In this document: in pieces, positions 1-51,126 of the stretch | Position numbering within the stretch: the first letter of the stretch is position 1 | Layout of the letters: each line of letters starts with the position of its first letter | The notes under the pieces: model-generated | Database searches by the model: none | What the model saw: only the letters and a program-made list of their open reading frames with translations | Told to the model about the DNA's origin: nothing | DNA from: a virus | Length of the DNA stretch: 51,126 nt | Strand: one strand, 5' to 3' | Virus record (IMG/VR): IMGVR_UViG_3300010413_000060 | Location: 1 to 51,126 of that record | Position numbers and translations under genes: made by a program

Positions 1-320
1 GATTTCGACTTGCACCACACGAACGGGAACCCGGATCGCTTCGCGTCCATCACGAACCGTTTCACCGTGAATTCGTTGTAATTGTCGAAATCGATCGCGG
101 AAAACCAGCATGTGCCATCGTCCAGAATCGGCACGACGCCCACGCCCACTTCGCCGTCAAGGTGCGCCTGCCACTTTTCAGGGGTCAGCTTCGCTTCGAC
201 AGTCTGCGCCCGGCCGCCAATTTTGCCGGATTCTTTTTGCAGGTTCCTGTCTTCCTTGTAAATCCCGTGTGCGCGATCAAGCCCGCTAAATAACTTGGAA
301 AACCGTTCTATTTTATCCAT
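1..320 (-). CDS. TOTE-type archaeo-eukaryotic primase, N-terminal part (runs off window)
   Basis: The minus-strand frame opens with ATG at 318-320 (AGGA ribosome site about 9 bases upstream) and stays open to the left edge, giving 106 N-terminal residues. The stretch HLDGEVGVGVVPILDDGTCW followed by FSAIDFDNY matches the N-terminal core of the archaeo-eukaryotic primase domain known from TOTE conflict systems and phage primases; the D-F-D pair is the expected metal-binding DxD, and FVWCKSKS matches the conserved strand after it. Inference: this is the primase, or primase-helicase, of the phage replication block, lying downstream of a helicase and an SSB-like protein. The C-terminal part, including any helicase domain, is outside the window. 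Confidence 0.8.
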   Translation of the reverse strand, partial: MDKIERFSKLFSGLDRAHGIYKEDRNLQKESGKIGGRAQTVEAKLTPEKWQAHLDGEVGVGVVPILDDGTCWFSAIDFDNYNEFTVKRFVMDAKRSGFPFVWCKSK

Positions 321-324
321 TGTA

Positions 325-358
325 CCGTCCTGAAAGGACGGCCGGCATTGCGCCGGCC
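325..358 (-). terminator. Two adjacent hairpins between SSB-like gene and primase
   Basis: On the minus strand a 7-bp GGCCGGC/GCCGGCC stem with a GCAAT loop (340-358) is followed at once by a 7-bp CCGTCCT/AGGACGG stem with a 3-base loop (325-341, sharing two bases). There is no real T tract, so this is more likely a partial terminator or a 3'-end stabiliser for the SSB-like mRNA than a full stop. The second stem contains the AGGA ribosome site of the primase, so it may also limit primase translation. Confidence 0.45.
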
Positions 359-380
359 GCCATGGTCACGGCTTCCAGTT

Positions 381-1172
381 TTAGTACGGCAAATCGTCTT
401 CGGCGGAAATAGTCCCGCTGTCCAGCGAATCCGTCGCTTCCTTGACTTCGCCCGCGCGGATTTTGTCGTGGAAATCCACGGCCGCGTCGAACAGTTCCTG
501 ATCTTCCACCAGACCGGAATAATTGATATTCCAGCCCCACCAGCTGTTTTCGTCCTTCGTTTCGGCCTGTACTCCGACCTTATACATGAAAGCCTGCTGG
601 TACGGGATTCCTTTCGCCTTTTTCTTCAGGTCGATGTCGCTGTTCAGACGCTTCGACTTTTTCGTTTGCGTGCGTTCCATCGTAATAATCGCCGGTTCAA
701 ACGAACCGTCGCCGCGAACCACGATGACGTAATGGTACCGGGTATCCGACAGCTGGTTTCCGTTCGGAAGGATGTCCCGGTTCTTGTCATCACGGGTCGT
801 TTCACGCATCATTGCGGCGCCTTCGGACACAGGATGTTCGGCGACGTAACCGCCGCGTTCGTCGGCTTTCCATTCCATGAACGCGCGCCGGTAATACACC
901 GGAACCAGAAACGTGTCGCTGTTTTCGGTATCGAACAGTTCCTGCGTCACGGTATTGATCAGCATCCCTTCGCGGGCGCCTTCGATGTACTTTCCGTCCG
1001 TGCGCTTCACCTGCGGCGAATTGCTTTGCAGGATACGCAAAAACGGGATCGCGAACGAATCCGCATCGGCCTGTTCCAGACCAGCATCCTCGAAACCCTG
1101 ATATTTAGCGTCTTTCAGGAATGCCGGCAGCCCGGCGTCTTTGACTTTTGCGACAGCTTTTGAATTTGTCAT
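381..1172 (-). CDS. Putative single-stranded DNA-binding protein
   Basis: A 263-residue protein in the replication block, between a coiled-coil protein and the primase. It has no motif I can name with certainty, but its C-terminus is acidic and ends in SAEDDLPY, which resembles the acidic tip (DDDIPF-like) that bacterial and phage SSBs use to recruit partners. The middle is rich in beta-type segments (TFLVPVYYRRAFMEW, YHYVIVVRGDG) with many aromatic and basic residues, as expected of an OB-type fold. The gene has its own candidate promoter and a strong hairpin behind it, which fits high expression. Function is inferred from context and tail sequence; an unrelated recombination-mediator role is possible. 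Confidence 0.55.
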   Translation of the reverse strand: MTNSKAVAKVKDAGLPAFLKDAKYQGFEDAGLEQADADSFAIPFLRILQSNSPQVKRTDGKYIEGAREGMLINTVTQELFDTENSDTFLVPVYYRRAFMEWKADERGGYVAEHPVSEGAAMMRETTRDDKNRDILPNGNQLSDTRYHYVIVVRGDGSFEPAIITMERTQTKKSKRLNSDIDLKKKAKGIPYQQAFMYKVGVQAETKDENSWWGWNINYSGLVEDQELFDAAVDFHDKIRAGEVKEATDSLDSGTISAEDDLPY

Positions 1173-1238
1173 TTCGGTTCCTTAATCATTAAACGTTTGT
1201 CCCCGGGAAATTAGCCGTTCCCGTAGCGGCGGAAAGCT

Positions 1239-1268
1239 ACGTTACGCCAGCGAAGTCGCCCCTGTCAA
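1239..1268 (-). promoter_or_regulatory. Candidate sigma70 promoter for the SSB-like gene
   Basis: A perfect TTGACA -35 box (1263-1268) overlaps the stop codon of the upstream gene. The best -10 at 18-bp spacing is TAACGT (1239-1244), which is weak. The box is followed by GGGG exactly as in the stronger promoter at 43319-43348. Confidence 0.35.
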
Positions 1269-1834
1269 CGTTTCTTGCGCGTTTTCGGCAGGGTAACTTT
1301 CGCTTCGTCGTACCGGAAAACATTTATCAGTTCTTCCGGAATCGGTTCTTCGCCGTTTTCCAGCTGTTCCCTTGCCCACGCGTTCAGGGTTCCGCTGTGA
1401 ATTCCTTCCTTCAGCGTGTAGTCGAACCCGTTCGATTCGGCGAATTCCACTGCAACGTCCTTCAGCGCGTCCTGACCACGGCCGAAATCCATCGTAACCA
1501 GATTTTTTATGATGTCACCGTGTCCATGGTCACGTAACCACGTATACGCGGCCAGCCTGTTTTCTTCCTTGATATTCGCGTTCAAACCTTCGCGTACTGT
1601 TATTTTCGCCCCATTATCAAGTGCGAATTCAGTTAGACCGATCTGTTTCATGGCGTCCGGAAGTGTTTCCGTCCGCATAATCAGGTATTCAGCGCTAACG
1701 TCGGCCAGTTCCTGTTTCAGCGCGGCAATGCGCTTTTCGATCTGGACCTGCTGGCGCGCCAGCGCCACGATATGTTCCAGCTGATCTTCAGTCGGTTTCG
1801 TTGCCTGTTCGGCTTTGCTGTAGTCGATTGCCAT
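1265..1834 (-). CDS. Conserved phage hypothetical protein with N-terminal coiled coil
   Basis: 189 residues. Residues 15-50 (DQLEHIVALARQQVQIEKRI onward) form a predicted coiled coil, followed by a mixed alpha/beta part and a basic tail ending TRKKR. Its place between a SNF2-type helicase and an SSB-like protein suggests a role in DNA replication or recombination, but no catalytic motif is visible. Translation is probably coupled to the preceding gene, which ends one base before its start. Confidence 0.7.
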   Translation of the reverse strand: MAIDYSKAEQATKPTEDQLEHIVALARQQVQIEKRIAALKQELADVSAEYLIMRTETLPDAMKQIGLTEFALDNGAKITVREGLNANIKEENRLAAYTWLRDHGHGDIIKNLVTMDFGRGQDALKDVAVEFAESNGFDYTLKEGIHSGTLNAWAREQLENGEEPIPEELINVFRYDEAKVTLPKTRKKR

Positions 1835-1835
1835 T

Positions 1836-2183
1836 CTACTTTCCTTTTAGGTCGAATTGCAGGTTCACGTATTCATATCGGCGGCGATCCCACCGCAGAA
1901 CGTTTACCTTCCCCAGATTGACTTCGGCAGCCAGCGCCATCGTTAGCCCGATAGCCGCTGCGTCGCCGACTGCCAGAATATAATCGTCGTCCGTGTATTC
2001 GCGCAATAGCTTCCTTACTTCGTGAACGTCGTTCTGCGTGTAATACGAAACGCCATTTGACGGGAACAGGGGCATCGTCAATTCGCCAAATTTAGTTGCC
2101 GGCGAAATATCAACAGCCGGAACAAATCTGCCGGTTTCCTTGTCCTTTTTCTTCGGTTCCTGAACAACGTACACTTTACCCAT
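1836..2183 (-). CDS. Small conserved phage protein linked to the helicase gene
   Basis: 115 residues starting MGKVYVVQEP. The start at 2183 is preferred over the upstream ATG at 2192 because its A is shared with the helicase stop codon (TAATG) and it has GGAG about 10 bases ahead. The N-terminal KKKDKETGRFVPAVDISPA is followed by a folded C-terminal half (YILAVGDAAAIGLTMALAAE). Small proteins of this kind beside phage helicases have no proven function that I know of. A replication-linked role is inference from gene order only. Confidence 0.75.
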   Translation of the reverse strand: MGKVYVVQEPKKKDKETGRFVPAVDISPATKFGELTMPLFPSNGVSYYTQNDVHEVRKLLREYTDDDYILAVGDAAAIGLTMALAAEVNLGKVNVLRWDRRRYEYVNLQFDLKGK

Positions 2184-3649
2184 TACAGCCATTCTCCCGC
2201 ATTATCTTTCGTAATTTCGTCCGCGATATTCTTTTTCGATCGTAACGCGGTAATTATCTTCGTGTCAATCGTCTGTTCGGCTTCGATGTCGACGTATGTC
2301 ACGTTGTTTTTCTGACCGATTCGGTGCGCCCGATCTTCACTTTGCAATCGGGCTTCCAGTGAAAAATCATTGCTGTAATAAATCACAGTTGTCGCTGCGG
2401 TCAGGGTAAGTCCGTATCCCCCTGAATGCTGCTGTCCGACAAAAAACTGGCAATGCGGGTCGTTCTGGAACCGATCAACGTTCGTTTCCCTGTCGTGCCT
2501 ATCAACGCCGCCATGATACGAAACGACAGACTTCGGTCCGTATTCTTTCCGCAGCCGTTCGTGAATCGCGGCCAGTTCCGCCCTGAACCTTGCCCAGATA
2601 ATAATTTTTCCGTCTGGATTCGCTTCAGAAACGATGCCCAGCAGCGCGTCAAGTCGCGGGTTCGCGCCCGGTAGCGGCTTCGCCGGCCCGTGTTCGACCT
2701 GTGGAATGAATCCACCCAGAACCTGCTGCTGACGTAACAGCTTCGTCAGGACGTTTTGCACCGTGATTTCTTCGTGACCCAGTTCGTACAGGTTCCGTCT
2801 TCGAATATCGTTGTACAGTTTTCGCTGTTCGGCCGTCAATTCGACCAGCCGGCGTTCGTATACCTTTTCGGGCAAATCAAGACATTCGTTTTTCGTTATG
2901 CGGTAACTGTGCGCCTGAATCTTTTCTGTCAGTTCATCGAGATTCCGATAAGCCACCAGCGCTTCGTAATCCTGCCCCTGCCGGTGATTCGTTTCCTTTC
3001 GCCATTCAGCGAAATGGTGCTTGTACGAATAGAAATTGTCGAATCCCAGAATGTCGCGATTCAGGAATGCGAACTGCGCGTACGCGTCCAGCGGCCCGTT
3101 CGTGATCGGCGTCCCCGTCATGATCCGACGGTACTTTGCCCGTTTGCCTAGCTGGATAAGCGTCTTCGTCCGCTTTACGCCCGGCGTCTTGATCACGGTC
3201 GATTCGTCGATGATTAGCAGCGTCGGGAACGTGTTCAATACGTCGGCAAGGAATTTCGCGGCCTTCCCCTGCATCCCTGACTGAAAGGCTTCGACGTTCA
3301 TCGAAATGAATCGCAGTCCCCGTCCTTCCTTCCACAGCGCATCGATCGCTTTGCGTTCGGCCGCTTTCATCGTACTGGCCCAAATCGCGGCCCGGTAATT
3401 CGTCCATTCCGGCAGGTGCGCAGGTATTTCGCGCAGAATCCAGTTCCGATGCACGCCATTCGGCGCGATGACGACGACGGCCATTATTTTGTCGCGCGCC
3501 CACAGCCACGCGGCCGTGTCGATGCCGACTTTCGTTTTCCCAGTGCCCATCCCCATAAGCAACGCGAAATCGTTCAGGTCGCGGCTGCGATGGAAAACCG
3601 TACGCTGGTGATCGAACGGTTCAGTCTTGTAATCGTAATCGTGGTTCAT
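2183..3649 (-). CDS. SNF2-family superfamily 2 helicase
   Basis: 488 residues with the full SF2/SNF2 motif set: Walker A GMGTGKTK (about 33-40), motif II IIDEST (about 146-151), motif III TGTPITN (about 179-185) and, near 420-448, SGGYGLTLTAA followed by QSEDRAHRIGQ, the signature motif VI of SNF2-like ATPases. Such phage proteins act in replication initiation or fork remodelling. It is the first gene of the left block and is preceded by the intergenic region 3650-3964, so it is probably expressed from there, with a leader of about 60 bases after the left 24-bp element. Confidence 0.93.
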   Translation of the reverse strand: MNHDYDYKTEPFDHQRTVFHRSRDLNDFALLMGMGTGKTKVGIDTAAWLWARDKIMAVVVIAPNGVHRNWILREIPAHLPEWTNYRAAIWASTMKAAERKAIDALWKEGRGLRFISMNVEAFQSGMQGKAAKFLADVLNTFPTLLIIDESTVIKTPGVKRTKTLIQLGKRAKYRRIMTGTPITNGPLDAYAQFAFLNRDILGFDNFYSYKHHFAEWRKETNHRQGQDYEALVAYRNLDELTEKIQAHSYRITKNECLDLPEKVYERRLVELTAEQRKLYNDIRRRNLYELGHEEITVQNVLTKLLRQQQVLGGFIPQVEHGPAKPLPGANPRLDALLGIVSEANPDGKIIIWARFRAELAAIHERLRKEYGPKSVVSYHGGVDRHDRETNVDRFQNDPHCQFFVGQQHSGGYGLTLTAATTVIYYSNDFSLEARLQSEDRAHRIGQKNNVTYVDIEAEQTIDTKIITALRSKKNIADEITKDNAGEWL

Positions 3650-3703
3650 TCTTCCCGTCCCGGGTTATCTGCGCGAATTCTTGCCGTATCCGGCCGCGCT
3701 GTC

Positions 3704-3727
3704 AAACTTCCCCTATAAAAGAAATAC
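3704..3727 (-). repeat. Left copy of 24-bp inverted element, facing the helicase gene
   Basis: On the minus strand this reads GTATTTCTTTTATAGGGGAA followed by GTTT, identical over 24 bp to the right copy at 3941-3964 in the opposite orientation. It points toward the helicase start at 3649. The TATAGGGGAA end resembles the initiation end of T7-type promoters. Confidence 0.85.
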
Positions 3728-3729
3728 CA

Positions 3730-3886
3730 TATACCACCCATTTTTCGAATCATGTCTTTGTTTTTGTTGCCAATTTTACAAGCGTGTTAGCTGAATATAC
3801 CACTTGATACCATGACAAAATGACAGTGGTATACAGTAACATTTTGATCTGATTAATAAAACAGGGGTCATATACCACTATACCAT
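3730..3886. repeat. TATACCAC octamer array, region 1
   Basis: The octamer TATACCAC occurs at 3730-3737, 3796-3803 and 3871-3878. A tandem one-mismatch copy TATACCAT follows at 3879-3886, and an inverted copy GTGGTATA sits at 3826-3833. The array could be an iteron set or the binding sites of a phage regulator. Confidence 0.7.
3779..3795. repeat. 17-bp conserved box, copy 1
   Basis: CAAGCGTGTTAGCTGAA, identical to 38334-38350. It begins 72 bases after the first base of CTTCCCC in the left element; the second copy lies 73 bases after the matching point, so spacing is conserved along with sequence. Confidence 0.85.
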
Positions 3887-3940
3887 CCCCTGAAATAAAA
3901 TCCGGTCACGAAAGCACAAATCAAAAACGCCCCAAGTATA

Positions 3941-3964
3941 GTATTTCTTTTATAGGGGAAGTTT
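3941..3964 (+). repeat. Right copy of 24-bp inverted element
   Basis: GTATTTCTTTTATAGGGGAA followed by GTTT on the plus strand. It points back toward the 3' end of the Rz1 gene and lies right after the T tract of the minus-strand terminator, so any transcript from it would be antisense to the lysis genes. Confidence 0.85.
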
Positions 3965-4007
3965 TAAAAAGCCCCGACGGCGGCTGGAAGCGTTACCGAC
4001 GCCGGGG
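3965..4007 (-). terminator. Intrinsic terminator of the virion/lysis block
   Basis: On the minus strand, two bases past the Rz1 stop codon, GGGG+CGCC can pair with GGCG+CCCC through a 3-base bulge (3972-4007), giving about 8 G-C pairs. This is followed by CTTTTT (3966-3971). It is the clearest Rho-independent terminator in the window and marks the end of the 34-kb late block. Confidence 0.75.
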
Positions 4008-4009
4008 AA

Positions 4010-4294
4010 TCACTCTGCATTGATCCAGTCGCGAAGCGCTTGATGCTTCCGCGCGCACTCCCGCAGTGCGGCGACATCGTCGAAATGTGCCCGCAGAACG
4101 TCCCTGACGGCGTCTGACAGCGGCAAATCGGAAAGGTTATCTGGCAGGCGGGAAGCTTCCGTGCACGGCGCCAGCGCTTCGGTAGGCTTTTGGCGGGGTA
4201 TCGGGTCAGTCGTCGCCGGCCGCAGAGTTCCACAGCCGGGCAAAATCAGGCCCGAAAGGATTACCAGTGCCACCGTCCGAACAAATTTGATCAT
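4010..4294 (-). CDS. Rz1-like outer-membrane spanin lipoprotein
   Basis: 94 residues. It begins with a short basic N-terminus and a hydrophobic segment ending in LPGC (Cys at about 21), a lipoprotein signal, followed by a Pro-rich stretch (TTDPIPRQKPTEALAPC). Its start lies inside the last 89 bases of the Rz gene in another frame, the classic nested arrangement of Rz/Rz1. It would be anchored in the outer membrane and join the Rz protein across the periplasm in the last step of lysis. At 94 residues it is longer than lambda Rz1, with a helical C-terminal extension (DAVRDVLRAHFDDVAALREC) of unknown role. Confidence 0.88.
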   Translation of the reverse strand: MIKFVRTVALVILSGLILPGCGTLRPATTDPIPRQKPTEALAPCTEASRLPDNLSDLPLSDAVRDVLRAHFDDVAALRECARKHQALRDWINAE

Positions 4295-4613
4295 GATCCT
4301 TCACCACGGCCGCTTCACGCAGCTTTCGTTCAAGGTCCCGGCGTTCCTGCCGGGTACGTTCAAGGTCGGCCGACAGCGCTTCAGCGGCGGCCTGATCCCG
4401 GGAAATCTGTTCCCGGTATTTCTGCATAAATTGTTCGTGCTGCTTCGCGTAATTTTCGGCGATTTCCGCCCTTTCCGCTTCCATCACTGCCCGGTATCGC
4501 CACCCGTTTACCGTCCAGCCGGCCGCGAAAATGAACCCCGCCAGCGCCGCGATCCCGACGACGCGCAGATTCAATTTGCGAAGGAATGCCCATAAAATCG
4601 ACAATGCAGCCAC
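4206..4613 (-). CDS. Rz-like inner-membrane spanin
   Basis: 135 residues: one N-terminal membrane segment (about 17-35, VVGIAALAGFIFAAGWTVNG) and then a long charged coiled coil (about 40-105, AEIAENYAKQHEQF onward), the typical build of an i-spanin. The start used is GTG at 4613; a TTG at 4604 has a better-spaced GGGGTGG site, so the true N-terminus may be three residues shorter. Rz1 overlaps its 3' end in a different frame. Together they fuse inner and outer membranes at lysis. Confidence 0.88.
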   Translation of the reverse strand: MAALSILWAFLRKLNLRVVGIAALAGFIFAAGWTVNGWRYRAVMEAERAEIAENYAKQHEQFMQKYREQISRDQAAAEALSADLERTRQERRDLERKLREAAVVKDHDQICSDGGTGNPFGPDFARLWNSAAGDD

Positions 4614-4627
4614 CCCGTTTCGCCATA

Positions 4628-5155
4628 TCAGGCCCCAATTAGTTGAAGAATACGGGACGCCTGCCCGTGAAGTTCTTCGATTGTACCATTGTTGTAAACA
4701 ACGTGCCCGGCATAATAACGCGTTATCCCGTTTTCGGACGCGTGCCCGCCGTTATCCACGGCCCACTGTTCGTCCTTTTGAACCATGATCAGGGTACCCC
4801 CGTTCCGTAAAATCCATTGCGCTTCATTATCAAACCGCACGTCTGGAATGATAAGCTTCGGTTCTTTGATCATGACCTGTTCCGCCAGCAACAGCCACAC
4901 GTCAGGGTGAACCAGATTCCGGCCCCATTCAGTGCCGATCGTTTGCGCCAGATAGCGCGGCGACCGTCCCAGCCATGGAATTTTGCGTTCCTTCGTTTCG
5001 TGGTCGTCCCATACCGCCGGGTCAATATCAAACGCGCATTCCAACATTCGTTTCAGCGGGTCCGCGAACCCGTAGCGCTTCCATCCCCTGTCGATGAAAT
5101 ATTTCGCGAAAGTATCTTTACCTGCCCCGGCTTTTCCAATTACGCCAATTAGCAT
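4628..5155 (-). CDS. Deoxynucleoside monophosphate kinase
   Basis: 175 residues opening MLIGVIGKAGAGKDTFAKYF, whose P-loop GKAGAGKDT (about 7-15) with K-D-T is typical of phage dNMP kinases related to T4 gp1. Further family features are FADPLKRM, a WLGRSPRYLAQTIGTEWGR lid-like region and LIIPDVRFDNEAQWI. It would phosphorylate dNMPs to dNDPs for phage DNA synthesis. The start overlaps the preceding gene by 38 bases, with AAAGG ahead of the ATG. A nucleotide metabolism gene set between the hydrolase and the spanins, inside the late block, is out of its functional place. Confidence 0.85.
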   Translation of the reverse strand: MLIGVIGKAGAGKDTFAKYFIDRGWKRYGFADPLKRMLECAFDIDPAVWDDHETKERKIPWLGRSPRYLAQTIGTEWGRNLVHPDVWLLLAEQVMIKEPKLIIPDVRFDNEAQWILRNGGTLIMVQKDEQWAVDNGGHASENGITRYYAGHVVYNNGTIEELHGQASRILQLIGA

Positions 5156-5606
5156 AGTTTCGAACCTTTGTGTCTTTGTATAGGTTAATCACAGCCAGCC
5201 CATTTCCGGTGCTGGTGTCATGTTTCGCGGCAATTTCTACCGCACGGACGGCGTCCATTCCGGCTTCCATTGCGCCAATCGCAAAATCAGCGCCGCTTCC
5301 CCACGCGTCGAAATCCGAAAATACAGGCATCGGAACCATGTTGCTATCATATCCTTCGACTTTCCACGTGTCCAAATGCAGCACGACCACTTCCGTATCA
5401 TCGTCCAGCGACCAGTCATCGTTCTTTTTCTGGCCTTCCTTCCACCATTCAAGGAATCGTATCCCGCCGGACAGTGATCCAGTGACTGCCACAGCGATGT
5501 CGTGACCACGGACAACCCACAGTTTTTCGCATAATTTTCGCGCGACCCCGGCGGTCGCCTGTCGATCGGTGCACAAAATACCGTCTTTGTATGCGACTGT
5601 TGTCAC
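5118..5606 (-). CDS. HslV/proteasome-like Ntn hydrolase from an internal in-frame start
   Basis: Inside the phosphoesterase gene, GGAAGGTGG lies 5-6 bases ahead of an in-frame GTG at 5604-5606 that begins (M)TTVAYKDGILCTDRQAT. This is the normal N-terminus of phage HslV-like peptidases (MTT-x-A-x-x-D-G), where removal of Met exposes the nucleophilic Thr. The 162-residue product keeps the late conserved block WGSGADFAIGAMEAGMDAVR and AVEIAAKHD. Because Ntn hydrolases need a free N-terminal Thr, I infer that independent initiation, or self-cleavage of the fusion at Val508/Thr509, is required for activity. What it cleaves in infection is unknown. Confidence 0.72.
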   Translation of the reverse strand: MTTVAYKDGILCTDRQATAGVARKLCEKLWVVRGHDIAVAVTGSLSGGIRFLEWWKEGQKKNDDWSLDDDTEVVVLHLDTWKVEGYDSNMVPMPVFSDFDAWGSGADFAIGAMEAGMDAVRAVEIAAKHDTSTGNGLAVINLYKDTKVRNYANWRNWKSRGR

Positions 5607-7127
5607 CGCTTCCACCTTCCGCGCGCGTTTTCCGTTAGCGTATACGACGCAATCCGTGTGCATCCAGCTGGAAGGCCCGCGATTGTACTGTAACCGCAGC
5701 CGGCTGTTCGTGCCTACCGCGTAGCATCCTTCCTCGATTCCCGGGCTGTGCACGTGTCCGATCACGCTTTTTACGCCGATCCTGCGCAGGTTCATGATGT
5801 TTCCCCGGGCGCCGTTCGGACCCAGATCACCGTGCATACCCAGTTCGATTCCTTGCACCATATACGATTCGTCGCGCTTCAGTAACGTATTCGTTACCTT
5901 CAGCAGTTGCGCCGCCCAGTAATGGAACGGATCAACAGTGCGCGCGCCCGCCGGCGTCATTTCCGTTTGCCTGACCATTGCCAGCGCCGTTTCCAGATAG
6001 AATTCCATGTGCGTCGGATCGGCGCGCCAGTCAGTTTCGCGAATCCAGCGTTCTAAACCTTCATTATGGTTACTCGGCACAATGACGTTTTCGAACCCCG
6101 CCCCGTACTTGTTGATGAAATCGCATGTCAGCTTCAATTCGTCCGGAATGCTGGACATGCGCGCCTTGTGCTTCGCCAGATTGATGAACGGATTCAGCTT
6201 GTCGTGATGATTCTTCGCGTAATTGTCGAACACGTCATGCCAGATAAGCTTTTTCGGGCGCAACACCGAAACGATCGAATCGGGTCCTTCGAATGTTGCC
6301 GGCACCACGCCGTCGTCGATGAACTGAATATGGGAATCGCCCATGATCAGCGCGGCAGCTGGCGGCGCGTCTTCCACCCCTGCCGGCGTGTATTTCTTGT
6401 CCTTATCGATGAACGTCCCGTTATTCAATGCCAGCAGGTGCCGCATAAAGAACAAATCGCCGACGATTTCGACGACAACGGCGCCAAGCGAATGATGGAA
6501 TTCGCCGCGCTTGCCTATAGCAGTATCGGTATAATTTTCGACAGTAACAGCGCCGGTCGTCGTCATCAGTTTGGGCAGTTTGTGCGACGGCGTCGCGACG
6601 GACTTCAACTGAATTTTCGGGTGCGCCAGAATGCCGGATTTCGCCCCGGTTATCGATTCGAAACCCGTCAGCGGCTGTATGTTCGTCGGCTGTGTCCGAA
6701 TGTCCCCTAAAACCACAAGGTTTTCGTTTATTTCTGCGCGACTGGCAAACAGGTATTCGGTTAACGCCGGGTCCCACCAGTCGTCGTCCTGCTGGCGTTG
6801 TCCCCAGACGCTTGTCGGATTCTTGTAACGGATCGGGATTACTGACAGGTGCGCTTCGTTATGGTTGCAGAAAACTTTCAGCGCTTGAAGGAATTTTTTG
6901 TGCGGCGGCGTAGCGTTTTGCGCTGCTGTGAAAACGTATGTACCGGCCGGCGGCAGGGTCCCTTCGAATTGTTTGTGCGCCGGTTCCTTCGCCGGCTTTG
7001 ATGCTGCCGGATTCGCTGTCGTCTTGCCACATGATCGACAAGCCCAGCGCTGCTGTTTGCCATAGTGTCTTTCCCGGCTGCCATCCTTGCGCAGCGTACC
7101 CTGTTCGCCACAGTGCGGACAAAACAT
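5118..7127 (-). CDS. Zinc ribbon-metallophosphoesterase, fused in frame to an HslV-like hydrolase
   Basis: 669 residues in three parts. Residues 1-40 are a zinc ribbon (C3-x2-C6 and C30-x2-C33). Residues about 130-500 carry calcineurin-like phosphoesterase motifs: GDSH (263-266), SNHNE (352-356), HGD (432-434) and GHVHSPG (457-463). The part ends with LQYNRGPSSW and a YANGKR strand, which I take to be the normal end of this phosphoesterase type. Residues 508-669 are an HslV-like Ntn hydrolase. No stop codon separates the last two parts, so the fusion is real in the DNA. However, the hydrolase also has its own start (see 5118-5606), so two products are likely. The phosphoesterase substrate is unknown; nucleic acid ends or nucleotides are plausible. 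Confidence 0.82.
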   Translation of the reverse strand: MFCPHCGEQGTLRKDGSRERHYGKQQRWACRSCGKTTANPAASKPAKEPAHKQFEGTLPPAGTYVFTAAQNATPPHKKFLQALKVFCNHNEAHLSVIPIRYKNPTSVWGQRQQDDDWWDPALTEYLFASRAEINENLVVLGDIRTQPTNIQPLTGFESITGAKSGILAHPKIQLKSVATPSHKLPKLMTTTGAVTVENYTDTAIGKRGEFHHSLGAVVVEIVGDLFFMRHLLALNNGTFIDKDKKYTPAGVEDAPPAAALIMGDSHIQFIDDGVVPATFEGPDSIVSVLRPKKLIWHDVFDNYAKNHHDKLNPFINLAKHKARMSSIPDELKLTCDFINKYGAGFENVIVPSNHNEGLERWIRETDWRADPTHMEFYLETALAMVRQTEMTPAGARTVDPFHYWAAQLLKVTNTLLKRDESYMVQGIELGMHGDLGPNGARGNIMNLRRIGVKSVIGHVHSPGIEEGCYAVGTNSRLRLQYNRGPSSWMHTDCVVYANGKRARKVEAVTTVAYKDGILCTDRQATAGVARKLCEKLWVVRGHDIAVAVTGSLSGGIRFLEWWKEGQKKNDDWSLDDDTEVVVLHLDTWKVEGYDSNMVPMPVFSDFDAWGSGADFAIGAMEAGMDAVRAVEIAAKHDTSTGNGLAVINLYKDTKVRNYANWRNWKSRGR

Positions 7128-7136
7128 GCTGCCCCC

Positions 7137-7514
7137 TTATTTTCTTAATTCAAGTTCGCGTATTTTCTGTTCGTGTGCATTTAGCTGATCCCGAAATTGC
7201 CTGTGCGCTTCCTTGTCGCTGTTTTGATGCGTATCGATCTGTTGCTGCAAAAAATCAAGTCGCTGATCGCGCAGCCTGAAGTCTTGAACAGCTGTCGAAA
7301 TACTATATTGTGCTTTAGTACCATCGACGACAACCTGCTGTAAAGTCCTTAATTGTGAAGTCGTCGTGGCGGCCCACCATACCCCGGAAACAGTCGCGCC
7401 GACTATCCAGATCAGGAACGTGACAGCGACGGCCGGTTTGATCCGGTCCTGTTTCGTGTGCAGTTCCTGCCAAATCTGGTCAAGTTCTTGCTTAAGTTCT
7501 TGCATGTCAGTCAT
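7137..7514 (-). CDS. Single-span membrane protein with flanking coiled coils, lysis cassette
   Basis: 125 residues: an amphipathic N-terminal helix (ELKQELDQIWQELHTKQD), one membrane span (about 27-50, AVAVTFLIWIVGATVSGVWW) and a long coiled-coil C-terminal domain (RLRDQRLDFLQQQIDTHQ onward). It overlaps the holin gene by 4 bases and follows the endolysin and holin, so it is probably a second holin-type or holin-regulating protein. It is unlike Rz, which is present elsewhere. The exact role cannot be told from sequence. Confidence 0.75.
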   Translation of the reverse strand: MTDMQELKQELDQIWQELHTKQDRIKPAVAVTFLIWIVGATVSGVWWAATTTSQLRTLQQVVVDGTKAQYSISTAVQDFRLRDQRLDFLQQQIDTHQNSDKEAHRQFRDQLNAHEQKIRELELRK

Positions 7515-7717
7515 TCGCTCGGTCCACCCCTACGCCATTTAAACAAAGCGACAGCTGCCGCCGGAACGCCCACAACAGTTCCAAGTGCGCTTACCACTGC
7601 CGCATTGATCAGCGTAAGGTCGTCAAATACCCGATAGACGACCCATGTCAGTAATAGGTACGTCCAAATGACAAGGATCGCCGAAATGACCTTATATTTT
7701 TCAAGGTATTCAAACAC
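7511..7717 (-). CDS. Holin, two membrane segments
   Basis: 68 residues starting at GTG 7717 (V/MFEYLEKYKVISAILVIW). This start lies two bases after the endolysin stop codon and has GGAGG 14 bases upstream; a GTG at 7744 would add nine residues but lacks a ribosome site. Two hydrophobic segments (about 9-28 and 36-58, the second Ala/Val-rich) and a basic, Gly-rich C-terminus (FKWRRGGPSE) fit a small class II holin that lets the endolysin reach the wall. Confidence 0.78.
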   Translation of the reverse strand: MFEYLEKYKVISAILVIWTYLLLTWVVYRVFDDLTLINAAVVSALGTVVGVPAAAVALFKWRRGGPSE

Positions 7718-7719
7718 GT

Positions 7720-8259
7720 TCAGAAAACCGCCCTCCGGAACCACCCCAGCGCAAATTTTTGCAGCTTAGGATTCCGCTTCATTATACCTTCGTAAAATTT
7801 CTTTTGCATAGTGCGCAGCGTCATAATCACAGCGTAATCATGCTTTTCTATATCGTTCAAACACTTAATCGTATGCGGCCCAACAATTCCGTCAATTAGC
7901 AGGGTGCACCCGTGGTCGCTGGCCGCCGACTGCGCCAGTTTCCACGCCTGTTTGCTGCCCATATTCACAGCCATATCGAAAATCTTCGTCGCTAGTAGCT
8001 GACTTTTGATTTCGCCTAGTCTGTTAGCGTCCCAGAACCCTGACCGGTAGACTTCCTTCGCCTGCGGGACTGTCATCGCCACGATGTCGTCAATGTCAAT
8101 GTCCCCGTCCCCGTCGAAATCGCCCAGCAGATCGCCGCGCTTCGTCAGATACCGCAGGGAAACGCCGTATTTCGTGGCGCCGCCGGGGTCGTCTGGATCG
8201 TTTACGTACCCGCCTTCATGTTCCAGAATTTTATCGATAGCCGTATAAAAATTTGCCAT
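7720..8259 (-). CDS. Endolysin, GH108 family N-acetylmuramidase, with EF-hand-like loop
   Basis: 179 residues. HEGGYVNDPDDPGGATKYGVS (about 14-34) is the hallmark of glycoside hydrolase family 108; the Glu of EGGY (residue 15) is the catalytic acid. The C-terminal half (FDMAVNMGSKQAWKLAQ, DGIVGPHTIKCLN) matches the family's second peptidoglycan-recognition part. Residues 47-58 read DFDGDGDIDIDD, an EF-hand/dockerin-like Ca-binding loop inserted after the active-site lobe. No signal peptide is present, so export depends on the holin. It cuts the glycan chain of peptidoglycan. Confidence 0.9.
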   Translation of the reverse strand: MANFYTAIDKILEHEGGYVNDPDDPGGATKYGVSLRYLTKRGDLLGDFDGDGDIDIDDIVAMTVPQAKEVYRSGFWDANRLGEIKSQLLATKIFDMAVNMGSKQAWKLAQSAASDHGCTLLIDGIVGPHTIKCLNDIEKHDYAVIMTLRTMQKKFYEGIMKRNPKLQKFALGWFRRAVF

Positions 8260-8268
8260 TGTGCGTCC

Positions 8269-11200
8269 TTAAGTAACGTCGATTGATTCGGGAACCGTAC
8301 TGTTCAGCGGTTCAAGGATAGCATAAGCCATCGCTACACCCGTCAGCTGATCCGTTATCCAGATAAAGATCGGGCGCCCGGTATGGTGATAATGCAGGAA
8401 GGTGACTGCCACCCCCTGCCAGTTCGACGGACTGACGCTGTCATTCAGGACGCTGTTTACGACCCGCGTCGTGTATGGCGACACCCCTTGTCCGTCAAAA
8501 ATAAGTTGCGCCGGCGAACCGCCGTCTTTCACGATGAAGATTCGGCCCATATTGCCGCTTCCTGTTCCGTCGTTCAATCTGGCACCGTACGCCATGTTGA
8601 AATTAAGCTGCGACAAAACGACCGGGCTTCCCGGCGATCCCGGCCGGGTAAGCACGACAGACGGCGACACAATCGTTCCGTAAGGAATGCGGCCCATGAA
8701 TTGAATGTTTGGATCGGCGAGAAATGATGTCAGCGACCAATCGAATGAATTTGTAAGTCGTTCGCGCGCTACACGTTCGGGACTCGTCGCATTTCGTGCT
8801 TCGACTTCCACACGAAGGCGTCCTGATAAATTATCGCCGACTGTTCCCAGAATATCATTCGGGTCGAAATTCAGCGTATTGTTTCCGACAGCATCCGGCG
8901 CCGTGTCGCGTTGAGCAATTAAGTTCGGACTGCCAATATTCGGACTTCCTTCATCGTACAGTTCGACGCGGTAATACAGCCCATATCCCGCATCGGCGCC
9001 GCCGGGTTCGAAGTCTACCCCATTATTGTTGTCGCCAAGAACGTTATTTACGCCAAGCGTTGTTAGCCAGTTCCTGCGCAGCCAGTTGACATTTATTCCG
9101 CTACTTGTTGCGGCATTAAATGATACAGCGTCGTCATATCGGACGGTCGACATTTTCAATTCAGCGGGCGGCATCGGCGCGTAATACCTGAACCCGTCAT
9201 GAATCTTTATCGGATTCGTGTACGATGCTGACGCGATCGGAAGCGCCCCGCTTTCCTGCGTAGACGGTAGTAGTTTAGCGCGAACCCACCAGTTTTCCGT
9301 GAATGATACTGAACTAAGTCCGACACCTGCTGACGCAAGGAACCATATCCGCGAACCTGCCGGCCACGCCTTCGGCACAGTATCCAAACAGCCGCGATAG
9401 CAATCCCGCAGTTCTAACCCGGCTTGTTGCGGCGATCCGCCAACGCTTGCCAGTGCCCGCGAATAAATTACGAATTCGCCGGCATCCCGCAGATTATCTG
9501 GCGACGACAGCGCTTCGGGCGCAATGTAAACAAGCGTCAGCAGATTATCCATATCCGATTTCGTGCGCGCCGCTGCGTCTATCAATTCTGACAAATCGCC
9601 GCCGCCAGCTATCGGATTCACGAAAATGTCGCCGGTCCCCTGACTCGGCAGCGACTGTTCCGTACCCGGTATCGCTGTTCGTAAACTTCCAATCAGAACG
9701 GAACCCGGAATTGCCCCGGAATTTTCTTGAAGTGTAGTCGGAAGGGTCGACTTTATGGAAGACTGCCCAGTGTGAATTTCGTATTCGTCGCCAGTTATCA
9801 TTCGTGCAGCTGTCACTATGCGCGGCAGGATTTCCGGATTATCCGGGTCCTGATCATTCATCGCTTTAGGTGCTTCGAAAATCAGTTGATCTTCGACATT
9901 GATCGCCGTCACAGTTTGCGTCGGCGCCGTCCAGTTGCTGTCGATCGGATCGCCAAAACTTGCAGCGTGACTGGTAAACACGTCTTCGACCGCGTCAATA
10001 TGCAGCATATTGTCGGCGTTATCGCCGGCCTGAACACGGTTTATCCGCATCAGCAGTTCACTGATTCCAAGCGCCGCCCACGAAAACCGGAACAGGCTTC
10101 CGGGTTTCAATGTGTACAGTTCACGCTTTACGGAACACGATATTTTAGCCAGCGGATACGCTAGTGATCGCATGTCGCGCCACGCGATAAAATTTGCGGC
10201 CGCCTTGTCTTTCAGTCCCATGAATTGTTCTGTCACGACGACTTCGGCGCCCTGAATAATACGGTTCGCCATATCCTGCGCAAGCGCGAACGATTCTTTG
10301 TATTCTTTATCAGGATCGTAATACTTCACTCGAACAGAATTCGACGTTTCAGACCACGCTGGTCGACTGAATTCGACATTATCAGCGTTAGATTCGTCGA
10401 CTAAAGGTATTACCGACAGCGGACTAGGAATGTCGCTTTCACGAATCAGTGTGAATGTATACAGTCCAGTTTCAGGGTCAAGTATCAATACGCCGTCCAC
10501 CATGCGTTCAATTTCAGCGATCAGATCACTGACTTTACGCTGGCGGTCGAGTATGGCCGAAAATCCAAGTCCTTCGTCGTATAACACCTGCGCATTTTTT
10601 CGCAGTGTATGCTGGTCGATTGACGCCGGATTGATCGAAAGTCCCCATTCCGAATCCGTCATAATTTCGAACAAAACGTTCATCGGGTTAGCGTGCCGCC
10701 CGTTGATAAGTTCGGTTCCGGTTCCCGGTGATGACGTTGCAAGGCTAAGTCCGTCGGGGATTCTGCGAAGTTCGAACTTCCACGGCCGCAGCGACGGGGA
10801 ATTTCCAACGTAAATTTGTTCCGCTACAACGTAGCAGGTTCCGCGATACGCTGGAAGGATGTCAGGTGAATAGTTCAAGACGCCTTCAAGGTATGTGCTG
10901 CGCGCCTGTGACAGCGTGCCCGGAAAAAACGAAAGATTACCGGATATTCCGCCGGCATCTTCGCCGTATAGTGTCGGCGCGTCGATAGTGAACGACCCGC
11001 TTGTGATTATTGGTGACGCCAGTACGGCCGTATCATCGATTCGTATTTTCAGCAAGCCGTCATGCGGACCATTCAGCGGACCACGACACAGTCCGAACTG
11101 CATCCCCAAATAATAGCGGTATCCGACAGTTACTTTTTTCGACGAAAACATGCCAGTTTTAATTTTTTCGCGAATACGATCTGTGCGAAGATCGCCGTAC

Positions 11201-11391
11201 CAGACAATATTCGGCGCCGACATTTCAACAGTTCCCCAGATCAAGGGTACCGCGCGCCCTTCGGTTGCTGTTGGAACATTGAAATCGCCAAGTCCCGCCG
11301 GCCGCGCGTTTTCGATGTCGGGTTTCGGCTTGAACAGTTCAGAAACGACCATGGCCGCGACATAGACCAGTAAATAAATCCAGAACGCCAT
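8269..11391 (-). CDS. Large tail-tip protein (gpJ-like central fibre/hub)
   Basis: 1040 residues starting MAFWIYLLVYVAAMVVSELF. The ATG at 11391 is chosen because it follows the upstream stop by two bases and has AAGGA ahead; an open frame extends 33 codons further but overlaps the previous gene without a ribosome site. After a hydrophobic N-terminal segment comes a region (AEGRAVPLIWGTVEMSAPNI, TVGYRYYLGMQFGLCRGPL) typical of the large tail-tip proteins of siphoviruses that follow BR0599-type genes. The C-terminal half is rich in beta repeats and holds six GSP tripeptides. It probably forms the tail tip and contacts the receptor. Confidence 0.8.
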   Translation of the reverse strand: MAFWIYLLVYVAAMVVSELFKPKPDIENARPAGLGDFNVPTATEGRAVPLIWGTVEMSAPNIVWYGDLRTDRIREKIKTGMFSSKKVTVGYRYYLGMQFGLCRGPLNGPHDGLLKIRIDDTAVLASPIITSGSFTIDAPTLYGEDAGGISGNLSFFPGTLSQARSTYLEGVLNYSPDILPAYRGTCYVVAEQIYVGNSPSLRPWKFELRRIPDGLSLATSSPGTGTELINGRHANPMNVLFEIMTDSEWGLSINPASIDQHTLRKNAQVLYDEGLGFSAILDRQRKVSDLIAEIERMVDGVLILDPETGLYTFTLIRESDIPSPLSVIPLVDESNADNVEFSRPAWSETSNSVRVKYYDPDKEYKESFALAQDMANRIIQGAEVVVTEQFMGLKDKAAANFIAWRDMRSLAYPLAKISCSVKRELYTLKPGSLFRFSWAALGISELLMRINRVQAGDNADNMLHIDAVEDVFTSHAASFGDPIDSNWTAPTQTVTAINVEDQLIFEAPKAMNDQDPDNPEILPRIVTAARMITGDEYEIHTGQSSIKSTLPTTLQENSGAIPGSVLIGSLRTAIPGTEQSLPSQGTGDIFVNPIAGGGDLSELIDAAARTKSDMDNLLTLVYIAPEALSSPDNLRDAGEFVIYSRALASVGGSPQQAGLELRDCYRGCLDTVPKAWPAGSRIWFLASAGVGLSSVSFTENWWVRAKLLPSTQESGALPIASASYTNPIKIHDGFRYYAPMPPAELKMSTVRYDDAVSFNAATSSGINVNWLRRNWLTTLGVNNVLGDNNNGVDFEPGGADAGYGLYYRVELYDEGSPNIGSPNLIAQRDTAPDAVGNNTLNFDPNDILGTVGDNLSGRLRVEVEARNATSPERVARERLTNSFDWSLTSFLADPNIQFMGRIPYGTIVSPSVVLTRPGSPGSPVVLSQLNFNMAYGARLNDGTGSGNMGRIFIVKDGGSPAQLIFDGQGVSPYTTRVVNSVLNDSVSPSNWQGVAVTFLHYHHTGRPIFIWITDQLTGVAMAYAILEPLNSTVPESIDVT

Positions 11392-11393
11392 AA

Positions 11394-12215
11394 TTATTCC
11401 TTCGTGAACTGTGTCAAATTGAACGGGTTCGAAGTCGGTACGAACGGGAAACCGCCATAATTCAAAATATTCGAAAACTTGCGCGCGCATGTCTGCGGCG
11501 TGTGATCACAGCCGTAATATGCGTCGATAGTTCCCCCGCTGATCGCCGCTTTAAATGGAAGTAAAATCGTGACTATCGTCCCCGATTGCGATATGATCAA
11601 GCGCTGTTCCGACTTATCCGGAATTTCCAGATACCCACCGACGAACGGCGTTCCGGCAGACGGAAGGCCGGCAATATCGACCTGTATCCCTTCGATAACG
11701 CCGATCACGGTTCCACTATACTTGTATGAAGCTTCGTTGACTTGGCACCCGTTATCGTACAGGACATGATTGCAAAGCCCCTGATACTGGAAGCGCGGTG
11801 TTTCCCTGTTAAACAGTTCATTGAACGGCACGCAGCGCAATTCCGCCACGGTATCTTTGAATGCTACCCCTGAAACATAACCGTCGAAAACGACAATCGA
11901 CACTTCAGGAACCGCGTCCGGCTGAATCCGCCAAACCGTGACCGTAATCGTCGATGACGGTTGAACGGCAATGAACGCTGTAGGTACCGGGTTCGATGTC
12001 GGTATTTGAATCGTCATCACCGTACTTTTCTGTTCTTTCGAACGGGTTATTTTAGACCGTTTCAGGCCGGCGATAGGTTCGTAATCGGTACCGCCGAACG
12101 TCACAGTACCTTCGGTGCTTGTGTATCGGTAAGTTTCATTTCCGACAGTGAACGTATAAAGTTCAATCGGGCGCGATAGTTCAACGCTTGTTTCAAGGTC
12201 GCTAAATGTTGCCAT
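11394..12215 (-). CDS. Tail-tip assembly protein, BR0599/DUF2163 family
   Basis: 273 residues. The C-terminal signature CNHVLYDNGC ... YYGCDHTPQTCARKFSN and NYGGFPFVPTSNPF is that of phage BR0599-family proteins, with Cys pairs that may bind a metal or an Fe-S cluster as proposed for lambda gpL. The N-terminal half is a beta-rich hub-like domain (RPIELYTFTVGNETYRYTST). In siphoviruses this protein lies between the distal tail protein and the large tail-tip protein, as here. Start and stop codons overlap the neighbours by a base or so. Confidence 0.85.
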   Translation of the reverse strand: MATFSDLETSVELSRPIELYTFTVGNETYRYTSTEGTVTFGGTDYEPIAGLKRSKITRSKEQKSTVMTIQIPTSNPVPTAFIAVQPSSTITVTVWRIQPDAVPEVSIVVFDGYVSGVAFKDTVAELRCVPFNELFNRETPRFQYQGLCNHVLYDNGCQVNEASYKYSGTVIGVIEGIQVDIAGLPSAGTPFVGGYLEIPDKSEQRLIISQSGTIVTILLPFKAAISGGTIDAYYGCDHTPQTCARKFSNILNYGGFPFVPTSNPFNLTQFTKE

Positions 12216-14095
12216 TATACGTCATATGCCCCGGTTGTCGGAATCGATAATTCCGTATCTATCTGATCGCCAAGCGCATCAGACCACTTGTGTAACAGTT
12301 CGACGGTATCCGTGTCAAAACGTGACTTCACCATAAATTCTATCCGTTCGACATCAGCTGGATTAAACCCGATAGGTGTTGACGGCGTCACATTCAAACG
12401 TTCTTCAGCTTCAGAAATATTCGACGAACCGTTTATATCAAGAAACAGGTACTCGCGACCCGCCGGGAATATTACCGGACTATCTGATAGCGGACTTCCT
12501 TCAGGAATAAATCCTTCTTTAAACCTGATCGCGATCGTTGTAAACGGTTCACGCGATTTCATGAACTGATTATACCCGATATTCTGAATATCGATCGACG
12601 ACGCGCCCTTGACAACAGGCTGCGTCAACACGGCATCGGCATTAAATGTCGGTAAATAAAACGATACTTGCCGCCCACGAACGGCATACAGCAGCGATTT
12701 TATTTCCCACATACGGGACGCCGTTTCGATATTCCAGCTTTTACGCGAAATCGGCGTTGATCTGTCTGGTGTAGCGTACTGCACGATTTCACCAGTGTCG
12801 CCGTCGATTATTGTTGTACGTATCCGCTGCCCTTCCGGAAGCTCAGTACCCATTGAATTTTTATCGTCAATAACAGGTCGTCCGTTATGCGACAGGAATC
12901 CCGATGTATCCGGGGTTATCCGACTTAACTTGTTTTCAAGCGACGTAAACGACACGGTTGTTTTCTGTGCGGTCGACGGGTATCGGCTTTTTGCTATCTG
13001 TGATGACAGGATTCCCGGTACGACTGGAACAAGCATTGCCTGCCCCGCAGTATAAGCATTTTCCACGCCAGAACTGAACGTTACTGACATCGGCGATCCG
13101 GTAGACACTGAAACGATTTCCAGCGTATCAGCCGTTCTGTTTCCTTCAGCATCATACGCTATCAAAACAGCAAGCCCGCCCGGTCGAAAATCAGCGTACG
13201 CCGTGTCTGTGACGTATACCGTCGCGTCTGTAATGCTAACGTTTCGCGTCAGTATGCGCGCATCCCACCACAGCGGAACGCCGAATACGCGGGCGTGCCA
13301 ATCAAACAGGAATGAATTCAATTCAGATCGCTGCCGATCATTCGAAATCAGTGTTTCGAACTGGATTCCCTGTCGCGGATACCTGCGCACAGCCAGACGC
13401 TGTTCAGTTCCGTCAGCGCTTGTCATTACATCAGTCAGCCATGACAATGTTTCTTTCAATCCGCCGGCCGGCGGAATTCCGAACAGGATTATTCGCGTTC
13501 CTGTAATCGGGACCGATGTTGTCGTGGTATCAAACGTAAAATCCAGCGTCCCGTTTATCGTCGGCGGACCGTCTGGACTTATTTCAATGGTAAGTGCAAA
13601 CGATGTCAGCTTAGGAAAAGATTTCGGCAGTGTCGGAAGATTCAGCGCCGTGATTCCATCACCGGCGTTATTCGTGAATGCTGTCCACAGCCTATCACTC
13701 GAACGATATGCGTTGAACAGATCAAGGTCCTGCGTCACCGTGCTGACAATATTTCCCAGCGCGATTTCGATCGGCTTTACATGAATGCGCTCGAACCAGT
13801 CAAACCCGTAATCCATACCATCCTGCGGACCGCCATTTTCGACCAGATTTTTTTCGCGTTTTCCACGATAGTTTGACTGCGTTCGTGAATGAACCGAAAT
13901 GATTGTAAATGTCGCAGAACCGTATGGATGCGGAAAATTTTCTGGGAAGGTCGCCAAGTTCGCCGTATCATTTAGGACATTAGTCGGTTGCGGCACGTTT
14001 TGCGATTCAAGCTGTTTAACTTGATACCCGTTCCATGCCGGAACGCGACTGTCAGCAGTCATACCCGGCGCCGGTTTGCCGCCGAAAATTGCCAT
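12215..14095 (-). CDS. Distal tail-tip structural protein
   Basis: 626 residues of beta-rich sequence (SWNIETASRMWEIKSLLYAV, RGRQVSFYLPTFNADAVLTQ). The WEIKSLLYAVRGRQVSFYLP block resembles C-terminal domains of phage proteins preceding BR0599-type genes. It has no enzymatic motif. The position between two smaller virion proteins and the BR0599 protein points to a baseplate-ring or distal tail component. It shares one junction base with each neighbour. Confidence 0.7.
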   Translation of the reverse strand: MAIFGGKPAPGMTADSRVPAWNGYQVKQLESQNVPQPTNVLNDTANLATFPENFPHPYGSATFTIISVHSRTQSNYRGKREKNLVENGGPQDGMDYGFDWFERIHVKPIEIALGNIVSTVTQDLDLFNAYRSSDRLWTAFTNNAGDGITALNLPTLPKSFPKLTSFALTIEISPDGPPTINGTLDFTFDTTTTSVPITGTRIILFGIPPAGGLKETLSWLTDVMTSADGTEQRLAVRRYPRQGIQFETLISNDRQRSELNSFLFDWHARVFGVPLWWDARILTRNVSITDATVYVTDTAYADFRPGGLAVLIAYDAEGNRTADTLEIVSVSTGSPMSVTFSSGVENAYTAGQAMLVPVVPGILSSQIAKSRYPSTAQKTTVSFTSLENKLSRITPDTSGFLSHNGRPVIDDKNSMGTELPEGQRIRTTIIDGDTGEIVQYATPDRSTPISRKSWNIETASRMWEIKSLLYAVRGRQVSFYLPTFNADAVLTQPVVKGASSIDIQNIGYNQFMKSREPFTTIAIRFKEGFIPEGSPLSDSPVIFPAGREYLFLDINGSSNISEAEERLNVTPSTPIGFNPADVERIEFMVKSRFDTDTVELLHKWSDALGDQIDTELSIPTTGAYDV

Positions 14096-15093
14096 TACGT
14101 CGTCACCTTGCGATATGCGACCCCGAAATTATACGACTGTTCGGTGTCGTCACCCGGCGAATAGCGCTTGCGGACGACTGGGAACGGCACCCAGATTTCG
14201 GAACCAACGGTGATTTCTTCACCGGGATTCAGACCGTTCATATTGACATATCGCCGATCTGGAAGGTATCCCAACAGCCACCAGTTGTCCGGCGTGACTT
14301 GCGCATTTACCTGAAATAGCGGTTCTGGAAATAACGGTTTGAACCCATTGTACTGTCCGACCGGCAGCGATGCGGCGTACGATAGGAACCCGGTTTGATA
14401 GCCGCCGCCGTTCCATAAAAACCCTTTCCGATCGCCGTCAGCGTCAAGCTGTGTAGTTGCGTCGTCTTCGAAAAGCCACTTCGTCGCCGCGTCGAACGCG
14501 CCGGGAAACGACGGACCGCATTTCAAGTGCAGCGTACCCTGTCCAGACGTTACCGCTTGAAAATGAGTCCACCAGCCTTGATTTACGCCGGATGCGGGGT
14601 TATCAATATGCGCCGTTGTTTGATTCCAATACGTTGCGTACTGATATTGACCGCCCGTCCAGCTTCCCACTTTTATTATTTCGCCGAATCCCATGTGCCG
14701 GAACTGTCCTGTCGCGTATTCGACCACAACATGACAATAATTATCGTCTTCAAAGAACCACACGTTTTGATATGGCCCGTTGATTGTATTCATTCGCTGA
14801 ACGGCGGAAATTTCGCTTGAATACGATACCGCTTGCGACGAACCCGGCTGCAAATGGTTTTTCTGATTCACGACAGGGGATACTGTACCATCGAATCCGC
14901 AAATGCAGACGCTGGTCGTGTCCCATTCGAAACCAAACGTCAATTCGCCAGTGACGCCTGTTTTCGTAATCGCCGCGCGGTTATTCACCGTGTCAAGGTA
15001 CAGCTGCGTCCAGCCCGGTGTCCCAGTCAGGAACGTAAACAAGTCTGACACTAAATCTTCCGGATCAGTCGAAGTGCTTTTTTGATAAGACAT
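14095..15093 (-). CDS. Tail-tip/virion structural protein
   Basis: 332 residues. After an N-terminal helical part (DPEDLVSDLFTFLTGTPGW) comes a beta-sandwich-like region with VWFFEDDNYCHVVVEYATGQ and FRHMGFGEIIK. The same W-F-(acidic)-x-V-V-V layout is seen in the next upstream gene (15097-16176), so the two are probably distant paralogues. A paired set between tape measure and distal tail protein suggests parts of the tail-tip ring. Receptor binding is possible but unproven. Confidence 0.68.
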   Translation of the reverse strand: MSYQKSTSTDPEDLVSDLFTFLTGTPGWTQLYLDTVNNRAAITKTGVTGELTFGFEWDTTSVCICGFDGTVSPVVNQKNHLQPGSSQAVSYSSEISAVQRMNTINGPYQNVWFFEDDNYCHVVVEYATGQFRHMGFGEIIKVGSWTGGQYQYATYWNQTTAHIDNPASGVNQGWWTHFQAVTSGQGTLHLKCGPSFPGAFDAATKWLFEDDATTQLDADGDRKGFLWNGGGYQTGFLSYAASLPVGQYNGFKPLFPEPLFQVNAQVTPDNWWLLGYLPDRRYVNMNGLNPGEEITVGSEIWVPFPVVRKRYSPGDDTEQSYNFGVAYRKVTT

Positions 15094-15096
15094 CGT

Positions 15097-16176
15097 TTAT
15101 TCGTCCTTTATCGCATAAAACATCCAGTTGTCTGTCCGGTGAACGTTCTGAAAAACCTTGTACGTCACATTCGGGGACACTGACTTGTCCACAATTTCAT
15201 CTTCGGAAGTAAGTCCGCCACTTGCAGAAAGCCAGTACATCGCGTCGATCTGTCCGACAAACTGGTATGACGGATTCTTGAACACTATCGAACACGGCCA
15301 CAACGGCGTAAGGTTGTCCGGACTTCCCGGTGTTTGATTAAGGATGCCCGTCGGCGTTCCGCCCGGTGTAGCGCCAAAGAATTGATCGTGAATGTCGTCG
15401 CCATTGTACCAGCGATTTTCCGATGAAATATCAGTGTCCGATGCCGTATAAAGACACGTCGGAAACACGTGTGTATTCTGCCTTGCCGATTCAGACGACG
15501 TATAATAATAATTCTTTATCGGGTACCATTGTCCGTCTACAAATCGAACATAACATGCGGCCAGCGCCGTTGAAATAATTTCGCTCGAATTGCCGGCAGG
15601 GTGCGGAAGACACGCGTAATCCGCGTTATTATCATTGAACGCTTGCGTGTCCTTATATGTTGATCCTGCTATCATCAGCGGATACGGGTATTCTAGTTCT
15701 GTCCCGAACGGATTCAAAAACCCAGCGTACATTTGCTGATACGACGTGCCTGTTTTCACGACCATTATCACGCGCCGTTCGTTTGCCCAGAACCAGTATG
15801 TCATCGGGGTATTTTGCAGCGGCGTATACGCGGAAAATGTCGACGCGCCCGGCTGACTTGCGAATGCGACAGAACCCGACGGACTGCCGTCATTAAATCC
15901 CGTGAACCCTTTTATTTCCCAGTTCCAGCGGGACGATCCGTTTGTGTACGACTTAATTCCGAAATACCAGTACCGTGTCGGCGATCCGCCATTTGAAGCG
16001 TCACCGCGAAAAATCATTTCCTGCGTATTCGGCGACGGGTATACGATCGGGCTTCCGGCCGGCGTCGTGTCGCGCATCATGGTATACGGTGACGGCGATC
16101 CTACGGACTGCGTCAGGAAATCGCGCAGGTGAACCATTAAGTCGAGATAATTTGCTGCTGTTCCAGTTGCTTTCAT
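15097..16176 (-). CDS. Tail-tip/virion structural protein, probable paralogue of next gene
   Basis: 359 residues. The N-terminus (TGTAANYLDLMVHLRDFLTQ) matches in style the N-terminus of the following gene, and TYWFWANERRVIMVVKTGTS corresponds to its W-F-x-V-V-V core. It contains five GSP tripeptides, the densest of any protein here. The final A of its ATG is the last base of the tape measure gene's stop codon, so the two are translationally coupled. Role inferred as tail-tip structure. Confidence 0.68.
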   Translation of the reverse strand: MKATGTAANYLDLMVHLRDFLTQSVGSPSPYTMMRDTTPAGSPIVYPSPNTQEMIFRGDASNGGSPTRYWYFGIKSYTNGSSRWNWEIKGFTGFNDGSPSGSVAFASQPGASTFSAYTPLQNTPMTYWFWANERRVIMVVKTGTSYQQMYAGFLNPFGTELEYPYPLMIAGSTYKDTQAFNDNNADYACLPHPAGNSSEIISTALAACYVRFVDGQWYPIKNYYYTSSESARQNTHVFPTCLYTASDTDISSENRWYNGDDIHDQFFGATPGGTPTGILNQTPGSPDNLTPLWPCSIVFKNPSYQFVGQIDAMYWLSASGGLTSEDEIVDKSVSPNVTYKVFQNVHRTDNWMFYAIKDE

Positions 16177-18371
16177 TAGCTTAGTGCCTTTTTGACCGCG
16201 TCAGGGTTAAGTTGAATAACATTCAGGATCGCTTTCTGTCCCTGCGGACTATCGATCGCTGCCACCATTCCAGACGGGTCGACGACGTTCTGAATATTCA
16301 CAGGAACTTCGACATTCGTTTGTCCACCCATCTTTTCCGCCGGCACGACAGTTCCATTTTCGCGCGGAATGAATATTTCCGGCTTGCCGCGTTCGCCGAC
16401 AATAGCCGGTTGACCGGCTTGCAGGTCGCCGCCCAACGCCCGGCCAGCGAATGCGCTTCCCAGTGACGCAAGGAACCCGCCGCCCCCGCCGGCAGCCCCG
16501 GCGCCCGGCGCAAATGCACTAAATACAGCATTCAGCGCCGCGTTTGCCAGTGCTTCAGCCGCGATTTTCCGCATAGCGTCAGCAAAACCAGATACCATTC
16601 CTTCCAGTCCCTGATCGAACGGATCATACAAGAAATCAGCGAATGCGGACTGAATATTTCTTGCCGACTGGATCGCAAATTGTTCCATCGCTTTAGCCGC
16701 GCCGCTGTTCTTGTCCGTCGCGTCCTTAAGCTGTTTCGCTGCATCTTCGACGGATCGATTAAAAGTTTCCTGACTGATCAGGCCGGCGTCAAGCAAATTT
16801 TTATAATTCTGGACTTCCGCCGCGTAGTCTTCCAGCGGGGTTCGCGCGTCTTCGGTAACGCGCGCGGCTTCCGCCAGCATGTCAGCGTATTTCTGACCTT
16901 CAACGGTCGCCGCTGCATACGTCGCGCCGGCTTCAGTAATAGCCGCGTCCGCCTGTTCCTGACTGATCCGATCGGTAATCAGCAATTCATTGATCTTCGC
17001 CAGTTCCTGTTCATACGCGTACGCCGGATCGACCGCCAGTTTCAGCGCTTCGGCTTGTTTGTCCAGCGCTTCGGCCAGTTTTTTCGCCTTTTCCGCTGCG
17101 TCAGGATCAATTTCAGGCGCCTTTATTTCCGGCGCCGCTTTCGATGCAGCTTCAGCAATGTCGCGGGCGCCAGTGTCCCACAGTTCCACCAGCTTTTCGA
17201 TCGTGTCGCTGGTTTCCGACACCATTTCGTCGCGTAATTCCGTGTAATTCGTCACAACGATGTCGGCGCTATCGCCGAATGCCGCTTTGATCGTGTCAGC
17301 GGCTTGCGTAAATTCGCCGTCCGCGAACTGAACAAGCGCTGCCGCCGTACCGCCGATCGCGTTCCCCACGGCTTCAAACGGCGTTACAAGCGTCGTAATC
17401 AGTGAATCAGCCAGCAGTCCAACAGTCCGCGACGCCACCAGCAGCGCCGTCGTGAACACCTGAAGGCCGGAATTCACTTCGTCTTGCGGCTGTAGCGTTC
17501 CGGTCAGTGCTTTGGTAAGGGTATCGACCTGTTTCGACACGCCTTGAATTACGGACGCAAGGCCCGTCGATGCGCCCGTGGTTTCACTGATCAGGCCCAC
17601 CATGCGCAGGAATGAATTCCCCAGATTTGTAAGCGCTTGTCCAACGGTAACTTCAGTCTGCGCGAACTGATCTGACAGCTGTTCGCCGCCCTTCAGGATA
17701 GCTTCGAAGAATTCACGCGATGTAACTTCGCCTTCGACGACAAGCGACCGCAGCCGGCCCACTGATCCGCCGGCTTCGTCCAGTCCCCGGGCGGCAGCCT
17801 GCGCCAGCGGAAACGCGCCTTCCAGTATGCTGTTAAATTCTTCGGCACGGACTATTCCAGACGAAAAAGACTGCGACAGCTGCCGCAGCGCGCCGGACGC
17901 TTCCGACGCCGCCCCGCCCTGAACCGCCAGCGCTTGCCCTGTGACTTCGACCAACTGATACAGTTCGTCCTGCGTCGCGCCAAGTTCTTTAGCCGCGATC
18001 GATGCGCGCGAAAACAGCTGCACCGTCGCTTCCAGCGGCTGCCGGGTATTCTGCGAAATTTCAAACAGCCGTTCATTCGCCGCCGCCAGTTCTTCAGTCG
18101 ACCCCGTGACGACGCGCAGCTGGTTCTGAAGGGTTGCGTATTGGTTCGCGGTATTCAGGATTTCCCGGGCGCCGAAAGCCGCCACAAGCGGCCCGACGAC
18201 CCGTTTCAGCTGACTGAATGCGACTTGCGTTGCGTCGACCTGTTTCGCCTGACGACGAAACGCCCCGGATGATTCGTCGGTTTTCCGACGGATGTCGTCC
18301 AGACTCCGCGTGACTTCACTAGCGCCGCGTTTAGCGCCTGATCCATCTATGGTTACGTCAAGTTTTGCCAT
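16176..18371 (-). CDS. Tail tape measure protein
   Basis: 731 residues. The N-terminal 270 residues carry the tape-measure domain (ANQYATLQNQLRVVTGSTEE, VQGGAASEASGALRQLSQSF, GGSVGRLRSLVVEGEVTSRE). These are followed by hydrophobic helices (330-370), long Ala/Glu-rich coiled coils, and a Gly-rich C-terminus ending ALGGDLQAGQPAIVGERGKP and EIFIPRENGTVVPA, which is characteristic of tape measure proteins. It sets tail length and is ejected with DNA. It lies directly downstream of the frameshifted chaperones and overlaps them by 14 bases. Confidence 0.93.
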   Translation of the reverse strand: MAKLDVTIDGSGAKRGASEVTRSLDDIRRKTDESSGAFRRQAKQVDATQVAFSQLKRVVGPLVAAFGAREILNTANQYATLQNQLRVVTGSTEELAAANERLFEISQNTRQPLEATVQLFSRASIAAKELGATQDELYQLVEVTGQALAVQGGAASEASGALRQLSQSFSSGIVRAEEFNSILEGAFPLAQAAARGLDEAGGSVGRLRSLVVEGEVTSREFFEAILKGGEQLSDQFAQTEVTVGQALTNLGNSFLRMVGLISETTGASTGLASVIQGVSKQVDTLTKALTGTLQPQDEVNSGLQVFTTALLVASRTVGLLADSLITTLVTPFEAVGNAIGGTAAALVQFADGEFTQAADTIKAAFGDSADIVVTNYTELRDEMVSETSDTIEKLVELWDTGARDIAEAASKAAPEIKAPEIDPDAAEKAKKLAEALDKQAEALKLAVDPAYAYEQELAKINELLITDRISQEQADAAITEAGATYAAATVEGQKYADMLAEAARVTEDARTPLEDYAAEVQNYKNLLDAGLISQETFNRSVEDAAKQLKDATDKNSGAAKAMEQFAIQSARNIQSAFADFLYDPFDQGLEGMVSGFADAMRKIAAEALANAALNAVFSAFAPGAGAAGGGGGFLASLGSAFAGRALGGDLQAGQPAIVGERGKPEIFIPRENGTVVPAEKMGGQTNVEVPVNIQNVVDPSGMVAAIDSPQGQKAILNVIQLNPDAVKKALS

Positions 18372-18686
18372 CCTTCGCCCGCCAGTTCAGATAATGCGTG
18401 TCCAGTGACCCGATCAGCTGCGCAAAGTCGCCGACTTCGTCGGCCGTAAAGCCTTTGATCTGCGAATACGCTAGGATTTCACTGTACGAAATCCCCTGCG
18501 GCTGGCCGAATATCCACAAACGCGACTTGTCAAGTGAGACAAAGCCGTTCCAGTATTCTAGCAGATATTCGGGAACGTCGGGACGCTTCGCCAGCGCCGA
18601 CGGCATGACGCCCGTTTTTTCGTAAACGTGTTCGAACGCGCGCAGCCGGGAACCATATTCAAGGTTCCACGACAACGCGTCGATTA
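18358..18686 (-). CDS. Tail assembly chaperone, T part, made by -1 frameshift
   Basis: About 105 residues (SWNLEYGSRLRAFEHVYEKT ... NWRAKDGKT) in the -1 frame relative to the upstream chaperone. The only possible independent start is a TTG at 18675 without a ribosome site. The frame joins that of the upstream gene through the A AAA AAC heptamer at 18687-18693, so the expected product is a fusion of about 234 residues (125 + LIDA + this part). Short, helix-rich proteins of this type carry tail tube subunits to the tape measure protein; the next gene is the tape measure. Confidence 0.85.
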
Positions 18687-19061
18687 GTTTTTTTCCGATT
18701 CCTTATACGCCGCCGCCCGGTACGTTTCCATGTTGCCGGCGATTTCGACGACTAGCGCGCGGAAGTCTTTAATTGCCAGATATTCTTCGGCTTTTTCCAC
18801 TGAATACGGAACGTCTTCGCCATTTTCTGTGATCCCTTTCCAGTCCAGCAGCACGTGTTTCGCCATCATGCTGTCGAGAATTTCTTGTGGAACAATGTCG
18901 TTCGGGCGCCGTTTGTACGGTGCCAGTGCCTGCCGCATCGCTGCCGTATGTCGCGGGTTGTACATGCGCGCCACCAGCAATTTACTTCCGTCGCCGATGT
19001 CGACCCACACGCCGTCCTGTTCGACCTTTTCGTTCGTCACAAATGACTGTTTAATATCCAT
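18684..19061 (-). CDS. Tail assembly chaperone, G part
   Basis: 125 residues. The sequence KLLVARMYNPRHTAAMRQAL and the position between tail tube and tape measure fit the G-type tail assembly chaperone. Its last codons read GAA AAA AAC TAA, placing the slippery heptamer directly on the stop. The unshifted form would be the abundant product and the shifted form a minor G-T fusion. It has its own candidate promoter upstream (19114-19142). Confidence 0.85.
   Translation of the reverse strand: MDIKQSFVTNEKVEQDGVWVDIGDGSKLLVARMYNPRHTAAMRQALAPYKRRPNDIVPQEILDSMMAKHVLLDWKGITENGEDVPYSVEKAEEYLAIKDFRALVVEIAGNMETYRAAAYKESEKN
18687..18693 (-). promoter_or_regulatory. Programmed -1 ribosomal frameshift site A AAA AAC
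   Basis: A perfect X XXY YYZ heptamer in the zero frame (GA[A AAA AAC] TAA). The stop codon follows immediately, and the -1 frame reads straight into the T-part coding sequence. It is the standard arrangement for siphovirus tail assembly chaperones. Confidence 0.88.
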
Positions 19062-19113
19062 TATTGCTTCCTATTCGCTTGATCGGATAATTCTAAAGTA
19101 TACGCCGAAACGT

Positions 19114-19142
19114 ATTTTCCCGCCCCAGTATAGCGCTGTCAA
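19114..19142 (-). promoter_or_regulatory. Sigma70-type promoter upstream of tail chaperones
   Basis: TTGACA at 19137-19142 and GAAAAT at 19114-19119 with a 17-bp spacer. It lies between the hairpin behind the tail tube gene and the chaperone gene, so it would restart transcription after partial termination. Confidence 0.5.
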
Positions 19143-19163
19143 ATTACCGTACGGGAACGGAAA

Positions 19164-19206
19164 CGGCCGGGATTGCCCCGGCCGCGTTGAATGTTCCCGT
19201 TCGGGA
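19164..19206 (-). terminator. Hairpins behind the tail tube gene
   Basis: Just past the stop codon lies a TTCCCG/CGGGAA dyad (19194-19207). It is followed by an 8-bp CGGCCGGG/CCCGGCCG stem with a GCAAT loop (19164-19184) and then TTT. The loop and stem are nearly the same as behind the SSB-like gene (340-358). A partial terminator or 3' stabiliser for an abundant mRNA. Confidence 0.5.
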
Positions 19207-19207
19207 A

Positions 19208-20410
19208 TTATGCGGCGAATCGATTGATCGCCACCATGAACCCGGATGCCGGATCGCGCTTCGCTTCGAAGTTCAGTGACGTTAGCACGTCCTGATCGTT
19301 TCCGCCAGCGACCACCTGCCCCGATGTAAACTTGACCGACGGGAAGTCGAACAAGTACGAATTGCCGCCCAGCGTTGCGCGGAACGACACGGATACAGTG
19401 CTGAAGTTCAGGTACTTTTCGAACAGCGCACGGCTGCGGAAATAGGCTTCAAGGGTTCCGGACACGTTCGTTCGTCCGATACCGATTCCACCCAGCGCCA
19501 GCGAACCGATACACGGCTGATCGCGAAGGTTATTGTTCACAGTGAACTGAACATTCGTGAAACATGCCGCCTGATCCGCTACCGGTACGCCATCCACCAG
19601 AATGTCCGTGATGTTATCAACGGCGTTCATAACGTCCTGCGTCGATAGCGCCACACTGCCGGCGGCCGCGATTGACGTACTGGACGCGGTCAGCTGTTTG
19701 CCCTGAAAACTGAACGATCCGCCGATGATTGCGCCCGGGGAAACGGTCAGGTCCATGGAACCGACGCGCATTCCGGTGAACAGCTGGTATTCCAGCGGTG
19801 ACAGATCGGAAAACAGCTTTTCGACCGTGAACGACTTCCTTGTGGTTCCGTTCTTGATGAACGTACCCTTCAGGGACGCCGGATTGATCGTTTCAGCGCT
19901 TGCCGGCGCCGGGGTAATGGTCAGGGTATGCGGCGAAAGGGTTCCCTTCGCTGTCACCTTGTAATACCCGTCGTTCGACGGCGATGCGACAGACCCGGCC
20001 AGCTGTACGAACTGCCCGACCTGAACGTTTCGCAGCGGATCAGGACTGCCGCCGGATACGATCAGGGTCGCCGTGTTGTTCAATGGCGACGGAAGGACGA
20101 TCTGCACCGTCAGCCCGGTTTCATTTACTGGCGTCGAAAAATCGTCGTACAGCGCGCCGGCCAGCAGCGGATCGTGTGAACCGTACGACAGTTCCACGCC
20201 CACGTCACCACCTGCGCCGATCTGTGTTCGGATAATATCCGACACCTGCCGATCGGATCGAATTTCTTCCGATGTTGCGGTTGTAGTGTTCTGCGTCAGA
20301 GATTCATTAGTAAAGCGAAATTCATTGACCACGTCGGGACTATTGTCCGGCGTTACGCCCCACTGCGATTCTTCAACGAAGAACAGCTGAACAGAACTAG
20401 AATCAGACAT
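19208..20410 (-). CDS. Major tail protein (tail tube subunit)
   Basis: 400 residues. The N-terminus SVQLFFVEESQWGVTPDNSP and the segment TSEEIRSDRQVSDIIRTQIG are typical of the phage tail tube protein family that includes TP901-1-like and lambda-like tubes. The C-terminal half adds beta-rich repeats (TRKSFTVEKLFSDLSPLEYQ, KQLTASSTSIAAAGSVALS). It polymerises into the tube through which DNA passes. It is followed by strong hairpins and then the chaperones and tape measure, the standard order. Confidence 0.88.
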   Translation of the reverse strand: MSDSSSVQLFFVEESQWGVTPDNSPDVVNEFRFTNESLTQNTTTATSEEIRSDRQVSDIIRTQIGAGGDVGVELSYGSHDPLLAGALYDDFSTPVNETGLTVQIVLPSPLNNTATLIVSGGSPDPLRNVQVGQFVQLAGSVASPSNDGYYKVTAKGTLSPHTLTITPAPASAETINPASLKGTFIKNGTTRKSFTVEKLFSDLSPLEYQLFTGMRVGSMDLTVSPGAIIGGSFSFQGKQLTASSTSIAAAGSVALSTQDVMNAVDNITDILVDGVPVADQAACFTNVQFTVNNNLRDQPCIGSLALGGIGIGRTNVSGTLEAYFRSRALFEKYLNFSTVSVSFRATLGGNSYLFDFPSVKFTSGQVVAGGNDQDVLTSLNFEAKRDPASGFMVAINRFAA

Positions 20411-20441
20411 TTAGCTGCACTCCCTGCATAGGGTTTTAAAG

Positions 20442-20861
20442 TTACGGCGTCGGGTTCAACACCAGACTGTCCGCCTGATACGGGGTCGCTGCGTTCCACT
20501 GAACCCATGAACCCGTTACACCTACGCGATTTAGTCCCGTCCCGCGAAAAATCACGCCATTTACCGTCCGCCCTTCGAAAATAGCGGTGACGCTGTCCGC
20601 CAGTTCCCGGGCTTCGCCGTCCCCGCTACCCGCCGGGACGAATATTTGCACCATAACGACGCCGATGCGGCGAAACCGTCGATATTTGCCCATCGAAACC
20701 TGACGCTGTTCCCCAGACAATATATGCAGCTGCACCCATGCTTCGTTTTCCGGCGGCGAAAATTCCACGTCCCCGAACGTGTATCGCACCCCCGGCTGTG
20801 CCAGCGGCCATTCAGTATCAAACCGCTGCCGTATTGTTTGCGCGTCTGTCGAATGGCCCAT
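20442..20861 (-). CDS. Tail terminator (DUF4128-like)
   Basis: 139 residues. An N-terminal helix (DAQTIRQRFDTEWPLAQPGV) is followed by a beta-rich core (AWVQLHILSGEQRQVSMGKY, RRIGVVMVQIFVPAGSG) and a helix (ARELADSVTAIFEGRTVNGV), matching the fold pattern of tail terminator proteins that cap the tube. The position between an HK97 gp10-like protein and the tail tube supports this. Confidence 0.78.
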   Translation of the reverse strand: MGHSTDAQTIRQRFDTEWPLAQPGVRYTFGDVEFSPPENEAWVQLHILSGEQRQVSMGKYRRFRRIGVVMVQIFVPAGSGDGEARELADSVTAIFEGRTVNGVIFRGTGLNRVGVTGSWVQWNAATPYQADSLVLNPTP

Positions 20862-20931
20862 AATGAATTTTACCTGTTTTTTGATCTTTTCCGCAAGTTT
20901 TGCGGATTAAATCCCTGTAATTTCCGCAGAT

Positions 20932-21369
20932 TTACCGAAATTGGCTTTCGACTTCGGCGATCGATAACGCGACCATGCCCTGCGGCGCCTGTCTTTGGCT
21001 GTGCCCGTGTTCCAGTGCCACAATATATTCGACATTGTTGAAAATGACAATGGTCGAAAATGGTTTAAGATTAGCCAGCGCGGAATAACCGGCATCGATC
21101 GAAACCGACGTTCCTTGCGATAGTGACGCTTCGGCTTCCCCTGATTTGTCGATTCTGGATATGTCCGCCGATCCGGCGCCAGTATTCACAGCGACTTGCC
21201 AGTTACCACGCGCCCGGCCTGTATCGACCGGAGTTTTTTCAACAATGCGCGTCAGCAATTCCAACGCGACTTTCTTCAACAGCTGGACGTGTTGCGTTTC
21301 GGTAAGGTCGGAAAACTTGCGCAGATCAAGGTAAAACGAATCGAGGTTTTTGAATTTTATCGTCGCCAT
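20932..21369 (-). CDS. HK97 gp10-like neck/tail completion protein
   Basis: 145 residues with the family hallmark ARGNWQVAVNTG preceded by VEKTPVDTGR, and AGYSALANLKPFSTIVIFNN then VEYIVALEHGHSQRQAPQGM, the conserved Y-x-x-x-L-E-x-G-x-S-x-Q-A-P-x-G-M ending. Proteins of this family sit at the head-tail joint of siphoviruses. The downstream 70 bases hold a CCGCAA/TTGCGG hairpin (20891-20905) without a T tract. Confidence 0.85.
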   Translation of the reverse strand: MATIKFKNLDSFYLDLRKFSDLTETQHVQLLKKVALELLTRIVEKTPVDTGRARGNWQVAVNTGAGSADISRIDKSGEAEASLSQGTSVSIDAGYSALANLKPFSTIVIFNNVEYIVALEHGHSQRQAPQGMVALSIAEVESQFR

Positions 21370-21725
21370 TATGTGCGCAGCTGTAATTCATAGAACGCGA
21401 TCACCGTTCCGGCTGACTGCGGTCGAACATTTACAATCTGGTATTCGACGCCGCCATAAATCAGCCTGTCGCCTGTTTGCGGGGAAAGCCCCTTGCCCTG
21501 AACTAGCGTCGAAAGGTCCGTTGCCCGGACAGTTTCGCCGTCGATCCTGCCCTGTTTGAATGGTTCCGGCGGCGTAGCGTATACCGTCACGTCGCTGACA
21601 GTTTCTGTCGTCTGTCCAGTCGCGGCAGAAAAAGTCCGCGATACGGTGCGCAGGGTCGACGCCTTGCCGAAATCCGTGATCAGCTTCGTTGCGACGCCTT
21701 GCAGACTATCAAGTTTTCCGGGCAT
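21369..21725 (-). CDS. Head-tail joining (stopper-like) protein
   Basis: 118 residues, beta-rich (TLRTVSRTFSAATGQTTETV, TGDRLIYGGVEYQIVNVRP). The G-D-R-L-x-x-G-G-x-x-Y-x-I-x-x-V pattern is shared by many siphovirus head-closure/stopper proteins. It lies between the adaptor-type protein and the gp10-like protein, which is the usual place for the stopper. One base is shared with the next gene. Confidence 0.72.
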   Translation of the reverse strand: MPGKLDSLQGVATKLITDFGKASTLRTVSRTFSAATGQTTETVSDVTVYATPPEPFKQGRIDGETVRATDLSTLVQGKGLSPQTGDRLIYGGVEYQIVNVRPQSAGTVIAFYELQLRT

Positions 21726-21726
21726 G

Positions 21727-22317
21727 TTATGACCTTGTCAGTGTCCCGACGATACCGCTTGCGGGGTTCAAGAAAGGTGCCACGCGGCGTTCTGCGTCCC
21801 AGTAATAGGTCGTCTGGCGCGCGTCGCCGCCGCTTGACGGGTCCATGTATTCGACTTCCAGCGACCCCGCCTTTTCCCGTTTCGTCTGGCGCCCCAGCGA
21901 TCCCTGAAGGGTGTTCGTCACGGCGCCGGTGTCGTCCATTTGTGCGCGCGCAAGCAACATTTGCGCGTCCTTGATTTCCTGCGGAATAACGTTCACAGGA
22001 ATAAAATACGTGTCCTGAAACGCGATCGGGACGTTCGGCTGCGATTTCTCGAACGGGTCGAAAAAGTCCGGCACGGGAACACCGTCGCGCGGCCACGGTA
22101 GCGATTGCAGCGCGTTGACCAGCGATCCGCGCCATTTCAGGCGCCACGCTTGCGTCATGTAATCGCTGGCCAATACAAGCGCCCGTTCTTTCGCGTCATC
22201 GTCCGCGTTTTCCCATGCGGTGTCGTGCCGGGTTTCAAAATAGGAATCGGCGGTTCCGACAGTCACAAAGCTGTTCGCGCCGCTGACCAGTGATCCGTCT
22301 TCAACTATGATCGCCAT
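21727..22317 (-). CDS. Head-tail adaptor, DnaT-like phage family
   Basis: 196 residues starting MAIIVEDGSLVSGANSFVTV, followed by GTADSYFETRHDTAW, which is the N-terminal signature of the phage family named after a DnaT-like ssDNA-binding protein. In phage genomes these genes sit at the head-tail connector position, so I read it as the adaptor. WRGSLVNALQSLPWPRDGVP and the VIPQEIKDAQMLLAR helix are also family features. DNA-binding activity is not evident. Confidence 0.78.
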   Translation of the reverse strand: MAIIVEDGSLVSGANSFVTVGTADSYFETRHDTAWENADDDAKERALVLASDYMTQAWRLKWRGSLVNALQSLPWPRDGVPVPDFFDPFEKSQPNVPIAFQDTYFIPVNVIPQEIKDAQMLLARAQMDDTGAVTNTLQGSLGRQTKREKAGSLEVEYMDPSSGGDARQTTYYWDAERRVAPFLNPASGIVGTLTRS

Positions 22318-22668
22318 TTATTTTTCCTTCACCTTGATTTTAACCCGCCTGACCACGTGCCGATCGATCGGCGTCGCTTCGTCATCGTCGGCTTCCAGCG
22401 TGAACGTGTATGTGACGCCTGTCGTCCCGCCTTCCAGCCAGACCACCATCGTATCAAGTATTTCGGGCGATGCCGCCGTACTGGCAGCCAGCAACACGCC
22501 GCCGACGACTGTCGGGACCTGTATCGTCACCGGGCTTTCGTTGTTATCGGCTTCGATCGCCGTTATCTGCTGGTTCTGCAATGCCCGGCCGGGCATCAGC
22601 CAGTCGGCGAATGATACCGGGTAATCAAGTATTTCCTGCGGGTCCTTATCCGGCCATTTCAGCGCCAT
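22318..22668 (-). CDS. Small virion protein, fibre-adaptor-like
   Basis: 116 residues starting MALKWPDKDPQEILDYPVSF. This W-P-x-K-D-P-x-E-x-L-D-Y opening is found in small phage proteins near head-fibre and connector genes, some of which are annotated as fibre adaptors. The rest is an Ig-like beta sandwich (VVWLEGGTTGVTYTFTLEAD). Given the two large fibre-like proteins just upstream, a role in attaching them to the capsid is a reasonable guess. Confidence 0.65.
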   Translation of the reverse strand: MALKWPDKDPQEILDYPVSFADWLMPGRALQNQQITAIEADNNESPVTIQVPTVVGGVLLAASTAASPEILDTMVVWLEGGTTGVTYTFTLEADDDEATPIDRHVVRRVKIKVKEK

Positions 22669-22671
22669 GGT

Positions 22672-23166
22672 TTAGTCCTTGCACGTTTCTTGCGGCACGT
22701 TGACCGCGCGGTTTTCCGATTCGTCGGCCGCCGACCGGGATTCCGCATCGACACCCGCCGCCCTTGTTTCGCCCGCGACCGTAGCGCCCCGGGATTCGCT
22801 TTCAGCCACATTGCCGCGATTTTCCGCAGTAACAGCAGCGCCGCGATTTTCGCCGCCGGCCGCCGCCGACCGGGATTCGGAATCGACTTGCGCCGTCCTG
22901 CTGGCCGGGTCCAGATAAATGTCGCGATTTTCCACGCCGACAACGGCCACGCGGCCGACATCGTCGACCAGAACCGTTCGGGCTTCGCCGGTAACGCGCG
23001 ACTGCCGGGTTTCTTCGCTTACGATAGCCATACGATCTTCCGCCGATATTTTACAGGCAAGCCGGATCGCGACGCGCAGCGGCAACAGGATTCGGATTCC
23101 CAAACCTTGCGCATGTATGGCGCCAATAACGTCAACATCGCGGCCAAACCCATAAGTAACATACAT
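22672..23166 (-). CDS. Nonapeptide-repeat protein (E-x-R-x6 repeats)
   Basis: 164 residues. From residue 44 to the C-terminus it is built of about 13 units of exactly nine residues with the pattern E-x-R-x6: EDRMAIVSE, ETRQSRVTG, EARTVLVDD, ENRDIYLDP, ESRSAAAGG, ENRGAAVTA and so on to ENRAVNVPQ. The ATG at 23166, directly abutting the previous stop codon with AGGTGG ahead, is preferred because the in-phase EDR unit lies before the next Met (23031). The N-terminal 40 residues are basic and hydrophobic. Between fibre-like proteins and connectors it is probably a virion decoration or fibre part. Confidence 0.7.
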   Translation of the reverse strand: MYVTYGFGRDVDVIGAIHAQGLGIRILLPLRVAIRLACKISAEDRMAIVSEETRQSRVTGEARTVLVDDVGRVAVVGVENRDIYLDPASRTAQVDSESRSAAAGGENRGAAVTAENRGNVAESESRGATVAGETRAAGVDAESRSAADESENRAVNVPQETCKD

Positions 23167-23790
23167 TTACGGCCCACCTGTCGGGCTTCCCGGTGCTTGA
23201 AGTCGCCGGCGAACTTCGATACCGCGCCCACGGTACGGCTGCGTTTCGCCAACGTCTTCGAAAATATCCGCCTGTAGTATAACAGTCGCGTCGTCATCGT
23301 CCAACAGCGACATGACGCCCGTCGTCGGGTTCGTCACAAGCTGGTTCATTAGAAGTTTCTTAATTAAGTTCAGCATCGCTGATTCATTCGGCGTCAGTCC
23401 GCTTGTAGACGTTTCGATTGCCAGCGCCTTAGACGATACCACCAGCTTGAACAGCTGCGTCAGGCCCGGCGTCTGCGGCCCCACGAATGACGTTTTGTTG
23501 AAGTCGCGCGGAAATATGTTCCCATTTATGACCACTTCGCCAGTCGCTTCAGGTCCGTGAATCGTCCAGCCTAAATCGTTACGAAGGAAATAAAACGCGT
23601 CGATACTGGTCGTCGCATCCAGCGGATCGCCGCCAGTTGTATCAAACGCGACCGGGTATTTCTGATTTTCAGCGTCCAATACCCAGCGTTTCCATTCGGA
23701 ATAAATATCTATTTTAGCATCATACGTGCCAAGCGCCGGGAGATAAATCCCCAGCGTTGTTCCATCGAATATGACTGCCGGCGAACTCAT
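23167..23790 (-). CDS. Virion structural protein
   Basis: 207 residues (SPAVIFDGTTLGIYLPALGT, SIDAFYFLRNDLGWTIHGPE) with a helical segment (NESAMLNLIKKLLMNQLVTN) typical of short connector or chaperone-like portions, then a C-terminal beta strand and a P-G-S-P-T-G-G-P tail. It overlaps the 832-residue fibre-like gene by 4 bases (ATGA). No named family recognised; a structural role is inferred from place and composition. Confidence 0.65.
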   Translation of the reverse strand: MSSPAVIFDGTTLGIYLPALGTYDAKIDIYSEWKRWVLDAENQKYPVAFDTTGGDPLDATTSIDAFYFLRNDLGWTIHGPEATGEVVINGNIFPRDFNKTSFVGPQTPGLTQLFKLVVSSKALAIETSTSGLTPNESAMLNLIKKLLMNQLVTNPTTGVMSLLDDDDATVILQADIFEDVGETQPYRGRGIEVRRRLQAPGSPTGGP

Positions 23791-26285
23791 GGATTGTTAT
23801 AGTTCCTGTCAAATCGTTGAACAATCGGTATTGTCTGGTTCGTTCCATCTAATTCAATTCCCTGTATGTACACAGGTTCATAGGTGATGCTGAACAAAAC
23901 AGCATACGCTGTCAACAGCGGCGATTCGATGTCAACCGGATACGTCACGTCGACCGTCGTTCCAGAATTTTCTGTGCCCGTTCCAAGTTCTGCCATTGTA
24001 TCAGTGCGGAATAGGCGAACTTCGGTATTCGGCTGAAGGTTCGTGAAAGTAACTGTCGCGGTAGACGGCGGAACCCATGTCGTGCCATCGTCTGAAGTGA
24101 AATAGTTCACGTTTCCGGCGCCGTAGTTATGCACAAACACGCCTTCCAGTAACGCCGCGTTTCTTTGCGTCTGGAACTTTCCATTACCGTTATCGTAATC
24201 CAGCAAATACGGCTGTTCATCGCGCATCCAACCTAGAACGGCGTCCGTCCATCCGCGCGTGTGCGGGTTTTCGCACAGCGCCGCAATAATGAATCGATAC
24301 GTGTCAGCCAGCGACGCGCCGTTTGCGTTTACTTCCATCGTATATTCCTGATACACCGCATTCGGTACGGCGAAATCAGGACTGCGGTTGCCAAGTTCAA
24401 TAATTCCCTGAAATGCCGGCGATGTCTGTGTTTCAACGTTCGAAAATTCTTCGAATTCGACGCCGTTCCAGTCGCCCAGCAATACCCAGCCGTTAGATTC
24501 TTCAGCGGCTGTTAAATCGCCATTATTACTGATAATGGCAAGGACTGTTCCTGTTGGCGCCGGGCTTCCGGGCGTCGGACTTGACGCTGTTGCGTACAGA
24601 ACGTCGCCGACAGCAAGTCCCCTTTTCGACGTGATTTGCTGATTAATGTACAGAAATTTCATGGGACGCGGATCAGTCTCGCCAGTGCCGTGCCGCGTAA
24701 TAACCGGTTCAGGACTACCCACTGCTGTCAGCGCTGCCGCAGCTGTTCCTGTTTGCAGTGAATCTTCGACCATGAACGCGTTAAATTTAAACTGCGCGCG
24801 CGATTCCAGTGTGAATACCTGCGGAACGTATCCGTAATGAAGGATTTGCGCAGAAAACGGCCCGTATTCTACTGTGTCAGTTACGTAATAAAACGGACTT
24901 CCGGCTGTGTTAACGCCACCATCAGTGAAATCGCGATAGGTCCATTGCGCGTCTGTTTCGTAATCTGGGGCCGCTGACGTATCTGTGTCGACAACAAGTC
25001 CGGTCGATGCGTCATAAACGAAACCGCGACCATTCGCAGAAATGCCAGTGCCGGGCAGTGTCGTTTTTATTTTCAGTGAGTATTGTTCCCTAACCGTGCC
25101 CGTGCGCAAATACATATACACGCCAATAGTTATTTCTTCATATTCAGCGTATTGACCGAATAGGTTCGGTTCAAACCCGACCAAATCGATCAAATTAATA
25201 TCCATATTGCCAATCCAGAAATCAATAAATCCGCTTGTGTTTACGAATGTAACATTGCGAACTTCGATCAGTGTCGAACCGGTAAATCCGACGCGCAGCC
25301 CGGCGTTACCGATGACAGTAAGACTTTCAATCGTCGGAACGTTATTATTAAATTGCAGCGTGCGGCGATTAGTTGATGTTGGCGGAATAGTTAGCTGCGG
25401 CAAATCTTCCACGATCGTATCTTTTATCGTGAAGTTCCTACTTTGCCACGCCCCGACATTCGATGTCCTGAAAAACTTAACGCCGTTGAAATTGACAAAG
25501 CCTGTATCCGGCGAAGAATACGGCGCTGTATCGCGTGTGAAATATAATAAATTGTTTTCATACACGCTGGACATGAAATAATCGAATAAATTTACTTGCG
25601 CACCTTCCTGAACTCCGAATACTAAATACGTCCCGGTGCCAGTTGATGTAGCGATCATGTACCCGCCTGAAACCGGAAGTCCGCCAAGCAAGTACCCATT
25701 TTGAAACCTTGCGAATGATCGCACATTAAAGTCGCCGGCATACGGTGACCCTAGAATATTATTATTGTTTCCAAGTTCCATTGACGCGCCGTCCAGCAGC
25801 GCGAAAAATGCGAACGCGGTTCCATTGCCAACGGTAAATTCGCGCGCACACGCGTAATCGTTATTTCGTTTGGTCAGCAGACTTACACCGCTTATCGATG
25901 CGGCGTCTTTGATCAAGTATGAAATGTGATACGTATCACCCGACGCTGGCGGCGATACCCAGTCTTCAGTGACGGTACACGTTACACCATCAGCTGCCAC
26001 AGACGAAATATACCGGGTTTCTTCATCCGGTTGATTTAAGCGAATGATCACCAGTCGGCCAGCAAATGACGGCGACGCAGTCAGCTGACCATTATTCGTC
26101 GCGATATTGGTATCGAAGACGATTATGTTGGATTGCGGCGACGGCTGTGTGCCCAGCGTGCCATTTTTGGCAGCTGAAGTGATAGTGGTACCGACGCCCG
26201 CGCTGTAGGTTATGCCCATCGGCTGATCCTTTGGGCCGCCCGGACCGCCGGCCCACGGCGGCTTTTTTGACGGTGATTTGGCCAT
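23787..26285 (-). CDS. Large fibre-like virion protein
   Basis: 832 residues with a Pro/Lys/Gly-rich N-terminus (SPSKKPPWAGGPGGPKDQP) and then long beta-rich stretches that look like a right-handed beta-helix in the middle (RRTLQFNNNVPTIESLTVIG, LRVGFTGSTLIEVRNVTFVN, IDFWIGNMDINLIDLVGFEP). It ends RFDRNYNNP, nearly the same as the end of the next upstream gene (ERNYSNPV), so the two are related at least at the C-terminus. Its place between capsid and connectors suggests a head fibre or decoration protein rather than a tail fibre. Its start codon sits in a hairpin (26280-26310). Confidence 0.7.
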   Translation of the reverse strand: MAKSPSKKPPWAGGPGGPKDQPMGITYSAGVGTTITSAAKNGTLGTQPSPQSNIIVFDTNIATNNGQLTASPSFAGRLVIIRLNQPDEETRYISSVAADGVTCTVTEDWVSPPASGDTYHISYLIKDAASISGVSLLTKRNNDYACAREFTVGNGTAFAFFALLDGASMELGNNNNILGSPYAGDFNVRSFARFQNGYLLGGLPVSGGYMIATSTGTGTYLVFGVQEGAQVNLFDYFMSSVYENNLLYFTRDTAPYSSPDTGFVNFNGVKFFRTSNVGAWQSRNFTIKDTIVEDLPQLTIPPTSTNRRTLQFNNNVPTIESLTVIGNAGLRVGFTGSTLIEVRNVTFVNTSGFIDFWIGNMDINLIDLVGFEPNLFGQYAEYEEITIGVYMYLRTGTVREQYSLKIKTTLPGTGISANGRGFVYDASTGLVVDTDTSAAPDYETDAQWTYRDFTDGGVNTAGSPFYYVTDTVEYGPFSAQILHYGYVPQVFTLESRAQFKFNAFMVEDSLQTGTAAAALTAVGSPEPVITRHGTGETDPRPMKFLYINQQITSKRGLAVGDVLYATASSPTPGSPAPTGTVLAIISNNGDLTAAEESNGWVLLGDWNGVEFEEFSNVETQTSPAFQGIIELGNRSPDFAVPNAVYQEYTMEVNANGASLADTYRFIIAALCENPHTRGWTDAVLGWMRDEQPYLLDYDNGNGKFQTQRNAALLEGVFVHNYGAGNVNYFTSDDGTTWVPPSTATVTFTNLQPNTEVRLFRTDTMAELGTGTENSGTTVDVTYPVDIESPLLTAYAVLFSITYEPVYIQGIELDGTNQTIPIVQRFDRNYNNP

Positions 26286-26310
26286 GGCAGGTTATCGTCC
26301 CGCCATGGCC
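26280..26310 (-). promoter_or_regulatory. Hairpin sequestering the start of the 832-residue protein
   Basis: GGCCATGGC (26302-26310 read on the minus strand) pairs over 9 bp with GCCATGGCC (26280-26288), loop 13 bases. The ATG of the 832-residue protein lies in the 3' arm. No clear Shine-Dalgarno precedes it. The 5' arm also holds an ATG opening a four-codon frame (M-A-G-R-stop). Possible translational control. Confidence 0.5.
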
Positions 26311-26343
26311 AGTTCTTCATGACACAGGTCACAAAAGTGACAA

Positions 26344-28590
26344 TTAAACGGGGTTGCTGTAGTTTCTTTCCAGCGGCGCCACTAGCGTAAAATTGTTCGT
26401 CGTGGTTCGCGCTATGGTTCCCGTAGCTTCGACCGGCTGCGCCTTATCTGTACCGATTGCCCGTACGATTACCGCAGCGTCAGTTCCCGGGGTACGCCCG
26501 CCCTGACTATTGCCGTCGTAATCGAAGTCGTATGATACGGACGCCGAAACCACGTTGCCCCTGATCGGCAGCGGACTGAATGTCGTCGCCGAATTGACAA
26601 CGATCGCATCCGGCGAATCGATCGGATTCGTGTCGACATTACCAGACACAGGACCTTCGTTCGCGATAGTCAGGGTCGAATCATACCGCTGAACACCGAT
26701 CGACTGCGACTGCGGCGATGCTGTGACGGATGTCACAAGCCACACGCCATTGTTCGCTTCGGTAGTGAACCCGGACAGCGTGATGTAATCGCCGACTAGC
26801 AGCGAAACCGGCAGCAATCCAAGTGGCGAACTCAACGTTGCATCGCTTCCGCTTACGCCCGACAGTGCCAGATCGGAAACGGCCGTGCGGGTCGTGTACT
26901 GGAAGAACATAATGTATTCGGCCGGACCGGCATCGACCTGAAGGTTTTCGTTGAACGAAATGGTGCCGGCGGCGACGAACGGGTAAGAACGCGTCAGTCC
27001 ATCGTTATCAACGAAGGACAGTCTGTTAGTGTCAGCCGCGCTGAAGTTGATGATAGCAACACCGGTACCGCCGCCATTCGGGTTCGTTGCGGTAAGCGTG
27101 CCCAGATTGTCGCCAACGAAGCGCAACAGTGCGTCGGCCGTGTTGCCTGTTACGGCCCCACCGGTCGGACTGCCCACGTCATCGTTAATATCGACAGCGG
27201 ATTTCAGTCTGTACTGAACGTATTCGTAAACTTCTTCAAGCGACAGTCCTTTGGCGTCGATTACGATACCAAATGCCGCTTCGGTGTTCGGCGACTGCGT
27301 CGAACCACCAGCTGCGTTGAACCCGGACAGTATCTGCGGCGTCGCGTGATAGGTGATCGTAACCGTCGGCGACCGGGTCGAAACCGTGGCGTCTGCGGTA
27401 AGTACCTTCAGGTCGGCGCTGTTCGACAGCGGGAACCGGTAAACTTGATTCGACAGTGTCGATACACCGATGTCTGACAGTCCGGCCTGCTGATAAGTTT
27501 TACCAGAATCCGGGTCAAGGCCCACGCTGAATCCTTCGCGCAGGTACACGTTCAGCCGGTTTCGATTATCGACTGCCAGCCACGCGGTACGATCGTTCGG
27601 CGAACCTGTGATGGTGAACGGGGTTCCTTGAACGGTCAGTACCGACGCGCTGACGCCGGTCAGCGTGTACGTCCCGTCGTTTGCGGTTATTCCGGCATAG
27701 CTGACGGTCACCTGTCCGCCGACGCGGAATCCGTCGGTAATGAACGATCCGCCGTCGTTTCGCGTGATCGTGCTGGTCGTGAAATCCAGCCCCAGCGTCG
27801 GATCGTTTACGACGCGTTCATAAATCAGAACCGCTTCGTTCACCGGACCTTCAAAGGTGAAATCGACCGCCGCGCCGGTATCAGTCGGGTCATTGCCAGT
27901 CGCGTAATATGCCCGGTCCGTAGCTTCGGCGAATGAACCCAGTGAAATAATACCCGCGTACTGGCGCAACAGGTCGCCGGCAGTGTTCAATTCAGACCAC
28001 CCGCCGGTCCTGATCAGCTTGCGGGTTCTGTATGCCTGCGGGGAACCGGTTTCGTCGTCCGCATAATTCCAGTTATCCTGCAATTCGAACTGTTCCGGCG
28101 TGATCGCGACCATGGGGAACGGGAATGGAATCAGGTCGTCATCGGCCTTCCATTCTTCCTTCGCAAACGAATAAACAGCCTGTTCAGTGACGCCGTCGAA
28201 ATTGACGTATCCCTGTTCCAGAACGTAAATATCGCGGTCGCCCGTTGCGAAATGAACAGATTTCTGTGTGCTTGCGATCGGCGAACCGCTGGAATTGCCC
28301 AGTGTGCGAATCGCGGTCGATCCAGCCGTGACCGGGTTACTTCCGGTAATTTTCCGCGCAGTAACAGAACTTGTCGTGGGCGTTCCGCCGATTTCCTGAT
28401 ACAGCCCGTTATTCTGGCCGTTCGTGTGATCGCGGACTTCGAAGAATTCCCCTGCGGTCAGGACCGGAAGACCGGCGCCGCCCGACGTGATTACAGCCAC
28501 GTTCAGCGGACTGCCGACAGTAAAAACCGCGTCCGTAACGGCAAGTGACGCGCCCTGTGATAGATTGTCTGGATCGATTATCAATGCCAT
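26344..28590 (-). CDS. Large fibre-like virion protein
   Basis: 748 residues, beta-rich with many Thr, Gly and Asp (FEVRDHTNGQNNGLYQEIGG, VSYAGITANDGTYTLTGVSA, DYITLSGFTTEANNGVWLVT). The repeated N-N-G-x-Y/W theme recurs at least three times and suggests duplicated small beta domains. The C-terminus ERNYSNPV mirrors that of the neighbouring 832-residue protein. Five GSP tripeptides occur. Position directly after the capsid genes points to a capsid-attached fibre. No enzymatic motif seen. Confidence 0.7.
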   Translation of the reverse strand: MALIIDPDNLSQGASLAVTDAVFTVGSPLNVAVITSGGAGLPVLTAGEFFEVRDHTNGQNNGLYQEIGGTPTTSSVTARKITGSNPVTAGSTAIRTLGNSSGSPIASTQKSVHFATGDRDIYVLEQGYVNFDGVTEQAVYSFAKEEWKADDDLIPFPFPMVAITPEQFELQDNWNYADDETGSPQAYRTRKLIRTGGWSELNTAGDLLRQYAGIISLGSFAEATDRAYYATGNDPTDTGAAVDFTFEGPVNEAVLIYERVVNDPTLGLDFTTSTITRNDGGSFITDGFRVGGQVTVSYAGITANDGTYTLTGVSASVLTVQGTPFTITGSPNDRTAWLAVDNRNRLNVYLREGFSVGLDPDSGKTYQQAGLSDIGVSTLSNQVYRFPLSNSADLKVLTADATVSTRSPTVTITYHATPQILSGFNAAGGSTQSPNTEAAFGIVIDAKGLSLEEVYEYVQYRLKSAVDINDDVGSPTGGAVTGNTADALLRFVGDNLGTLTATNPNGGGTGVAIINFSAADTNRLSFVDNDGLTRSYPFVAAGTISFNENLQVDAGPAEYIMFFQYTTRTAVSDLALSGVSGSDATLSSPLGLLPVSLLVGDYITLSGFTTEANNGVWLVTSVTASPQSQSIGVQRYDSTLTIANEGPVSGNVDTNPIDSPDAIVVNSATTFSPLPIRGNVVSASVSYDFDYDGNSQGGRTPGTDAAVIVRAIGTDKAQPVEATGTIARTTTNNFTLVAPLERNYSNPV

Positions 28591-28591
28591 T

Positions 28592-29146
28592 TTAAGCTAA
28601 CTCCACGCAAACGTTATCGGAAAACCTATTACGGATGAAAAATTTTCGGCCGCGCAGGTGATCCTTGACGTGCTGAAGGGGTCCCATAATACGCGCACCG
28701 GGCACAAACCGGATTGTATCACTTTCTATGGATTTAAGCACAACGGCAGCGCCATACGGCGAACCGTACGCCGGCATACTTGGATCGTTCATCCAGAAAA
28801 CGTTATTCGGAAGCGTCGGCCGCCGTTTGATCGAAACCCCGGGGATAATAGGTTTCCGAATAAAATCCGTTTCATACAGGTGAACCAGCCGGGCGCGATC
28901 GGCCACGATTGCCAGTGCGGGGTCCCATCCGAAAACCGCCGTTGGACCGTGCTTCATTGCCGGCCCGCGCAGGTTATCGAACAGGAACGCTTCAAACGTC
29001 GGCAGGGTCGGGGTCGCTAACGGAATCCCCTTCCTGAATACTCGCAGGTCCTGCGGCGTCGGTTCCTTCGTCGGTTCCGGCGTCTTCGGCTGCGGCCACA
29101 GGTTCGACAGGCTTTGCTTCAGGTCCAGAACTGTTTTCAGGTCCAT
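28592..29146 (-). CDS. Head-module structural protein, unknown family
   Basis: 184 residues starting MDLKTVLDLKQSLSNLWPQP. The ATG at 29146 has GGAAAGG about 12 bases upstream, while the longer frame's start at 29173 has none. A Pro/Thr/Lys-rich linker (about 19-36) precedes a folded domain (FEAFLFDNLRGPAMKHGPTA, RARLVHLYETDFIRKPIIPG). The first 155 bases overlap the acidic tail of the preceding gene in another frame. It may be a head-completion or decoration protein; no homologue recognised. Confidence 0.65.
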   Translation of the reverse strand: MDLKTVLDLKQSLSNLWPQPKTPEPTKEPTPQDLRVFRKGIPLATPTLPTFEAFLFDNLRGPAMKHGPTAVFGWDPALAIVADRARLVHLYETDFIRKPIIPGVSIKRRPTLPNNVFWMNDPSMPAYGSPYGAAVVLKSIESDTIRFVPGARIMGPLQHVKDHLRGRKFFIRNRFSDNVCVELA

Positions 29147-29435
29147 TTCGCGGCACCACCTTTCCGTCGTCATTGAAAAACACGATTTCGACCCCGTCGT
29201 TCCCGAACTTTTCGTAACAGGTCGCGATCAGGTCGGCTTTCTTCGTTCCCAGCTGGATAAGTACCAGCGCCGCCACTTCAACGTCGTCGACGCCCATGAA
29301 ATACTGCTGGTCGACCAGATTACACAGGGTATTCTGCGAACGAATACTGGCGGCCATGGTTTTAGCCAGCTGCGCGTAATCTTTTCTGAAATAAAGCTTC
29401 GCAGTCCGGCGGCTTGTCGTGGTTTTTTCCGGCAT
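28992..29435 (-). CDS. Head-module protein with acidic C-terminal tail
   Basis: 147 residues: a basic, helical N-terminal domain (RRTAKLYFRKDYAQLAKTMA, VEVAALVLIQLGTKKADLIA) and an unordered acidic, Ala/Pro/Glu/Asp-rich tail (about 95-147). It starts after the hairpin behind the capsid gene with a good GGGAG site. The tail is encoded in the region that overlaps the next gene's start, so its low complexity may be a by-product of that overlap. Function unknown. Confidence 0.65.
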   Translation of the reverse strand: MPEKTTTSRRTAKLYFRKDYAQLAKTMAASIRSQNTLCNLVDQQYFMGVDDVEVAALVLIQLGTKKADLIATCYEKFGNDGVEIVFFNDDGKVVPRNGPENSSGPEAKPVEPVAAAEDAGTDEGTDAAGPASIQEGDSVSDPDPADV

Positions 29436-29459
29436 TTCTGTGACTCCCTATTTGTAAAT

Positions 29460-29481
29460 GGCCGGGGACGAATCCCCGGCC
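29460..29481 (-). terminator. UUCG-loop hairpin behind the major capsid gene
   Basis: GGCCGGGGA-TTCG-TCCCCGGCC on the minus strand is a 9-bp perfect stem with a UUCG tetraloop, 25 bases after the capsid stop codon. It is followed by ATTTAC, not a T tract. Likely a partial terminator or a 3' stabiliser of the capsid mRNA. Confidence 0.6.
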
Positions 29482-29505
29482 AGCTTGCCCGCACCCGTGC
29501 GGTTA

Positions 29506-30534
29506 TTAGAAAGACTTGATCACGATACCGGCCAAATCCTTGACCGAATCCATGACGCTGTCCCAGTTGGTCGACGTTGCCAGTGCTGCATCGGTCGGGT
29601 TCACGCCGCCGTTCGCCACGTCCCACTTGAAGCCTTTGCAGGACACGTTATACGCGCTTTCGCCCTGAAGACGCGCCACGATGTTTTCCTTGCCGGTGAT
29701 GACATCGGCATACATCAGCGGATTTTCGCTGTCTTCCAGAACAACCGCGTCCATGGACAGACCCAGCGTCAGGTACTGATTGCGCAGCGGGGAATCAACC
29801 TGCTGGATCAGTGCCGCACTGTCCGTGATCAGGACCGGACGGTTCAGGGTTACAGGGGTCGCGCTTGCGACGTTGAAGTTCGACAGACCGTCGATGTTGC
29901 GAGTAATCTGATCTTTTACAAGATCATAGAACACTTTACTGTGCATTACCCACAGATCGATGCGGTTCGCACCGTCGCCGAACAGCGCCAGACCGTTGAC
30001 CAGATCGATCGTGTCAAGGGTCGTGGGCGGCGAAGCTTCACCGTTAGCGACAAGGCCAGCCTGTCCCTGAATGGCAGCTGCCACGGCGCGCAGACCAGTG
30101 TCCAGCTGATCGACCTGATACGCCTTCGCGATCTGGCCGCCCAACAGGAACGACAGGGTCCGGAAGTCGCCGTTCATGCCCATTTTCTTGAAGCTGTCCA
30201 GCGTCTGATCGATCGGACCGATACGACGGTTCACCTTCACGCTGATTTTTTCGTCAGCGGGAACGGCGCTGGCAGTCACGGCGGCGTTAGCCGGCGAAGT
30301 TGCCACTTCGCGACGATTCACCAGACTGGAAACGTTCTTGAAGAACGACGCTTGATGAAAATCGCCCATGCGCGCCTGCGTCACCAGACGGATAGTGTTA
30401 CGGGAAGCGGCATTGAACGCGTCGGTATTCTGTACCAACATTTCGACCATACCGCTGTGAACCAGATCGGGGTAAATCAAGCCTTCGGGAAGACGCCCAG
30501 AACCGGCAAAACTTTCGCGAGTACCTTCAGCCAT
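29506..30534 (-). CDS. Major capsid protein
   Basis: 342 residues. It follows a scaffold gene and precedes a strong hairpin, as major capsid genes do. Segments such as LVTQARMGDFHQASFFKNVS, RRIGPIDQTLDSFKKMGMNG (E-loop/spine region) and NRIDLWVMHSKVFYDLVKDQ then RPVLITDSAALIQ fit an HK97-type capsid fold of the inovirus-unrelated, siphovirus-common type with a YXXL/A-domain core. There is no visible protease gene or cleavable N-terminal delta domain, so scaffold removal may be non-proteolytic. The size matches T=7 capsids. Confidence 0.85.
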   Translation of the reverse strand: MAEGTRESFAGSGRLPEGLIYPDLVHSGMVEMLVQNTDAFNAASRNTIRLVTQARMGDFHQASFFKNVSSLVNRREVATSPANAAVTASAVPADEKISVKVNRRIGPIDQTLDSFKKMGMNGDFRTLSFLLGGQIAKAYQVDQLDTGLRAVAAAIQGQAGLVANGEASPPTTLDTIDLVNGLALFGDGANRIDLWVMHSKVFYDLVKDQITRNIDGLSNFNVASATPVTLNRPVLITDSAALIQQVDSPLRNQYLTLGLSMDAVVLEDSENPLMYADVITGKENIVARLQGESAYNVSCKGFKWDVANGGVNPTDAALATSTNWDSVMDSVKDLAGIVIKSF

Positions 30535-30561
30535 TTGTCCTTACTCCATGTAAACGATTGA

Positions 30562-31368
30562 TTACGCTGGAAGCTTCATGAACTCGTCGTGGCCGTGGGT
30601 TTCGATGAAATCCACTTTCTGCAACGGTGTCATGGTGCTTCGCTTTAAGTCGGAAGGTATCCCACCTTTGCCGCGTGATCCCTGTCCCTGACCGGCGCCC
30701 GGCGGGGTCCCACCCCCCGAACTGCCAGTGCCCAGAAAGGCACCCGCGAAGGCTTCGTTATCGCGCAGTTCCCGCACGAAATCCGAAACCGTCAGGAATT
30801 TTCCATCGCCGTTCATTCGCGGATTGCCGGCGTCATCGACAACCTGCGTTATGAACCGCCCGGAATCATCCTGTACAACCTTGATCGCATTAAGTACGTG
30901 CGATTTCAAAAACAGCGGATTGCCTTTGTGTTCCGCCAGCGCCTGTACGGCTGCCGCTTCGGACACCTGACCTTCGAAAGCCTTCAGCAATCCGGCTTTT
31001 TCCTTTTCCCACGCGGCCTTTTCGGACCCGTGCTTGTCGACCAGCTGTTGTTTCAGCGAATCCCATTCGCCGGCCTTTTTGCGTCGTTCTTCGTCGGCCT
31101 TTGCCTGCTGTTCGCGAAGCGCGTTGTATTCGTCCAGATCAATACCGCCGTACTGTTCCTGCACCTGACGAAGTTTCCGCGCGTATTCGCGCGCCGATTC
31201 GCGTTCTTTGTGCAGTGCACTTTTCAATCCGGTTACGTCTTCCACAGAATCCTTCGGTACGAACCCTTCCAGTGCCTTCAACTGATACCGCCCGTCGACT
31301 TCGACGTAGTCATCCCGAAATTCTTCAGGAATACCGTCCAGTGAATCCACAACCGCTTCAATAGTCAT
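30562..31368 (-). CDS. Capsid scaffold protein
   Basis: 268 residues, highly charged and helical: coiled coil from about 45 to 125 (ALHKERESAREYARKLRQVQ, EEQ/AKADEERRKKAGEWDSL type), then an Ala-rich helix and a Gly-rich linker (GTGSSGGGTPPGAGQGQGSR) before a short C-terminal helix (MTPLQKVDFIETHGHDEFMK). The C-terminal helix is the usual capsid-binding part of scaffolds. It lies immediately upstream of the capsid gene and downstream of a strong promoter. Confidence 0.88.
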   Translation of the reverse strand: MTIEAVVDSLDGIPEEFRDDYVEVDGRYQLKALEGFVPKDSVEDVTGLKSALHKERESAREYARKLRQVQEQYGGIDLDEYNALREQQAKADEERRKKAGEWDSLKQQLVDKHGSEKAAWEKEKAGLLKAFEGQVSEAAAVQALAEHKGNPLFLKSHVLNAIKVVQDDSGRFITQVVDDAGNPRMNGDGKFLTVSDFVRELRDNEAFAGAFLGTGSSGGGTPPGAGQGQGSRGKGGIPSDLKRSTMTPLQKVDFIETHGHDEFMKLPA

Positions 31369-31428
31369 TTAGCCTTTACTCCCTAAAGGATGCGCGGCGC
31401 CTGCCGCTGTTTAATGGTTACGCTGTGA

Positions 31429-31457
31429 ATTTTAAAAACTTAAAACGTATTTTGCAA
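31429..31457 (-). promoter_or_regulatory. Strong sigma70-type promoter for scaffold and capsid
   Basis: TTGCAA (31452-31457) and TAAAAT (31429-31434) with a 17-bp spacer, in the AT-rich gap 31369-31491. A/T tracts (31461-31495) lie upstream of the -35 as in UP elements. The leader of about 55 bases contains a GCGGC/GCCGC hairpin and a TAGGGAG ribosome site. It would boost scaffold and capsid expression inside the late block. Confidence 0.6.
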
Positions 31458-31491
31458 GTCGGAATTAAATTAAAATTTCAGTCCCCTGATT

Positions 31492-31680
31492 TTAATAGCC
31501 CGGCCCGGGTTCCGGATGGTCGAAGCTTGCCGCTTTTACCGCCAGCGCTTCGTAAAGATCGGGAAATAAGGTTATTTCAAATTTGTCAGCCTGCAATTCT
31601 AGCGCTTTCATTTGCTCGAATGCGTCGGCCGGTATCGGTTCGCGCTGGATCAGCGCCATTGCCTGTTCGATTACGTCCAT
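31492..31680 (-). CDS. Small acidic helical protein after the minor head gene
   Basis: 62 residues (MDVIEQAMALIQREPIPADA, then FEQMKALELQADKFEITLFP). The start codon shares its A with the stop codon of the minor head gene (TAATG), so translation is coupled. No family recognised. Small proteins at this place may help head assembly. Confidence 0.7.
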   Translation of the reverse strand: MDVIEQAMALIQREPIPADAFEQMKALELQADKFEITLFPDLYEALAVKAASFDHPEPGPGY

Positions 31681-33281
31681 TACACGCTACCTTTATCCAC
31701 TGATTTGAAGAACTTATAAAGCGGCGGGTACACCCGTTTCTTTTCGCCATACACGTACCGAACGAACTGTTCGGCGATAAATTCATAGTCGTCGGACATC
31801 CCATATTCGGAAGTCTGGCGCATCCACATATACCGCCGCTTCGAATTCTTGCGCAGATCGGCCAGTATCGGGTTCAGCTTGTCCCGATACACTTGATGGA
31901 ACCGATGACCGTTTTCATGGATGAAAATCTGCGCAATCTTTTCTTCGGCCTTCGTAAAATGCGGGTCGCCGACGGTCCACGCCCAGTCCTTGCGGTCGAT
32001 CGCTTCCTGAATTGCGTCGACCAGCGCCGGTTCGTCCATTTCTTTAGCCTGACGCAACAGCGATTCAAAAATGCCCTTATTCCGCTTTTCGTGCCATGCT
32101 TTATATTCCGGAGTCTGGTCCCTGTCTATGCGTTCCTGTAGTTTCTTGCGGTCAACGCCGATTTTCTTAAACAGCAGCGAATCGGATTCCATGTGCACCG
32201 CCGCGTTATTCTTCGACGACCAGCGGAACCGCATCGACGGATGTTGCCCCGGATCGCCGATAAAATTCGCCTTTTTAATTCCAAACCGCTGTTCCATATT
32301 GCGGGTCGTTTGCATGGCAACACGCAGCCCGACCCGATCGGCGCCCTTCGTGAACGACGCCAGCTTGCCCGGTGCCACCATATTTTCCGTCACCCAGCGT
32401 TCGGCCATGTCCTGCGACGTGAATTCCGGAACGTCTTCGGCCGGGGTCGGCGTTGCCTGCGGAACGGCGGGTTTAGCCGCGATCGTGGCGGCCGTCGCCC
32501 GGGCGCGCCGTTTCTTCGCCAGTTCGGTAAGCTGATCTGGCGTCAGCGGGTTTCCCTTGAAATCGAGCATTTGTTGCAGGGTTATTTTTCCACTGCGCCA
32601 TAACCGGGCACGCGTCGCGCCCAGTAGCTTGTCCTGAAATGACTTGCCCTTTTTCTTAAGGAACGCGTCAAACGTCTGGTCGGCCGGCACCTGCCCGTCC
32701 ATGCTGGCCCGGGTCCCCGGCGACAGGTCCTTTAACGGTATGCCCAGTTCTTCCCAGCTTTTCAATACGGGGACAAGCGTCGACCGGCAGTTGAAGTGCC
32801 GTGGCGGTCCGCCATTAAAGGCCAGTGTTGACGGCGGAATGGGTTCGTACCCGGGAAGCGACCATGTCTGACCGTCGTACGCGACGCAAATTACCGACGT
32901 GCGATTATCCAGCGTCGACACTTGCTTGATGCCCTTCACCACGTCATCGTTAGATTCAAACGTGCGTAATCGGGCTTCGTTTGTGACCTTGTTCACAGCC
33001 GTACGTCCCAGCGCTTCGGCATTCGATTTCGCCGCTTTCATGATCCCGGGAACCTGAACCCCGTCGATCACGCCACCGCTGATCCGCTTCGTCAGCTTGT
33101 CGATCCCTTCGCCGTTTTCCATGGATATTCGAACCGTATCCATGAATTTGTTGTGCAGTTCGGTACCCTGCCGGCGCCACCATGCGACCGGCCGTGCCCC
33201 CTGAATCAATACGTCATCAGCCAGCGCCCGCGCGGTCGTCGGGTCCAGCGTCTTTCCGGTAAACTTGATTTCACGGGACAC
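31680..33281 (-). CDS. MuF-type minor head protein fused to a zincin-like metallopeptidase domain
   Basis: 533 residues. Residues 1-185 match the C-terminal half of MuF-like phage head morphogenesis proteins: DPTTARALADDVLIQGARP, VAWWRRQGTELHNKFMDTVR, RTAVNKVTNEARLRTFESND, LDNRTSVICVAYDGQTW and PPRHFNCRSTLVP, the last with the conserved H-x-N-C-R. After a linker, residues about 300-533 hold HENGHRFHQVY (HExxH at 455-459) with downstream DDYEFIAEQFVRYVYG (Glu500/Glu504 as third-ligand candidates), a zincin pattern. The peptidase may be ejected with the DNA or act in maturation. The N-terminal half of the usual MuF protein is on a separate gene (33760-34092). Confidence 0.85.
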   Translation of the reverse strand: MSREIKFTGKTLDPTTARALADDVLIQGARPVAWWRRQGTELHNKFMDTVRISMENGEGIDKLTKRISGGVIDGVQVPGIMKAAKSNAEALGRTAVNKVTNEARLRTFESNDDVVKGIKQVSTLDNRTSVICVAYDGQTWSLPGYEPIPPSTLAFNGGPPRHFNCRSTLVPVLKSWEELGIPLKDLSPGTRASMDGQVPADQTFDAFLKKKGKSFQDKLLGATRARLWRSGKITLQQMLDFKGNPLTPDQLTELAKKRRARATAATIAAKPAVPQATPTPAEDVPEFTSQDMAERWVTENMVAPGKLASFTKGADRVGLRVAMQTTRNMEQRFGIKKANFIGDPGQHPSMRFRWSSKNNAAVHMESDSLLFKKIGVDRKKLQERIDRDQTPEYKAWHEKRNKGIFESLLRQAKEMDEPALVDAIQEAIDRKDWAWTVGDPHFTKAEEKIAQIFIHENGHRFHQVYRDKLNPILADLRKNSKRRYMWMRQTSEYGMSDDYEFIAEQFVRYVYGEKKRVYPPLYKFFKSVDKGSV

Positions 33282-33290
33282 GGCGCGCTG

Positions 33291-33536
33291 TTACAGTTCG
33301 AACCAAAGCATTGTTACCACTTCGTTTTCGTCGAACAGCGGGTACGTGTCAAGCATACGCCCCAGCAATCCCTGATATGGACCGCCAATATTAACTGTTT
33401 TCAGGTCAACGAAACGAATCACCTGCGCCGCGACGACTGGAACAACAGTATTTTCGTCAAGGGGAAGTTCTTTCAGGTCAGAATTCGTGGCGCCACGAAA
33501 AATCCGCCATCCGTACTGTACGGTGTCCTTCGGCAT
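33291..33536 (-). CDS. Small protein inside the split minor head locus
   Basis: 81 residues (MPKDTVQYGWRIFRGATNSD, VVPVVAAQVIRFVDLKTVNI, YPLFDENEVVTMLWFEL), beta-rich and acidic. A GGGAG ribosome site (CTAGGGAGAAACAGATATG) gives it independent initiation. It lies between the genes for the two parts of the minor head protein. No family recognised. Confidence 0.65.
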   Translation of the reverse strand: MPKDTVQYGWRIFRGATNSDLKELPLDENTVVPVVAAQVIRFVDLKTVNIGGPYQGLLGRMLDTYPLFDENEVVTMLWFEL

Positions 33537-33571
33537 ATCTGTTTCTCCCTAGTGGTTTCTTGCGAATTCTA

Positions 33572-33763
33572 TCAGATCGTGACGCGCTTTAAAATTTTCC
33601 GCAGCCGCTGGCATTGACGGGAAATTTCATAAAATGTCGCCGCATTGCTGTTCGTTTGCCGCAGCTTATTAAACCGATGATCGGCGGCAGCGCCCACCAG
33701 TTCGGCCCATTCGTCGATTTCAAGCCCGTTAAGTTGTTCGATCAGTTTCGCTTTGTCGGTCAT
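33572..33763 (-). CDS. Small helical protein inside the split minor head locus
   Basis: 63 residues, mostly helical and basic at the end (EQLNGLEIDEWAELVGAAAD, ISRQCQRLRKILKRVTI). The start overlaps the stop of the preceding gene by four bases (ATGA). No family recognised. It may be a small assembly cofactor. Confidence 0.65.
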   Translation of the reverse strand: MTDKAKLIEQLNGLEIDEWAELVGAAADHRFNKLRQTNSNAATFYEISRQCQRLRKILKRVTI

Positions 33764-34092
33764 GGTATGTTCGTTTCCAGTGCGGCCACGACAGTTTCGG
33801 ATTCGGCCAGCGCCATTTGAATCGAATACTGCCGGGTAATCTGATTGATGTCGGCGTATGCCTGCCGAATAGCTTCCCGACTGGCAGCGTCAAGTTTCTT
33901 CATCCGTCGTACCCGGGCATCCGTGCGCGGCGTCCCTGCCGGATCGATTTGTTCCGCTAATCGACGAAGTTCCCTTTCTAATTCGTCCATGCGCGCCGCG
34001 ATCCTGCGACGCAAACCCGATTCTGCCTTAGTCTTTTGTACATCATGTTCGGTCAGGTCGTCAAGTACCTGATCTGCTACGCTGTCAGCCAT
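33760..34092 (-). CDS. N-terminal helical part of a MuF-type minor head protein, on its own gene
   Basis: 110 residues starting MADSVADQVLDDLTEHDVQK. The start at 34092 is preferred because it directly follows the small gene ahead; the longer frame begins in that gene. LRRRIAARMDELERELRRLA and AIRQAYADINQITRQYSIQM with ALAESETVVAALETN correspond to the helical N-terminal region of MuF-like minor head proteins, whose C-terminal half is encoded at 31680-33281. Two complete small genes lie in between, so this is a stable split rather than a simple frameshift. Confidence 0.65.
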   Translation of the reverse strand: MADSVADQVLDDLTEHDVQKTKAESGLRRRIAARMDELERELRRLAEQIDPAGTPRTDARVRRMKKLDAASREAIRQAYADINQITRQYSIQMALAESETVVAALETNIP

Positions 34093-34192
34093 GTGCGCGC
34101 CCAGCTGGTTTCGGTGGCCGTGGTTTAGGTGCAGGGTTCGGCTTCCCATTGCGCCCGCCGCAGCCGCAGCCGGCCTGAAGTGTGCAAGCCAT
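34085..34192 (-). CDS. Tiny Cys/Pro-rich protein
   Basis: 35 residues, M-A-C-T-L-Q-A-G-C-G-C-G-G-R-N-G-K and then a P/K-rich tail. The ATG shares its first base with the stop of the secreted-protein gene (TAATG), and its own stop overlaps the next start by 8 bases, the geometry of translational coupling. Tiny Cys-Gly/Pro proteins of this kind are often seen in phage head modules but have no known function. Confidence 0.5.
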   Translation of the reverse strand: MACTLQAGCGCGGRNGKPNPAPKPRPPKPAGRAHG

Positions 34193-34548
34193 TACAGCGC
34201 CGACCCTGCGAACACGTCATGCGACGCTGTGCAGACGTTTGACGCCCCTTCACCGGACGATACGGCGACGACAATCTGATATTCGCCGTCATATAGCCGC
34301 ACCTGAAGCTTGATAGCGTTTGACGACTGATCTTCCATCACAGTTCCGTCTTCGATCAGTCCGGTCGCCTTGTTTACGATTACGAAGGCGTAATTATATG
34401 TCCCATTCCCGCCAACAGCGACGGCGGCGTAATCACGAATCGTCCCTGATTCGACGGCATCGGGACCTGAAATCATACAAACCAGCGATTCAGCCGCTGC
34501 GGTTGCCGACATAAGGAACAGTGCTGCTACTATAAAAAATCTTTTCAT
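34192..34548 (-). CDS. Secreted/periplasmic protein within the head module
   Basis: 118 residues with a clear signal peptide (MKRFFIVAALFLMSATAAAE, cleavage after about residue 19) and a small all-beta domain (YAAVAVGGNGTYNYAFVIVN, YDGEYQIVVAVSSGEG) with two Cys that could form a disulphide. It overlaps the upstream gene by 4 bases (ATGA). A secreted protein between portal and minor head genes is odd; it may be a moron acting in the host periplasm, for example in superinfection exclusion, or a decoration. Unproven. Confidence 0.75.
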   Translation of the reverse strand: MKRFFIVAALFLMSATAAAESLVCMISGPDAVESGTIRDYAAVAVGGNGTYNYAFVIVNKATGLIEDGTVMEDQSSNAIKLQVRLYDGEYQIVVAVSSGEGASNVCTASHDVFAGSAL

Positions 34549-34691
34549 TTACCCTTTCCTTTTTTCATGTGTTTAAAGGCCCGAACGTCCTGTTCCCGTG
34601 CTTCGGCTTCCTTTTTCGAAGGATAGCATCCCAGATTCCGCCCTGTCGACTTCGAAATTACGCAATACTTTCCGCCGCGCTTCGTAATCAT
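34545..34691 (-). CDS. Small conserved phage protein between portal and minor head genes
   Basis: 48 residues, MITKRGGKYCVISKSTGRNL followed by GCYPSKKEAEAREQDVRAFK and a basic tail. This pattern (K-x-G-x-x-Y-x-V-x-S-x-x-G-x-x-L-G-x-Y-x-T/S-K-x-x-A-x-x-R) is common in very small phage proteins near portal genes. ATGA overlaps at both ends couple it to the portal and to the secreted protein. Function unknown. Confidence 0.75.
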   Translation of the reverse strand: MITKRGGKYCVISKSTGRNLGCYPSKKEAEAREQDVRAFKHMKKGKGK

Positions 34692-36388
34692 GGCGCCCCG
34701 TCCCCGTCCGTGTCAGTCGCTGACGTTGATCCTTCCGATTCCGATTCTTCGGATTGCGGCTGTGCGGCCGTGTCGCGTTCGGCCATGCCCAGCGCGTGTT
34801 TATGCGTCGGGTCGCCGGCCGCGCCAGTTTCGGCCGCTGTCGGTTCCCACTTGTGCCGGTGACCGTCGACGCTGTTCGTCCAGCCGTTCGCCTGTAACGT
34901 GTGCGCGTGACCCTGCGCCGGCCCGGTCGTATCGCCCGGCATGTTGCCCTGTTCCAGTTCCCATTCGGTCAGGCCCGCGCGATCCGGTGCTTCAAGGTCC
35001 AGCAGATCAATTTCGGCTTGCGGGTCGAAATCATCGGACAGCAATCCACGGCGTTTCAGTTCCTGCCAGTATGTCAGCTGCGAAATGTCGCCGCGCGCCC
35101 GCATGTTGCCCAGTTCCTTGATGTCTTCCGCGTCGCGCATCGTCAATGAAAAGTCCTTGAACAATTCGACAGTTCCCCCGGCATCCGTGCCCAGTCCGAG
35201 GAAAACAGCGAAATAATCAAGCATTAATCCCAGCGATTGTTCCAGTACCCGGGCAAACATGGACAGCGGCGAATCCGCTTCGGATTGATCCAGCACGCGC
35301 GCGGTCGCCGTTGCGCTGCCACTGCGGGCACCACCCTTGATCAGCATGTTCAGGCCCATTTGCGACATGCGTTCTTCAAGGTCCTTCAGGTCCTGCCGGC
35401 CAGCTTCGATCCCCTTCCCTGTATGCTCGACGTATTTCAGGTCGCTGCCGATCTGGCCGTTTATGAATGTCGTCGCCCCGATGTTCAGCTTCTTAACCGG
35501 TGCTTCGCTGTCGCCCAGTCCGGCGGCGAATAGGATCGGAACCCGTGCCACGTGAAGGATATTCCGCTGATCGCTATCGGACTGCCAGTGCGCGACGTTC
35601 AAATGCGCAAGGTCCAGCATCGCAGGTTCGGCAGTCATGAATCCGGTCGCGCTGGCATAAACCGGGATCAGGGGAATGAAGTCCAGCGGCTGCCCGTTCA
35701 CCAGTACCGGGTAACTGTCCACCATTACCCAGTCCTGTTTCCCGTTGTCCAGTGTCTTCAGTTCGAACACCCGATAAAACCCGGCTTCCAGAACCCGGAT
35801 GCGTTCGACGCGTTCCTGTTCGAATTCGCCAGTGTCTTCGTACGATTCTTCCCTGATCCTGACCTGTGTCAGCACGCGTTTTCCGTTACGGACTTCGGAT
35901 TTCCAGCCGATAATCTGCGTTGCCAGATAGTGCACAGCGTACGGACGGATATTTTCCGCCGTTTCCTGTTCGACGGTCCGCTGCCCGTCCGTTCGCGGGA
36001 AATCGACCAGTATGTACGTGATCCCGTGGTTCATCGACGCTTCACCGATCTGTTTCGTGAATACGTCGATGTCGGTACCCTGACCGTCGATATTGTCCCG
36101 ATATTCTTCGACTTTTACAGGAACGTCGTCCTTCAATACGACCGGCTGTTTAAGCGGCTTCGATACCAGCTTTTCGATCGTGTCGCGGTAATAATTCGTC
36201 AGAACAGACTGTTTCAGACGCGCTAAATATGCGGCGTCCGGTTCGTCAGTCATGGGCGGCAGGTACCGCTTCCCGGCTTTGCGCATCGCCCGGGTTCCGC
36301 CCCACAGGGTATCGACCAGCGCCCAGTTCGGGGTCATTTCGCCATATTGCGCGACTGGAATTGCGACGGGGTTCGTCTTTTCGGTCAT
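34688..36388 (-). CDS. Portal protein (DUF4055-like)
   Basis: 566 residues. The N-terminal ALVDTLWGGTRAMRKAGKRY and LPPMTDEPDAAYLARLKQSV with LTNYYRDTIEKLVSKPLKQ match phage portal proteins of the DUF4055 family. It also has the typical stem helix region (LAHLNVAHWQSDSDQRNILH) and the later SATATARVLDQSEADSPLSM block. It forms the dodecameric DNA gate. The C-terminal 60 residues carry three H-x-H elements (GHAHT, GHRHK, THKHA) and an acidic Ser/Glu/Asp tail. It overlaps the terminase gene by 4 bases. Confidence 0.9.
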   Translation of the reverse strand: MTEKTNPVAIPVAQYGEMTPNWALVDTLWGGTRAMRKAGKRYLPPMTDEPDAAYLARLKQSVLTNYYRDTIEKLVSKPLKQPVVLKDDVPVKVEEYRDNIDGQGTDIDVFTKQIGEASMNHGITYILVDFPRTDGQRTVEQETAENIRPYAVHYLATQIIGWKSEVRNGKRVLTQVRIREESYEDTGEFEQERVERIRVLEAGFYRVFELKTLDNGKQDWVMVDSYPVLVNGQPLDFIPLIPVYASATGFMTAEPAMLDLAHLNVAHWQSDSDQRNILHVARVPILFAAGLGDSEAPVKKLNIGATTFINGQIGSDLKYVEHTGKGIEAGRQDLKDLEERMSQMGLNMLIKGGARSGSATATARVLDQSEADSPLSMFARVLEQSLGLMLDYFAVFLGLGTDAGGTVELFKDFSLTMRDAEDIKELGNMRARGDISQLTYWQELKRRGLLSDDFDPQAEIDLLDLEAPDRAGLTEWELEQGNMPGDTTGPAQGHAHTLQANGWTNSVDGHRHKWEPTAAETGAAGDPTHKHALGMAERDTAAQPQSEESESEGSTSATDTDGDGAP

Positions 36389-37767
36389 AAGTAAAGTAAC
36401 TCCGACGTTGCGTCAGTCCTGCGAACCGGATATTCCTTCACAATGTAGTAACCCAGTCCGTCCGTTAAGTGCGTCAGTTTCGGGTCGTGCTTTTTGTCAA
36501 TTTCGCCCGATCCGCCTTCCAGTAATCGCACGCCTTCGAAATCTTCGACTGTTTTCGGTGCTGCAACGGGGTCGATCATCAGGTGCACGTTGTCTTCCCC
36601 GCTTTTCAAGCGCGTGTTCACGGCGTTGATCCGCGACCGTTCGCTGGGGTTAGACGGCGGAACGCGAAAAAATATCCGATCAGTACCGAAATGTCCATAC
36701 AGCGCATTTTTTACCAAGTCCCAGTCGCTGCCGGCCACGGCCGACGTTCTGCGCGCCCCGCCAGTTGCATCACCGTAAACGAAAATTCGACCGTTGTGGT
36801 TTCCCCAGTCTTCGATAAATTTCCGCATTACTGCCGGCGTGTTGCTATTGTTCGGAATGTGCACTTCACCGATGACCCCTGTTCCGCTTGTTGGCGCCGC
36901 CAATAAATTACCCAGCAATTCCGCGCCCCCGATCTTTATCGGTGCCAGCCCGGACGCGCGCAGGGGCAAGTCCATTTCTTGAGCGATAACCGCCGTCCCG
37001 GGGTTCACGTTGAAATCAAGGCATAGCGCCAGATCGCCATTAGGATTATACCGATCCCGCAGATTTCCGCAATGCACGGATTCTTCAAAAGGATAATACG
37101 CCCGTCCCTGAAAGTTAACAAACGACGCTTCGTATTCCTGTTCGAACGACAGCGGGTCAAGGTCCAGTCGCGCCGCTTCGATGACCGCCGGCGGAAGGAT
37201 CATGGACGATTTCCACGTGTAGGCTTCCCATCCTTCGCGAATCTGCGCGTTCTTGTACAGCCTGTAATAGTGGTTCCGGCCTTCCGGAACGCCGGTAAAT
37301 ATGCAGAATCCTTGACGATCTTCCAGCGCCGGCCTGACGTTTTCGGCCCACGCGTGTTCCTTCATGTTCGCGTATTCGTCAAGAACGCCCCCGTCCCATG
37401 GCGTGCCTTCGATACGTTCCGGCTTGTCCATACCGACGACCCACAGCGTCGCGCCGTTGATCAGTTCTATGGACAATTCGGTTTCCGACGGCTTCCGCTT
37501 CATCAGCCATGGCGGAATCATTGCCTTTAAATCTTTCCAGAATATGCGCTTCGCCTGATCACGGGTCGGCGCCCCGAAAAAGAAATTAGGCGCGAAATCG
37601 GCACCGGACCGCAAAGCACGGATGATTATTTTCCGCTTGGCAATTTCTGTTTTCCCAGACCGGCGGCCGGCAGGAACGACAATGAACCGCGCCGTACTGT
37701 GCAGAAATGACTGTTGAATAGGATGCGGACGAAGGACCGTCCAGCGTTTAGTCAGCTGAATTGCCAC
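36385..37767 (-). CDS. terL: Terminase large subunit
   Basis: 460 residues. ATPase motifs: Walker A GRRSGKT (about 34-40) and Walker B GGVLDEYA (126-133). Nuclease motifs: Asp250 in LCLDFNVNPG, Asp332 in FVYGDATGG and Asp435 in LTHLTDGLGYY, the three acids expected for the RNase H-like nuclease. It cuts and pumps DNA into the prohead through the portal encoded next door. It overlaps the small subunit gene by 20 bases. Confidence 0.95.
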   Translation of the reverse strand: MAIQLTKRWTVLRPHPIQQSFLHSTARFIVVPAGRRSGKTEIAKRKIIIRALRSGADFAPNFFFGAPTRDQAKRIFWKDLKAMIPPWLMKRKPSETELSIELINGATLWVVGMDKPERIEGTPWDGGVLDEYANMKEHAWAENVRPALEDRQGFCIFTGVPEGRNHYYRLYKNAQIREGWEAYTWKSSMILPPAVIEAARLDLDPLSFEQEYEASFVNFQGRAYYPFEESVHCGNLRDRYNPNGDLALCLDFNVNPGTAVIAQEMDLPLRASGLAPIKIGGAELLGNLLAAPTSGTGVIGEVHIPNNSNTPAVMRKFIEDWGNHNGRIFVYGDATGGARRTSAVAGSDWDLVKNALYGHFGTDRIFFRVPPSNPSERSRINAVNTRLKSGEDNVHLMIDPVAAPKTVEDFEGVRLLEGGSGEIDKKHDPKLTHLTDGLGYYIVKEYPVRRTDATSELLYL

Positions 37768-38251
37768 TGGTCACCTGTTCGAACGCGTCCGCTAGTTCGC
37801 GAAGCTTCGACGCCAAATCTTCCGGCTTTTCATCTTCCGCTACAGACGTAAAATATCCCGTCATTTCAGCGATCTGGATAGTCACCCGAACAGGATCGTG
37901 CAATTCGATTCGCGGCCCATGTTGCGTCCATTCGACTTTCTTGATCCGCTTGCGCTGTTCAGGCGTCAGTTCGTCAAGGTCCTTCAGCTGTTGCCAGCCG
38001 GACCCCGGAACGAAATATTCGGTCAGGTCGCCGTTCGCGATGTTGATCAGCCGGGCAAGGATCGTTTCGCGCGTTTCGCCGGCCACAGCGACCGCCGCCC
38101 GCGTATCGTGGTCAATGGCCGCCAGTACGGAAGCGTTCTTCAGCCAATCGTCGGCCGTCGCTTCGTCAATCCCGACGAATTCGGCCGCCTTCATTTTGTC
38201 ACCGGTCGCTATCACCTGATACGCGAACCGTCGTTGCCGTTCAGTCAGCAT
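37748..38251 (-). CDS. terS: Terminase small subunit
   Basis: 167 residues from ATG 38251 (MLTERQRRFAYQVIATGDKM, KAAEFVGIDEATADDWLKN). This N-terminal helix-turn-helix with T-E-x-Q-x-x-F and a following helical oligomerisation region (ETRETILARLINIANGDLTE) is typical of TerS. The upstream open frame runs into the control region without a ribosome site, while GGGAAGG lies 8-12 bases ahead of 38251. That ribosome site is the end of the left element of control region 2, so promoter and translation signals merge. Confidence 0.85.
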   Translation of the reverse strand: MLTERQRRFAYQVIATGDKMKAAEFVGIDEATADDWLKNASVLAAIDHDTRAAVAVAGETRETILARLINIANGDLTEYFVPGSGWQQLKDLDELTPEQRKRIKKVEWTQHGPRIELHDPVRVTIQIAEMTGYFTSVAEDEKPEDLASKLRELADAFEQVTSGNSAD

Positions 38252-38260
38252 CCCGCGAAC

Positions 38261-38280
38261 CTTCCCTATAAAAGAAATAC
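38261..38280 (-). repeat. Left element copy of region 2, facing terS
   Basis: On the minus strand GTATTTCTTTTATAGGGAAG; it differs from the region 1 element by one G. The following GG completes a ribosome site for terS 10 bases downstream. Confidence 0.85.
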
Positions 38281-38333
38281 TATACCGACTAGGCATTTTG
38301 CGGATGTTGACCACATAAATCAAATCGAAATTG

Positions 38334-38350
38334 CAAGCGTGTTAGCTGAA
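38334..38350. repeat. 17-bp conserved box, copy 2
   Basis: Identical to 3779-3795 (CAAGCGTGTTAGCTGAA), 34.5 kb away, and at the same distance from the left element. Confidence 0.85.
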
Positions 38351-38436
38351 GTCAGTAACCCATTGATTTATAGTCCACGGTAGAAATACAGGGGACAATA
38401 ATTTTAGAGTCCACCCTAAAATGAATCACATGGCAA

Positions 38437-38525
38437 AATACCACACTGAACCGTCTAGTATTCTAAATATCTGTCGTAACTATCTGGAATAAGTAAAGAA
38501 TTTCGACGATATACCACTATACCAC
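38437..38525. repeat. TATACCAC octamers, region 2
   Basis: Tandem TATACCAC at 38510-38517 and 38518-38525 plus AATACCAC at 38437-38444. The tandem pair starts 69 bases before the right element; in region 1 the tandem pair starts 70 bases before it. Confidence 0.7.
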
Positions 38526-38578
38526 CCTGAAAATATTTTTCGGGGTAAAAAGGCCAATTTAAATTTCCACCTAGTATA

Positions 38579-38601
38579 GTATTTCTTTTATAGGGAAAGT
38601 T
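38579..38601 (+). repeat. Right element copy of region 2
   Basis: GTATTTCTTTTATAGGGAAA followed by GTT on the plus strand, overlapping the stop codon of the double-HTH gene by a base. It faces into the 3' end of that gene, antisense to it, as the right copy in region 1 does to Rz1. Confidence 0.85.
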
Positions 38602-38939
38602 TAGCCGAACGACCGGTACGCCTGTTCGATATGTTCCAAGTCCCTGTAATCCATGGACGTTTTGTCGTGTTCCAGCATATACACCTGACCTTCGGAACAG
38701 TCCAGTATCCGCGCCGCTTGTGCCTTCGTCAGCCCGTGCCGCCGGCGCCACAGCCACAGTTCTTCGCCCGGCGACGCAATAACAGGTAATTCTTCCCGCG
38801 TAAGGTACTTGAATGGCGACGCTTCGCCGCGCTCGATCCGCTGAATCGTCGTCCGGCTGGTCCCCAGTGCCCGGGCAGCGTTCAGCTGTGACAGCTTCGC
38901 GCGCCTGCGCCAGACCAAGAACTGTTCAATCGTCGTCAT
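38601..38939 (-). CDS. Tandem double helix-turn-helix (XRE-type) regulator
   Basis: 112 residues made of two HTH units: residues about 1-45 (FLVWRRRAKLSQLNAARALG, TSRTTIQRIERGEA) and about 60-105 (LWLWRRRHGLTKAQAARILD, CSEGQVYMLEHDKT). Both share the W-R-R-R-x-x-L-x-x-x-x-A-A-R-x-L pattern, so they arose by duplication. There is no dimerisation or peptidase domain as in CI repressors. It is the last gene of the right block and its stop codon touches the right element of control region 2, so it is a candidate regulator of both control regions. Confidence 0.85.
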   Translation of the reverse strand: MTTIEQFLVWRRRAKLSQLNAARALGTSRTTIQRIERGEASPFKYLTREELPVIASPGEELWLWRRRHGLTKAQAARILDCSEGQVYMLEHDKTSMDYRDLEHIEQAYRSFG

Positions 38940-39195
38940 GCCAGTTCAAATGCTTCGCACGGTCCAGAATTTTGTGAAGAATAAGCACGTCGGCATATTC
39001 CTTGCATATATCACGTAATTCGCTGTGCAGCTGCCCGTCTTCAAGGATCGCGGTCACTGCCCAGACGCCGAATGCTTCATATCCCGCCCGTTTCGCAAGC
39101 CCGACCAGTTCCACGTGTACTTCGTGCCGGCGACAGGCCAGTTCCGAATCGTATTCGTTCCCGTCGCGCGCAATGTATACCGTTTTGACTTTCAT
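38926..39195 (-). CDS. Small phage protein of unknown function
   Basis: 89 residues starting MKVKTVYIARDGNEYDSELA. The ATG at 39195 overlaps the stop of the upstream mini-gene (ATGA) and has AAGGGGG ahead. The N-terminal Y-I-A-x-D-G-x-x-Y-D-S-E-x-x-C/A-x-x-H pattern resembles small phage proteins with a zinc-knuckle-like start. The rest is helical (SELRDICKEYADVLILHKIL). It overlaps the HTH gene by 14 bases. Confidence 0.72.
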   Translation of the reverse strand: MKVKTVYIARDGNEYDSELACRRHEVHVELVGLAKRAGYEAFGVWAVTAILEDGQLHSELRDICKEYADVLILHKILDRAKHLNWHDDD

Positions 39196-39281
39196 TCCCG
39201 CCCCCTTGACCGCCATTTACGAACGCCGGCCTTGATCAGCTGCCAAACGAACACGCCCGCGAACACCGACCAGAATTTCAT
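39192..39281 (-). CDS. Mini membrane protein
   Basis: 29 residues, MKFWSVFAGVFVWQLIKAGV then RKWRSRGRE: one short hydrophobic span followed by a strongly basic tail. ATGA overlaps at both ends. Its coupling to neighbours is the main support for it being real; function unknown. Confidence 0.5.
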   Translation of the reverse strand: MKFWSVFAGVFVWQLIKAGVRKWRSRGRE

Positions 39282-39493
39282 GCGAACATTTTCCATCGCC
39301 ACGTCCCACGGAACGGTTTTTTCAGTTTAATACGCCCGCCGGTCACGACCCAGCGATTCCGGTCCGGGTCCCAGCCCACGTATGCCCCGCCAGACGGCCG
39401 CAGGAACCATATCCGCGACCCTTTCCATTCCCGGTACCCGTAGACTTCCCCGCAGTCCTTCAGCGGCCCGCGATACATATACGGCCGCGTCAT
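39278..39493 (-). CDS. Small basic, Trp-rich protein
   Basis: 71 residues (YREWKGSRIWFLRPSGGAYV, RIKLKKPFRGTWRWKMFA) with seven Trp and a net positive charge. It overlaps its neighbours by 4 bases on each side. Unknown family; compact beta structure and nucleic acid binding are possible from composition only. Confidence 0.68.
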   Translation of the reverse strand: MTRPYMYRGPLKDCGEVYGYREWKGSRIWFLRPSGGAYVGWDPDRNRWVVTGGRIKLKKPFRGTWRWKMFA

Positions 39494-39696
39494 CCCTGCC
39501 CCCTTGTCCCGTCGATTGCCTGTGCCTGCGCAGCCCAGCTTTTTAGTGCGTCGTGTGCCGCGCCCACCCGGCCGTCGCCCAAGTATTCCAGCATTTTGAA
39601 CATGGCGGTGCGCGCCGCTTGCATGTGCTTTCGCATGTGAAACACTTCGGCCTGAAGCTGGTAATTCGCTTCCTTCAGTTCGTCGATTTCAGTCAT
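39490..39696 (-). CDS. Small helical protein
   Basis: 68 residues, a coiled coil at the N-terminus (IDELKEANYQLQAEVFHMRK) followed by a second helix (AAHDALKSWAAQAQAIDGTR). It overlaps its neighbours by 4 and 8 bases. No family recognised. Confidence 0.68.
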   Translation of the reverse strand: MTEIDELKEANYQLQAEVFHMRKHMQAARTAMFKMLEYLGDGRVGAAHDALKSWAAQAQAIDGTRGQG

Positions 39697-39874
39697 TATT
39701 CCCCCTAAATTTTAGGACAACACCCGGCCCGGATGTCCGCTTTCGTGTCCGCTTCATCCGATCGGCTTCCGCCCGCAGCCGCCGGCATTGCCAGTCGAAT
39801 TCACCGGACGCGGCCCGCAGTCGGCGCACCGCTTCGCGTAACAGGTCAGCCTGCTGTCGTAACGCGTCAGTCAT
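39689..39874 (-). CDS. Small Arg-rich helical protein
   Basis: 61 residues (LRQQADLLREAVRRLRAASG, CRRLRAEADRMKRTRKRTSG), very basic, probably a coiled coil with an unordered tail. It may bind nucleic acid. Its start overlaps the stop of the gene ahead (ATGA). Confidence 0.62.
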   Translation of the reverse strand: MTDALRQQADLLREAVRRLRAASGEFDWQCRRLRAEADRMKRTRKRTSGPGVVLKFRGNND

Positions 39875-40038
39875 TTGATCACCACGTACGTTTCAATCCG
39901 ACCATTCCACGCGTCCAGTACCTTTTCGACTTCCGTCGTCGGCCTGTTTCCTGTTTGCGTATCGTTTTCGCACCATATTTCGGTGTTGCCGGGAAGTCCC
40001 TGCGCTTTAGCCCAGTCGACCAGTTCAGCAATCGTCAT
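39871..40038 (-). CDS. Small phage protein
   Basis: 55 residues, MTIAELVDWAKAQGLPGNTE, IWCEND and then TEVEKVLDAWNGRIETYVVI. The pattern of a helix, a W-C-E-N-D strand and a C-terminal Y-V-V-I-K strand looks like a compact alpha/beta fold. It overlaps the gene before it by 14 bases and the gene after it by 4. Confidence 0.65.
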   Translation of the reverse strand: MTIAELVDWAKAQGLPGNTEIWCENDTQTGNRPTTEVEKVLDAWNGRIETYVVIK

Positions 40039-40282
40039 CCGACACCACCTTTCCGGGTTCCGCCGGCTTGTACCGCAGCCCGAGTTTTTGCGCGATTATG
40101 TGCAGCAAATGGTGAACCGCTACCCGGCCGCCGTATTCGCCGATCCCGTCGTAAACGTCTGGTATGTAAATTTCCCGTTCGCTTTCAAGGTAATGAACGC
40201 GCTGTTTCAGGTTCGCGATTTCGCGCCGGCAGTCGCGTATTTCAGCGGCCAGTATGTCTTTCCGTATTCCAAATCCAAACAT
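40025..40282 (-). CDS. Small coiled-coil phage protein
   Basis: 85 residues: an N-terminal coiled coil (ILAAEIRDCRREIANLKQRV) and a C-terminal part (GRVAVHHLLHIIAQKLGLRY). It has a good AAAGGTG ribosome site. The heptad pattern suggests a dimer. No family recognised. Confidence 0.7.
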   Translation of the reverse strand: MFGFGIRKDILAAEIRDCRREIANLKQRVHYLESEREIYIPDVYDGIGEYGGRVAVHHLLHIIAQKLGLRYKPAEPGKVVSDDDC

Positions 40283-40306
40283 GATTTCACCTTTCTGGTT
40301 TGTGGT

Positions 40307-40543
40307 TTAAATATCGTCGTCGATGTCGTCCGAATGGCGGCCTTTGGCCGGCAGCGCGAACCCGCGCGGCATCCGTTCTGCGGCTTCCTGAAGCGTTTCC
40401 TTATGCTTGAACGGGTTCTGGTCGCCCGGACCCCGGATCGCGTCCCACGCGTCGCCCTTGTGCGTCTTGCGCCACAGAATGCCGTCATCGGTTAGCGCAT
40501 ACACGTACGCGGTCGTCGATTGGAATTGTACTATTTTGCGCAT
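40307..40543 (-). CDS. Small acidic-tailed phage protein
   Basis: 78 residues. It begins with beta strands (KIVQFQSTTAYVYALTDDGI, LWRKTHKGDAW), as in small phage proteins that look like a single beta-propeller blade, and ends in DDIDDDI. It overlaps the gene ahead by 13 bases. Function unknown. Confidence 0.68.
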   Translation of the reverse strand: MRKIVQFQSTTAYVYALTDDGILWRKTHKGDAWDAIRGPGDQNPFKHKETLQEAAERMPRGFALPAKGRHSDDIDDDI

Positions 40544-40959
40544 TTCGCCCGCACGGGCTTTGTCACGCCCCAGTCGCGCGAAGGATTTCGCGATAATTTA
40601 TCGCTGACACGCTGCGCTTGTAATTTTGCGGCGCGATGTTCCCGAGTATCGTTACAGACATTATTCGGCACTTCCTTTTCCAAATCATACCCGTGTTCGG
40701 TCATGATTTTAATCAGTTCGGCATCGCTGCGCTTCCCAGCCCACAGTTGGCGACTTAGCCACCCCATTGAACCGTGCACAGCCACGCGCACGCCAGCCTT
40801 TCGCACTCGCGGAACGCGCTTCAAATCATTAAGCGTTTCCGTAAACGGACCGGGCACCATGCTTGAATAAACACCATAAACCTTGCTCATTGGAAGGAAT
40901 CTGTGCCATCCTTCCAGCAATAATTCGTCCCAAATTTTCTGTCTTTCCGCACGCGTCAT
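40531..40959 (-). CDS. Phage protein of unknown function
   Basis: 142 residues, basic at both ends, mostly helical (TETLNDLKRVPRVRKAGVRV, AELIKIMTEHGYDLEKEVPN, RAAKLQAQRVSDKLSRNPSR). AAAGGTGA lies ahead of the ATG. The start lies after a 49-base gap holding tandem GGGACAGGGAC on the minus strand. No named family. Confidence 0.68.
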   Translation of the reverse strand: MTRAERQKIWDELLLEGWHRFLPMSKVYGVYSSMVPGPFTETLNDLKRVPRVRKAGVRVAVHGSMGWLSRQLWAGKRSDAELIKIMTEHGYDLEKEVPNNVCNDTREHRAAKLQAQRVSDKLSRNPSRDWGVTKPVRAKCAK

Positions 40960-41008
40960 TTCAGTTCACCTTTTTTAAATGGAACGTCCCTGTCCCTATC
41001 CCCCGCGC

Positions 41009-41776
41009 CTAGCGCGCCCGGTTCGGGTTATCCGTGCCGTTGTTCGGCGAATGGTCGCGACCTTTCCCCTTGCCCGGGTTCGTTCCGTCGCCTAGTCCCG
41101 AACGGTTGTCGCCGCCCCCGTTATTAGACCGATCGTCGCCGCCAGTGCTACCACCAGACCCATTATCAGACCCAGTGTCGCCGCCAGACCCAGTCCCGCC
41201 GTCAGTATCCCCTGAACCAGTGTCACCACTGCCCACGTCGCCAGACCCGCTATCGCCGACAGGATCAGGATTATTGCCAGAATTTGAATCGCCGTCGTTA
41301 TTTCCTTCATCAGTGTTCACCACCTTGTCATCGGGACGGTTAACAGTGCGCGCAGGTGCGGGCGCCGGGCCGTCGTTATCGTCATCCCAGTTCAGCTTTG
41401 CGCCGACCAGACCGTACGTCGTGGCGAAATCAGCGCCGTACGATACCACGCCGTATTCATAGCGACCGTCGCCGCCACGAAGGCCCGCGTACCCGACAGC
41501 GGCGCCCTGATAGCTGGAATATGCCAGCCCGGCCGATCCCACGACGGAATCCGATTCGCCGAACGAAAAACCAGCGCCCAGCTGCCACACGCCACGGGTA
41601 TCGATTCCCGCACGGACTTCGCCGTAATTGTCGCGGAATACCGCGTGCACGCCGACAGCGTCGAACGTGAACGGCACAGTGATATGAAACCCGCCGTACG
41701 CGTCATCCGCCGCTTTGCTGGCCCCAGTCAGGAACAGCACGACACAAAACAGAACCAAACCGGTTGATCTTTTCAT
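41009..41776 (-). CDS. Secreted protein with beta-barrel-like domain and Gly/Asp/Ser-rich tail
   Basis: 255 residues. There is a signal peptide (MKRSTGLVLFCVVLFLTGAS, cleavage near residue 22). Then comes a 110-residue domain of repeated Gly-rich strands (VRAGIDTRGVWQLGAGFSFG, YEYGVVSYGADFATTYGLVG) resembling an outer-membrane or virion surface beta structure. From residue 133 the tail is low complexity: Pro/Ala linker, then (S)GSGDTG-type repeats and a basic end. A second, hydrophobic ORF is overprinted in the repeat region (41092-41310). It is probably exported to the envelope; function unknown. Confidence 0.78.
   Translation of the reverse strand: MKRSTGLVLFCVVLFLTGASKAADDAYGGFHITVPFTFDAVGVHAVFRDNYGEVRAGIDTRGVWQLGAGFSFGESDSVVGSAGLAYSSYQGAAVGYAGLRGGDGRYEYGVVSYGADFATTYGLVGAKLNWDDDNDGPAPAPARTVNRPDDKVVNTDEGNNDGDSNSGNNPDPVGDSGSGDVGSGDTGSGDTDGGTGSGGDTGSDNGSGGSTGGDDRSNNGGGDNRSGLGDGTNPGKGKGRDHSPNNGTDNPNRAR
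41092..41310 (-). CDS. Overprinted hydrophobic ORF inside the Gly/Asp-rich tail
   Basis: 72 residues in another frame of the same strand: MKEITTAIQILAIILILSAI, then GLATWAVVTLVQGILTAGLG and LAATLGLIMGLVVALAATIG, ending TTVRD. Two to three membrane segments with a polar start look like a small holin-type protein. GGTGG lies 9 bases ahead of its ATG. Against it: GGN-GAY-AGT repeats read one base off automatically give Val/Leu/Thr-rich sequence, so part of the hydrophobicity may be an accident. Confidence 0.42.
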   Translation of the reverse strand: MKEITTAIQILAIILILSAIAGLATWAVVTLVQGILTAGLGLAATLGLIMGLVVALAATIGLITGAATTVRD

Positions 41777-41792
41777 TTTCTACCCTTTCAGT

Positions 41793-42044
41793 TTAAAACG
41801 GCACGTCGCCGTCGGTATTGTCATCGGCGCCCGGCGCGTAATCTTTAGGCGCCGACCGTTCGCGCGGTTCCTGTACGGACGCGGAAAAGAATTTGCCGTT
41901 CTTCCCTTCCTTGACCCACAGCGCGATTTCCAGCAGTTCCCCGTCCGGCGTTTTGAATTCGCCGCGATAATCCGGATGATTGTCGCTGTTCTTGTACTTG
42001 TTCTTGAATATGGTCCCTTGACCGTTTCGCAGTTCGAATGCCAT
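41793..42044 (-). CDS. SSB-like small protein (DUF736-like) with acidic tip
   Basis: 83 residues starting MAFELRNGQGTIFKNKYKNS. The core (DYRGEFKTPDGELLEIALWV, KEGKNGKFFSASVQEP) has the strand order of small OB-fold proteins of the DUF736/SSB-like type common in phages, and the C-terminus DDNTDGDVPF copies the SSB recruiting tip DDDIPF. It probably binds single-stranded DNA early in infection. A second SSB-like protein is encoded at 381-1172. Confidence 0.72.
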   Translation of the reverse strand: MAFELRNGQGTIFKNKYKNSDNHPDYRGEFKTPDGELLEIALWVKEGKNGKFFSASVQEPRERSAPKDYAPGADDNTDGDVPF

Positions 42045-42054
42045 GTTGTTTTCC

Positions 42055-42672
42055 TTAAGTTGCTGTTATACGACGGATATTATACAACGGAATGACTTCC
42101 ATCGGACGTTCGCGGTTCGTGAATCGCGCCCGCACGTACCTACTGCCGGTTGACATGATTTCCAGAATGCCCGTCACTTCCACGCCGCCGTCCTTATACG
42201 TGACCATGACTTTCTGCCCGACAAGGTCATGCAGGATCGATTCCAGATTGTTACCGCACGGCCGGCGTTCCCAGATAAGCTTCGACGACTTCCCCGCCGT
42301 GATCGGCGCGTAATGCTTCAGGTACCTTTCGATTTCAGCGTACGCGGCGCCAAGCGCTGCGTCACAGCGGGGATTGTCGATACCCAGTGCCCCGAACGCA
42401 TCCGTCATTCCTTGCAGTGCCCGCATTGCAGACAAATACCCGCCTAACAGCCGCGTGTTCTGTTCCTTGCGCGCCTGTTTTTCTTCAGCGGCAAGCTTTG
42501 CGTTCAGGTCCCGGGCATTGCGCGCCTGATCACGTTCGTTCGTCAGACGCGCCAGTTCCGCCCTGTATGGTTTCCGATGGTATTCGGCGATCGCTTCCCG
42601 CCCTGCGATCGACAGCGGGTGCGTGTCGTCGTGCTTCAGGTATTCGTCGGTCCATTCAACGTCGGCGTTCAT
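42055..42672 (-). CDS. Phage protein with coiled coil and C-terminal beta domain
   Basis: 205 residues: N-terminal helices, a coiled coil (ELARLTNERDQARNARDLNA), a helical bundle (LGGYLSAMRALQGMTDAFGA) and a C-terminal Sm- or SH3-like beta part (LVGQKVMVTYKDGGVEVTGI, LEIMSTGSRYVRARF). Such multi-helix proteins are often phage hypothetical proteins. Its start overlaps the next gene's stop by 1 base (TAATG-like junction). Confidence 0.68.
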   Translation of the reverse strand: MNADVEWTDEYLKHDDTHPLSIAGREAIAEYHRKPYRAELARLTNERDQARNARDLNAKLAAEEKQARKEQNTRLLGGYLSAMRALQGMTDAFGALGIDNPRCDAALGAAYAEIERYLKHYAPITAGKSSKLIWERRPCGNNLESILHDLVGQKVMVTYKDGGVEVTGILEIMSTGSRYVRARFTNRERPMEVIPLYNIRRITAT

Positions 42673-42884
42673 CAGTCAGCCCCCGCCGGAATAGTGTCCT
42701 GTCCGTCGTCATCCAGCGGCGCCGGCACAGGTTCAGGTTCTTCGGCGCGTTCCATGTACACGGACACGCCCGAAATATAGCTGGTCGATACTTCCAGCTT
42801 GAAGCCTTGCGGAACAAAGACGCGTTCGGAAACGTATTCCAGAACAGCCTGTTCCATGTCTTGCGATGAAAGTTTTATTTCCAT
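42672..42884 (-). CDS. Small phage protein
   Basis: 70 residues starting MEIKLSSQDMEQAVLEYVSE. The ATG at 42884 follows GGTGGAA and lies inside the end of the membrane mini-gene; the longer open frame upstream is the shadow of neighbouring genes. The N-terminal K-L-S-x-x-x-M-x-x-A-V-x-E-Y-V opening and later strands (FKLEVSTSYISGVSVYMERA) are seen in small proteins of many lytic phages. Acidic C-terminus. Function unknown. Confidence 0.7.
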   Translation of the reverse strand: MEIKLSSQDMEQAVLEYVSERVFVPQGFKLEVSTSYISGVSVYMERAEEPEPVPAPLDDDGQDTIPAGAD

Positions 42885-43003
42885 AACAGGTTCCACCCTA
42901 CAGTCAGGAAAGTTATAGCGCCGACCGCGATCAGCCAACACGCCGCCGCCAACATGGCCAGCGTCAGTATCGCTTCGATCCACAGCAGCGCTTCGCGGAT
43001 CAT
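42875..43003 (-). CDS. Small membrane protein
   Basis: 42 residues, MIREALLWIEAILTLAMLAA then ACWLIAVGAITFLTVGWNLL: one long or two short membrane segments. Its ATG shares a base with the previous stop (TAATG), and its end overlaps the next start by 10 bases. Coupled position supports it being real. Role unknown. Confidence 0.62.
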   Translation of the reverse strand: MIREALLWIEAILTLAMLAAACWLIAVGAITFLTVGWNLLWK

Positions 43004-43290
43004 TACGCCTTACCCTGCCGGATACGGCGCGCGCATTCCTGCGCCCCTTGATGCGGCCCGTACTTCGACCGATCGCCGACGTACTGCATACGCCAGAACG
43101 GACGCTTTCCGAACATCGGCGTTCCAGCGCCCGGGACGCATTGCCCCGTCGCATAGCCGCCCCACTTCGGCTGATCTGGAAAAGTCCAGTCGCGGTTCAG
43201 TGACCGTCGCCGGCCGACAGGACCCGCATATTTCGGAAGCGCGTTGACCATTCGCGCCGTCATAAGGTTTAGCAGTTCACTGATTTTCAT
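43003..43290 (-). CDS. Basic phage protein of unknown function
   Basis: 95 residues. ELLNLMTARMVNALPKYAGP is helical; the remainder is Gly/Pro/Arg/Trp-rich (KWGGYATGQCVPGAGTPMFG, KRPFWRMQYVGDRSKYGPHQ) with no clear fold. It is the first gene after the strong promoter at 43319-43348, with AAAGGTG as ribosome site, so it is probably well expressed. Confidence 0.7.
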   Translation of the reverse strand: MKISELLNLMTARMVNALPKYAGPVGRRRSLNRDWTFPDQPKWGGYATGQCVPGAGTPMFGKRPFWRMQYVGDRSKYGPHQGAQECARRIRQGKA

Positions 43291-43318
43291 TCGTCACCTT
43301 TCTATCGTTAGAAATTAA

Positions 43319-43348
43319 ATGATAAGGGTCGTCCCTGACCCCTGTCAA
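43319..43348 (-). promoter_or_regulatory. Strong sigma70 promoter with dyad in the spacer
   Basis: Perfect TTGACA (43343-43348), 18-bp spacer, TATCAT (43319-43324, 5/6). The spacer holds a perfect GGGTC-AGGGAC-GACCC dyad (43326-43341), where a bound repressor would block the polymerase. The gap between the flanking genes is only 61 bases. Confidence 0.72.
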
Positions 43349-43351
43349 CAG

Positions 43352-43834
43352 TTACGGAAGGTCCCTGTACAGCTTGCTTCGGTTCAGGAAATAACCCGGC
43401 TTGTACATAAACGCGCCGTCAGCCAGCGCCTGTTCGCAAATCAGCTGGTCGTAATGGCACCACCCGACGAATTCCACGACGCCTTCGCCGTGATCATACA
43501 TAAGAACGTACCCGTCGACGCGCTTGCGTTCCTTGTCCTTATCGTGCGTCGCGACCATGTTCCGCCCCGGCTGAACGCATTTCACGTCGAATATCCGGCC
43601 GTCGCGCAGTCGGCAGTCGCCAGCGCCCAGTCCGATTCCGTTTAGTTCCGGGTACACGTTCATGATTTTGCAAAAGGCCAGTTCGCCGCGCACCCCGTCT
43701 TCGCCGATCTGCTGGTTCGTCCTGTTCTTGTCCGCCTTTCTGTCTTCCAGTCCCAGCGTTTGCGTTCCCTTTATTCTATCAGCTGCCAGCGCACGCGCCA
43801 GTTTGAGTTCGAAATCAGAGAGTTTAACTTTCAT
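43352..43834 (-). CDS. PD-(D/E)XK nuclease-like protein
   Basis: 160 residues. GEDGVRGELAFCKIMNVYPE followed by GDCRLRDGRIFDVK gives the pattern of a PD-(D/E)XK fold: Glu51, Asp73 and D83-x-K85. After it comes a conserved-looking DGYVLMYDHGEGVVEFVGW strand-rich part. Phages use such enzymes as resolvases, exonucleases or host-DNA nucleases. Activity and target are inferred. Confidence 0.68.
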   Translation of the reverse strand: MKVKLSDFELKLARALAADRIKGTQTLGLEDRKADKNRTNQQIGEDGVRGELAFCKIMNVYPELNGIGLGAGDCRLRDGRIFDVKCVQPGRNMVATHDKDKERKRVDGYVLMYDHGEGVVEFVGWCHYDQLICEQALADGAFMYKPGYFLNRSKLYRDLP

Positions 43835-43848
43835 GTCGTTTCCTTGAG

Positions 43849-44268
43849 TTAGTGAGTATGAATTAAGATTTCGCGCAGGTGATCCCAGTCCATTTTTCCG
43901 CGCCAGACGACGTTCGCCTGCCGCAGCGTGTCTTCCGTGTTAAGGGTCCCGAATAACTGCGCACGGTCAGAATCGAATAATAAATGGTCCCTGTCAATCT
44001 GTACGAACAGCCAGACCCCGCCGGCGTGCTTGCCCTTTCGTTTCAGGAACACGCGCTGATCCTCCGTATAATGATCGCAGCGGACCACTGTCCCCGGGCG
44101 CGCCGGCCATTTCGGCAGGTGCTTAAGTTCCATCCAGCCGTGCTTCCCGCCGCAGACAAATGACACGTCACAAACGCCCAGATTCAGTTTGTCTTCGTGC
44201 CGGGTCGCTTCGTCCCAGCGTTCGGCCATGTTCTTTCGGACTTTACGCCACAGACTGTTTTCGGACAT
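43849..44268 (-). CDS. PD-(D/E)XK (VRR-NUC-like) nuclease
   Basis: 139 residues. NLGVCDVSFVCGGKHGWMEL then K gives G-x-x-D34-x-S-F and E47-L-K49, the core of VRR-NUC/resolvase-like nucleases. TEDQRVFLKRKGKHAGGVWL matches the Q-x-x-x-L-x-x-x-G-x-x-x-G-V following helix. Likely resolves or trims branched DNA during replication. Adjacent to another nuclease-like gene. Confidence 0.75.
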   Translation of the reverse strand: MSENSLWRKVRKNMAERWDEATRHEDKLNLGVCDVSFVCGGKHGWMELKHLPKWPARPGTVVRCDHYTEDQRVFLKRKGKHAGGVWLFVQIDRDHLLFDSDRAQLFGTLNTEDTLRQANVVWRGKMDWDHLREILIHTH

Positions 44269-44585
44269 CAGACCAGCCGCCGCGCGCGTTCAATCCAGCT
44301 TTCAGACCACGGACCGTCCGGGTAATCTTCGCAGTTCGTGTGCTTCCAGCTTGAAGGCCCGCGATTGTATTGCAGCCACAATCGTTCGCCGTTGTCTTCC
44401 GGTCGTGCGCTGCGGTACGTTTCCACAACACGCCAGATAGTCGGCAGCGGATGCTTATACACCACAGATTCTTCGCCCGGATTTGCGACAATAACACAAT
44501 AAAAATCACCTTTCTGATACGCGTTTTCGACGTTGTAATACGTCACCGGGTTAGACGCCCCGCACGTGTGCACTTCAATTTTCAT
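44268..44585 (-). CDS. Phage protein sharing a C-terminal motif with the metallophosphoesterase
   Basis: 105 residues: N-terminal beta strands (GDFYCVIVANPGEESVVYKH) and a C-terminal LQYNRGPSSWKHTNCEDYPD, which is almost the same as LQYNRGPSSWMHTDCVVYAN at residues 479-498 of the 5118-7127 protein. Underlying DNA is identical over 17 bases. One base overlap with the nuclease gene. Function unknown. Confidence 0.68.
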   Translation of the reverse strand: MKIEVHTCGASNPVTYYNVENAYQKGDFYCVIVANPGEESVVYKHPLPTIWRVVETYRSARPEDNGERLWLQYNRGPSSWKHTNCEDYPDGPWSESWIERARRLV

Positions 44586-45153
44586 AATCTATCGTTTCCA
44601 GTTCCACGCCGGCTTCGCGAAGCATTTCCCGCGCCACGTGCAGCGATTGTTCCCAGTGTTCACCCTTCCCGGGGAACGGTCGATTCGGTCCGATTACGCG
44701 CGCAATGCCAGCCTGAATGATAGCCCGCGCGCAGTCGCTGCAAATGCCGTCCGGCGCCCAGTTCATATAAATGGTCGCGCCCCGCAGCGATACGCCCACG
44801 CGCGCCGCATTGTAAATCGCGTTACGTTCAGCGTGTTCGACATAATGGTACTTGATCGGCCGTCCCCAGCGTTCGGAATCGTTTATTTCGGGTTCAACTG
44901 GAACGCGCCCTGCACCGTGGCAACAGCCGCACGGTATTGGCCGGTGACGCAAGTCGAACGTTCCCGACCCGTCGCACGCCGTACATTTTTCCATTTCGTA
45001 TTCGCGAACGCCACGCGGAAAGCCGTTGAATCCAGTCGACAACAGTTCGTTGTCAGGCCCGACCACAACAGCGCCGCATTGCGTTGAATCGTCCTTTGAT
45101 TTGCGCGCCCATTGTTCAGCTTGTTCGATGAAAAATTTCTGCCAGCTGTTCAC
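44575..45153 (-). CDS. dCMP deaminase with DnaJ-type zinc finger insert
   Basis: 192 residues with the deaminase zinc site H107-A-E109-R-N and C138-S-D-C141, and TQCGAVVVGPDNELLSTGFN as substrate-site region. Between residues 57 and 82 lies CTACDGSGTFDLRHRPIPCG and CCHGAG, i.e. C-x2-C-x-G-x-G and C-C-H-G-x-G, as in DnaJ zinc fingers. It converts dCMP to dUMP to supply dTMP. Together with the dNMP kinase it feeds phage DNA synthesis. Confidence 0.87.
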   Translation of the reverse strand: MNSWQKFFIEQAEQWARKSKDDSTQCGAVVVGPDNELLSTGFNGFPRGVREYEMEKCTACDGSGTFDLRHRPIPCGCCHGAGRVPVEPEINDSERWGRPIKYHYVEHAERNAIYNAARVGVSLRGATIYMNWAPDGICSDCARAIIQAGIARVIGPNRPFPGKGEHWEQSLHVAREMLREAGVELETIDYEN

Positions 45154-45162
45154 GGTTCCCCC

Positions 45163-45426
45163 TTAGTCAAACCATTTCATCATGCGCCGGCCGCGAATGT
45201 TCTTCGAATATAGCCGCACGCCGCACCACATTACCCAGCCCATAGCCCAGTGAAACCGGCCACCCTTCGACTGGATGCACTCCCGCAGGATTTTATCCGC
45301 CTGCCGCTGCGATACGCCCACGTCATTGACGTAATAAAAATCGTGTTCAGCACAGCACGCTTTCCAGTTCCCGTCGAACCAGCCTGTACAGCCGTCCGTG
45401 TTCGGGTCATACGGTCGATTTTCCAT
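45163..45426 (-). CDS. Phospholipase A2-like protein
   Basis: 87 residues. DGCTGWFDGNWKACCAEHDF contains C-C-x-x-H-D (24-29), the catalytic His-Asp signature of the phospholipase A2 fold, followed by a helix with a further Cys (QADKILRECIQSKGG). There is no signal peptide, but a hydrophobic helix (RFHWAMGWVMWCGVRLYS) lies near the C-terminus. It might attack membrane phospholipids at entry or lysis, or be a degenerate binding protein. AAGGA precedes the ATG. Confidence 0.62.
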   Translation of the reverse strand: MENRPYDPNTDGCTGWFDGNWKACCAEHDFYYVNDVGVSQRQADKILRECIQSKGGRFHWAMGWVMWCGVRLYSKNIRGRRMMKWFD

Positions 45427-45658
45427 CGCTTGTCCTTGTGAAATAAATAATGTCTTCCAGAATTTCTTTCGCGGCTTCCGTCATACTTTCGGCGACGTAC
45501 ACCCATTGCATTTGAGCATTCCCCGGCCACGTCGCGGCTTCAACTGCCATCGCATTAAACACGGCGGCCTGCTGATCGCTTTTCATATTCGCCAAAAGCC
45601 GCCCCAGTGTTTCAGGCGTCAGTTCTTCCAGCGCTTCGGGATTACGAATTATTTTCAC
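45407..45658 (-). CDS. Small helical phage protein
   Basis: 83 residues, almost all helix (PEALEELTPETLGRLLANMK, AAVFNAMAVEAATWPGN, ESMTEAAKEILEDIIYFTRT), acidic. It overlaps the phospholipase-like gene by 20 bases. No family recognised. Confidence 0.68.
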   Translation of the reverse strand: MKIIRNPEALEELTPETLGRLLANMKSDQQAAVFNAMAVEAATWPGNAQMQWVYVAESMTEAAKEILEDIIYFTRTSDGKSTV

Positions 45659-45666
45659 GCGTTAAC

Positions 45667-45858
45667 CTATTCGATTGTTTCTATGTCGATGTTCGGCGGC
45701 AGCTTGCAGCGCCCTTGAAGGTCAGTCGCCAAGTCCTGCCAGCGGTTACCAGCCTTCCGTCGCTTCGGTTCGCTTTCAGGCCCGACCGGCAGCTGATTTC
45801 CGAATTCCTGACGCGGCCTGTCGTCGTCCAGTAACAGGTTTTCCCAGTCCTTTTTCAT
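45667..45858 (-). CDS. Small phage protein
   Basis: 63 residues (MKKDWENLLLDDDRPRQEFG, AGNRWQDLATDLQGRCKLPP), charged and probably unordered in part. It overlaps the gene ahead by 4 bases. No family recognised. Confidence 0.62.
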   Translation of the reverse strand: MKKDWENLLLDDDRPRQEFGNQLPVGPESEPKRRKAGNRWQDLATDLQGRCKLPPNIDIETIE

Positions 45859-46028
45859 CGTCCCATCCGTACATTTATGCGCGCCCGGTCGCAGAATGCT
45901 TGCCCGGCTTCGCGGTCCCTTCGATCCTGTTCGGCGCGCTTCGTGTCGTGATGCGCTTTCGACTGAATCGTATTCCCGTAATGCCGTGCCGGCGCGTTGA
46001 TCAAAAGATTTGCCCAGTGTTTATCCAC
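45855..46028 (-). CDS. Small basic phage protein, GTG start
   Basis: 57 residues from GTG at 46028 (MDKHWANLLINAPARHYGNT). It is chosen because GGGGG lies 7 bases ahead and the start overlaps the preceding stop by 8 bases; the upstream ATG has no such site. It is basic and helical (AHHDTKRAEQDRRDREAGQA) and may bind nucleic acid. Confidence 0.62.
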   Translation of the reverse strand: MDKHWANLLINAPARHYGNTIQSKAHHDTKRAEQDRRDREAGQAFCDRARINVRMGR

Positions 46029-46431
46029 GTTTTCGCCCCCTGTTTGAAGGAATCGCCCAGTCCTGCCACACGTGAACTTCAAGCCCGCGTGATAGCGCTT
46101 CGTTTATCATGTGCTTGGTACCCGGCGATTTTCCGTCCCAGAATGCCAGCAACACGTCGCCGACTTTGGCCATTTCGACATTTCGCAGAATGCCGGCCTT
46201 TTTGCCATGCGTGTTCCAGTCCTGTTCCGTTACCGGATATTGTACCACCGGAAAGCCCATGTATTCGGCCCACAGTTCGCCCAGCGTATCAGCGCCGCGC
46301 GCCGCGCCGGATACCACGTCGATTTCGGGGACCGATGTCAACGTACCGTACCACCAGCCGGCCATGTTGAACAGATACCGCTTGTCCTTGAAATCGCGTG
46401 AACCCGCGATGATTACTTTTTTCTTCGCCAT
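46021..46431 (-). CDS. YspA-like SLOG-family protein
   Basis: 136 residues from ATG 46431: MAKKKVIIAGSRDFKDKRYL, then EIDVVSGAARGADTLGELWA, the G-S-R-D-F and S-G-x-A-x-G-A-D signatures of the YspA/YpsA-related SLOG family (DUF2493). These Rossmann-like proteins bind nucleotides or nucleotide-derived ligands. In phages they may bind signals or NAD/ADP-ribose derivatives to counter host defence, which is inference. The longer upstream frame is a shadow of the methyltransferase-like gene. Confidence 0.85.
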   Translation of the reverse strand: MAKKKVIIAGSRDFKDKRYLFNMAGWWYGTLTSVPEIDVVSGAARGADTLGELWAEYMGFPVVQYPVTEQDWNTHGKKAGILRNVEMAKVGDVLLAFWDGKSPGTKHMINEALSRGLEVHVWQDWAIPSNRGRKRG

Positions 46432-47018
46432 AGGATACCTTCGAATTTCGGTTGATCGTTCACGTTGTCGTACATCCCCACGGCAGGGAATTGAAATGGC
46501 CAGTCCTTGAACCGCGTCATCCGGCATCCGACCAGCTTTTTGTCGGCGTCGTACCACAGGTCGTCGATAACGTACCCGTTTAAATCCGCGAATTCTTCGA
46601 AGAATAGCGGATGCGGATACCAGCGGCCCGGGAATCCTTTCGGTACGCCGTGCGTCTTCCATCCGCCGGGCGCCGGCAGGACGCAGCACAGCCGCCCGAA
46701 CGCCGGATGAACCATGGCATTAATGTTCGCCCAGCAAACGTCCTGACGGTCCTGTACGTGTTCCGTGAACCCGAAATTCGTCACCACGTCGACAGGGATC
46801 ACGCGCCGGATGTCGTCAGGGATCGGTTCGCGTATGTCCCACGGAATCGCGCCGTCCTTGCCGTTGATGTCAGTCGACAGGTACCGGCCACCGTGCGCCT
46901 GATAGAAATCGCGATACAGCCCGGAACTGTTCTTTTTGTTTCCTAGTTCCATGATCCGCAGCGCGCGGAAATCTTTCGTGCCCAGTGCACGAAGTTCGTT
47001 TTCGGGTATTTCAGTCAT
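46413..47018 (-). CDS. SAM-dependent methyltransferase-like protein
   Basis: 201 residues. LRIMELGNKKNSSGLYRDFY (20-39) corresponds to motif I of class I methyltransferases, with YLSTDINGKDG giving the acidic residue after strand 2 (Asp50) and VDVVTNFGFTEHVQDRQDVC the motif IV region. HPAFGRLCCVLPAPGGWKTH follows as strand 5. Target (DNA, nucleotide or small molecule) cannot be told; no DNA methyltransferase catalytic motif (DPPY or PCQ) is present. Confidence 0.72.
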   Translation of the reverse strand: MTEIPENELRALGTKDFRALRIMELGNKKNSSGLYRDFYQAHGGRYLSTDINGKDGAIPWDIREPIPDDIRRVIPVDVVTNFGFTEHVQDRQDVCWANINAMVHPAFGRLCCVLPAPGGWKTHGVPKGFPGRWYPHPLFFEEFADLNGYVIDDLWYDADKKLVGCRMTRFKDWPFQFPAVGMYDNVNDQPKFEGILWRRKK

Positions 47019-47151
47019 CGGACAGCGCCCACGAAATGAAATACAGGAACCCGGCGAATACCGCAGCGTTCCAGATCAGTTGCGGATCGCTGGCCGACAT
47101 CGCACAGCCGGCGAAAAGCCCGCTAAAAAACAAGGTTATGTGCTTGCCCAT
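47011..47151 (-). CDS. Small membrane protein
   Basis: 46 residues: MGKHITLFFSGLFAGCAMSA, then ASDPQLIWNAAVFAGFLYFI and SWALSDD, two hydrophobic segments. The ATG shares a base with the previous stop (TAATG) and its end overlaps the methyltransferase-like gene by 8 bases. F-A-G-C looks like a possible lipobox. Function unknown. Confidence 0.6.
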   Translation of the reverse strand: MGKHITLFFSGLFAGCAMSASDPQLIWNAAVFAGFLYFISWALSDD

Positions 47152-47480
47152 TATTCAACACCTTCCGGCCAGAATTCAGGCCGCTGTTTAAGTAAACGAA
47201 ATGCTGCGTCTTTCGCGTCTTTCAGCGTCGCGTAAGGATTCAGGACCTTGCGCCATTCAAACGCCGCCCGATCGCCGCGTTCCGCAGGGTTGAACCATTC
47301 CGCAAGGTATAGCGTCACTGGCGCATAATTCCCGGCTTTTACATCACGCGGAACGTATTCATCCCGACACCTGATCATCGCCGCCGGGCACTGAGTTCCA
47401 GCGTAATGCGCCATCGGCCAGCCGCGCTTTTGAAAAGATCGGCCGGTCGGCGGTTCATCTACGCGCCAGCTGATTTTCAT
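47151..47480 (-). CDS. Phage protein of unknown function
   Basis: 109 residues from ATG 47480 (MKISWRVDEPPTGRSFQKRG), which overlaps the stop of the mini-gene ahead (ATGA). GWPMAHYAGTQCPAAMIRCR, APVTLYLAEWFNPAERGDR and the last helical part (YATLKDAKDAAFRLLKQRPE) give an alpha/beta pattern. No family recognised. Confidence 0.7.
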   Translation of the reverse strand: MKISWRVDEPPTGRSFQKRGWPMAHYAGTQCPAAMIRCRDEYVPRDVKAGNYAPVTLYLAEWFNPAERGDRAAFEWRKVLNPYATLKDAKDAAFRLLKQRPEFWPEGVE

Positions 47481-47581
47481 CCCGCGAAGCCCGGCATCAT
47501 GTCGCGGATCGACAGCAACAGCTGTATGAAACCCCAACCCATGAAACCGACGATTGCCAAGTAAATGTGTGTTGCGTTCAT
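47477..47581 (-). CDS. Mini membrane protein, first gene of a promoter-led unit
   Basis: 34 residues, MNATHIYLAIVGFMGWGFIQ then LLLSIRDMMPGFAG. One membrane span. A strong AGAAAGGAA ribosome site and a promoter 45 bases upstream support it. Confidence 0.62.
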   Translation of the reverse strand: MNATHIYLAIVGFMGWGFIQLLLSIRDMMPGFAG

Positions 47582-47626
47582 GTAAATTTTCCTTTCTAGT
47601 CAGTTAATGTTTCAGCCTTTGTATAA

Positions 47627-47655
47627 AGTATCGGACATCCGGCCAAAAACTTCAA
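47627..47655 (-). promoter_or_regulatory. Sigma70-type promoter
   Basis: TTGAAG (47650-47655), 17-bp spacer, GATACT (47627-47632); TATACA lies a few bases further on. It is in the 94-base gap ahead of the mini membrane gene and would drive the unit that includes the methyltransferase-like and YspA-like genes. Confidence 0.55.
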
Positions 47656-47675
47656 CATATTTTTCGTGAATTCCG

Positions 47676-47864
47676 TCACAAATCGCCAGCTTTCCTGCAT
47701 TCGGTCAGGTATTCTTCGACGCATTCAACGCCGACATAGAATACACAAGCCATAGCGGCTGTTTCCAAGTCTTCGCCTTCCGGAATCGGCCCGCCGAACA
47801 GCCGCTGGAATAGGCATCGAACTTCCTTTTCGGTCAATGATATTTTTCCATGTTGTCGCATCAT
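47676..47864 (-). CDS. Small acidic phage protein
   Basis: 62 residues, helical: ISLTEKEVRCLFQRLFGGPI, ETAAMACVFYVGVECVEEYL, with four Cys. There is a CAGGGAATTTTTATG start region. The gap ahead (47865-48033) holds no gene or clear signal that I can name. Function unknown. Confidence 0.65.
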   Translation of the reverse strand: MMRQHGKISLTEKEVRCLFQRLFGGPIPEGEDLETAAMACVFYVGVECVEEYLTECRKAGDL

Positions 47865-48033
47865 AAAAATTCCCTGCGGTTGAACTGATTACAGACAATG
47901 CGCGTATCGGGTTCCGGGCGTCATCGATCAGTTCTTTTGTTAAATCACCGTTACCAGTAATTAAACGGATGCCGCAGGTCCCCCGTCAGAGGTTAGCCCG
48001 GCCCCACGCGACGCGCTTTCACGCGCTACAAAA

Positions 48034-48309
48034 TTATTTCGGCATGATGACATTCGTAAATTTTCCGAATTTAACATACAGCCGTACTTCGGTTTCCAGT
48101 GCCCGGCCGGCGGCGCGTAAACTAGGATACGCGCCCAGCAGCATATAACGACCCTGAATACCTTCGAATCCGACAGGCCCGCGTTCATCCGCACATACAT
48201 ACGCCAGCATGAAATCGGAAACCCGCTGAACCAGTCCGATGTTATTCCCCACTTCGTCGCGCAGTGCTGCCATGCCGGGTAATGGAAGTGCTTTCCAGCT
48301 GTAGGTCAT
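48034..48309 (-). CDS. Phage protein of unknown function
   Basis: 91 residues from ATG 48309 (MTYSWKALPLPGMAALRDEV), coupled to the preceding gene by ATGA. It is beta-rich with a C-terminal V-R-L-Y-V-K-F-G-K-F-T-N-V. RAAGRALETEVRLYV forms a helix-strand end. No family recognised. Confidence 0.7.
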   Translation of the reverse strand: MTYSWKALPLPGMAALRDEVGNNIGLVQRVSDFMLAYVCADERGPVGFEGIQGRYMLLGAYPSLRAAGRALETEVRLYVKFGKFTNVIMPK

Positions 48310-48539
48310 GACAGACCCAGACTGTCCCATGTGCGGGTCAGTACAGCATCAGCCTTGCGCCTGAATTCCAACAGCTGCGACAGGTAATCGCCACCTTCGC
48401 CGAGTATCGGAACCGCGTCGATCGCGTCCCTGATTTCAGCAAGCGCGCCAAACATAACTTTATGTTCAAGTGATACCTGACGCGCCAGTTCGTCAATCGA
48501 TGTTAGCTTGTTCGTGATAATTTCCAGTGATCTGTTCAT
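48306..48539 (-). CDS. Small helical phage protein
   Basis: 77 residues, a long coiled coil (LEIITNKLTSIDELARQVSL, MFGALAEIRDAIDAVPILG, LLEFRRKADAVLTRTWDSLG). It may dimerise. Overlaps the next gene by 4 bases. No family recognised. Confidence 0.68.
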   Translation of the reverse strand: MNRSLEIITNKLTSIDELARQVSLEHKVMFGALAEIRDAIDAVPILGEGGDYLSQLLEFRRKADAVLTRTWDSLGLS

Positions 48540-48542
48540 TTT

Positions 48543-48785
48543 TCACCCTTGTTCATTAGTAATGGACATTGCCGGATCGTGTACGCCCTGAGTTTCCGCC
48601 GACGCTTCGACCGTGTCAACCTTAGCCGGGCGCCGTTTTGCGGCTTTCAGCTTTTCGTGTGTTGAATTCCACGCCCGGATAAACCCTGCCCGGTCCCCTT
48701 CCCTGACCGGCGACCCGTCCGGGTATTTCCCCCGGGTCAGGTGCCTGTCAAATGCCCGTTCGGCCCGGCTGCGATGTTCGTTCAT
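48543..48785 (-). CDS. Small basic phage protein
   Basis: 80 residues: RAERAFDRHLTRGKYPDGSP and VREGDRAGFIRAWNSTHEKL form a basic helical region; the last 25 residues are acidic and unordered. It overlaps the gene ahead by 4 bases. No family recognised; nucleic acid binding is possible. Confidence 0.68.
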   Translation of the reverse strand: MNEHRSRAERAFDRHLTRGKYPDGSPVREGDRAGFIRAWNSTHEKLKAAKRRPAKVDTVEASAETQGVHDPAMSITNEQG

Positions 48786-49048
48786 ACGATCACCACCAGT
48801 CCGTCAGGCCCCACTTCCACGTCAGTATCCTGACGCGTTTCCAGCCACGCCACGGCGCCGCAGGACAGCGGTTTTTCTGGCCGGTATACAAAGGTCGCCA
48901 GTACCCCGCCTTCCTTGTTACGCAGGACGACACGGTTCCCCCTGTGGTTTTCCTTGTACGTCTTGACTGTGAACACCGGCAGTTCGGTATTCCCGTTCTT
49001 TTTATTCGCCGCTATGTTGTGGCGGTTCACGTGTATGATCTTTTTCAT
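48782..49048 (-). CDS. Conserved small phage protein
   Basis: 88 residues starting MKKIIHVNRHNIAANKKNGN, then PVFTVKTYKENHRGNRVVLR and FVYRPEKPLSCGAVAWLETR. This H-V-N-x-H-x-I-x-x-N-x-K ... K-T-Y-K-x-N ... Y-R-P-x-K-P-L-S-C-G-A pattern is found widely in phage accessory regions but has no known function. All-beta by appearance. Confidence 0.78.
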   Translation of the reverse strand: MKKIIHVNRHNIAANKKNGNTELPVFTVKTYKENHRGNRVVLRNKEGGVLATFVYRPEKPLSCGAVAWLETRQDTDVEVGPDGLVVIV

Positions 49049-49062
49049 GTCTTCACCTTTTA

Positions 49063-49431
49063 TCAGAAACCGAACCGCAGACCGATTCGGATATTGTTAG
49101 CCACAACGGCGCCCTGTACCGTGACAGTCGTCGCCTGCCAGATTCGCCGATACTTCGGCGGCAGTGCGCGGCTGATCAGGTAATGCCCCACGATTTCACC
49201 GGCGAAGAAAGCGGCGGTCGGCAGCGGTTCGGGGTTTCGGCCCAATACCTGCCGGGTCAGCGGCGCCACTTCCACGATGTCGTCGTGATTTCGAATGTCG
49301 GCCGTCGTGAATGCGTCGGCGATCGCGACAGCGGTATACGCCAGCTGCCAGCGGGTATCGGTTTTCGACCAGTCCCCGGCGTTCGCAGTCGCTGACATGG
49401 CGACCAGCAGTGCAAAAATTGTTCGTTTCAT
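49063..49431 (-). CDS. Secreted/membrane-associated phage protein
   Basis: 122 residues with a signal peptide (MKRTIFALLVAMSATANAGD, cleavage after A-N-A at about 18), D-W-S-K-T-D-T-R-W-Q and then hydrophobic helices (LAYTAVAIADAFTTADIRNH, AAFFAGEIVGHYLISRAL, QATTVTVQGAVVANNIRIGL). The N-P-E-P-L-P loop and G-H-Y-L-x-x-R pattern are seen in small exported phage proteins. Possible envelope-directed role such as superinfection control. Confidence 0.75.
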   Translation of the reverse strand: MKRTIFALLVAMSATANAGDWSKTDTRWQLAYTAVAIADAFTTADIRNHDDIVEVAPLTRQVLGRNPEPLPTAAFFAGEIVGHYLISRALPPKYRRIWQATTVTVQGAVVANNIRIGLRFGF

Positions 49432-49465
49432 CGTTTCACTTTATGTTGTCGTCTATGCTAATAAT

Positions 49466-49481
49466 CGGCCGTCCGTGGCCG
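49466..49481 (-). terminator. GGCC-ACGGAC-GGCC hairpin, copy 1
   Basis: CGGCC-ACGGAC-GGCCG on the minus strand, 12 bases behind the stop at 49493. A 15-bp identical copy lies at 49773-49787. No T tract, so at best a weak terminator or protein site. Confidence 0.4.
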
Positions 49482-49492
49482 TTCTTTAGCGT

Positions 49493-49672
49493 TTACGCGA
49501 AATTGTTTGCCTTCGCTTCCATTTCCCACGCCCAGCGGCGCAGGATAGGATCGCCCGAAAGTTCGGCAGCGGCGCGAAAAGCTGCGGCGGCCAGTTCGAA
49601 TTTGCCCAGACGTTCCAGATTGCGGCCGGTCATGATATGGGCATTCACTTCGTTTTTCAGTTCGCTGGTCAT
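49493..49672 (-). CDS. Small TPR-like helical protein
   Basis: 59 residues: MTSELKNEVNAHIMTGRNLE, RLGKFELAAAAFRAAAELSG and then DPILRRWAWEMEAKANNFA. The middle (L-x-x-L-G-x-F-E-x-A-A-x-A-F-R-x-A-A-E-L) has the spacing of a single TPR motif. GGGGAAG lies ahead of the ATG at 49672. It may bind another protein. Confidence 0.7.
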   Translation of the reverse strand: MTSELKNEVNAHIMTGRNLERLGKFELAAAAFRAAAELSGDPILRRWAWEMEAKANNFA

Positions 49673-49677
49673 GTTGC

Positions 49678-49746
49678 TTCCCCTTTCTGATTTCGGTTCG
49701 TGTTGCTGTTACTTACCTTAACGACCATTGTCCGAAATCCTTTAGG
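49678..49746 (-). promoter_or_regulatory. Leader module with promoter-like elements, copy 1
   Basis: Contains GAAATCAGAAAGGGGAA (49678-49694), identical over 17 bases to 50227-50243, and CCTAAAGGATTTCGG (49732-49746), a near copy of 50277-50290. TTGCTT and GACAAT 17 bp apart overlap the upstream block and may be a weak sigma70 promoter. Confidence 0.5.
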
Positions 49747-49773
49747 TGAAAGCAACAAATTTTTTCATTTATT

Positions 49774-49787
49774 GGCCGTCCGTGGCC
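49774..49787 (-). terminator. GGCC-ACGGAC-GGCC hairpin, copy 2
   Basis: Ten bases behind the stop at 49797. Same sequence as copy 1, again between a stop codon and the next leader. Confidence 0.4.
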
Positions 49788-49796
49788 GGGATTATC

Positions 49797-49958
49797 CTAG
49801 CGTTTATCGGTTTTCGCTTCGATGCGGTCGGTTGCTGTCGGCGCCAGCCATTCGCACCCGGGCATCGTTTTTAGTATGATTTCAGTCACTTGCTTTCCCG
49901 AATAGTTGATGTACATGCTTTCGGACCAGATCGTTTTCGTCGTCTGGCACTGGTTCAC
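49797..49958 (-). CDS. Small phage protein, GTG start
   Basis: 53 residues, MNQCQTTKTIWSESMYINYS, then GKQVTEIILKTMPGCEWLAP and a basic end. The GTG at 49958 overlaps the stop of the gene ahead (GTGA). Two Cys flank the core. Function unknown. Confidence 0.62.
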   Translation of the reverse strand: MNQCQTTKTIWSESMYINYSGKQVTEIILKTMPGCEWLAPTATDRIEAKTDKR

Positions 49959-50221
49959 GCGATCACCTGTACGCGGTCGACTGCGTCGTATTCAAAGAGC
50001 ATTTCCATCGGGACGTGTACATACAATCCGACGCGGGTATGGCCCGGCTTCGTAAAAGTCGCGTCTTTGCTGACACGTACCAGCAGAAATTTGACGCCGA
50101 ACTGGTCGGTAATGTGCTGGCACACTTCGCCTTCCAGATAGCGTTCTTCGCGGCCCGGGAACGGTTCGTGGTCGTACGCTTTGACGCGGGTACCGACTTC
50201 AATGTGTTCATATTTCAGCAT
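49955..50221 (-). CDS. Small beta-rich phage protein
   Basis: 88 residues: MLKYEHIEVGTRVKAYDHEP, YLEGEVCQHITDQFGVKFLL and PMEMLFEYDAVDRVQVIA. The strand pattern (V-G-T-R-V-K-A-Y-D, V-K-F-L-L-V-R-V, G-L-Y-V-H-V-P) suggests a small SH3-like barrel. GGGGAAATGAA precedes the start. Function unknown. Confidence 0.7.
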   Translation of the reverse strand: MLKYEHIEVGTRVKAYDHEPFPGREERYLEGEVCQHITDQFGVKFLLVRVSKDATFTKPGHTRVGLYVHVPMEMLFEYDAVDRVQVIA

Positions 50222-50226
50222 TTCAT

Positions 50227-50290
50227 TTCCCCTTTCTGATTTCAGTTGCCTTACAGTATGGTTAACGGCGTCCCTGCCGAAACCTTTAGG
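50227..50290 (-). promoter_or_regulatory. Leader module with promoter-like elements, copy 2
   Basis: Shares GAAATCAGAAAGGGGAA and CCTAAAGGTTTCGG with the copy ahead of 49672, at nearly the same distance from the ATG. A CGGC-AGGGAC-GCCG dyad lies inside (50266-50279). Confidence 0.5.
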
Positions 50291-50780
50291 ACTTTTTTAG
50301 TTGCGCCCTGATTTCAGCCAGCCGCTGCCGTGTTTCCTGTTCTTTCAGCTGGCGGTCGGATAAAGGTTTTCCGCGCGCTTCGTCCCTGAATAGCAGAATC
50401 GGCAGCGATCCGGTTTCGGGGTACAGCTGCGGAATGGTCCCGATTTCATAGCACAGGTGCCACCGGTCGCAGATTGCTTCCAGTTCGTCGCGGATGTATT
50501 CCGGTTCCTGATAGGGAAACGTCGTTAGAAAGTCGGCCCGATAACTGGGCGTCCCGACCACGTGCCACATATCGACGTGATCGAAAACCCGGCCCGGTGA
50601 TAGCCCCCCAAATGATCGAAAGCCCCATAGCGACCTTGGATCGCAGCGATGACCGGACGGGACCACGCTGTATCGATCCATAAATTTAACCATGGCGTCG
50701 AAGTGCTGGGAAGCTGGCAGTTCGTGCTTACCCGGCCACAACGGAAAGTGCTTTTCATAGTAGCTTCGCGGGTGTTTCAT
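50286..50780 (-). CDS. Phage protein of unknown function
   Basis: 164 residues. SYYEKHFPLWPGKHELPASQ, SLWGFRSFGGLSPGRVFDHV, DMWHVVGTPSYRADFLTTFP and YQEPEYIRDELEAICDRWHL suggest a folded alpha/beta protein rich in aromatic residues and His; the C-terminus is a coiled coil (DRQLKEQETRQRLAEIRAQL). No catalytic motif identified. Confidence 0.72.
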   Translation of the reverse strand: MKHPRSYYEKHFPLWPGKHELPASQHFDAMVKFMDRYSVVPSGHRCDPRSLWGFRSFGGLSPGRVFDHVDMWHVVGTPSYRADFLTTFPYQEPEYIRDELEAICDRWHLCYEIGTIPQLYPETGSLPILLFRDEARGKPLSDRQLKEQETRQRLAEIRAQLKKS

Positions 50781-50801
50781 CAGTCATCCACTTTTTCGCT
50801 G

Positions 50802-51110
50802 TCAGTGCACTTTCTTTGCTGGGCAGTCGGAAGGCACGTCGTCGACCGGTTCCCACTTCAGTTCGTGCGCGCGTTCAGCGATCGCCCGGATTTCTTCGAA
50901 CAATTCCGGATCGGATAGCGCGGACGCGATCCCTTCGGCAAGCCATACATGCGGCGGGGATTCGTCCCCTTCGGTTTCGTCTGCATCTTCAGGGGTCACA
51001 GATACAAACGACACTTCGCCGTCCTTCGTGATCATTATCGCGGCTTCCTGACCTTCGGGGTCAAGTTTTACAGCCAGCCCGCCATCGTCCAGCGTTACGA
51101 AATCAGCCAT
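50802..51110 (-). CDS. Acidic phage protein
   Basis: 102 residues, pI very low: strands at the N-terminus (FVTLDDGGLAVKLDPEGQEA, AIMITKDGEVSFVSVTPEDA), then an acidic loop and a helical end (DPELFEEIRAIAERAHELKW). AAAGGA lies ahead of the ATG, 16 bases from the right edge. DNA mimicry is possible for so acidic a protein but there is no direct evidence. Confidence 0.7.
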   Translation of the reverse strand: MADFVTLDDGGLAVKLDPEGQEAAIMITKDGEVSFVSVTPEDADETEGDESPPHVWLAEGIASALSDPELFEEIRAIAERAHELKWEPVDDVPSDCPAKKVH

Positions 51111-51126
51111 GTTTTATCCTTTCCAG

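Follow-up and report, generated by a model that had tools for sequence, protein, structure and literature searches.

A conserved pair of look-alike intergenic modules at the heads of the early and late gene blocks of a phage, probably involved in operon control

Intergenic regions rich in regulator sites have been described for two distantly related phages. In the Brevundimonas phage Delta, which has terminase and capsid similarity to YuA-like phages, many CtrA sites lie in a large intergenic region next to the structural module, and both CtrA binding and promoter activity were tested; in phage MMDA13, a repeat-bearing gap with sites for the regulator CtrA lies between divergent gene blocks (PMC9437464, PMC7472734). 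MMDA13 was also a terL match in the present analysis of a 51-kb stretch of viral DNA, hereafter called the window, in which two intergenic regions, R1 and R2, are described. As in R1 and R2, a large intergenic region parts gene blocks in Delta and MMDA13, and the dense short repeats found there are regulator sites, which makes transcription control the natural reading of the regions in the window. Unlike R1 and R2, these phages rely on a host regulator, CtrA, and the sections of the two reports cited here place it at one region, at a divergent junction, and mention no paired second copy.

The OL and OR regions of phage lambda are two look-alike operator regions under one helix-turn-helix (HTH) regulator, with DNA looping and lineage-specific operators. 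R1 and R2 are likewise two look-alike regions with one candidate HTH regulator, but the lambda sites are palindromic and serve a dimer, whereas those of R1 and R2 are asymmetric and the candidate is a tandem-HTH protein; also unlike lambda, no integrase was seen among the scanned proteins of the phages that carry R1 and R2. In satellite phage P4, two separated regions, ori1 and crr, contain the same short repeats and are bound by the alpha primase-helicase; R1 and R2 are also two separated repeat regions, but no such initiator is tied to them. The stoperators of Cluster A mycobacteriophages are asymmetric sites that diversify with their regulator, as the sites of R1 and R2 may do, but they occur as 20-30 scattered copies and not as two compact modules. 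A report of a paired look-alike arrangement was not found in the literature searched.

R1 (3704-3964) and R2 (38258-38602) have the same parts in the same order at similar spacing, as the initial annotation of this DNA had claimed, and the positions of the elements, boxes and octamers confirm it. The features of the two regions and of the adjoining genes are the following:

2183..3649, minus strand: SNF2/DEAD-type helicase gene, first gene after R1 (phrog_62, 5e-117)
3677..3705, minus strand: sigma70-like promoter TTGACA-17-AAGAAT, the predicted early promoter, just outside elD
3704..3731, minus strand: R1 downstream element (elD), gene-proximal, with flank GGTATATGGTATTTCTTTTATAGGGGAAGTTT on the gene strand; kept in 4/4 R1 regions
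3779..3795, minus strand: R1 17-bp box, conserved core CACGCTTG on the gene strand
3796..3833, 3796 plus and 3826 minus: R1 internal TATACCAC octamers
3871..3886, minus strand: R1 tandem octamers TATACCAC TATACCAT, GGTATA-GT-GGTATA on the gene strand, ~72 bp inside elU
3937..3964, plus strand: R1 upstream element (elU), inverted copy
3967..4007, minus strand: intrinsic terminator closing the lysis genes, immediately ahead of R1 (predicted fold -20.9 kcal/mol, then TTTTT)
4010..4294, minus strand: Rz-like spanin gene, last virion/lysis gene before R1
37748..38251, minus strand: terminase small subunit gene terS, first gene after R2 (phrog_51, 3.6e-9)
38258..38285, minus strand: R2 elD, ending a few nt short of the terS start codon
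38334..38350, minus strand: R2 17-bp box
38356..38368, minus strand: R2 IHF-consensus site AATCAATGGGTTA, 29 bp from the box core
38510..38525, minus strand: R2 tandem octamers, TATACCAC twice on the plus strand and GTGGTATA twice on the gene strand
38574..38601, plus strand: R2 elU, inverted copy, abutting the stop codon of the tandem-HTH gene
38601..38939, minus strand: gene of a 112-aa tandem HTH protein (two XRE-type domains), adjoining R2, candidate element binder

The 15-mer CTATAAAAGAAATAC occurs in four exact copies in the 51 kb (3713 plus, 3941 minus, 38266 plus, 38579 minus), which face inward at both ends of R1 and of R2, and the extended 28-bp arms of each region pair with 96% complementarity. 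The box AAGCGTGTTAGCTGAA is found in the window only at 3780 and 38335, once per region, within the identical stretch of 17 bp; its reported distance of 72-73 bases from the element proved exact, being 72 bp in one region and 73 bp in the other. All six copies of the octamer TATACCAC in the window lie within R1 or R2. The tandem octamer pair stands 70 bp (R1) and 69 bp (R2) before the inverted element, as had been stated, but an exact tandem repeat is absent from R1, where the second octamer reads TATACCAT. The statement that the sequence in between is not conserved holds only partly, and the IHF-consensus site of R2 is a further landmark missing from the original list. The GC content is 35% in the regions against 54% in the window; R1 and R2 are its lowest-GC islands, as they are in the nearest relative, G001. 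Since, in addition, the blind k-mer scan described below ranks R1 first for R2 (z=10), chance is no serious option. Judged from its sequence, the module is 220-335 bp of AT-rich DNA with a single asymmetric element repeated in inverted orientation at its two ends; secondary sites lie ~70 bp inward from either end. An extra palindrome like TTTAGAGTnnACTCTAAA, perhaps the operator of a second regulator, is seen in R2 of only some members (38380-38425 in the window, L022, L024, L088). No RNA family of Rfam was matched.

Homologues of R2 were compared from G001, L023, L024, L087, L088 and L090, and homologues of R1 from G001 (identical in G002), L270 and L273. These nine homologous regions from close relatives retain both ends and the landmarks, and with the window included seven R2 and four R1 share the same parts, at orthologous positions throughout and with the surrounding gene order kept. 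The inverted pair GTAT-N-TATAGG forms the ends in every close homologue (TATATGG in one G001 copy), in most close regions GGTATA repeats are located ~72-75 bp inward of the upstream end, and a CGCTTGCA-like box lies ~61-70 bp inside the downstream end, measured from box to TATAGG. The box stands 49-50 bp from the first repeat of the downstream element in nearly all cases, window R2 with 53 bp being an exception, and the IHF consensus of R2 (AATCAAnnnnTTA) stands exactly 29 bp from the box in 6/6 R2 regions with an exact IHF match. The 17-bp identity of the box is correct for the two regions of the window; across relatives only a core of ~8-11 bp (CACGCTTGCA) is conserved. The kept parts and distances strongly support the proposal that selection acts on the landmarks and their spacing: when relatives were searched for the element and the box, neither missing boxes nor free spacing nor many extra copies were seen in the close clade. 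The core of the element varies between phages and tends to agree between the two arms within a phage. By terL (78%), G001 is the closest relative, and yet it has the most different element; its downstream element, CGGTATACGTGTTTATA, has the same sequence at R1 and at R2 and is present in exactly two copies in the genome, with none elsewhere. By its conservation and positions, the paired module is real and conserved.

The gene surroundings indicate what the pair may serve. The 67-kb genome of G001, closed into a circle by a 144-nt terminal overlap, is split by R1 and R2 into late and early blocks, one region heading each, and the early block contains genes of DNA polymerase A, a TOTE-type primase, UvrD-like helicases and SSB. 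It also encodes a Mom-type DNA modification protein (L069:18373-19191). In the window, the genes around both regions are on the minus strand, and each region heads a minus-strand block, as the initial annotation had it: R1 is the head of the early/replication block, between the lysis-gene terminator and the SNF2-type helicase, while R2 is followed by terS (start 38251), terL and the virion block. An intrinsic terminator precedes R1 directly in 4/4 close members (window, G001, L270, L273; predicted folds of -21 to -28.5 kcal/mol, then TTTTT), and after R1 the same four carry a perfect TTGACA with a 4/6 match to the -10 box at 16-17 bp, the TTGACA starting 12-27 nt past the TATAGG start. Terminators also precede R2 of G019 and G028, two more distant relatives, and none is visible before R2 of the window. 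No convincing sigma70 promoter was found in R2 of the window, which is expected if late transcription requires an activator, and which alone is not evidence for one. TATAAT showed no enrichment over shuffles in the regions; a perfect extended -10 (TGTTATAAT) is present in both regions of G019. In L088 (1520-1560), a hairpin that has a short run of T residues (CGGCCGAAAATGGCCGTTTTG), possibly an attenuator, lies between R2 and terS.

Among the three meanings originally offered, operon control, paired origins and recombination for block exchange, operon control is the best supported, by the R1 terminator and promoter in 4/4, by the block-head position and by a co-occurring phage regulator. We give a probability of about 0.62 to the reading that R1 and R2 would be matched control modules of the early and late operons, acting through the tandem-HTH regulator; it ranks above paired origins, which are possible, and recombination has little positive evidence.

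Another explanation might be that the element is a promoter for a T7-like single-subunit RNA polymerase. Its end TATAGGGAA resembles TATAGGGAGA of T7, in the close clade no part of it is conserved better than its outer half TTATAGGGAAG, and TTATAGG is found again in G019; but PF00940 was not found in eleven records in a search run without a positive control, the only ORF of G001 longer than 648 aa is a 1031-aa gene at the position of a tail protein, and the upstream copy would transcribe antisense only. A phage single-subunit RNA polymerase was not found in these searches, and this explanation is largely refuted. A simple directional promoter also fails to explain the symmetry of the module, because there is no gene that the upstream inverted element could serve.

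The regions are too diverged for alignment, and landmark and k-mer methods were therefore used. BLASTN of the regions against the phage collection gave nothing useful. Exact-pattern scans of viral contigs with the element returned many chance matches in unrelated AT-rich contigs and were rejected. In the blind scan, whole genomes were searched using only 9-mers common to the terS-upstream region; we estimate the chance of a first-ranked match within ~1 kb of a given gene at ~2% per genome, figures that are not to be multiplied since the genomes are related. The helicase-upstream region was the top partner of the terS-upstream region in 7/7 phages with this helicase, even where the repeats are quite different (z of 10.0 in the window, 5.0 in G001, 13.2 in G005, 9.7 in G019, 4.7 in G028, and 8.7 and 13.3 in the cultured Pseudomonas aeruginosa phages M6 and PaMx11, respectively). 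Contigs without a clear homologue of this helicase yielded no such helicase-linked partner in the scan. In G005 (terL 64%), the repeat is ACCCTAC, 13/15 of its genome copies form two clusters, upstream of terS and of the helicase, the internal spacing is similar, and both regions have a perfect IHF site. The helicase (37-38%), the tandem HTH, a dCMP deaminase and a small 'DNA helicase' protein are shared with the YuA/M6/PaMx11 group, and membership in this group (Mesyanzhinovviridae) is possible.

G020, G006 and G027 are intermediate or partial cases. The strongest partner in G020 is ~4 kb from terS and not at a helicase; in this contig, which has no helicase homologue, TTAACATAAT repeats are densely packed in two clusters near terS, separated by 4 kb (37700-38600 and 41700-42700). 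In G006, the tandem HTH is present, and the second region is absent from its partial contig. Repeats of TTCTCGTTTTGTTC occur in R2 of G019 and G028 (also in L095 and L096), and none were seen in R1. MW202621 (L083/L084), a terL relative (59%), has divergent early and late blocks, not co-directional ones, and is without the elements and without a tandem-HTH match.

R2 of PaMx11 corresponds collinearly to the reverse complement of R1, which means that the module itself is not directional and, from the sequences, that it would work, or at least survive, in either orientation. Such an inverted copy, together with the inverted terminal repeats and the early block of MW202621, inverted relative to its late block, could also be expected of site-specific recombination sites or MITE copies used for block exchange or inversion. 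The start contexts of the helicase and terS of G001 are nearly alike (GCGGGATGCTGAC(C/G)GAA; L022 at R2, L057 at R1), and this shared context suggests some sequence exchange between the two regions. This explanation is nevertheless highly improbable: the regions hold the same two positions in all close relatives, with no variable insertion sites seen; G001 has no third copy; no recombinase or transposase is among the families listed for the scanned proteins; and, unlike in a MITE, the interior landmarks and their spacing are conserved. Among the families listed for scanned proteins of the G001 early block (in PHROGs, the best 25 of 33 families), there is no integrase or RNA polymerase.

Sites for host DNA-bending and initiator proteins bear on two more explanations. 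The IHF consensus is present in 10/18 regions versus 0.6 expected from shuffles, and the DnaA box TTATCCACA in 3/18 versus 0.04 expected, counts in which independent events are fewer than regions because the regions are related. As consensus matches, they would fit a bent regulatory complex and an origin alike. R1 and R2 might be paired replication origins, or halves of one bipartite origin, with an initiator on the repeats and IHF, in some regions with DnaA, helping to open the AT-rich DNA. The island-like low GC of both regions in the window and in G001, the IHF and DnaA counts, the symmetric, orientation-neutral module of PaMx11 and the helicase gene adjoining R1 all agree with this. However, DnaA boxes are absent from 15/18 regions, the only candidate phage binder seen to co-occur with them is a small regulator that lacks an ATPase, the order at R1 is terminator, module, promoter, and two equivalent copies would imply two origins; complete G001 has no GC-skew turn at either site, a weak test as all its genes are on one strand. 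We therefore consider an origin function possible, if unlikely.

R2 alone could be taken for a packaging start (cos/pac), where, on the model of lambda cosB, terS would bind inverted sites flanking a bend made by IHF, since R2 lies directly upstream of terS and has an IHF site between its repeats. A packaging start should be a single site, but R1 carries the same sites at a distance of 34 kb and would also be cut, and the sites go with the helicase operon as much as with terS, which leaves this function scarcely probable.

Returning to operon control, the elements are probably bound by the small tandem-HTH phage protein. The protein encoded beside R2 has two XRE-type HTH domains in tandem (AlphaFold2 pLDDT 93.4); a Foldseek search of the PDB returned mainly matches to single HTH domains of the XRE type, with no E-value below 1e-3. 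Homologues were identified in close relatives (G001, L023, L024, L087, L088, L090) and in distant ones (G005, G006, G019, G020, G028, M6 gp067, PaMx11 gp58 and Epa5), and the protein is encoded in all seven genomes with paired regions, a count of related genomes that includes partial contigs. Its gene adjoins R2 in the close clade and lies elsewhere in M6 and PaMx11. Within the close clade (n=7), the divergence of the first recognition helix tracks that of the element (Mantel r 0.71, p 0.04), compared with 0.48 (p 0.10) for the second helix and 0.30 (p 0.20) for the rest of the protein; this covariation is largely driven by G001 and is suggestive only.

The following course of events may be proposed, in which binding, looping and switching are inferred from sequence. 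Early transcription would be started by host sigma70 RNA polymerase at the TTGACA promoter just outside R1, and the early block would produce the 112-aa tandem-HTH protein, which would then bind the elements, perhaps with one HTH domain on each half of the asymmetric element. Bound at both module ends, the protein could bridge the inverted elements, while IHF would bend the DNA of R2. The resulting nucleoprotein complex might turn the early promoter down and set late transcription from R2, and one regulator would thus coordinate both operons. If both operons answer to one protein, the sites of R1 and R2 must change together, and the relatives show such concerted change. A broader proposition, rather doubtful at present, is that throughout the family two symmetric, orientation-neutral nucleoprotein modules, one for each operon, act together as a single switch (or as paired transcription-coupled origins), and that the sites and their tandem-HTH binder co-diversify so fast that sister phages carry incompatible versions, which would amount to a specificity code between co-infecting phages.

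The relatives, including two cultured Pseudomonas phages, carry the same pair with different repeats, which gives the two regions the appearance of matched control switches. They probably mark the location of the early-to-late switch in a phage group that includes the P. aeruginosa phages M6 and PaMx11, and M6 gp067 and PaMx11 gp58, annotated as hypothetical, are likely to be the switch protein. The proposed mechanism is not described in the literature searched and is directly testable in laboratory strains, and the genome-specific sites that match at two loci would lend themselves to work on the binding code of tandem-HTH proteins.
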